DNA of 27,988 nt from a virus. Made by a program: the position numbers and the translations under genes. The stretch spans positions 1 through 27,988 of IMG/VR virus record IMGVR_UViG_3300035701_000218; one strand, given 5' to 3'. The notes below the pieces were generated by a model that did not search any database, was not told the origin of the DNA, and was given only the letters and a program-made list of their open reading frames with translations. This document shows, one piece after another, positions 1-27,988 of the stretch (positions are counted from its first letter, which is position 1; the number at the start of each line of letters is the position of its first letter).

Positions 1-504
1 GGGATGGCGGACCGGGCCGGCGCCGTGGACTACAGGTGGAACCGCCCGAGCCGCCGGCAATCGGCGCTCGGCTACGGGACGGGCATCCCGGTGCTCCCCG
101 CGCTCCGCGCCCCAAACCCGCGCGTGGCGGTTGTCATCGACACCAGCGGCAGCATGGGCGACGACGAGATCAAGTCCGCGCTCGCCGAGACCGCAGGCGT
201 GGTCCGCGCCGTGGGCGGCGTGGTCACGTTTATCGCCTGCGACGCGGACGTCCACGCCATGCGGCAGGTCGCGACGTGGCAGCAGGCGGCCAAGCTGATC
301 AAGGGCGGCGGCGGGACGGACTTCAGGCCGGCGCTCGAGGCGCTCGCTAAGGACAGGCGCAACCCGGTCGACATCTGCGTCTACCTGACCGACGGCTACG
401 GGACGGCGCCTGATGCGGAGCCGCCGTTCCGGCTCATCTGGACGATCATCGGCGGCGGCCACAAGCCGTCCGAGTGGGGCGAGATGGTGCAGGTCGAGCA
501 GTGA
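1..504 (+). CDS. VWA-domain protein, C-terminal part (5' end outside window)
   Basis: The frame is open from the window edge, so the N-terminus is missing; the ATG at position 4 is unlikely to be the true start. The visible part is a von Willebrand factor A-like fold. A MIDAS-type DxSxS motif (DTSGS) lies near residue 46, GGGTD supplies the conserved threonine, and LTDG supplies the later aspartate. The layout resembles the C-terminal half of bacterial and phage putative metallopeptidases with a VWA-like tail, in which the peptidase domain would lie upstream, outside this window. In phages such genes often sit beside MoxR-type AAA ATPases; that neighbour cannot be checked here. The metal-dependent binding role is inferred from the family. 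The VWA call is firm and the peptidase suggestion is weak. Confidence 0.8.
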   Translation, partial: GMADRAGAVDYRWNRPSRRQSALGYGTGIPVLPALRAPNPRVAVVIDTSGSMGDDEIKSALAETAGVVRAVGGVVTFIACDADVHAMRQVATWQQAAKLIKGGGGTDFRPALEALAKDRRNPVDICVYLTDGYGTAPDAEPPFRLIWTIIGGGHKPSEWGEMVQVEQ

Positions 505-512
505 GTGAACCC

Positions 513-531
513 AGGGGGCCGCGCGCCCCCT
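513..531 (+). other. GC-rich stem-loop between two genes
   Basis: AGGGGGC (513-519) pairs with GCCCCCT (525-531) around a five-base loop. It sits in the 44-base gap before the next gene and ends just before that gene's Shine-Dalgarno site AAGGAG (535-540). No T-tract follows, so it is not a standard intrinsic terminator. It could affect mRNA processing or partial termination. Confidence 0.4.
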
Positions 532-548
532 CACAAGGAGCGGAACAA

Positions 549-1442
549 ATGGAAGCCAAGAACGACATCATCGTGACGTCAACCGATAACAACGCGGGCG
601 CGGTGGTCTGGTGGAGCCTGAGCGGCGAGGTAGAGGTCGGGCGTCTCGCCGCAGAATTGGAGGCGCGCGGTGTCGCCATCGATGTCGCTCGCCCGACCGC
701 GCATTACGCGCTCCGACGCGCGGCGCACAAGGTCGACGAGCAGAGCCTGTTCCTGCGCGCACTCCCTGGCCGCCGTTCTGGATGGGCGCTCGTGCGCGAG
801 CATGCCACCGACAACGATAGCCTGGAGCACAATGTCGAGTTACGCACATGGGTGGACGGCACCGATGACGGCCCGGTGCTGCGCATAGAGCCGTTCGACC
901 ATCCTCGCGCCGCGAGTCTGCGCGCTGAGTTCGCGCGGATCGGGTCGGTGCTCGATGTACAGAGCCTATCCGGCTGGCTCACCCAATGTGTCATCCCGCA
1001 GCTTGTTAGCATAGCGCTACGAGACAATGGGGGGTTCTACTTCATGCCTCAACCGAGTGTTGAAACGTTCCGGCGGGTGGTGGCGGCCATTGAGGCATGC
1101 GGCGGGTCGAAGTTTATGGAGATCCCTGCCATGCGTAGCGAGCAAGCCGTAGGGGCTGTCGTCGGCGCGCTTCAACGCGACGTCGTGGCCGCCGTCGCCG
1201 AGCTGGAGACGGAGCTGACGGCCGCGGACGGCGGGCTGACCGAACGCGGCGTCAAGACGCGGCAGGCGCGGTGCGAGCGGCTGCTCGACATCGTCCAGAC
1301 CTACGAGCGGTCCCTCGACATCAGCCTCGCGTCGATGCGCGAGGAGGTCGGGCGCGTCAAGTCGGCGCTCGTGGTCGCGGCGCTGTCAGCCGGCGAGGGG
1401 GGCGAGCTGTTCGCCACGCCGACCGACGCGGTGGCTGCATGA
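549..1442 (+). CDS. Phage protein of unknown function
   Basis: The 297-residue protein starts at ATG 549, preceded by AAGGAG eight bases upstream; an earlier in-frame start at 474 would overlap the previous gene and has no ribosome site. I cannot assign a family. The N-terminal half is a mixed alpha/beta region with Trp-rich stretches, such as VVWWSLSG near residue 19. The last hundred residues are strongly helical and charged, compatible with a coiled coil (repeated E/R/L heptad-like spacing around the stretch QTYERSLDISLASMREEVG). No signal peptide or membrane segment is seen. The stop overlaps the next start as ATGA at 1439-1442, suggesting translational coupling to the sigma-like gene. 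Confidence 0.8.
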   Translation: MEAKNDIIVTSTDNNAGAVVWWSLSGEVEVGRLAAELEARGVAIDVARPTAHYALRRAAHKVDEQSLFLRALPGRRSGWALVREHATDNDSLEHNVELRTWVDGTDDGPVLRIEPFDHPRAASLRAEFARIGSVLDVQSLSGWLTQCVIPQLVSIALRDNGGFYFMPQPSVETFRRVVAAIEACGGSKFMEIPAMRSEQAVGAVVGALQRDVVAAVAELETELTAADGGLTERGVKTRQARCERLLDIVQTYERSLDISLASMREEVGRVKSALVVAALSAGEGGELFATPTDAVAA

Positions 1443-2017
1443 GGCCGGCCATGACTGAGACGATACTGGAGCAGGGCGGGGTCGAGAAGGGCATCAGGGG
1501 GGTGGCACGGCGTCTGACGCGCCGCTGCTGGTGGGCGGACGAGCGAGACGTGGCGCAGGAGGGGCTGCTCGCCGCGCTCGAGGCGCGCGCGACATGGGAC
1601 GAGCGTCGCGGGCCGTGGCCGCAGTACGCCATGTGGATGGCGAAGCAGGCCATGAGGAGGAGCCTGCTACGGGACAACTCCCCGGTCAGCGCGCCGCGAT
1701 CCCACGAGGATCGGATCAAAGGTGTCCGTCGGGTCGGCATCACGCCGCCGTGCCTCGGCGAGGCCGGGCGCGTAGCGGCCGACGACCACGCCGAAGCGGA
1801 GCGCGGGGCGCTGATCGCGGTCGCCGTCAGGGAGGCGCTGTGGCACCACGATCCGTCGGGCGTCGCCGAGGCGTCGTTGGTTGACGGCGTGCCATGGGAG
1901 GTCATCTGCGCCGCGCAGGGCATCGGGCTGCAGGAGTACAAGGGGCACGTCATGCGGGCGCGTCGAGCGATGGGGCGGGACGGCATGCTCGAGGAGTTGT
2001 ACGAGAGAGAATGCTGA
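1439..2017 (+). CDS. Small sigma-70-family-like factor
   Basis: The 192-residue protein begins at ATG 1439 in an ATGA overlap with the upstream stop; ATG 1451 is an alternative. Residues about 36-80 (DVAQEGLLAALEA, then RGPWPQYAMWMAKQAMRR) match the pattern of sigma region 2: the D-x-x-Q-E-G core-binding helix followed by the aromatic -10 recognition helix. Residues about 146-180 (SLVDGVPWEVICAAQGIGL, then YKGHVMRARRAM) look like the region 4 helix-turn-helix. Length and two-domain layout are those of ECF-size sigma factors. Its likely role is to redirect host RNA polymerase to phage promoters; the repeated element AGTG-N9-GGCGCAAGAC elsewhere in the window is a possible target, but that link is inference. 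It could instead be a sigma-like regulator without transcription activity. Confidence 0.65.
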   Translation: MRPAMTETILEQGGVEKGIRGVARRLTRRCWWADERDVAQEGLLAALEARATWDERRGPWPQYAMWMAKQAMRRSLLRDNSPVSAPRSHEDRIKGVRRVGITPPCLGEAGRVAADDHAEAERGALIAVAVREALWHHDPSGVAEASLVDGVPWEVICAAQGIGLQEYKGHVMRARRAMGRDGMLEELYEREC

Positions 2018-2019
2018 GC

Positions 2020-2066
2020 TTGCGCGCTATGCGCAATGTGCGTATAATGCACATTGCGCATAGCGC
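2020..2066 (+). promoter_or_regulatory. Sigma70-like promoter embedded in an 18-bp perfect inverted repeat (probable operator)
   Basis: The left arm GCGCTATGCGCAATGTGC (2024-2041) and right arm GCACATTGCGCATAGCGC (2049-2066) are exact reverse complements. The seven-base centre carries TATAAT (2043-2048). A TTGCGC hexamer (2020-2025) lies 17 bases upstream of TATAAT, giving a promoter-like layout with a start near 2055. The Shine-Dalgarno GGAGGA and ATG 2081 of a helix-turn-helix gene follow at once. A dimeric repressor on the palindrome would block the promoter, and the small HTH protein downstream is the obvious candidate autoregulator. In RNA the arms could also form a long hairpin if transcription enters from upstream. 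Confidence 0.75.
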
Positions 2067-2080
2067 ACCAGGAGGATGAC

Positions 2081-2338
2081 ATGAGGCAGAATGCGATGAT
2101 AGAGAAGATGCGGGCTGCGGGGTACGTCGCGGCCTCCGATGCGGCCAAGGCGCTAGGGGTGACAGTATTCACTCTATACCGGTGGGCGGAGGCGCGCAAG
2201 GTGATCGGAATGAAGATCACAGGAAGGTGGTACTTCGAGCGGCAAAGCCTAGTCGATTATGTGGGCGCGGATGGCGCGATCCTGCTCGGCCTGGCGACCG
2301 CCGACCCGCCCACGCGGAAACAGACGGCAAATCAATGA
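2081..2338 (+). CDS. Small MerR/excisionase-type helix-turn-helix protein
   Basis: The 85-residue protein starts at ATG 2081 with GGAGGA five bases before it; an earlier in-frame ATG at 2054 lies inside the palindrome and is unlikely. Residues about 14-55 (GYVAASDAAKALGVTVFTLYRW, then KITGRWYFERQSLVDYV) have the winged HTH_17/excisionase pattern: the helix-turn-helix is followed by a short hairpin reading a name-tag Arg-Trp-Tyr and a final helix. Such proteins bind DNA as repressors or recombination directionality factors. No integrase is in the window. With a perfect palindrome overlapping its own promoter, a transcriptional autorepressor role is the simplest reading. Its stop overlaps the helicase start. 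Confidence 0.75.
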   Translation: MRQNAMIEKMRAAGYVAASDAAKALGVTVFTLYRWAEARKVIGMKITGRWYFERQSLVDYVGADGAILLGLATADPPTRKQTANQ

Positions 2339-3801
2339 TGCGCTGGGAGATCCGCAACACAACAGTGCTCGTCCACGGCGCGGCCGACGGCGAGGCGCGC
2401 TGGCTGTGCGACTACCTATCATACGTCGAGCGGCGGTACGTGCCCGGCGCCAGGCGATACGAGGACAAGCACCGATCACTGTTCAATGCATTCGCGCGGG
2501 AGTTCCCGGCCGGATTCGCGCGCGTGATGTACCGTGAGGCGCTGTCCGCCGGGCTGGAAGTTGAGGTGGTCGACGCCCGCGTGCCCCCGTGCCCGCCGGA
2601 TGACTCCGTCGACCTGTCGTGGTTGGCCGTTCATCCGGTGGCCGGCGTGATCACGCATCAGATCGCGGCGGTGGAGGCGTGCGTCAGATGGAAGCGGGGA
2701 ATCATATGGGCGCCGACGGCCAGCGGCAAAACTGAGATCGCCATCGGACTAGCGCAGCGCGTCCCGTGCAGGTGGCTGTTCATGGTCCACCGATCCTCGC
2801 TACTCCAGCAGACGGCCGACCGCTACATGAAGCGCACCGGGTTGCCGGCCGGTATCATCGGCGACGGCAAAGTCGACGTCCCTGATGGCTGCCGGTTCGT
2901 AGTCGCGATGTTCCAGACCATGCACGCGGCGGCCAAGAACGACCGACGAGAGATCCTGACGTACCTGCTCGGGGCCGAGGGCGTCATCTGCGACGAGTGC
3001 CACGCCATCGGCGCCGACACGCTGTACGACGCGGCGATGCGCGCGACAAACGCCTACTACCGCATCGGCATGAGCGCGACGCCATTGTCGCGCGGTGACC
3101 AACGCAACATGCTGACCATCGGCTGCCTCGGCCAGGTCATCTACCGCATCAGACCGGAGGAGCTGATCGAGAAGGGGCTGCTCGCCGTTCCGCGCATACG
3201 CATGGTGCCGGTGCGCCAACAGAGCGCCATGACGGAATGGCGCGACGTGTACGATGAGTGCGTCGTCGAGTCGCGCCTGCGCAACGGCGCCGTGGTCGAC
3301 ATCGTGCGCCGTTGCGCCAAGCCGGCGCTCGTGTTCGTGCAGGAGGTCGAGCACGGCAAGGCATTGACCAGGCTCATTGAACAGGCTGGCATGCGCGCCG
3401 AGTTCGTCTACGGCGCGAAGGACACGAGGCAGCGCCGCGCCGCCGTGGAGCGGCTGGTGCGCACCGACATCGACGCATTGGTCACCAACTGCATATTCCA
3501 GGAGGGTGTCGACATCCCGAGCCTGCGCTCGATCGTCGTCGCGTCGGCCGGCAAGTCGACGATCGCCGCTGTGCAGCGAGTGGGTCGCGGCATGCGCGTG
3601 GACGCCGCGACCGGCAAGGACGAGTGTGAGGTGTGGGACGTGGCCGACCTCGGGTGCGGCTGCACGAATGATGATAGGCAATATGCGCACTTCGGGTGCA
3701 GGCTGCTTGAGCGGCACATGGCCGCGCGCAAGAAGGCATACGAGGCCGAGGGGTACAAGGTGGAAATAAAATCGTTGTACTCCCCAGGCGACTTGGTGTA
3801 A
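2335..3801 (+). CDS. Superfamily 2 DNA/RNA helicase (UvsW/RadD-like)
   Basis: The 488-residue protein has a full set of SF2 motifs: Walker A APTASGKTE near residues 125-133, the DECH box at 220-223, SATP at 247-250 and motif VI QRVGRGMR at 414-421, with the VTNCIFQEGVDIP strand typical of the second RecA lobe. Such phage helicases unwind or remodel branched DNA (T4 UvsW) or help repair. A substrate-specific domain cannot be named in the N-terminal hundred residues. The C-terminus has a Cys/His cluster (DLGCGCTNDDRQYAHFGC) that could bind metal. The start is ATG 2335, in an ATGA overlap with the HTH gene, or the adjacent ATG 2338; no strong ribosome site is visible, so coupling is likely. Confidence 0.92.
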   Translation: MMRWEIRNTTVLVHGAADGEARWLCDYLSYVERRYVPGARRYEDKHRSLFNAFAREFPAGFARVMYREALSAGLEVEVVDARVPPCPPDDSVDLSWLAVHPVAGVITHQIAAVEACVRWKRGIIWAPTASGKTEIAIGLAQRVPCRWLFMVHRSSLLQQTADRYMKRTGLPAGIIGDGKVDVPDGCRFVVAMFQTMHAAAKNDRREILTYLLGAEGVICDECHAIGADTLYDAAMRATNAYYRIGMSATPLSRGDQRNMLTIGCLGQVIYRIRPEELIEKGLLAVPRIRMVPVRQQSAMTEWRDVYDECVVESRLRNGAVVDIVRRCAKPALVFVQEVEHGKALTRLIEQAGMRAEFVYGAKDTRQRRAAVERLVRTDIDALVTNCIFQEGVDIPSLRSIVVASAGKSTIAAVQRVGRGMRVDAATGKDECEVWDVADLGCGCTNDDRQYAHFGCRLLERHMAARKKAYEAEGYKVEIKSLYSPGDLV

Positions 3802-3865
3802 TTTATCGGGCGACGATGGGAAATGCGCTGCTGGCTGTAAAGGGCGGTCGGCGGCGTTTTAGGAG

Positions 3866-3894
3866 TAGGCAGTGTGTGAGTTCCATGTCATAAT
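3866..3894 (+). promoter_or_regulatory. Putative sigma70 promoter with extended -10
   Basis: TAGGCA (3866-3871) is separated by 17 bases from CATAAT (3889-3894), which is preceded by TG at the extended -10 position (TGTCATAAT). Transcription would start near 3901 and give a leader of about 100 bases before the initiator gene. The left arm of one inverted repeat (3868-3880) covers the -35 hexamer. Confidence 0.5.
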
Positions 3895-3990
3895 GTCACC
3901 AACTCCCGCGCTTGAGGGAGGGCCTAAGTCTAGTGGCTTAGGACCTTACACACTGCCGCCACAACGACACCCTTTGGCCCTCCCTCAAGC
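3868..3990 (+). repeat. Two crossing inverted repeats plus inner hairpin upstream of initiator gene
   Basis: Repeat A: GGCAGTGTGT (3868-3877) pairs with ACACACTGCC (3948-3957), extendable to 13 pairs with one G-T. Repeat B: GCTTGAGGGAGGGCC (3910-3924) pairs exactly with GGCCCTCCCTCAAGC (3976-3990). Repeat C: CCTAAG (3923-3928) pairs with CTTAGG (3937-3942). A and B interleave, so they would form a pseudoknot or be alternatives; B and C share two bases. Repeat B ends three bases before the AGGAG ribosome site of the gene at 4003. The 201-base gap 3802-4002 holds this structure and a candidate promoter and no credible gene. Confidence 0.75.
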
Positions 3991-4002
3991 CCAGGAGTTA
4001 CC

Positions 4003-5553
4003 ATGCCGAGCGTCATACCCCGTCAACACATTGCCAATCACATCCAGGGCAGGACAGTAGTAGATGAAGATGAAGTAAAGCGCCGCCTCGGCGCTACGGC
4101 CTATCGAGTATGGTGCGCGCTGGCCAAGTGCAGGAACAAGGTGGGCGCAACGCACATCACGATCAATGGGATTGCCAGCTGCAAGGGCATGGAGCCAATC
4201 AGCACGTATTCGGTGCGCGCCGGCCTGCGACGTCTGCGTGAGGTGGGATTGGTCGAAGACCTCAGCCCCAGCAGGATGCTAGGGGAAGTACCACGACGCG
4301 GGAGTGACACACCGGTCAAGGCGTTCATCTTCCCCCGTGTGGTATACGGGGTACGCGGCGTTGAGATCGGCAAGCCAACGATGTCCTTCGTGGCGCCCAA
4401 GCCCATCATCGACAGGATCATGAAGATGCCGGGTTGGGGTGGAGCAAGAAATGGGGCGGGACATCCCAGGTCAAAGCCAGTTCTGGAACCAAGGGAGCGT
4501 GACCCCCGATTGGTGGAGTACCTTGGGTACCTGAAACGTGAGGTATCCAGGGTGCACGTTCTGGACAAGCCGGGCGGCACGCCAATACCAGTGACGCTGA
4601 TAAGCACCAACCGGTCCGACATAAACCTAATAATTCCGGTGGCCGATAAGTGCGCCAATGTAGCTCCAAGCGGGGCCGTTGCTTTCAAGTCACACCCCAT
4701 CTCGCTTTCAAGTCACACCCCCGATATAGTATCTAAAGCTTCAGACTCTACAGTCTTTGACTTCGTCAAAGACACCGCCGTGAAGTCGCCGGCGGTTGCC
4801 ATACCAACAAAGACGCCAAAGGCAGGCCATCACACGGCTCCTTCCCAAGGTGACGTTGAGACCTCGGTCGGCTTCAAGCTGGGCGGCAACGCCGTGAACG
4901 GCGGCCGGGTGCCTCGGCCCGGTGTGGACCCAGGCGTGCCCCGGCACCCGAGTGAGTTGCTGAAGCCGGCCATCATCCCGTCCCCCCCGCAGATACCGGA
5001 CGGGCTAAGCGACATGGACGCGGCAATGTGGTTGGTGCGAACGTACCGTGGTGTGGTGAAGTCGGTGACCAAGAAGGAGTGCTGGGTGCTGGCCACTCGG
5101 CAACAGCTGGCCAAGTCGAAGTACCTCAAGACGCTGGCGAGCGCGTCGCGCATGATGCGCGAGATGGAGATACCGCCGGCGGCCTGGGCCATGTTCAGCA
5201 TGGACGTGTGGCGCAAGTTCGGCAAAGGCAAGGCGTCGATGCCGCCGATCGCGTGGATGTTCAGCGAGAAGCGCATGGCCGACCGCGAGGGCTGGTTTAG
5301 GCACGAGGAGGGCGGCTACCATGACAGCCGCATCATATACGGCGACGCGGCGCAAGACATAATGCGGCGATGGGCGGGCATGTACGGCGCGCTCGTCCGC
5401 GCGCTGTCGACCGGTGGTGATTTGAGCGCGGTCGTTGGGCGGTTCTTCCCCGACGGTATGTACGACAAGCTCATTGACAGGGCCAACCGGGAGGCGGCGG
5501 ATGACCAGCTGGTGCTGAACAAGGCGATGGTACGCGGCGACTGGATTTGGTGA
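4003..5553 (+). CDS. Putative replication initiator protein (lambda O-like organisation)
   Basis: The 516-residue protein starts at ATG 4003 with AGGAG upstream. Residues about 20-90 read as a winged-helix DNA-binding domain (TAYRVWCALAKCRNKVGATH, then GIASCKGMEPISTYSVRAGL and RRLREVGLVEDL), the fold of phage and plasmid initiators. A long low-complexity Pro/Ser/Thr-rich linker (about 150-345) is followed by a helical C-terminal domain with conserved-looking Trp residues. This order matches lambda O-type initiators: N-terminal origin binding, linker, C-terminal helicase contact. Direct DNA repeats lie inside the linker coding region, as in lambda ori. The next gene is the replicative helicase, which supports the role. 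No family can be confirmed without searches; DnaD-like loaders are an alternative. Confidence 0.65.
   Translation: MPSVIPRQHIANHIQGRTVVDEDEVKRRLGATAYRVWCALAKCRNKVGATHITINGIASCKGMEPISTYSVRAGLRRLREVGLVEDLSPSRMLGEVPRRGSDTPVKAFIFPRVVYGVRGVEIGKPTMSFVAPKPIIDRIMKMPGWGGARNGAGHPRSKPVLEPRERDPRLVEYLGYLKREVSRVHVLDKPGGTPIPVTLISTNRSDINLIIPVADKCANVAPSGAVAFKSHPISLSSHTPDIVSKASDSTVFDFVKDTAVKSPAVAIPTKTPKAGHHTAPSQGDVETSVGFKLGGNAVNGGRVPRPGVDPGVPRHPSELLKPAIIPSPPQIPDGLSDMDAAMWLVRTYRGVVKSVTKKECWVLATRQQLAKSKYLKTLASASRMMREMEIPPAAWAMFSMDVWRKFGKGKASMPPIAWMFSEKRMADREGWFRHEEGGYHDSRIIYGDAAQDIMRRWAGMYGALVRALSTGGDLSAVVGRFFPDGMYDKLIDRANREAADDQLVLNKAMVRGDWIW
4681..4773 (+). other. Candidate replication origin: iteron pair, AT-rich patch and palindromes inside the initiator gene
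   Basis: GCTTTCAAGTCACACCCC occurs exactly twice (4681-4698 and 4704-4721), 23 bases apart. An unusually AT-rich stretch for this window follows (about 4723-4760). Then come the inverted repeat AGACT/AGTCT (4743-4747 with 4752-4756) and the perfect palindrome GTCTTTGAC-TTC-GTCAAAGAC (4753-4773). Iterons beside an AT-rich unwinding region inside an initiator gene is the layout of lambdoid origins. Only two iterons are exact, fewer than lambda's four, so this is a candidate and not proof. Confidence 0.5.
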
Positions 5554-5562
5554 GGGGCGAGA

Positions 5563-6930
5563 ATGGCTGACACCTACGGCATGACGCAGCAGTTTGAGGC
5601 GGTGGTGGCTTACCTGACGTGCTCGAGCGCGCGGTTCTTCGGCCGAGTGGGGCGCGCCCTGGTGCCTGACGCCATGGCGCTGCCGGCGGCGCAGCTCGCG
5701 GTGAAGGCGGCACAGGCGGTAGCCAAGGACGCGGGAGGCGGCCCGGCCTCGCCCATGATCGCCGTCCAGCGCATCAAGCGCTGGCAGAACGAGGGTAAGG
5801 TCACTGCCGACCAGCTGCTCGCCGTGAGCGACCTGTTCGACACCGTCGAGGACACCGGCCTGCCGCCGGAGGATGTGGTCGTGGCGGAGCTGGCGCCGAT
5901 CCTGCAGCGCAGCCTTCAGCATGAGGCGATCAAGGCGGCCATGGATGACTACGCCAAGCGGGGCGACTTGAGCAAGGTCACCGACCTGCTGCACAAGGCC
6001 GCGAGCGTGGGCAAGCAGGACAGCAGCGTCGGCATCAAGCTCGGCGGCAACAGCTTCGCCAGCATCGAGCAGCTCCAGTTCCTCGACAAGATGCCCACGG
6101 GCATCACCGAGCTGGACCTAGCCATCGGTGGCGGCGCCCCGCGCGGCACGCTGAGCATGGCGCTCGGATCGGCTGGTGAGGGTAAGAGCATCATGCTATC
6201 GCAGATCGCCGCCTTCGCCTGCATGAACAATTTCCACGTGGGGTACGCCACGCTCGAGCTTGGTCCGCCGTTCGTGCTGGCCCGGCTGAAGGCGGCCATC
6301 ACTGGCGAGACCATAGACGCGATCATGGCCGGGTCACAGAAGGCGAAGGACATCATCGCCGCGACAACCCTCGGGCCGCTCATGGTGAAGGAGTTCCCGG
6401 CGCAGGTGACGACGGTGCAGCACCTCCAGGAGTGGGTCGAGGAGTGCGAGCAAGCCAACGGGCGTAAGTTGGACTTGCTGGTGGTCGACTACGCGGACAA
6501 GCTGACCATGCCCGGTAAGGGTATCGAGCAGATCGGCTCGTACCGTGTAGGCGAGCTGGTGTACGAGCAGTTGCGGCTGTACGTGCATGAGCGGCAGATA
6601 TGGGGCTGGACCGCGTCGCAGAGCACGCGCAGCGCTACCAAGGAGGGCAAGGGGCACAAGGACCTCGACAACCTGGCCGACAGCGTGGGCAAGGGGCGCG
6701 TGGTGGACCTGGGCATCAGTCTGAACCGACGTGAGGACGGCGATGAGATACTGTTCTACATCATGAAGCACCGCTTCGGCAAGAGTAGGACCAGCGTGGG
6801 TCCGCTGCCCACGGACTTTGCCGCCGGCCTCATAGCGCCGATGGTACGCCCGGCCAACGCGGAGGAGGGGGCGCAAGGTCTGATTGTGCGGTCGGTGGAA
6901 GAGAAGCTATCCGGCGATGAGCCGTTTTGA
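5563..6930 (+). CDS. DnaB-like replicative helicase
   Basis: The 455-residue protein has an N-terminal helical region and a RecA-like ATPase core that begins near residue 170 (PTGITELDLAIGGGAPRGTL, the usual entry to DnaB and RecA cores). Walker A is GSAGEGKS at 202-209 and Walker B is LLVVDYAD with Asp309. Later WGWTASQSTR corresponds to the DnaB segment after Walker B that carries the sensor Gln. It would be the ring helicase that unwinds the phage fork, partnered with the initiator just upstream and the primase two genes downstream. The N-terminal 150 residues do not resemble the usual DnaB N-domain clearly. Start ATG 5563 has a GAGGGGCGAG ribosome site, ten bases after the initiator stop. 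Residues 155-163 share a motif with the initiator. Confidence 0.88.
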   Translation: MADTYGMTQQFEAVVAYLTCSSARFFGRVGRALVPDAMALPAAQLAVKAAQAVAKDAGGGPASPMIAVQRIKRWQNEGKVTADQLLAVSDLFDTVEDTGLPPEDVVVAELAPILQRSLQHEAIKAAMDDYAKRGDLSKVTDLLHKAASVGKQDSSVGIKLGGNSFASIEQLQFLDKMPTGITELDLAIGGGAPRGTLSMALGSAGEGKSIMLSQIAAFACMNNFHVGYATLELGPPFVLARLKAAITGETIDAIMAGSQKAKDIIAATTLGPLMVKEFPAQVTTVQHLQEWVEECEQANGRKLDLLVVDYADKLTMPGKGIEQIGSYRVGELVYEQLRLYVHERQIWGWTASQSTRSATKEGKGHKDLDNLADSVGKGRVVDLGISLNRREDGDEILFYIMKHRFGKSRTSVGPLPTDFAAGLIAPMVRPANAEEGAQGLIVRSVEEKLSGDEPF

Positions 6931-6961
6931 CAACCGCGCCAATGGCGCAGGAGGGTGGACG

Positions 6962-7429
6962 ATGGCTAAGAGGCACGTGATGGATGCGGTGGAGGCGATG
7001 AACGGAGCGGGTGAGGCACTGAAGGGCAGCGTGACACCGGCGGAGGCGGCCGAGCGTGATCCCGACGCCGCTGGCAAGCTGGAGGAGCAGAAGCGCGCCA
7101 AGGCCGGGCAGGAGTACGACAAGCTGCTCAGCGGGGTGCACGCGTTGAACGAGATGGCCGACACAGAGGCGTGGAAGCGGTTCTACAACGACCTCATAGC
7201 GGATCGCACCAGGCACGAGCAGGACATCCTGACCGAGGAGAAGACCCGCGACATGGTCCGGCACCAGGAGTGCATCAAGATCATCAACGGCATCATCAAG
7301 AAGGTGCAGAAGCCCATCGCCGACCTCAACGCCTATTGTGTGGCCATGCCACTGTTCTCAGCGGAGTTCCACACGCGGGCGCAGTGGAACGCGGCGCTCG
7401 GCACTGTCGAGTTCAGCAAGTCGCGGTAG
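6962..7429 (+). CDS. Small helical phage protein of unknown function
   Basis: The 155-residue protein starts at ATG 6962, preceded by GGAGGGTGGACG. The first ninety residues are rich in Ala, Glu and Lys and look helical; the rest is charged and helical (EEKTRDMVRHQECIKIINGI), compatible with a coiled-coil or helical bundle. There is no catalytic motif, signal peptide or membrane segment. It lies between the helicase and primase genes, so it may be a replisome accessory such as a loader or linker, but nothing in the sequence proves that. The primase GTG start follows three bases after the stop, within one transcription unit. Confidence 0.8.
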   Translation: MAKRHVMDAVEAMNGAGEALKGSVTPAEAAERDPDAAGKLEEQKRAKAGQEYDKLLSGVHALNEMADTEAWKRFYNDLIADRTRHEQDILTEEKTRDMVRHQECIKIINGIIKKVQKPIADLNAYCVAMPLFSAEFHTRAQWNAALGTVEFSKSR

Positions 7430-7432
7430 ACC

Positions 7433-8311
7433 GTGCGCGATACCCACCTCATAGACGAGGCGCTGCTGACGGTGCGCCACGTGTCCGGCAAGGGCTGGGC
7501 GCGCGTCAACTGCCCGTTCTGCGTCGACCGCGCCGGCAAGGACGACCGAACGCAGTGCCTCGCTATCAGCATGGAGACGGGCTGGTATCGGTGCTGGCGC
7601 TGCGAGGCTAAGGGAAGGGTTAACGTTCCCGAGCACATGCGCGTGGTCGGCGCCGTGAACACGCCTGTTGAGGTGCACGGTGTCGACCCGCCTGACGGCT
7701 TCATACCACTGTACGATGGGCAGGGGGCAACAGCCATATGCGCCGAGCCCGCGCGTGAGTACCTGGCGCGGCGCGGCCTCGCTCCCGGCATGTGGGCCGA
7801 GGCCGGCATCGGATGCTGCGTCGGCGGGCACTACGGCGGCAGGGTTGTCGTTCCAGTGCTTGACCCGGCCGGCATGTGGATCGGGTGGGTTGGCCGGGCG
7901 TGGAACAAGCGCGCGGCCAAGAAGTACCTCAACGCGCCCGGCATGAGTCTCGGCGGCGCCGGCCGGCTCTACAACGAACGGGCGCTCGACGGCGATAGAT
8001 TGACGCCAGTTGCTGTTGTTGAGGGAGTGTTCGATTCGTTGGCATTGTGGCCGGATGCTGTCGCGGTGCTCGGCAAGCCAACCGAGGAGCAGCTGAAGAC
8101 ATTGTTGTCCTCGCGACGGCCAGTTGCCGTGGTATTAGACGGCGATGCGTGGGAGCAATCGGAAATGACCGCGCTTTGGCTGCGTTTCTGCGGGCAGCGC
8201 GCCGGATTCGTTAAGCTGCCACCGTGCGTTGACCCCGATGAGGTTCCGAGGAAATTATTGATGGATGCTATTGGCGCGTGCATAGGCGCAGAAGGAGGCA
8301 TCAATGTTTGA
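7433..8311 (+). CDS. DnaG-type primase with zinc ribbon and TOPRIM domain
   Basis: The start is GTG 7433, three bases after the preceding stop; no strong ribosome site is visible, so coupling is likely. The 292-residue protein begins with a zinc-binding domain: C27-P-F-C30 and C54-W-R-C57 form the two CxxC knuckles seen in primases. A TOPRIM-like domain follows, with the acidic motif VVEGVFDSLAL near residue 195 and the DxD-type motif VLDGDAW near 236. Between them is a beta-rich segment typical of the primase catalytic core (GGRVVVPVLDPAGMWIGWVGR). It would lay RNA primers on the lagging strand with the helicase encoded upstream. It is shorter than bacterial DnaG and lacks the helicase-binding C-terminal domain, similar to short phage primases. 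Confidence 0.9.
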   Translation: MRDTHLIDEALLTVRHVSGKGWARVNCPFCVDRAGKDDRTQCLAISMETGWYRCWRCEAKGRVNVPEHMRVVGAVNTPVEVHGVDPPDGFIPLYDGQGATAICAEPAREYLARRGLAPGMWAEAGIGCCVGGHYGGRVVVPVLDPAGMWIGWVGRAWNKRAAKKYLNAPGMSLGGAGRLYNERALDGDRLTPVAVVEGVFDSLALWPDAVAVLGKPTEEQLKTLLSSRRPVAVVLDGDAWEQSEMTALWLRFCGQRAGFVKLPPCVDPDEVPRKLLMDAIGACIGAEGGINV

Positions 8312-8426
8312 TGGTGCGAGCGTCCGGGAATCGGCGACCGCATTGGCTGTGAAGTTTGGTGTTGCTGTTTCTACGATCAGAAGGGCGCGCGTTGGTGATA
8401 CTTGGACATGCGTGGGTAGTGCTTAG
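8304..8426 (+). CDS. 40-residue helix-turn-helix peptide
   Basis: ATG 8304 is preceded by an excellent ribosome site (GAAGGAGG) and overlaps the primase stop by eight bases. The peptide reads SVRESATALAVKFGVAVSTI and then RRARVGDTWTCVG, the pattern of small HTH domains (often written as reLAkkFGVs-sTIsrIrrGetW) found alone or fused to HNH endonucleases. The core Leu/Val/Ile positions are conserved. It could be a small DNA-binding regulator, or the remnant DNA-binding end of a lost homing endonuclease. The tail of the gene overlaps the first AGTG-N9-GGCGCAAGAC element. Coding status rests on the ribosome site and HTH pattern only. Confidence 0.6.
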   Translation: MFDGASVRESATALAVKFGVAVSTIRRARVGDTWTCVGSA

Positions 8427-8440
8427 TCGCGGCGCAAGAC
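8418..8440 (+). promoter_or_regulatory. Repeated element copy 1 (AGTG-N9-GGCGCAAGAC)
   Basis: AGTG at 8418-8421 and GGCGCAAGAC at 8431-8440 are separated by nine bases. The same two blocks with the same spacing recur three more times at gene-block boundaries. This copy lies 51 bases before ATG 8492 and overlaps the end of the HTH peptide gene. It may be a phage-specific promoter or another regulatory site. Confidence 0.6.
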
Positions 8441-8491
8441 AATGGTGACGAAGTGGACAAGGCGTGGCTTCGCTTAATAGGAGGGTGACGC

Positions 8492-9178
8492 ATGAAACGG
8501 TACTGGGATTTGACCGAGAAGGAACGCGCTGGGATGGCCGATGACGCGGTCACTGCACTCGAGAAGGTGGAGCTGATGGAGAATGGCTGTGTGCCGCTGA
8601 AGGAGCCGGTGTACGAGAAGGTAGATGAGGTCAAGGTTGAGACCCACCGGTATTACCGGCCGTCATTGATGAGTGGGTACGCGCATGAGCTGGACTTCGT
8701 CTTCGAGACCGAGGAGGAGGCCAGCCTGGCAGCGACATTGCATCCCTTTCATCTTGACCGCGATTACAAGAGCGACACTAAGTACATCGGCGACCAATGT
8801 GCCATCTCGATTACTATCGTGGACTTGCCGATGAAGAACGACATGGAGCGCGTCAAGGCGCGCATGATCGACTCACAAGGGGCGCGGGTGCGCAATGGCA
8901 AGATGCGAGAGCAGTACGACGCGGAGGTTGAGAAGCAGAGTAACATTCTGGTCAGAATGCGAGAGGATCGGAATCTGTGCCGGGGTAAGGTGGCTGTCAC
9001 GCTTCGCGTGCTCGAGACGTACGACGAGTACCTGCGGCTGTCCGATGGCGAGAGTAAGGTGGCTCAGAAGTTCCTGGCCAAGGCGTACCCGGCTGAGCAG
9101 GTCGAGGAGGCGTTCCTGTGGCATGATCGCAAGGACTTAGCAACGGAAGCGAAACTTATACGAGAGGAAGGGGTGTAA
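8492..9178 (+). CDS. Phage protein of unknown function
   Basis: The 228-residue protein starts at ATG 8492 with a strong TAGGAGGGTGACGC leader. I do not recognise a family. The N-terminal third is acidic and helical. Residues about 60-115 alternate beta-like and charged segments, including a Tyr-rich piece (HRYYRPSLMSGYAHELDFVF). The second half is highly charged and helical (about 120-228), compatible with a coiled coil. No membrane segment or catalytic motif is seen. It follows repeated element copy 1 and precedes another unknown gene and the DNA polymerase, so it probably belongs to the DNA metabolism operon. Confidence 0.78.
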   Translation: MKRYWDLTEKERAGMADDAVTALEKVELMENGCVPLKEPVYEKVDEVKVETHRYYRPSLMSGYAHELDFVFETEEEASLAATLHPFHLDRDYKSDTKYIGDQCAISITIVDLPMKNDMERVKARMIDSQGARVRNGKMREQYDAEVEKQSNILVRMREDRNLCRGKVAVTLRVLETYDEYLRLSDGESKVAQKFLAKAYPAEQVEEAFLWHDRKDLATEAKLIREEGV

Positions 9179-9180
9179 CA

Positions 9181-9861
9181 ATGGGTATCGCGCTATTTCA
9201 TTCATTCACGGTAGAGGCGGAAGTGCTGGGCAAGCTGCGGGCAGTGGAGTACCGGAACGGTGTGCTTACGTTCGGCGCGCTGACTGTGGCGGAGGCCGCA
9301 GTCTGCATAGACAGGGTGGCGGGTGCAGTGACGGAGGACGCGCGCATAGAGATGAAGCATGAGGAGACACTGGTGGGATTGACCCCTGGCACTTCGCAGT
9401 CATCGCCCGCCCCGGCGGTCATCCCCCTGGTCACAGCGACAAGTGGCATGGTGACTGTTACCGTGCCAACCGCTGTTGTCTCCAAGGCGGAGGAACCCGC
9501 CAGGGCGGCCAAGCCAGGCAAGCCATCATTGGATGAGGCGCGCGCGAGCATGGAGCGCAAGCGTGCCAAGGTGGATGCCGAGATCGCCGCCAAGGCCGAA
9601 TCAGCTCCAGTCCCCGCTACCTGCCAAATGTCTGCGGTCACTTTGCCGGTGGATGATGCCGCGTTGGTCGTCGAGCTGAACCAGTGCTCCAAGCTGCGTG
9701 ATGTCGTGGGTGTGCTACAGCGGCACGGCGTTGGTGAGGAGCCGGCCATCATAGCGGCATGTGAGCGCCTGCGCGACCAGGTGAACGTGCTCAAGGTCAT
9801 CCCCGATGTGCCCGGCCGCGTCAGGCGGACCCTGGTGGCGCTGAGTGGAATCACGGCATAG
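9181..9861 (+). CDS. Phage protein of unknown function with low-complexity middle
   Basis: The 226-residue protein starts at ATG 9181, two bases after the previous stop, with GAGAGGAAGGGG upstream. The first seventy residues look like a compact alpha/beta domain (HSFTVEAEVLGKLRAVEYRN). Residues about 75-150 are rich in Ala, Pro, Val and Thr and end in a Lys/Arg-Glu helix. The last seventy residues form a helical domain (VVELNQCSKLRDVVGVLQRH). This domain, linker, domain architecture suggests a replisome bridging protein, but that is inference; no known family is recognised. It sits five bases before the polymerase start. Confidence 0.75.
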   Translation: MGIALFHSFTVEAEVLGKLRAVEYRNGVLTFGALTVAEAAVCIDRVAGAVTEDARIEMKHEETLVGLTPGTSQSSPAPAVIPLVTATSGMVTVTVPTAVVSKAEEPARAAKPGKPSLDEARASMERKRAKVDAEIAAKAESAPVPATCQMSAVTLPVDDAALVVELNQCSKLRDVVGVLQRHGVGEEPAIIAACERLRDQVNVLKVIPDVPGRVRRTLVALSGITA

Positions 9862-9866
9862 CACTC

Positions 9867-12434
9867 ATGAAGGTACTACCACTTTACCCGCAACTTCCCG
9901 CGCCGGCCGTTGTCGGCGCCCCGCTGCTCCTTGATCACAACTGCGCCAGGTGCCCGCTCGGTAAGGGTAAGATTCGTCATCGGTGCATGGCGGCCGACGG
10001 TGACCCCGGAGGGTTGCTGGTGGTCAGTGACTATCCTGGGCAGACCGAGGACAACATCGGCCGGCCAATGGTGGGCGAGACCGGTGCGTATCTGCGTAGG
10101 ATGCTGAATCAGTGGTGGTCCGGCCCCGTGGCCATAGATAACGCGGTCCGGTGCGCACCTGGCAGGGCCAAGGTGCCAGCGTCGAGCGTGGGCGCGTGCC
10201 GTGGGTACTTGGCGCAGACCGTGCGCGAGGTGCACCCAACGCGGATTCTGGCCATGGGTGGCCACGCGATAGAGGCTATGTCTGATCGGTCACTGGCTGT
10301 GCTGAGCGTGCGCCGTGGATACTCATGGCTGCCCGCCGTTCCAGGTGAGCCGGCGGTCCCAGTGTTCTACTTACCCAACCCCGTGGTGGCATTGCGCAAC
10401 AGATTCATCCGATCGTGGATTGAGGAGGATCTTGAGTGGGCGTTGATGTGCAAGCCGCCGTTCGATCCGCCGTGGTCCGCAAAGCTTCATCTGGTAGAGA
10501 ACAAGCATGACGCGCTCGTTGCTGCTGAGGCGCTACGCGGCCATGTGGCGGCGTTCGATTCTGAGACCATGGGGCAGATGTGGGGCGAGTTCATCCTGCT
10601 TTGCTGTTCCTTCTGCGTGAGTAACTCCAATGAGGTTTGGACGTGGGGTGAGGTCGGCCTTACCGATCCAGGCGCGGTTGCTGTGTTACGTGAGCTGTTA
10701 CTGGACCGGGGGTTCAAGAAGGTGGGGGCTAACATCAAGTATGATCAGCTGGCTGTCCAGCACGGCCTTGGTGTGGAGATGCGCGGGGTGGTCGGCGACG
10801 TACGCCTGCTGCGCAAGCTGCTGGAGTCGGACGCCGACGGCGATCTTGAGACTATGGCCGAGCTGGTGGGCTGTGGCGGGCATAAGCAGGAGGCGCAGGA
10901 GGCACTGAAGCGGGCCGGCAAGTGCGTCACTGAGATGGCCAAGTGCAATACCGCCGGCAGGGTGCGGACCGGGTTGTTGTTTAGCGATGACACTCCAAAG
11001 CGCGTGGTGAAGGTGATCTCATCCATACGGCCGGGTTGCGAGGTGCAGTCGTATGCCTATGGCTTCCTGCCGCTCGACTTGCTTTACAGGTATAACGCTC
11101 GCGACACGCTGTCCACGTCATGGCTGCACGTGTTACAGGGGTTACGCGCTGGGCAGGACGATCCGAACATCACGCGCATCTATCGTAATGTGGTCATGCC
11201 GGCGGCCGAGGCCGTGAAGCAGATCGAGTGGTGGGGCGTGCCTGTGGATAGACAAGCCATCGACCAGCTTCACCTGTACCTGGCCGGCAAGGAGCGGGAG
11301 CTGCGTGACCGCCTTGCTGGATACGGCCTCACCGATCCGGGCTCGCTGCCGGAGGTTGGCGACGTGCTATTCAAGAAGCTGGGCCTGCCGCCGACCGAGA
11401 AGAACAAGACCGGCTACGTGCTCGACAAGGACGCGCTGTCCGGCCTGCGCGACGCGCACCCCGCCGTCTCCGACTTGATAGAGTGGCGTCGCATTACCAG
11501 GCTGGATGGCACGTATGCGCGTGGCCTTGCCGCTTGCATAAGGGCGGATGGGCGTGTTCATCCGTCCATACTTGTGGACGGAGCGCGTTCGGGGCGGATG
11601 AGCTGTCAGAATCCGAATCTGCAAAACATACCGCGTAACGAGGACGATGAGGGCAATGTGGAAGGGCAGTTACTTCGCAACTGCTTCATCGCGTCCCCCG
11701 GTCACGTGCTGCTCAACCTGGACTTCAGCCAGCTTGAGCTTCGGATTGCCGCCATGCTGTCCGGCGACGAGGTGATGGCCGGCATATTCAGGGCCGGCGT
11801 TGACTACCACCACAAGACTGCTGAGCTGATCGCGCCAATAGCCTGGGGCATCACCAATGAGCAGGTGACGAAGATCCATCGCACCAAGGCGAAGGTGGTC
11901 AACTTCTCCCTGGTCTACGGCAAGGGCGATCGTGGCCTGGCCAGGGATCTTGGGTGCTCCGTGGCTGAGGCCGCCCGCATCCGTGAGGCCATATTCGGCC
12001 AGTTCCGCAAGCTGAGTGCATGGATACGCGGGCGGGTTGACGAGACGCGGCGAACGGGATGTGCGTGGACGTGGTGGGACGGGGACCGCGCGCGGCGCAG
12101 GTGGCTGATAGAGATCGCGAACACTGGCGACGACGACCGCAGATCCGTGGCCGAGCACAGCAGCTTCAACACGCCAGTCCAGGGGACGGGCTCGGAGTAC
12201 CTGACAGCCACGCTCGGTAAGGTGGTGCCGTGGATACTCGACAATGGCATACCGGCCAAGCTGTGGGTGCCGGTCCACGACTCGCTGATGATGGAGGTGG
12301 AGGAGTCGGCGGTCGATGAGGTGGCGCATGAGGTCAGGAGCATGATGCTAAGCTGGCCGAGCATGGGCGTGCCGCTCGCGGTGGACGCGGAGGTTGGCCA
12401 ATCCTGGGGGGCGATGAGGAAGTACTGGTTTTGA
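9867..12434 (+). CDS. polA: DNA polymerase I-type (family A) with N-terminal UDG-like domain and 3'-5' exonuclease
   Basis: The 855-residue fusion has three parts. Residues 20-200 resemble family 4/5 uracil-DNA glycosylases: LLVVSDYPGQTED, then NIGRPMVGETGAYL, and cysteines at 26, 29, 96 and 111 that fit an iron-sulfur cluster. Residues about 215-420 form a DEDDy exonuclease with D231/E233, D293 (NIKYD) and Y409/D413 (YNARD). Residues about 430-855 form the polymerase: motif A LDFSQLELR with D619, motif B R672-x3-K676-x3-F680-x3-Y684 and motif C HDS with D805. All polymerase and exonuclease catalytic residues are present. The Phe at 680 is the dNTP-preferring form. UDG-polymerase fusions are known in SPO1-like phages, to my recollection. 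The glycosylase active-site motifs are degraded, so the domain may bind rather than cut. No clear ribosome site precedes ATG 9867. Confidence 0.95.
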   Translation: MKVLPLYPQLPAPAVVGAPLLLDHNCARCPLGKGKIRHRCMAADGDPGGLLVVSDYPGQTEDNIGRPMVGETGAYLRRMLNQWWSGPVAIDNAVRCAPGRAKVPASSVGACRGYLAQTVREVHPTRILAMGGHAIEAMSDRSLAVLSVRRGYSWLPAVPGEPAVPVFYLPNPVVALRNRFIRSWIEEDLEWALMCKPPFDPPWSAKLHLVENKHDALVAAEALRGHVAAFDSETMGQMWGEFILLCCSFCVSNSNEVWTWGEVGLTDPGAVAVLRELLLDRGFKKVGANIKYDQLAVQHGLGVEMRGVVGDVRLLRKLLESDADGDLETMAELVGCGGHKQEAQEALKRAGKCVTEMAKCNTAGRVRTGLLFSDDTPKRVVKVISSIRPGCEVQSYAYGFLPLDLLYRYNARDTLSTSWLHVLQGLRAGQDDPNITRIYRNVVMPAAEAVKQIEWWGVPVDRQAIDQLHLYLAGKERELRDRLAGYGLTDPGSLPEVGDVLFKKLGLPPTEKNKTGYVLDKDALSGLRDAHPAVSDLIEWRRITRLDGTYARGLAACIRADGRVHPSILVDGARSGRMSCQNPNLQNIPRNEDDEGNVEGQLLRNCFIASPGHVLLNLDFSQLELRIAAMLSGDEVMAGIFRAGVDYHHKTAELIAPIAWGITNEQVTKIHRTKAKVVNFSLVYGKGDRGLARDLGCSVAEAARIREAIFGQFRKLSAWIRGRVDETRRTGCAWTWWDGDRARRRWLIEIANTGDDDRRSVAEHSSFNTPVQGTGSEYLTATLGKVVPWILDNGIPAKLWVPVHDSLMMEVEESAVDEVAHEVRSMMLSWPSMGVPLAVDAEVGQSWGAMRKYWF

Positions 12435-12436
12435 CT

Positions 12437-12459
12437 AGTGCCCTCTTCCGGCGCAAGAC
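12437..12459 (+). promoter_or_regulatory. Repeated element copy 2 (AGTG-N9-GGCGCAAGAC)
   Basis: AGTG is at 12437-12440 and GGCGCAAGAC at 12450-12459, with the same nine-base spacing. It starts two bases after the polymerase stop and 42 bases before ATG 12502, in the only gap between the polymerase and the recombination gene block. Confidence 0.62.
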
Positions 12460-12501
12460 TACGTCATGTGATGAGCGGGATAACTAACTGAGGAGGCGGC
12501 G

Positions 12502-13002
12502 ATGGCGAAGCTGAACGATGTTGATGTGGATGAGTACCTGAAGAAGTCGGTGGACATCGAACCCATGGCGATCGAGGAGGAGTTCGTCCGCCTGCCCGGC
12601 GACCTGGCGTACTGGAACGAGCGATACGCCCGTGCCGTCAACGACTACCTGAAGGCCAAGGTGGGCCGTGAGCGCACTGAGTCGCGCCTGTACCTGGAGC
12701 AGCGCGAGCACCTGACGGCCAAGGCCAGCGTGGAGGCGGCCGAGGGCAAGAAGGGCGCCAAGGCTCCGACAGTGGATGAGATCAGATCGGCGGTCGCCGG
12801 CCACCGCGACATGGTGGAGGCCGAGGATGCCGAGCTGCTGACGGAGGTCGAGAAGGTGCGGCTGTACGGCGTGCTAGACGCCATACGCGCCAAGCGCGAC
12901 ATGCTGATCCAGATCGGCAGCCGGCAGCGCGTGGAGATGGAGCATGACCCGGTGATCCGCGAGGAGTCGCGGGTTCGCCGGCTTCAACGTGAGGGTGCAT
13001 GA
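12502..13002 (+). CDS. Coiled-coil phage protein, unknown function
   Basis: The 166-residue protein starts at ATG 12502 with GAGGAGGCGGCG upstream. It is almost wholly charged and helical (RYARAVNDYLKAKVGRERTE and the long stretch after residue 95), typical of a coiled-coil oligomer. It has no catalytic motif or membrane segment. It lies directly before the gp32-like SSB and the UvsX-like recombinase, a position where a recombination mediator analogous to T4 UvsY would be expected; this is a context guess, not a family match. The stop overlaps an ATG at 12999, which could also start the next protein. Confidence 0.8.
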   Translation: MAKLNDVDVDEYLKKSVDIEPMAIEEEFVRLPGDLAYWNERYARAVNDYLKAKVGRERTESRLYLEQREHLTAKASVEAAEGKKGAKAPTVDEIRSAVAGHRDMVEAEDAELLTEVEKVRLYGVLDAIRAKRDMLIQIGSRQRVEMEHDPVIREESRVRRLQREGA

Positions 13003-13037
13003 ACAACTGGGCCGGAGGCCCACGCAAGGAGAAGGAA

Positions 13038-13847
13038 ATGGCTGAGAGCACGAATTTGGTAAAGTGGGGTACCTACGACACGAGCGTGGCTGAGCATGAG
13101 CAGAAGGAGTGGGATCGCAGCAACAGCAAGTGGATGAAGCTGGCGGAGGGCTCAAGCACGGTGCGCATCCTGCCGCCGCCGCCGGACAAGAAGTCTCCGT
13201 TCCGCGTGGTGTGGACGCATTACGTGGAGATGCCGGGGTTGAAGGACGCATTGTCGATCGTGTGCCCCAACCGCGAGGCGCGCAAGCGCTGCCCGGTCTG
13301 CGAGCAGGCCGACCGCATGAAGGCCAGCGTGAGCCAGGCGGACCAGGAGCGCGCCAAAGGGCTATTCGCGCGCCGCCGCGTCTACGCCAACGTCATCGAC
13401 CGCGCCGACATGGACGCCGGCCCGAAGATCCTGGCGTTCGGCAAGACCATCCACGAGGCGCTGATCACGCTGCGCAAAGACCCGGATTGGGGTGACTTCT
13501 GTGACCCCATCAAGGGCTATGACATCGGCATCAAGCGCGCGGGCACGACCAAGAACGACACGGAGTACCAAGTGGTGCCCAAGATGACCTCGTCGCTGCA
13601 CGCCGACCAGGCGCAGATCATGAGCTGGATCGGACAGCAGGCCGATCTGGAGGTGGTCGCACTGTATGACGACTACGACACGATCCTTGCGAAGCTGCGT
13701 GGCGACACTCTCGGCCACGGGCAACAGGGGCCGACACCGGGTGCCTCACAGGCCGCTTCCTCTGGTCAACACGTCGGGGCCGACGGCAAGGCGCGTACCG
13801 TGGTCGACGCGGCCTCCGCGCCGCATGATGACGACAAACCGTTCTGA
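13038..13847 (+). CDS. ssb: Single-stranded DNA-binding protein, T4 gp32-like
   Basis: ATG 13038 has an ideal AAGGAG six bases upstream, so I prefer it to the coupled ATG 12999, which adds 13 residues. The 269-residue protein matches the gp32 plan: an N-terminal basic cooperativity segment, a core with H61, C76, C85 and C88 placed like the zinc ligands of T4 gp32 (H64, C77, C87, C90), and an acidic C-terminal tail ending DDDKPF that would recruit partner proteins. The middle has aromatic-rich beta strands for ssDNA contact. It would coat ssDNA at the fork and load UvsX. A Gly/Ala/Gln-rich linker (about 230-255) separates core from tail. The location before UvsX fits. Confidence 0.9.
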   Translation: MAESTNLVKWGTYDTSVAEHEQKEWDRSNSKWMKLAEGSSTVRILPPPPDKKSPFRVVWTHYVEMPGLKDALSIVCPNREARKRCPVCEQADRMKASVSQADQERAKGLFARRRVYANVIDRADMDAGPKILAFGKTIHEALITLRKDPDWGDFCDPIKGYDIGIKRAGTTKNDTEYQVVPKMTSSLHADQAQIMSWIGQQADLEVVALYDDYDTILAKLRGDTLGHGQQGPTPGASQAASSGQHVGADGKARTVVDAASAPHDDDKPF

Positions 13848-13961
13848 CACCAACACGCGCCTTATGGGGGCTAGCCGGGAGGCGTGGCGCGCGCCCGCAG
13901 GTAGGTACCACCTATAACCTGAATTGACAGGCCCGGCTTCGCCCCCGCCTTTGAGGGAGCC

Positions 13962-14993
13962 ATGACCAAGAAGCAACAGCAAGCCGACCTGGCGCAGCAG
14001 ATCGCGCAGAGGTCCATAGAGATCATACGTAAGAGGTTCGGTGCCACCGCCGCCATAGTGCCTGGCAAGGAGGATGCGCGGTCTGAGGTACGTGGCGTCA
14101 TCCCGTGCGGTATCGACGTGATAGACCGTTATGTGTGCGGGTGCGGGGGACTCCCGCAAGGCCGGCTGATTGAGATGTTCAGCGAGCCGGGCGTGATCAA
14201 GACCGGGCTGTGCTGGACCATGCTCGGCGGGTGCCAGCGGATGGGAGGGGTTGGGGCGTATTGCGACTGCGAGCAGTCCACCGACGGCAAGCGCATGCGC
14301 GTATTTGGCGTTGATCTCGATAGGCTCGTCCTGCAACAACCGTTGTCGCTGGAGGAGGCGCTTGAGCAAATGGAGTTGACGCTCGAGGAGCTGCCGGAGC
14401 CATCCCCGGTACCGTTCCTCCAGACGTGGGATTCCCTGGCCGAGTCCCCGTATAAGGGCGATCTGTCGAGCAGCGACTACGGCAAAGAGGCGGCGGACGA
14501 CCGGGCCAAGAAGATAGGCAGATTCTGCCGCGTGTCGGCCACGCTGGCCACGCGCAAGCAGGCCACGATCCTGATCGTGAACCAGACCAGGCAGAGGCGC
14601 GGCCTCATATTCGGCAGCCCTACCACGACGGTCGGCGGCGACGCGCTCAAGTTCTACGCGAGCCTGCGCCTGCAACTGTTCAACGGCAAGGCGCTCAAGG
14701 ACGAGCACGGCCAGCACATCGGCAAGGCGGTGACAGTGATGGCGTTCAAGACCAGATTCTCCCCGCCATTCCGTAAGGCCAAGGTGCGGCTGGACTATGC
14801 CCACGGGTGGGACAACCTCTGGAGCACCATCAGTCTAGCCAAGGACCTTGGCGTCGTGCCGAAGGGCGACAAGTACAACGTAGCCACCTACGAGAAGGCG
14901 GTGGCGGCGCTCGGGTGGGAGGGTGCGGCGCCGGCCGTGGAGCTGCGAAGCACCGAAGGCATAGAGGAGGAGATCAGCGATGGCGGAGAATAA
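13962..14993 (+). CDS. uvsX: UvsX/RecA-like strand-exchange recombinase
   Basis: The 343-residue protein starts at ATG 13962 with GAGGGAG upstream. The RecA core is recognisable from IPCGIDVIDRYVCGCGGLPQ and then GRLIEMF at residues 47-73. The P-loop SEPGVIKT (74-81) lacks the usual first Gly and the Gly before Lys; T4 UvsX also deviates at the latter position, so activity is still likely. CDCEQS (101-106) aligns with the RecA segment carrying the catalytic Glu, and ILIVNQTRQRRG with the RecA sensor Gln and loop L2. It would drive recombination-dependent repair or replication with the SSB upstream and SbcCD downstream. The 114-base gap before it holds no gene; I see no convincing promoter there. 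Confidence 0.88.
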   Translation: MTKKQQQADLAQQIAQRSIEIIRKRFGATAAIVPGKEDARSEVRGVIPCGIDVIDRYVCGCGGLPQGRLIEMFSEPGVIKTGLCWTMLGGCQRMGGVGAYCDCEQSTDGKRMRVFGVDLDRLVLQQPLSLEEALEQMELTLEELPEPSPVPFLQTWDSLAESPYKGDLSSSDYGKEAADDRAKKIGRFCRVSATLATRKQATILIVNQTRQRRGLIFGSPTTTVGGDALKFYASLRLQLFNGKALKDEHGQHIGKAVTVMAFKTRFSPPFRKAKVRLDYAHGWDNLWSTISLAKDLGVVPKGDKYNVATYEKAVAALGWEGAAPAVELRSTEGIEEEISDGGE

Positions 14994-15570
14994 TAAGCGA
15001 AGCTCAAACTTGAGCTGTATTAAGCCGGCCATCAGGTACAGCGTCATACTCGCTGACCCGCCTTGGGCCTATCGGGACAAATGCGTGGCGGGGCATAGGG
15101 GGGAGTCATTCAAGTACCCGTGCATGAGCCTCACCGAGCTGAGCTGCTTGGTAGTGGGCGAGTGGCCGGTACAGGACATAGGCGCTGACGACTCGGCGCT
15201 GTTCCTTTGGACCACCGCGCCAATGTTTAATACCGCCCTTCAACTCATGGGCGCATGGGAGTACGACTACAAGACCGTGGCGTTCACCTGGGTGAAACCA
15301 ACCGCTGGTGGACATTGGGCTTGGGGCATGGGCAACCATACGCGGGCCAACGCCGAGTTCTGCCTTCTGGGCATGCGTGGACGGCTGCGCCGCGTCAGTG
15401 CGTCGGTGCACTCGCTGGTAGTCGCCATGCGCCGCGAGCACAGCCGGAAGCCGGATGAGGTGCGCGACAGGATCACGAAGCTGTACGGCGACGTGCCGCG
15501 CATCGAGCTGTTCGCGCGCGGCCAGGCTGCCGATGGCTGGGACTGCCACGGCGATGAGGTGCTGCGATGA
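14980..15570 (+). CDS. MT-A70-family N6-adenine methyltransferase
   Basis: The 196-residue protein starts at ATG 14980, overlapping the UvsX-like gene by 14 bases. DPPW at 26-29 (YSVILADPPWAY) is the catalytic motif of N6-adenine methyltransferases of the MT-A70 class; the later EFCLLGMRG and the terminal helix with HSRKPDEVRDRI are typical of its bacterial and phage members. It probably methylates adenine in DNA, perhaps to hide phage DNA from host enzymes. The target site cannot be read from sequence. No partner nuclease lies beside it, so it is a solitary methylase. The stop overlaps the next start as ATGA. Confidence 0.9.
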   Translation: MAENNKRSSNLSCIKPAIRYSVILADPPWAYRDKCVAGHRGESFKYPCMSLTELSCLVVGEWPVQDIGADDSALFLWTTAPMFNTALQLMGAWEYDYKTVAFTWVKPTAGGHWAWGMGNHTRANAEFCLLGMRGRLRRVSASVHSLVVAMRREHSRKPDEVRDRITKLYGDVPRIELFARGQAADGWDCHGDEVLR

Positions 15571-15692
15571 ATGCAAATAACCTGGCTGGCCAGGAGCTGC
15601 GTCGCCGGGCCGAGGATAGGGGAAACCTTGCGGTTCTGCTGGTGGCGGTAGCGGCATTAGTATACGCCATTCTTTATGAGGTGCTGCGATGA
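15554..15692 (+). repeat. 17-bp direct repeat flanking a tiny membrane gene
   Basis: ATGAGGTGCTGCGATGA occurs at 15554-15570 and again at 15676-15692. Each copy contains the end of one gene, a weak ribosome site and the ATGA stop/start overlap of the next. As a result the methyltransferase and the tiny protein both end in the residues EVLR. The repeat period is 122 bases, exactly one small gene. Confidence 0.85.
15567..15692 (+). CDS. 41-residue single-pass membrane protein
   Basis: ATG 15567 overlaps the methyltransferase stop (ATGA) and the stop overlaps ATG 15689 in the same way. The peptide has a basic N-terminal part (QELRRRAEDRG) and one hydrophobic helix at about 20-37 (NLAVLLVAVAALVYAILY), with a short tail. 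Positive residues before the helix predict an inside N-terminus. Short single-pass proteins in phages often act on host membrane or defence functions, but no role is evident here. The gene is bounded by a 17-bp direct repeat, suggesting insertion or duplication of a small cassette. Confidence 0.75.
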   Translation: MNANNLAGQELRRRAEDRGNLAVLLVAVAALVYAILYEVLR

Positions 15693-16321
15693 TCTGTCCA
15701 AAGTGTAAGGGCGCGAAGACGTTGTCGGGGCTGTGGGATGGTGTTGACGCCACCGGCAAGCGCATCGGCGGTGCTGGCGCATGGTCGTGTTCCACGTGCA
15801 ACGGCACGGGCGAGGTCACCCAGGAGCAGAATGATGACATCGTTGCCGGCCACAAGATGCGTGAGGACCGCGTGGGGCGCGGCCTGTCACTCCGGGCGGA
15901 GGCCGAGCGTCTGGGCGTTCCGGAGATGGAGCTGGCGAAGATGGAGCGCGGCCTCGTGCCAGTGCTCGGAGCTGGCGCAAGACAACAGGCGCAAGGAGGC
16001 GCCATGCCCACGATCAAGGAGCTTCAGGCCACGGCGCACGATATAGCGCTGACCCATGGTTGGTGGGACCGGCCGCACAACGACGGCGAGATGCTGATGC
16101 TGATGGTATGCGAGCTCGCCGAGGCGCATGAGGCGGTGCGGCTGGGCAATCCCGCATCGGAGCACATCCCGCAGCACTCGGCGTTCGCAGAGGAGCTGGC
16201 GGATGTGGTCATCTACGCGATGAACCTGGCGCATGAGCGGCAGATAGACCTGGAGCGCGTGCTGCTGGACAAGATAGAGTTCAACCGTGGCCGCCCGCAC
16301 AAGCATGGCAAGGCGCCATGA
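15689..16321 (+). CDS. Zinc-finger/HTH protein continuous with a MazG-like domain
   Basis: One open frame encodes 210 residues. Residues 1-40 hold CPKC (3-6) and CSTC-NGTG (34-41), a DnaJ-like zinc-finger pattern. Residues 55-92 (SLRAEAERLGVPEMELAKME) look like a helix-turn-helix. From Met106 onward the sequence is a MazG-like nucleotide pyrophosphohydrolase domain with ELAEAHEA and EELADVVIY, the paired acidic motifs that bind Mg. The join contains repeated element copy 3 and a ribosome site before Met106, so two proteins may be made, or two once-separate genes now read through. Start ATG 15689 overlaps the small membrane gene. Confidence 0.7.
   Translation: MICPKCKGAKTLSGLWDGVDATGKRIGGAGAWSCSTCNGTGEVTQEQNDDIVAGHKMREDRVGRGLSLRAEAERLGVPEMELAKMERGLVPVLGAGARQQAQGGAMPTIKELQATAHDIALTHGWWDRPHNDGEMLMLMVCELAEAHEAVRLGNPASEHIPQHSAFAEELADVVIYAMNLAHERQIDLERVLLDKIEFNRGRPHKHGKAP
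15961..15983 (+). promoter_or_regulatory. Repeated element copy 3 (AGTG-N9-GGCGCAAGAC)
   Basis: AGTG is at 15961-15964 and GGCGCAAGAC at 15974-15983. It lies inside the open frame of the zinc-finger/MazG protein, 20 bases before the internal ATG 16004. The other copies mark gene boundaries, so this one supports a separate MazG gene start. Confidence 0.55.
15988..16003 (+). promoter_or_regulatory. Ribosome site in a hairpin loop before internal MazG start
   Basis: GGCGC (15988-15992) pairs with GCGCC (15999-16003), leaving AAGGAG exposed as the loop, five bases before ATG 16004. This is a well-placed Shine-Dalgarno for an internal start. Confidence 0.55.
16004..16321 (+). CDS. MazG-like pyrophosphohydrolase (internal start version)
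   Basis: This is an alternative product of the frame above, beginning at ATG 16004 with AAGGAG five bases upstream, 105 residues long. It is a complete single MazG-like domain: helix one with ELAEAHEA, then EELADVVIYAMNLA, the E-x2-E and E-x2-D pairs that coordinate Mg, then a basic tail (NRGRPHKHGKAP). Such enzymes hydrolyse (d)NTPs or alarmones to monophosphates; phage forms are proposed to adjust nucleotide or ppGpp pools. The length equals that of stand-alone phage MazG-like proteins, so this may be the original gene. Ribosome profiling or N-terminal peptides would decide. Confidence 0.55.
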   Translation: MPTIKELQATAHDIALTHGWWDRPHNDGEMLMLMVCELAEAHEAVRLGNPASEHIPQHSAFAEELADVVIYAMNLAHERQIDLERVLLDKIEFNRGRPHKHGKAP

Positions 16322-16368
16322 TGTCCTGGATCGCGGATCAACTAGAGCAGTACCCATAGGAGGAGGAT

Positions 16369-16584
16369 TTGTACGACAATGACAGCATCGTTGGCAAGGT
16401 AAAGGCGTTCACCGCCAGGGCCGTGCTGATTGCGCTTGACGGCGGCAAGGAACATTGGGTACCTCGCAGCCAGATCGAGGAGGAGCCGAACGACGAGTAC
16501 CTGACCTCGCTGCGGGATGACGGCATCGAGGCGGAGTTCACCATACCTGGGTGGCTATCAGAGAAGATAGCGAACGGAGAGTGA
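16369..16584 (+). CDS. Small beta-rich phage protein
   Basis: The start is TTG 16369, supported by a very strong ribosome site (TAGGAGGAGGA). The 71-residue product has a compact beta pattern at 6-38 (SIVGKVKAFTARAVLIAL, then GGKEHWVPRSQIEE) and an acidic helix-to-strand end (EAEFTIPGWLSEK). Short proteins with a similar HWVPxSQI segment are common in phages and look like small SH3/OB-type folds; I recall no proven function. A 13-codon open frame at 16318-16359 precedes it and is probably only spacer. It lies between the MazG domain and the SbcD block. Confidence 0.75.
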   Translation: MYDNDSIVGKVKAFTARAVLIALDGGKEHWVPRSQIEEEPNDEYLTSLRDDGIEAEFTIPGWLSEKIANGE

Positions 16585-16586
16585 CC

Positions 16587-16742
16587 ATGAAGGAAGGCAA
16601 GACGAAGCACGGGACAGGGCGCGCGAAGCGCCGTGGCACGAAGGAGTGGAACGTGGAGCGGGATGACGGCGAGGGCGGGGTTACGACGTTGCCGAACAGG
16701 ACCACGCGCACGCAGGTCGGGTGCTGCCTGCGTATTGCCTGA
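16587..16742 (+). CDS. Small basic protein, probably truncated by in-frame TGA
   Basis: ATG 16587 begins two bases after the previous stop. The 51-residue product is basic at its N-terminus (KEGKTKHGTGRAKRRGTKEW) and ends LRIA at a TGA (16740-16742). The same frame continues after that TGA for 29 more codons and ends in an ATGA overlap with the SbcD gene, as if the original protein were 81 residues. The ribosome site is weak (GAACGGAGAGTG). No family is recognised. The truncation may be a real mutation, a sequencing error or a programmed readthrough. Confidence 0.5.
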   Translation: MKEGKTKHGTGRAKRRGTKEWNVERDDGEGGVTTLPNRTTRTQVGCCLRIA

Positions 16743-16832
16743 CCGAACGGGCGGTACTTCTGGCGCGCGAACCGGTGGCTGCGCATGGGCAGGATGCGCT
16801 TCACCGCCAGTGCGCATAGGGATGCGGAATGA
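16743..16832 (+). pseudogene. Downstream remainder of the TGA-interrupted small gene
   Basis: Continuing in frame after TGA 16740-16742 gives PNGRYFWRANRWLRMGRMRF and nine further residues before TGA 16830-16832. The residue choice (aromatic and Arg-rich) looks protein-like, and the final stop overlaps the SbcD start as ATGA, the coupling style used across this window. Without suppression this segment would not be translated from the upstream start. Confidence 0.45.
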
Positions 16833-17899
16833 CCAGGATCGCCGTTGTGAGTGACGTGCACCTCGGCAACCATGCCCGGCACGGCGGCAACGTGGCGTCG
16901 GGGCTGAATGGACGGTGCCGAATGGCATTGAAGGTACTCGGCGACGCGCTTGTCTTGGCGCGCGAGCGCAAGGCCGACCGCTTCATTGTGGCCGGGGACC
17001 TGTTTGACACCGCCAACCCTCCTCCGCAGCTCATCGCCGCCGCGCAGGAGCTGTTTACCGACAATGGCATTCATCCCGATCTGCTACTCGGCAACCACGA
17101 GATGAACAGCGATGCGAAGGGCGACCACGCCCTCGGGCCGATGTGCCCGGTGGCGCAGGTTATCGACATGCCGACCCTGGTTGGGGATGTGGTGTACGTG
17201 CCATTCTGGCCAGGCCCGGCGCGCGAGTGGCTGCCGAAGGCGGTGGCGATGGCGATGTCGGGCAAGGCGCTGGCGAAGGCGCTCGTCATCCACCTCGGCA
17301 TCGAGACTGGGGACGAGCCGGCGTGGCTGCGCGGGTGTGATGACGCGGTGCCTGCCGCCCTGCTCAAGGAGCTGTGCGCCAAGTACGGGTTCAAGGCGGT
17401 GTTCGCCGGCAACTGGCATGGGGCACGCATGGTTAACGCGCCCGATCCGCTGCTAATCCAATGTGGCGCCCTCGTGCCCACCGGATTTGATAACCCCGGC
17501 GTCGACCATTACGGTGCCATGTTCTTCTACGATACGGCGACCGGTGAGGGTGGACATGTCACTCTGTCCGGCCCGCGTTTCATCAACATGCGCTGGCCGA
17601 GCGATCTGCCCCCGGCTGATGGCAATGTGCTGCACCTAAGCGTCGTCGCGGAGGCCGGCAAAGTTGAGGAGGCGCGCGCCGTGTGCGAGCATTGGCATAG
17701 CGCTGGCTCGATCGCCGTGTTCGATGTGCTGCCTGACGCCGAGCAGGTGCGCCAGGCGGCCGGAGAGGCGGCGAGGGCTGCCTCAACCCCTGCCACGCTG
17801 CGAGAGTCGGTGGCTGAGTATGTCACCGCAATGCCGCTGCCGGATGATGTTATCCGCGAACAGGTCCTGGCTGGCGTGACCGGCTACCTCAAGCTATAG
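16829..17899 (+). CDS. sbcD: SbcD/gp47-like DNA repair nuclease (metallophosphoesterase)
   Basis: The 356-residue protein carries the calcineurin-type metal motifs of Mre11/SbcD: SDVHLG (D9, H11), GDLFD (D57), GNHE (N89, H90), HLG (H155) and GNWHG near 194-198, where the usual GHxH is GNWH. It would be the endo/exonuclease half of a complex with the SbcC-like ATPase encoded at 18156, processing DNA ends and hairpins for recombination, as T4 gp47 does. The last hundred residues form the expected capping and SbcC-binding region. ATG 16829 lies in an ATGA overlap; a small membrane gene separates it from sbcC. Confidence 0.92.
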   Translation: MTRIAVVSDVHLGNHARHGGNVASGLNGRCRMALKVLGDALVLARERKADRFIVAGDLFDTANPPPQLIAAAQELFTDNGIHPDLLLGNHEMNSDAKGDHALGPMCPVAQVIDMPTLVGDVVYVPFWPGPAREWLPKAVAMAMSGKALAKALVIHLGIETGDEPAWLRGCDDAVPAALLKELCAKYGFKAVFAGNWHGARMVNAPDPLLIQCGALVPTGFDNPGVDHYGAMFFYDTATGEGGHVTLSGPRFINMRWPSDLPPADGNVLHLSVVAEAGKVEEARAVCEHWHSAGSIAVFDVLPDAEQVRQAAGEAARAASTPATLRESVAEYVTAMPLPDDVIREQVLAGVTGYLKL

Positions 17900-17908
17900 G
17901 GGGCGCAT

Positions 17909-18178
17909 ATGACGAATGACCAGCTGGAGACAATGAAGATTGCCGGGATGGTCATGCTTGGCATACTGTTGCTCGCGCTATTGGCGACCGGCGGCAAGCG
18001 CAGATGTGACAAGCACTTCCGCGATGAGGTTGAGGACTTCGCGCGGCACTTCCCCGGCGTCTGTATGATCTGCTCTTACTACCGCTACGGGGTGTTGCAC
18101 GGGTTTATCTCATCAGAGTGCAAACCACCGGCGCACCGCTGCATCGAGGACCACCATGATCCACGCCCGCAAGATTAA
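17909..18178 (+). CDS. Small membrane protein with Cys-rich tail
   Basis: The 89-residue protein starts at ATG 17909 after GGGGGCGC. A hydrophobic helix at about 10-27 (IAGMVMLGILLLALLATG) is followed by a basic stop-transfer (GKRR) and a soluble part with five Cys (residues about 33-82: CDKHF, CMICSYY, ECKPP, HRC), which could bind metal. The predicted topology has the Cys domain in the cytoplasm. It is placed between the sbcD- and sbcC-like genes and overlaps sbcC by 23 bases, so it is co-expressed with them. No family or function is recognised. Confidence 0.7.
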   Translation: MTNDQLETMKIAGMVMLGILLLALLATGGKRRCDKHFRDEVEDFARHFPGVCMICSYYRYGVLHGFISSECKPPAHRCIEDHHDPRPQD

Positions 18179-19754
18179 GCTCGAAACCACGTACGCCAAG
18201 TGTGACATCGCATTGCCAGAGCGTGGTTTGGTCGTTGTGACCGGCCCGAACGGGATCGGCAAGAGCAGCATGGTTGAGGGCATGGGGATCGCGCTGTGGG
18301 GTGAGACGCTGCGCGGGGCCGACCCGTGGGACGGCGAGAAGGGGTCGGCGATGGCCGGTGTCGACACTACGGCCGGCGCCGTCACCGCCGAACGTACGCG
18401 CATGGCCAAGGGGTCGAAGCTGTCTTGGTCACTGGGTGGCGCGGACCCGGTCAAATACGAGAACACGACCAAGGCGCAGCAGGCTCTCACCCAAGCTGTT
18501 GGCGAGTTCGACCTGTGGCGACGGACACACGTGTTCAGCGCGGCTGACAGCGCGCACTTCACGCTCGCCACTGACGGGCAGCGCAAGCGCCTGCTCGAGA
18601 CCATCCTCGGTCTTGACAAGTTCGACCTGGCGCTGGAGCGCTGCCGCCTCGACAAGCATAAGGCCGAGACCGACGGCGCGGAGGCGTGCTCCAACCTTCG
18701 GCACGCACTGTCACAGATTGGGACGGCGACCGAATGGCTTGACACGGCCAAGAAACAGCTGGAGATCATCGGCGAGCCGCCTGATGTCACCGCCTTGGCG
18801 AGCCGCCGCACGAAGTTACAGGCGGCCGTTGATGGCTGCCAAGACGAGTTGGAGCAACTGAATGCCAACCTGGCCAGGAGCCAGCACGCCAGCGGCACGC
18901 ATGACGCGCACGCGGGGGAGATCGAGCGCAGGCTGTCCACGCTGGCTGGTGACGCGTGCGACCGGTGCGGGCAGGTCATACCGGAAACGCTGCGCGATAG
19001 GCTGCGCAAGGCCGCGCACAAGGAGCGCGAGGCCGGCGAGCTGCTGCGCGCGGAGGCGCGCGTGTCGAACGTCGCCATGATCGCACAGCGGGAGGATCTG
19101 CAAGAGGAGCTGCGCATGATGCTGCGGGAGCAGTCGGCCATAAATCAGATGGTGGCTGTGGCCGACGGCGTGGTGAAACAGCTGGCCGGCGCCAGGGAGC
19201 TGATGGCCAAGGCGGAGAAGTCGATGGCTGACGCTTTGGAGGCCAAGGACGTGGCTGTCGCCAATACGGACGAGGCATCCGCGCGGGTACATGTGTTGAA
19301 GGCCATTGAGAATGTGCTCGGGCTGAAGGGCGTGCGGGCGCACATCCTTGGCAGGGCGCTTGCCGGTGTCGGCGATGTGGCGAACGCCTGGCTGGCGCGG
19401 CTGTCGGGCGGGGTGATCAAGCTGCGGCTCGAGGAGCGCGGCGACGCGCTTGCGCTCGAGGTGGACGTGGGCGGCGGCAAGTGGCAGCCGTACAGGGCCG
19501 CGAGCGGCGGACAGCGCAGGCGTGTTGATGTGGCCCTGCTCATGGCATTGTCGGAGGTGTCGGCCGCCGCCGCAGGACAGTCGCCCGGCACGCTCTGGTT
19601 CGATGAGGTGTTCGATGCGCTGGACGGCGACGGGGTGCGTGCGATATGCGACGCGCTGCCGGACCTGGCTGCCGACCGCGCCGTCGTCGTCATCACGCAC
19701 AACGCGGCGCTCGCCGCCGGCCTCCCGGCCGCCATGCGCTGGTCGCCGCCATAG
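18156..19754 (+). CDS. sbcC: SbcC/gp46-like SMC-family ATPase
   Basis: The 532-residue protein has Walker A GPNGIGKSS at 30-38, a Q-loop region after it, a zinc-hook CDRC at 268-271 flanked by coiled-coil segments (about 165-265 and 275-400), the ABC signature ASGGQRRR near 449-456, Walker B TLWFDEVFDALD near 477-488 and the H-loop VITHN near 511-515. It is about half the length of E. coli SbcC and close to T4 gp46, so the coils are short. It would dimerise through the zinc hook and drive the nuclease encoded at 16829. ATG 18156 overlaps the small membrane gene. Confidence 0.93.
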   Translation: MIHARKIKLETTYAKCDIALPERGLVVVTGPNGIGKSSMVEGMGIALWGETLRGADPWDGEKGSAMAGVDTTAGAVTAERTRMAKGSKLSWSLGGADPVKYENTTKAQQALTQAVGEFDLWRRTHVFSAADSAHFTLATDGQRKRLLETILGLDKFDLALERCRLDKHKAETDGAEACSNLRHALSQIGTATEWLDTAKKQLEIIGEPPDVTALASRRTKLQAAVDGCQDELEQLNANLARSQHASGTHDAHAGEIERRLSTLAGDACDRCGQVIPETLRDRLRKAAHKEREAGELLRAEARVSNVAMIAQREDLQEELRMMLREQSAINQMVAVADGVVKQLAGARELMAKAEKSMADALEAKDVAVANTDEASARVHVLKAIENVLGLKGVRAHILGRALAGVGDVANAWLARLSGGVIKLRLEERGDALALEVDVGGGKWQPYRAASGGQRRRVDVALLMALSEVSAAAAGQSPGTLWFDEVFDALDGDGVRAICDALPDLAADRAVVVITHNAALAAGLPAAMRWSPP

Positions 19755-19758
19755 GGGA

Positions 19759-19787
19759 TTGGCGAACTGTGCGCCCTATGCTATCCT
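19759..19787 (+). promoter_or_regulatory. Putative sigma70 promoter before the ParB/Vsr/methylase block
   Basis: TTGGCG (19759-19764) is separated by 17 bases from TATCCT (19782-19787), and TG precedes the latter at the extended -10 position. It lies in the 54-base gap after sbcC, 22 bases before ATG 19809, whose ribosome site is AAGGAG. Confidence 0.5.
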
Positions 19788-19808
19788 TCAAACGACAAGG
19801 AGAGTGAA

Positions 19809-20345
19809 ATGGAAATCACCAAGATCGCGATCGAGACGCTGAGCGAGGACCCGAACAACGTGCGCCTCCACAACGAGCGCAACATGGAGTCGATCAGGAG
19901 CAGCCTGACCAATTTCGGGCAGGTCGAGCCGCTCGTCGTGCAGCGCTCGACGATGCGTGTCATCGGTGGCAACGGCAGGCTCCGCGCCATGCGCGACCTC
20001 GGATGGCAAGAGGCGTCATGCGCCCTTATCGACATAGACGACGCCAGGGCGCGCGCGCTCGGCATCGTGCTTAACAGGACGGCCGATCTCGCGGAGTGGG
20101 ACTACGGCGCACTCGCGCGCTCGCTCGAGGAGCTGACCGCCGAGTTGCCGGAGGAGTTGTCCGAATCACTCGGATATGACCATCGCGAGATCGCGATGTT
20201 GCGCGGATGGGCCGATGGCGCGGCCGAGCAGGCCGCCGGCGCAGCTGGTGACGATAAACAAGCCGATGGCGCGCGCGAGCTTACGCCCGACGGCGACCTC
20301 GGGGGCCAGCAATATGTCTGCCCGCGTTGCGGAATGCGGTTCTGA
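19809..20345 (+). CDS. ParB/sulfiredoxin-domain protein
   Basis: The 178-residue protein starts at ATG 19809 with AAGGAG upstream. Residues 1-95 match the ParB-type nuclease/CTPase fold: LSEDPNNVRLHNERNMESI near 11-29, FGQVEPLVVQ near 36-45 and the box VIGGNGRLRAM near 51-61. The C-terminal part has an acidic helical stretch and ends with CPRCGMRF, half of a zinc knuckle. Phage ParB-like proteins of this type commonly sit next to DNA methyltransferases, as here; they may be nucleases or DNA-binding partners, not partition proteins. No ParA is present. It is the first gene of a block with Vsr-like and C5-methylase genes. Confidence 0.85.
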   Translation: MEITKIAIETLSEDPNNVRLHNERNMESIRSSLTNFGQVEPLVVQRSTMRVIGGNGRLRAMRDLGWQEASCALIDIDDARARALGIVLNRTADLAEWDYGALARSLEELTAELPEELSESLGYDHREIAMLRGWADGAAEQAAGAAGDDKQADGARELTPDGDLGGQQYVCPRCGMRF

Positions 20346-20353
20346 GGCGTGCC

Positions 20354-20770
20354 ATGGACAGGGTCGATAAGGCGACAAGAAGCGGGATCATGCCACGCAT
20401 ATGCGGCGCCGGCACCGGCCCGGAGCGAGAGGCCGCGAGGCTGCTCGGGGCCGAGACGCGCGGGCTGCGCGCCAACGCGAGGGACCTGCCCGGCAGCCCG
20501 GACCTAGTCGACGACGCCGCGCGCGTCGCGGTGTTCGTCCACGGCTGTTTCTGGCACGGGTGCCCGAAGCACTACAGGGCGCCGAGGTCCAACGAGTCGT
20601 TCTGGTCCGGCAAGCTGGTCGGCAACGTCAGGCGCGACCGCAGGGCGGCGCGAAGGCTCAGGAGGATGGGATGGTCGGTGATCACGGCGTGGGAATGCGC
20701 GCTGGCTGCGGGGACGGCGAGAGCGGCTCGGTCGATGGACCGCCGCCGTGGCGCGGGCCCTGGCTGCTGA
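20354..20770 (+). CDS. vsr: Vsr-like very short patch repair endonuclease
   Basis: The 138-residue protein from ATG 20354 aligns well with E. coli Vsr: DKATRSGIMPRI near 5-16, LPGSPDLV with the catalytic Asp50, VFVHGCFWHGC (60-70) with the His and zinc Cys residues, then FWSGKLVGNVRRDRR and WSVITAWECAL. In bacteria Vsr nicks T:G mismatches left when 5-methylcytosine deaminates, and its gene overlaps the Dcm methylase, exactly the order here, with a 100-base overlap. It could therefore protect phage DNA from methylation-linked mutation, or act as a restriction-type nuclease on unmodified DNA. Length is slightly short of E. coli Vsr (156). Confidence 0.92.
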   Translation: MDRVDKATRSGIMPRICGAGTGPEREAARLLGAETRGLRANARDLPGSPDLVDDAARVAVFVHGCFWHGCPKHYRAPRSNESFWSGKLVGNVRRDRRAARRLRRMGWSVITAWECALAAGTARAARSMDRRRGAGPGC

Positions 20771-21771
20771 GCCAGCTCGCGCGCGTCAGGTCCAACGGAC
20801 TGCGCGTCCTCTCGACGTTCTCGGGCGGCGGCGGTTCCTCCATGGGCTACAAGCTCGCCGGCTATAAGGTGATCGGCGCCGTCGAGATGGACAAGGGCAT
20901 GGCTGACACGTATTCGCGCAACCTTTCTGGCACGCCGGTGTTCGTCGAGACGGTCGCCGAGTTCGCCAAGCGTGACGAGTCGACGCTGCCGGAGGGCGCG
21001 GCGTCATTTGACGTGCTTGACGGCTCGCCGCCGTGCAGCGTGTTCTCCATGGCCGGCAATCGGGAGAAGAAATGGGGTTCGGCGCATATGTTCCGCGAGG
21101 GCGCGGCCGTGCAGCGGCTTGACATGCTGTTCTTCGACCTCATTGATCTCGCCGGGCGCCTGCGCCCGCGCGTTGTCGTCGCCGAGAACGTCAAGGGCAT
21201 CGTCATCGGTGACGCGAAGGGGTACGCGCTCGACGTCATCGACGCGTTCAGTGACATAGGTTATGACTGCCAGGTGTTCCTGCTCAACTCCGCCTTGATG
21301 GGCGTGCCGCAACGCCGCAAGCGCGTGTTCTTCGTTGCGCGGCGATCCGATCTTGGGTTGCCGAAGCTGACGTTGTCGTTCAATGAGGCGATAATCACCG
21401 CGTCCGAGGCGATCGCCGGCGTGCCGCCGCCGGCGCGGCATCGGTGGCTGTCGGCCACGCTTAAGGGGTTGTGGGCGCTGACGCCGCACGGTTCAAGCCT
21501 CAGCAAGGCTCACCCCAAAGGCAGTTTGTTCAACTGGATGAAGGCCGCGCCTGACAGACCGTTCCCGACCCTGACCGCGCGCAGCTCGAGCATCCCACTT
21601 CATTGGGTAGAGCCGCGCAAATTGTCCGACGCCGAGTGCGCCCGCGCGCAGACGTTCCCGGACGACTACACGTTTATTAGCCCACCAGGCTACTATGTTT
21701 GCGGCATGAGCGTCCCCCCGAGGATGCTACAGCGCTTGTCGCTCAGGATCGCGCAATGGCTCGGCGCCTGA
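20671..21771 (+). CDS. DNA (cytosine-5) methyltransferase
   Basis: The best start is ATG 20671, with AGGAGG just upstream and inside the vsr coding region; the frame is open much further upstream but overlaps vsr entirely. The 366-residue enzyme shows motif I FSGGGGSSMGYKLAGY, motif IV GSPPCS with catalytic Cys122, motif VI ENVKG (E172), motif VIII QRRKR and a C-terminal motif X (GMSVPPRML). The target-recognition segment lies between about 235 and 315, too variable to read the site. It methylates cytosine in DNA, with the adjacent Vsr-like nuclease as a functional partner. The first fifty residues are low-complexity and may be a short extension. Confidence 0.95.
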   Translation: MVGDHGVGMRAGCGDGESGSVDGPPPWRGPWLLSQLARVRSNGLRVLSTFSGGGGSSMGYKLAGYKVIGAVEMDKGMADTYSRNLSGTPVFVETVAEFAKRDESTLPEGAASFDVLDGSPPCSVFSMAGNREKKWGSAHMFREGAAVQRLDMLFFDLIDLAGRLRPRVVVAENVKGIVIGDAKGYALDVIDAFSDIGYDCQVFLLNSALMGVPQRRKRVFFVARRSDLGLPKLTLSFNEAIITASEAIAGVPPPARHRWLSATLKGLWALTPHGSSLSKAHPKGSLFNWMKAAPDRPFPTLTARSSSIPLHWVEPRKLSDAECARAQTFPDDYTFISPPGYYVCGMSVPPRMLQRLSLRIAQWLGA

Positions 21772-21793
21772 CGCCGGCGAGGAGAACTTGACC

Positions 21794-22162
21794 ATGGACC
21801 CATTAACTGACCTGCTGCTGAAGCAGGAGAACCTATACCTGATGGCGGCCGTGTGGGTGCTGCTCGAGACGTTGCAGCGCGCTCTTCCCGAGAACGTAAC
21901 CTCGCACTCGGTTTGGGTTCGGCTTCAACCCGTCATGCCAGTCATCCTCTGTCTCGGCGGCGTTTGGCTGCCATACGTCATGGCGCGTAACGCTCCTATC
22001 AGCCAGCACGTTATGGTTGGCCTCATCCTCGGGTACGCTGTCGGGCACAGCCGCAAGATCGTGCTTCAGGGTGTGCTGGGGCAGGACGCGCGCATACCGC
22101 ATGGACAGGCCGTGCCCCCACCGGCGCCTCCGCAACCCAAGGACCAAAGAGGCGTGCCATGA
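21794..22162 (+). CDS. Holin-like membrane protein
   Basis: ATG 21794 is chosen over TTG 21788 because GAGGAG sits nine bases before the ATG. The 122-residue protein has three hydrophobic helices (about 13-30, 46-64 and 71-88) and a soluble Pro/Gln-rich tail (VPPPAPPQPKDQ), the plan of a three-pass holin. It would form membrane lesions at lysis. The family cannot be named. The stop overlaps the next start (ATGA), and the next two proteins are spanin-like, which supports a lysis cassette; no endolysin is seen in this window, so other membrane roles remain possible. Confidence 0.6.
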   Translation: MDPLTDLLLKQENLYLMAAVWVLLETLQRALPENVTSHSVWVRLQPVMPVILCLGGVWLPYVMARNAPISQHVMVGLILGYAVGHSRKIVLQGVLGQDARIPHGQAVPPPAPPQPKDQRGVP

Positions 22163-22485
22163 TACGTGTCCTGCACTGGATCGCTGACTACTGGTATATC
22201 CCCCTTCTCACGATTGGCGCGTTGGCCGTGCTCATACTGTGGATCATTCATCGCCGTGGTGATCCGCCGGTTGACCTTCTGAACGTTGAGCTACAGGCAA
22301 TCAAGGCCGGGCGTGACGCGCGTGAGGCCAAGGCTGAGCTTGGCGCCGAACGGGCGGTCGCCAAAGTGGAGGCCGACCACAAAGACGCCGTGGATAAGCT
22401 GGACGCCGACCAGCGCGCCCAGGCGGAGGAGCTGAGAGATGACCCTGTTGCCCTTGCTCGTTTCCTTGTCCGTGCTGGCCGCTGA
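22159..22485 (+). CDS. Putative i-spanin-like (Rz-type) protein
   Basis: The 108-residue protein has one N-terminal membrane helix (about 10-30, WYIPLLTIGALAVLILWIIH) and a long charged periplasmic coiled coil (about 45-100, KAGRDAREAKAELGAERAVA). That is the shape of Rz-type inner-membrane spanins, which span the periplasm to disrupt the outer membrane at the end of lysis. The next gene overlaps its 3' end in another frame, like Rz/Rz1 pairs. ATG 22159 lies in an ATGA overlap with the holin-like gene. Sequence families for spanins are too variable to confirm; the call rests on shape and context. Confidence 0.55.
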   Translation: MIRVLHWIADYWYIPLLTIGALAVLILWIIHRRGDPPVDLLNVELQAIKAGRDAREAKAELGAERAVAKVEADHKDAVDKLDADQRAQAEELRDDPVALARFLVRAGR

Positions 22486-22876
22486 CCCAACCCCGGAATG
22501 CGATCCGGCGATGCCCACCCTGTGCGCGGCGCCCCTGCGCCTCGGGCAACCGGCGCCCTACGCTGGGCAGCTGCTCAACACGGAGCTGGCCCTGCGCCTC
22601 GGTCAGAAGGCCGACCGCTGCGACGCGTACGTGCGCATCGAGATCGACTATGCCGCGCGCATGGCGCAAGTCCAGCTGGACCTGGAACGCCAGAAGCACC
22701 GCATTGATCTGGACGCGGCGTCGGACACGCTTGCGGCCACGCGGCGCTACTACCAGCAGCAGCTCGACGACTCTCCCTCCCCCTGGCTGGTGGGCGGCCT
22801 GGCCGTTGCCGCGACCGTGGCTGTGACCGTGCTCGCGGTCTGGGCTACCAGTTCACTCGTCCATGCGGTACAATGA
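22439..22876 (+). CDS. Exported membrane-anchored protein, possible spanin partner
   Basis: The 145-residue protein overlaps the preceding gene by 47 bases in another frame. It has a signal-peptide-like N-terminus (MTLLPLLVSLSVLAA, cleavage likely after AA), an exported helical middle (about 60-115, QLDLERQKHRIDLDAASDTL), and a C-terminal membrane helix at about 120-140 (WLVGGLAVAATVAVTVLAVW). The out-of-frame overlap resembles Rz/Rz1, but there is no lipobox Cys, so it is not a standard o-spanin; signal peptide plus C-terminal membrane helix recalls unimolecular spanins. GAGG lies upstream of ATG 22439. Function remains unproven. Confidence 0.6.
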   Translation: MTLLPLLVSLSVLAADPTPECDPAMPTLCAAPLRLGQPAPYAGQLLNTELALRLGQKADRCDAYVRIEIDYAARMAQVQLDLERQKHRIDLDAASDTLAATRRYYQQQLDDSPSPWLVGGLAVAATVAVTVLAVWATSSLVHAVQ

Positions 22877-22882
22877 CCCCCT

Positions 22883-22905
22883 AGTGGCGCTCGGCGGCGC
22901 AAGAC
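22883..22905 (+). promoter_or_regulatory. Repeated element copy 4 (AGTG-N9-GGCGCAAGAC)
   Basis: AGTG is at 22883-22886 and GGCGCAAGAC at 22896-22905. It starts six bases after the stop of the upstream gene and lies seven bases before ATG 22913, or 35 before a TTG with an AGGAGG ribosome site. Confidence 0.6.
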
Positions 22906-22912
22906 CATAGGC

Positions 22913-23323
22913 ATGAACGCGACCACCACAGGAGGCACGCTTGGGGCAAAGAATGGCCAGCGCAGGAACTCGCCGGAGCGCGCCGTTATGGAGTTTGGCA
23001 TGAGCGCGCGCATGGCGGTCGCCGGCTGGTTTGCCGCGTTCATCATGCTCTTGGCATTGGTGTGCGTGGCGGTCATCCTCAGTTCCATGCTGTACGTCGC
23101 GCGCGCCGAGGTGCGCGTGTACGAGGCCGACCGCGACCGGCGGGACATGCACGAGCGCCGGATGGCGGAGTCGCTCAACGACAAGGACATATTGCTGGGC
23201 ACGTGTGACGACACGCTGGCTCGCACGCTTGATCTACTGGAGGCGCCGAAGGGCGCCGTCGCGCAGTTCCTTGAGGCATACCAGAAGCGTCGGGCGGCCT
23301 CGGGGATCGGCGGGCCGAGGTGA
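22913..23323 (+). CDS. Single-pass membrane protein with coiled-coil tail
   Basis: From ATG 22913 the product is 136 residues; this start has no ribosome site. ATG 23000 has GGAG six bases upstream and would give 107 residues, so the shorter form may be correct. A hydrophobic helix (AVAGWFAAFIMLLALVCVAV and beyond, about residues 35-60 of the long form) is followed by a charged coiled coil (AEVRVYEADRDRRDMHERRM). This is another spanin-like or membrane-scaffold shape. A strong AGGAGG at 22930-22935 precedes a TTG-started 20-codon frame (22941-23003) whose stop overlaps ATG 23000, so a leader peptide is possible. Confidence 0.6.
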   Translation: MNATTTGGTLGAKNGQRRNSPERAVMEFGMSARMAVAGWFAAFIMLLALVCVAVILSSMLYVARAEVRVYEADRDRRDMHERRMAESLNDKDILLGTCDDTLARTLDLLEAPKGAVAQFLEAYQKRRAASGIGGPR

Positions 23324-23580
23324 CCGTGGCGGAGCTGCGCGTGCTCGTTGATCCGTATAAGTTTGATCGGCTGCTTAGCGGTTTGTCACCGTTCATCGTC
23401 GTGCCTGTCAGATGCGTCATTGGCGACCACGTGTGCCTATCAGAACTGGACGGCGTCAACGGGGAGACGGGGCGCGAGATCAGGACCGTCGCCTGCGACG
23501 TGTACGCGGGGATGGGCGTTCGCGACGGGTACTACGTGATCGGATTGCACCGCGACCCCAGTGCGTGGGAGCTGGAATGA
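23320..23580 (+). CDS. DUF3850/ASCH-like (PUA-fold) small protein
   Basis: GTG 23320 overlaps the previous stop (GTGA). The 86-residue protein resembles DUF3850-type phage proteins: an N-terminal helix-strand (LRVLVDPYKFDRLLSG), the strand IGDHVCLSELDG near 34-45, TGREIRTVACDVY and the ending GYYVIGLHRDP. The family has a PUA/ASCH-like barrel suited to RNA binding; the role in phages is unknown. It starts a run of tightly overlapped small accessory genes reaching 26312. Confidence 0.65.
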   Translation: MTVAELRVLVDPYKFDRLLSGLSPFIVVPVRCVIGDHVCLSELDGVNGETGREIRTVACDVYAGMGVRDGYYVIGLHRDPSAWELE

Positions 23581-23909
23581 GCCCGCAAGAGGCGTATGAG
23601 GCGCTGAAGGACATCCTCGCCGTATGCGTGGACACCAGGCTCAGCCTCCGTATGCTGCCGTCGTCGCCGTGGACGCTGTTCGTGCCGGCCAGCTCGCTTG
23701 GGTATGTCGAGTGGTGGCATCCTGTGGTGTGGGCGCCGCGCATGCGCGGCCTGTCACATCGGCGACTCATGGTGGGTGAGTTCGTGAACATGCGGCTGAA
23801 GATAGCCGGGGGCGACATAGTGAACGCCATCGGCGCCGGGCAGTACGTCCGGGACAGGTACGTTAATGGGCAGGTGCTCATCGAACGCCGCCCCATGAGG
23901 GGGCCGTGA
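23577..23909 (+). CDS. Phage protein of unknown function
   Basis: ATG 23577 overlaps the previous stop (ATGA). The 110-residue product starts with an acidic helix (SPQEAYEALKDILAVCVD) and continues with a Trp-rich, beta-like region (GYVEWWHPVVW) and basic segments (MRGLSHRRLMVGE, VRDRYVN). There is no membrane segment and no catalytic motif I can name. Context suggests an accessory gene expressed with its neighbours. Confidence 0.7.
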   Translation: MSPQEAYEALKDILAVCVDTRLSLRMLPSSPWTLFVPASSLGYVEWWHPVVWAPRMRGLSHRRLMVGEFVNMRLKIAGGDIVNAIGAGQYVRDRYVNGQVLIERRPMRGP

Positions 23910-24151
23910 TGCTGGTCAAGAGGAGGGTGGTTGTCAAAACGGAGGCTGTGTCGATAGTGGCCGTGATGTTCCAGGCGGCCATGCGATGCGGGGTGTGCCC
24001 GCCCGAGGCCCTCGTCCATGGACCTGTGGAGTATATAGACGGATGCGGCAGCATGATCGTGCTGGGCAAGATAGCCCACCTCATGCTCGGGGCTGGCGGG
24101 CGCTGTGTTGGCCTTACCCCGCAACGCGCATGGCAAAGGACAGCGCAATGA
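23906..24151 (+). CDS. Phage protein of unknown function
   Basis: GTG 23906 overlaps the preceding stop; ATG 23909 is the alternative start. The 81-residue product is mildly hydrophobic with a Cys/Met-rich centre (VMFQAAMRCGVCPPEALVHG) including CxxC, and ends RAWQRTAQ. One weakly hydrophobic segment (SMIVLGKIAHLMLGAGG) is too short and polar for a confident membrane call. The stop overlaps the nuclease start. Coding is supported mainly by the overlaps and by lack of any alternative frame. Confidence 0.6.
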   Translation: MMLVKRRVVVKTEAVSIVAVMFQAAMRCGVCPPEALVHGPVEYIDGCGSMIVLGKIAHLMLGAGGRCVGLTPQRAWQRTAQ

Positions 24152-24915
24152 CAATACGGCGCATATCGCACTCGCGGGCCAAGCGTTGGGTCGGGTGCCG
24201 CCTGTCGTACAGGCTGCACTACGTTGACAAGGTGCCCCCCAAGCAGGTCCAGGCGTTCGACTTCGGCAAGGCGCTGCACTCCACGCTCGAGGTGCTGATG
24301 CGTGACGCCGCCCGTTTAGCGGACGACACCGATCGCCCCGTGGTACTGGACAAGGACCGGGCCGTTGGATTGTGCCTGGAGGCGTGCGCCAGGCTGGGCG
24401 TCACCGGCGCGTACGACGTGGCCAGCGCGATCGAGATGACGAAGTGGTTTGTGGAGGACCAGGAGACGGTAGAGCCGGAGACGCTGTTGGGGGTAGAGCG
24501 CGAGTTCCTGCTCCCCTTGGCCAATGGCGTGGCCTTGCAGGGTGTCATCGACCGCCTGGACGTGGGGCCGCGAGGCGATTGGGTGGAGGTGTACGACTAC
24601 AAGACCAACAAACGCTTGTACACGGACGATGAGCTGGCGGACGACCTGCAGCTGACGCTGTATGCGGCGGCGGCCGAGCGATGGTGGCCTCGTCGGGACG
24701 TGCGGCTACACTATTGGATGCTGCGTCACCGGCAGTGCCAGCACGTGGTCAGGTCCCCCATGGAGATCGAGCGCGCGCTGGCGTACATGGCCGAGGTGGC
24801 GAACCAGATCAACTCGGCCGCTGAGTACCCCGCCATGCCCAACAAGTGGTGCGAATGGTGCGATCACCTTCACCAATGCCCAGAGATGGGGCCAATGTAC
24901 GGGGAGTACCGATGA
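24148..24915 (+). CDS. PD-(D/E)XK nuclease with Cys cluster (Cas4/AddB-like exonuclease)
   Basis: ATG 24148 (ATGA overlap, AAAGGA seven bases upstream) is preferred to ATG 24130. In the 255-residue protein D135 (GVIDRLDV) and D150-Y-K152 (VYDYKT) form the PD-(D/E)XK core, and the Q-rich helix ADDLQLTLYAAAAE follows as in RecB/AddB/Cas4 nucleases. C17 together with C235, C238 and C244 (CEWC-x5-C) matches the split four-Cys iron-sulfur cluster of AddB and Cas4. It likely degrades or trims DNA ends, helping recombination or host DNA breakdown. No CRISPR array or Cas1 is nearby, so a phage recombination role is more likely than spacer acquisition. Confidence 0.92.
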   Translation: MTIRRISHSRAKRWVGCRLSYRLHYVDKVPPKQVQAFDFGKALHSTLEVLMRDAARLADDTDRPVVLDKDRAVGLCLEACARLGVTGAYDVASAIEMTKWFVEDQETVEPETLLGVEREFLLPLANGVALQGVIDRLDVGPRGDWVEVYDYKTNKRLYTDDELADDLQLTLYAAAAERWWPRRDVRLHYWMLRHRQCQHVVRSPMEIERALAYMAEVANQINSAAEYPAMPNKWCEWCDHLHQCPEMGPMYGEYR

Positions 24916-25136
24916 GCAGCCAGAACAGCAGATCGCATGAGTGGACGACCGGGGCCGGATGCAGGACGGCGGCGGCGCGCGCCCTTGACACGGGCGTGGA
25001 GTTCGCCGTTGTGCGCCTGCCTTGGGGGAGGTACACTTGGGGCACCGACGAGGACGCCCACATATTACGCAAGGGCGCGGTCATGGGGCGGTTCCGCGTG
25101 GTTGGTGACGGGCTATCAACGGGGGTGCTGCGATGA
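24912..25136 (+). CDS. Small phage protein of unknown function
   Basis: ATG 24912 overlaps the nuclease stop (ATGA). The 74-residue product begins with a Ser/Arg-rich segment and has a helical middle (CRTAAARALDTGVEFAVVRL) and aromatic strand residues (WGRYTWGTDED). No motif identifies a family. The stop overlaps the next start, indicating coupled expression. Supported by overlaps and open frame only. Confidence 0.65.
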   Translation: MSSQNSRSHEWTTGAGCRTAAARALDTGVEFAVVRLPWGRYTWGTDEDAHILRKGAVMGRFRVVGDGLSTGVLR

Positions 25137-25369
25137 GGAACGACGGGTGGCATGGCATGACGGCTGAGCAGTTCGCGGTGAGGTATTGCAGGGCAATCGG
25201 CATGACCATGCTTGACCTCGAGCGCCTGCGCATGGGTCCGGTGCCGTGCGCCTGCGGCGACCGCGATTGCCCCGGATGGCGCATGGAGCGGGCCGTGTCA
25301 GACGCACCCCACGAAGGGTACAACATAGGCGCGCTGGCCGGCGCCAAGGAGAGCGGCGATGTTCGGTGA
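25133..25369 (+). CDS. Small protein with Cys motif
   Basis: ATG 25133 overlaps the preceding stop. The 78-residue product starts with a helix (MTAEQFAVRYCRAIGMTMLD) and has a compact CACGDRDCPGW at about 39-49, two Cys pairs that could hold a metal, then a polar tail. Such short Cys-motif proteins are frequent in phage accessory blocks and bind metal or nucleic acid; a role cannot be assigned. It overlaps the next gene by eleven bases. Confidence 0.65.
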   Translation: MRNDGWHGMTAEQFAVRYCRAIGMTMLDLERLRMGPVPCACGDRDCPGWRMERAVSDAPHEGYNIGALAGAKESGDVR

Positions 25370-25811
25370 CGAGAACAGGCGGACGGACTGGTTCAAGCAC
25401 GGGCAGTCCATGCCGGTGCCCATTGACGTCATGCAGCGGGTTCAGCAGCGCCTCATCGGCGAGCTGATGGGTAGCGAGGTGTGGGGAGTCGATGGCGAGG
25501 CTGTTCGCAACGAGATCGGCGACGACGAGTTCGAGGGCGGCGGCAACCATGCGCGGTACCTATACATCCCGGCCGGCCAGATATGGATCGAGTGGTGCCT
25601 GCCCATGCACGCTTGGCCGCCGCTGATTCTTCATGAGTACGTGGAGCAGTATGCCATGACCATGCTCGGCCTGAACTACGAGCAGGCGCACAACCGTGCC
25701 CGCATCTGCGAGCGCAACTTCCGGGCGGCCGACCGCGAGAGGTTCCGCTGCGCCAGCACCCAGGATGTGCTGGCTTTGGCGGCCCGCGAGCTGCCAAACT
25801 GTCTGGGGTAA
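25359..25811 (+). CDS. Protein with HExxE motif, possible metallopeptidase-like
   Basis: The 150-residue protein starts at ATG 25359. Residues 92-96 read HEYVE inside a helix (PLILHEYVEQYAMTMLGLNY), with a further His at 111 (QAHNRARICE). This resembles gluzincin-type or gene-adjacent HExxE/H motifs but lacks the second His of HExxH, so catalysis is uncertain. The region before is beta-like with Trp and Tyr (ARYLYIPAGQIWIEW). There is no signal peptide. Function unknown; possible substrates or partners cannot be inferred. It ends before a 28-base gap and the next gene. Confidence 0.7.
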   Translation: MFGDENRRTDWFKHGQSMPVPIDVMQRVQQRLIGELMGSEVWGVDGEAVRNEIGDDEFEGGGNHARYLYIPAGQIWIEWCLPMHAWPPLILHEYVEQYAMTMLGLNYEQAHNRARICERNFRAADRERFRCASTQDVLALAARELPNCLG

Positions 25812-25839
25812 CACAACAGCAGTGATGAAGGAGGGTAAG

Positions 25840-26067
25840 ATGGCCACGAAGCGCAAGACGGAGAGGCCCATCAATGCACAGATCACCCGCCTGGGTCGGA
25901 TGGCGCTACGCCTGACAGAGGTGAAGGCGCAGCGTGACAAGTTGATGGCCGCCGTGGGTCATTGGCTTGATTGCCCATGCGACAGCGGCTGTCCAGATTG
26001 CACCAGCGAGCTGGTTGAGGCATTCATTGCCGTGGCTGATGAATGTGCGGCTGACAAGGTAGCATGA
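25840..26067 (+). CDS. Small Cys-motif coiled-coil protein
   Basis: ATG 25840 has a strong AAGGAGGGTAAG upstream. The 75-residue product has a basic N-terminus (MATKRKTERPINAQ), a helix (LGRMALRLTEVKAQRDKLMA) and a Cys cluster CPCDSGCPDC near 45-54 that could bind a metal. It ends in an acidic helix. No family is recognised. Its stop overlaps the next start (ATGA). Confidence 0.7.
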   Translation: MATKRKTERPINAQITRLGRMALRLTEVKAQRDKLMAAVGHWLDCPCDSGCPDCTSELVEAFIAVADECAADKVA

Positions 26068-26312
26068 CGCCACTTATCCCGTCGCATGATGCCGTTCAGA
26101 AGCAGGCGTGCTACTCGTGCCAGGCGCTCTCGCCTCGGGGCCAAGCAACCTGCGGCATGTGCGGTCATTACGTGCCGGACAACGGCGCCGGGTGCTCCGG
26201 GACGTGCGTTCGCCAGGAATGCGCCGATGGGATGGTGAAGAGCTACCGGGTCAGGACCACCTGCGCCCATGCGGCGTGCGACAGCATCTACCCGCACGCG
26301 ATCGGGTGGTGA
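26064..26312 (+). CDS. Cys-rich zinc-ribbon-like protein
   Basis: ATG 26064 overlaps the previous stop. The 82-residue product carries nine Cys in pairs: CYSC (16-19), CGMC (30-33), CSGTC (44-48), then ECADG, TCAHAAC. The first two pairs form a zinc ribbon; the rest may form a second metal site. Such proteins may bind DNA, RNA or another protein; no family is certain. It is the last gene before a 221-base gap with repeats. Confidence 0.7.
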   Translation: MTPLIPSHDAVQKQACYSCQALSPRGQATCGMCGHYVPDNGAGCSGTCVRQECADGMVKSYRVRTTCAHAACDSIYPHAIGW

Positions 26313-26316
26313 CGTA

Positions 26317-26474
26317 GCATAACCGCCACTTCTCGCGGTCAAGGCACTGCATAAACGGCCCCTCAACACCGCCGGCCAAGCGTAAACCGCAGGCAGCCAC
26401 GTCCCAAATGCTACCCGTTATGCGCGCTTCGAGCGTAAACGTGCCCCATTGCGTACCTCCTGCGCATAATCTGG
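26317..26474 (+). repeat. Phased array of GCRTAAMCG-type repeats upstream of terminase-like gene
   Basis: Direct copies are GCATAACCGCC (26317), GCATAAACGGCC (26349), GCGTAAACCGC (26380), GCGTAAACGTG (26433) and GCATAATCTGG (26464, weakest). Start-to-start distances are 32, 31, 53 and 31 bases, near three or five helical turns, so all face the same side. One inverted copy, GCATAACGG on the minus strand, lies at 26415-26423. The gap 26313-26533 holds no credible gene besides this array. Confidence 0.6.
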
Positions 26475-26533
26475 CGCTTGCGCCGGCCCCGCGCTTGCGC
26501 TACCATTGCCAATGGGGAGCAGGAGTCGACACG

Positions 26534-27367
26534 ATGGGCAAGCGAGCGATCACACGCGAGTTCTGGGACAAGCTGGTAGCGGCTGCGAGGCAGACGCCGG
26601 GGATCATCAGGACCATGGCGCGCGCGGCCGGCTGCGATCCGCGCACGGCCAAGCTGGCGTGGGAGCTGGGGCTGAACTACGGGCCGAAGGAGTTCCGCAG
26701 GCCCATCAGGGACATCATCGCCGAGGAGCAACAGGTGGCCCGCGCCCTCCTGCAGGAGCAGGCGGAGGAGGCGTCGCGCCTGGCGGCCTCGGCCGAGGCC
26801 AAGCGCCGCGCCGAGATAGCCGAGAAGGACCGCAGGGACCGCACCGAGAGCCGCGTGCAGGAAGCTGGCATGGTGCGCGCCGCAAGGGGCAACCTGCTGG
26901 GCGTCTACGCCATGACCGCGCCCATCAGCCAGAAGATGGCGCGCCTGGGGCAGAACGTGGCGGCCACGCTGGAGACGCTGACCGGCCTGGACGGCGCCAC
27001 CGGCAAGCCGCGCCAGCTGACCTTCCCAGAGATGGCCATGGTCATGCGCATGATGAGCACGTACACCACGTGCCTGCGCCAGCTCAACGAGGCCGGCAGC
27101 AAGTCCATGGAGATGGAGCGCCTGCTGCTGGGCGAGCCGCAGCGCATAGTCGGCGTGCAGGTGGAGGCGCTGTCCATGGACGAGGCCGAGCGCCGCGCGC
27201 GCATGGCAGTCGACGCCCTCTCGCGCCTCCGCTCCAGGGGCCTCGTCATCGACGCCCGCGCGGAGCCCGCCCCCCTCGCGCAGCTCCCCGCCCGCAGCCC
27301 CGCCGGCGACGACCCCGCAACCGCCGGCCAGCCGGAGCCCATCCGGCGCACCGGCACCGGGGGCTGA
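26534..27367 (+). CDS. Putative terminase small subunit-like DNA-binding protein
   Basis: ATG 26534 with AGGAG nine bases upstream is preferred to the far upstream ATG 26408, which lies inside the repeat array. The 277-residue protein starts with a helix-turn-helix (DKLVAAARQTPGIIRTMARA, then GCDPRTAKLAWELG), then a very charged coiled coil (about 65-125) and a helical domain with MAMVMRMMSTYTTCLRQL. It ends in a disordered Pro/Ala-rich tail. This fits a small terminase: N-terminal DNA binding, oligomerising helices, disordered tail, gene near its own binding site. No large terminase gene is visible in the window, so a general DNA-binding scaffold is possible. Confidence 0.5.
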   Translation: MGKRAITREFWDKLVAAARQTPGIIRTMARAAGCDPRTAKLAWELGLNYGPKEFRRPIRDIIAEEQQVARALLQEQAEEASRLAASAEAKRRAEIAEKDRRDRTESRVQEAGMVRAARGNLLGVYAMTAPISQKMARLGQNVAATLETLTGLDGATGKPRQLTFPEMAMVMRMMSTYTTCLRQLNEAGSKSMEMERLLLGEPQRIVGVQVEALSMDEAERRARMAVDALSRLRSRGLVIDARAEPAPLAQLPARSPAGDDPATAGQPEPIRRTGTGG

Positions 27368-27369
27368 CC

Positions 27370-27759
27370 TTGCCCGGCAGGCGGATATGCTCCGACGAGC
27401 GCGGCCCCAGGACCTGGCGGGCCCACCTGCGCATGCTGCTGGAGGAGCGCCCCGGCTTCAGGGAGGCATTCGGCGCGCACCGCGCCGCCCTCCTCGCCAC
27501 GCCGGGCAGGGAGTCGGTGGGCGGCGCCCGCAACCCATGCCAGTTCCCGCCGGACCTGGCCGACGAGCTGTCCTACTACGTGGCCTGCCGCAGGTGCCGC
27601 GTGGCCCCCATACCGTCCGAGCAGGCGGCCGTGTGCGTCATCTGCTGCCGCGTCCACCGCCTGGGGGGCAACCGCAAGACCCTCTGCCGGAACCTCGGCG
27701 GCTGGGCCCACGTGGCCTGCCTCGACGACTACGCCCGCGCCAGGGACGCCGCGCAATAG
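27370..27759 (+). CDS. Cys/His-rich zinc-finger protein
   Basis: The best start is TTG 27370, two bases after the preceding stop; no strong ribosome site is visible, and ATG 27433 is an alternative. The 129-residue product has a basic helical first half (RTWRAHLRMLLEERPGFREA) and a C-terminal metal-binding region: CRRC, CVICC, CRN and HVAC, the spacing of a treble-clef or RING-like double zinc site. It may bind DNA or protein. No family is certain. Its frame continues from the long shadow frame of the upstream gene, but this stretch has the residue pattern of a real protein. Confidence 0.6.
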   Translation: MPGRRICSDERGPRTWRAHLRMLLEERPGFREAFGAHRAALLATPGRESVGGARNPCQFPPDLADELSYYVACRRCRVAPIPSEQAAVCVICCRVHRLGGNRKTLCRNLGGWAHVACLDDYARARDAAQ

Positions 27760-27850
27760 CAGCGCGCCGCCCCATGTACACACCGGAACGCAAACCAGCG
27801 CGGCGCCTGGCGTCTTACCTTGGAGGTGGGCGGGGGCGCTCGCGAGCCCT

Positions 27851-27871
27851 CGGGGCGCGCCGCGCGCCCCG
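27851..27871 (+). other. Strong GC stem-loop
   Basis: CGGGGCGCG (27851-27859) pairs exactly with CGCGCCCCG (27863-27871) around the loop CCG. No T-tract follows, so it is not a standard terminator; it ends two bases before ATG 27874, where it would hinder initiation. Confidence 0.5.
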
Positions 27872-27873
27872 CT

Positions 27874-27988
27874 ATGAAACCCCTCGCCGCCGGCCTGGGT
27901 GCCCAGCGCGCGTCGCCGCTGTCCCGTGCCGGGGTGATCGCGCCACGGCCCATACCGCAGGTCGAGCGCGCCCGCGCGCGCGGCTGCG
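27874..27988 (+). CDS. Possible start of a further gene, cut by window end
   Basis: From ATG 27874 the frame stays open for 38 codons to the window edge (MKPLAAGLGAQRASPLSRAG and on). The residues are Arg/Pro/Ala-rich and uninformative. There is no ribosome site, and a strong stem-loop ends two bases before the ATG. The preceding 114 bases (27760-27873) hold no convincing gene. The true start may lie elsewhere. Confidence 0.25.
   Translation, partial: MKPLAAGLGAQRASPLSRAGVIAPRPIPQVERARARGC

Follow-up and report, generated by a model that had tools for sequence, protein, structure and literature searches.

What is the two-part sequence that recurs at gene-block boundaries in this phage DNA, and what might read it? 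The window, i.e., the whole stretch of DNA analysed, is a 27,988-base fragment that constitutes the entire public record, and the scan is confined to it. As the initial annotation had reported, a motif scan of the window finds four exact copies of AGTG-N9-GGCGCAAGAC, all on the + strand; there are none on the − strand, and a reversed-pattern control gave 0 matches in the window.

Copy 1, AGTGCTTAGTCGCGGCGCAAGAC (8418-8440, + strand), follows the primase gene and, behind that, an unlisted HTH-like ORF of 40 codons (8304-8426), whose stop codon it overlaps; downstream are gene 8492-9178 and the polymerase block. Copy 2, AGTGCCCTCTTCCGGCGCAAGAC (12437-12459, + strand), is 2 nt past the polymerase stop codon and precedes gp12502, SSB and UvsX. 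Copy 3, AGTGCTCGGAGCTGGCGCAAGAC (15961-15983, + strand), is inside ORF 15689-16321, in the linker between its HTH and MazG parts and 20 nt before the internal MazG start at 16004. Copy 4, AGTGGCGCTCGGCGGCGCAAGAC (22883-22905, + strand), is 6 nt past a stop codon, and a membrane-protein ORF starts 7 nt further on, at ATG 22913. The distances from copies 1-4 to the next start are thus 51, 42, 20 and 7 nt. These positions bear out the earlier description of three copies at or just past stop codons and 7 to 51 bases before the next start (51, 42 and 7 nt), and of one just before a probable internal MazG start, which has a good ribosome site; they also agree with its view that the copies head the polymerase, SSB/UvsX, MazG/SbcCD and membrane blocks. 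Copies 1, 2 and 4 are wholly intergenic, and intergenic DNA makes up 8% of the window. A weak candidate copy with 3 mismatches, AGTGCAAACCACCGGCGCACCGC (18117-18139, + strand), is found 16 nt before the start of the SbcC-like gene; a single match of such quality is near chance expectation, and it may be chance. With regard to ORF 15689-16321 itself, a zinc-ribbon/HTH domain and MazG share one frame, and the internal ATG at 16004 has an AAGGAGG ribosome site; two products may possibly be made from this one frame.

Three of the four copies have TAGTG as their left box, C is the next base also in three, and the inner nine bases vary freely. By itself GGCGCAAGAC is unexceptional. It has 5 copies in the window, the fifth (5349-5358) in coding sequence and without AGTG, as previously noted, and other 10-mers recur equally often because of codon bias. 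Chance, or the recent duplication of a short sequence, might then be thought to account for the repeat, given that one copy of the 10-mer is coding and that 10-mers with 5 copies are common in simulated sequences. The two-part arrangement is different. The window has one pair of a 10-mer and a 4-mer that keeps its offset through four copies; of 750 sequences simulated by Markov models (order 2-5) or codon shuffles, 0 have one, with any comparable two-part repeat counted, and AGTG at any other spacing from GGCGCAAGAC gives at most one match each in the window. The free variation of the inner nine bases is also unlike a recent duplication, and relatives show a similar geometry with different letters. 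An origin by chance or duplication is thus highly improbable.

A function at the RNA level was also considered. All four window copies can form a 5-bp hairpin, GUGCY-N7-GGCGC followed by AAGAC, which might act in the messenger in antitermination, processing or translation. However the fold is forced by the constant letters GTG and CGC, position 5 breaks a pair in copy 4, and no such shared hairpin is found in the analogous elements of relatives G008, G012, L233 and G014. A hairpin conserved throughout the family is excluded, as it is not common to the relatives' elements, and an RNA element of this kind is very unlikely in the window as well. Searches of the window for tRNAs and Rfam families found nothing.

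In agreement with the annotation, which had judged the sites unlike sigma70 promoters, no site resembling the sigma70 consensus TTGACA-N16-18-TATAAT is present at the four copies. The sigma-like protein that it had placed at 1439-2017 is seen to be a two-domain ECF-like sigma factor with sigma2 and sigma4 (188 aa, + strand), with its start revised to 1451 (1451-2017; Pfam Sigma70_r2, E 4e-8). That this protein reads the sites, as the annotation suggested, is plausible. All seven contigs that reach the locus, the window included, encode there a protein of ~174-204 aa with Sigma70 region 2, and a profile of the family sigma proteins matches sigmaE across sigma2 and sigma4. The predicted structure consists of two helical domains whose arrangement is not fixed, and ECF sigma factors in the PDB are among its top Foldseek matches, with weak E-values (best 0.02, none below 0.001). 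The sigma proteins of relatives are only 19-30% identical to that of the window. Just downstream of the sigma gene, a perfect 18-bp inverted repeat (2024-2041 and 2049-2066, within 2020-2066) surrounds a strong sigma70-like promoter, TTGCGC-17-TATAAT, with boxes at 2020-2025 and 2043-2048, upstream of an HTH-like ORF (2081-2338); this looks like a self-regulated promoter.

No close relative of the window was found, and the window polymerase or UvsX alone as bait recovered no relatives. Searches with alignments, first of UDG-polymerases and then of gp12502-family proteins, led to ~20 syntenic contigs with proteins mostly 30-55% identical to those of the window. Their conserved gene order is vWA, DUF6744, sigma, helicase, DnaB, primase, polymerase, gp12502, SSB, UvsX, SbcD, SbcC, ParB. 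The polymerase (9867-12434 in the window) has an N-terminal extension resembling a family-4 uracil-DNA glycosylase fused to a PolA-type polymerase, a fusion common to relatives. Several further sequence features were also seen in these genomes. In the window, a long noncoding gap (3802-4002) with nested inverted repeats (CTTGAGGGAGGGCC, 3911-3924, and GGCCCTCCCTCAAG, 3976-3989) precedes gene 4003-5553 and is a possible origin or control region. The replication regions of two relatives carry iteron-like arrays of short direct repeats (L238:2477-2690, AATCAAAAGCGATA; L222:3215-3370, AATCAAGTTGGTCC), and the G016 contig (L253) has an intergenic array of ~73-bp units containing TTGAGCTGACTGATGTTTGGCGGATGGATCGAAGG at oriented positions 36643-36961. 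The intergenic SSB/UvsX stretch of L130 (5110-5330) contains a tRNA T-arm-like sequence, GCAGGTTCGACACCTGC, in which ARAGORN found no tRNA.

The annotation had named loss of the motif in close relatives as refuting; the relatives found are all distant ones. The exact window sequence is lost in the distant relatives, being absent as a repeated family from all those scanned, and an analogous element is present in several of them, not in all. Exact-motif matches elsewhere in IMG/VR are ascribed to chance: in the stricter scan, and among the matches listed in the first, they are single copies per contig with no common gene set. One analog is in G008 (83.7 kb), where TRAWWTC-N9-GCGCAAGRAT and close variants, on the coding strand throughout, are found between the primase and the next gene, between polymerase and gp12502, after SbcD, after ParB, and in two further gaps. 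The strand counts are 6 vs 0, with none in the reversed control. The G008 version has only 17 matching stretches in 2.9 million viral contigs; 4 are in the G008 contig itself, and every other matching contig has one. G012 has TAAWWCG-N9-GCGNAAGAG both at the primase/next-gene boundary and between polymerase and gp12502, and L224 has GCGTAAG at the same two places. GCCCAAGAGYA is found at four places in G009, these two among them. L233 carries one copy, at the polymerase/gp12502 boundary, and one of two related copies in G011 is also there. Thus this boundary carries an analogous element in G008, G009, G011, G012, L224 and L233.

A pooled pattern, TRAWW-N11-G[CT]NNAAGR, matches the family contigs 12 times on the + strand and 0 times on the − strand. 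In gaps it has 8 matches at its own spacing, the best of 17 spacings, and at most 2 at any other; the pattern was derived in part from these same sites, and without G008 the gap contrast is 3 vs at most 2. Independent support for it comes from the L233 site, the G012 self-comparison and the G008 strand counts. Beyond the elements of individual genomes, family-wide k-mer enrichment gave nothing, and EM motif finding in gaps was captured by Shine-Dalgarno sequences. G008, G012 and G001 also have a separate family of canonical sigma70-type promoters, TTGAC-N17/18-TA. The total strand bias, the location at block boundaries, the analogous elements and this separate sigma70-like class in relatives together support well the earlier proposal of a phage-specific family of promoters or regulatory sites.

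Within that proposal, the elements are probably a class of promoters read by the phage-encoded ECF-like sigma, with box sequences that drift and positions that stay, a reading drawn from the sequences and from analogy with characterized phages. The left box (TAGTGC in the window; TAAWWTC in relatives) would be -35-like, and the right box would be -10-like in its 3′ portion (GCGCAAGAC in the window; GCGCAAGGAT and GCGNAAGAG in relatives), with ~15-16 bp between the two. Host RNA polymerase, guided by the ECF-like sigma (1451-2017), would initiate shortly downstream of the element and in this way transcribe the polymerase, SSB/UvsX, MazG/SbcCD and membrane blocks after an early phase driven by host sigma70. 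We infer that the sigma reads the sites, and likewise the assignment of boxes, the start points and the timing. The spacing of the boxes is fixed, but to arrive at 15-16 bp one has to treat AGAC/AGGA as the -10-like box; under this putative assignment, transcription at window site 4 and at four of the G008 sites would begin at the start codon or right beside it. What is found here, a recurring non-sigma70 motif before phage gene blocks and oriented with transcription, is what characterizes phage-sigma promoters, and the phage encodes its own sigma factor, as do phages of the 7-11 and phiEco32 type. Against the sigma-promoter reading, the right box has a high GC content for DNA that would have to melt, and the repeats seen in G001, G015 and G016 are other ones. 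Gap self-comparison also revealed no clear element family in G010, G014 and G015, yet G010 and G014 encode the sigma.

The boxes can be divided in another way: the AT-rich left box alone would be the -10, and GCGCAAG would fall at the very beginning of the transcript, as a conserved leader or as a signal for translating the gene that follows. TAATTT/TAAAAT is indeed the AT-rich part of the element in genomes of 68% GC, and promoters of the phiEco32 sigma have a single box, tAATGTAtA (PMC8948821). The start codon in G008 is 16 nt from GCGCAAG at four sites, and a translational role of the G008 right box is possible because it contains AAGGA, as far from the start codon as a ribosome site would be. 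However the window left box, TAGTGC, is not AT-rich, and the window right box holds no ribosome site, three of the window sites having a separate one further downstream. The right box is moreover better conserved than the left in G009 and L224. This division of the boxes is rather unlikely.

The sites could also be operators for a DNA-binding protein, i.e., a repressor, an activator or a stoperator-like system, and not promoters at all. Two short boxes ~1.5 helical turns apart would suit such a protein, HTH proteins are encoded nearby (2081-2338; 8304-8426), and the element is asymmetric, as mycobacteriophage stoperators are (PMC9283540). Every copy, however, is oriented with transcription and heads a gene block, there is almost no sigma70-like site nearby to be controlled, the 28-kb fragment yielded no identifiable immunity repressor, and the sites are few. 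An operator function is considered unlikely. Promoters of T7-type single-subunit RNA polymerases are likewise set aside, because the free nine-base middle stretch is unlike them.

Two mycobacteriophage repeat families invite comparison. The Start-Associated Sequences of Cluster K phages are short asymmetric repeats, mostly in one orientation, that precede the starts of non-structural genes and can be overlapped by upstream stop codons; they differ in being 3-7 bp from the start and in containing the ribosome site AGGAG (PMC3203893). The fit fails, since the window copies are 7-51 nt away and have no AGGAG in the element. The stoperators of Cluster A phages are asymmetric sites spread over the genome, and they differ in being bound by an immunity repressor, none of which was identified in the window, and in being many sites with a single short box, compared with four sites of two boxes here (PMC9283540, PMC6550527). 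The elements thus fit poorly with either identity.

Promoters read by a phage sigma, the preferred reading, have their closest parallel in the Salmonella phage 7-11, whose sigma SaPh711_gp47 reads late promoters GTAAtg-(16)-aCTA with the start 6-9 bp away (PMC8948821). As proposed here for the window, 7-11 combines a phage sigma that has region 4 with promoters of two boxes where operons begin and with separate early promoters of the sigma70 type, and its boxes have other sequences than those of relatives at similar places in the genome (PMC8948821). The arrangement of two promoter classes and a phage sigma is proved for 7-11 (PMC8948821). The window differs in its boxes (TAGTGC ... GCGCAAGAC), in host and phage lineage, for which the tests made show no relationship, and in that its sites head replication blocks and are known from sequence alone. 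The middle and late promoters of phiEco32, read by gp36, are similar in combining a phage sigma with a phage-specific motif at gene blocks (PMC8948821, PMC4331800), but they have the single box tAATGTAtA and gp36 is without region 4, unlike the two boxes and sigma4-like domain of the window. Between phiEco32 and 7-11 themselves the promoters differ in sequence but lie at similar genome positions, and the two sigmas share only 15% identity (PMC8948821).

Tentatively, it is possible that this lineage relies on an ECF-like sigma of its own and on a GC-rich promoter of two boxes, which would vary in sequence between phages but keep its positions before conserved replication blocks; some transcripts would then begin at the start codon itself and be leaderless. 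Promoters have been mapped for few phage sigma factors. The lineage described here offers diverged sigmas, and for several of these there are candidate sites at corresponding gene boundaries. With this set, simple in vitro transcription could test the co-evolution of sigma and promoter, as well as how uncultured phages control their replication genes.
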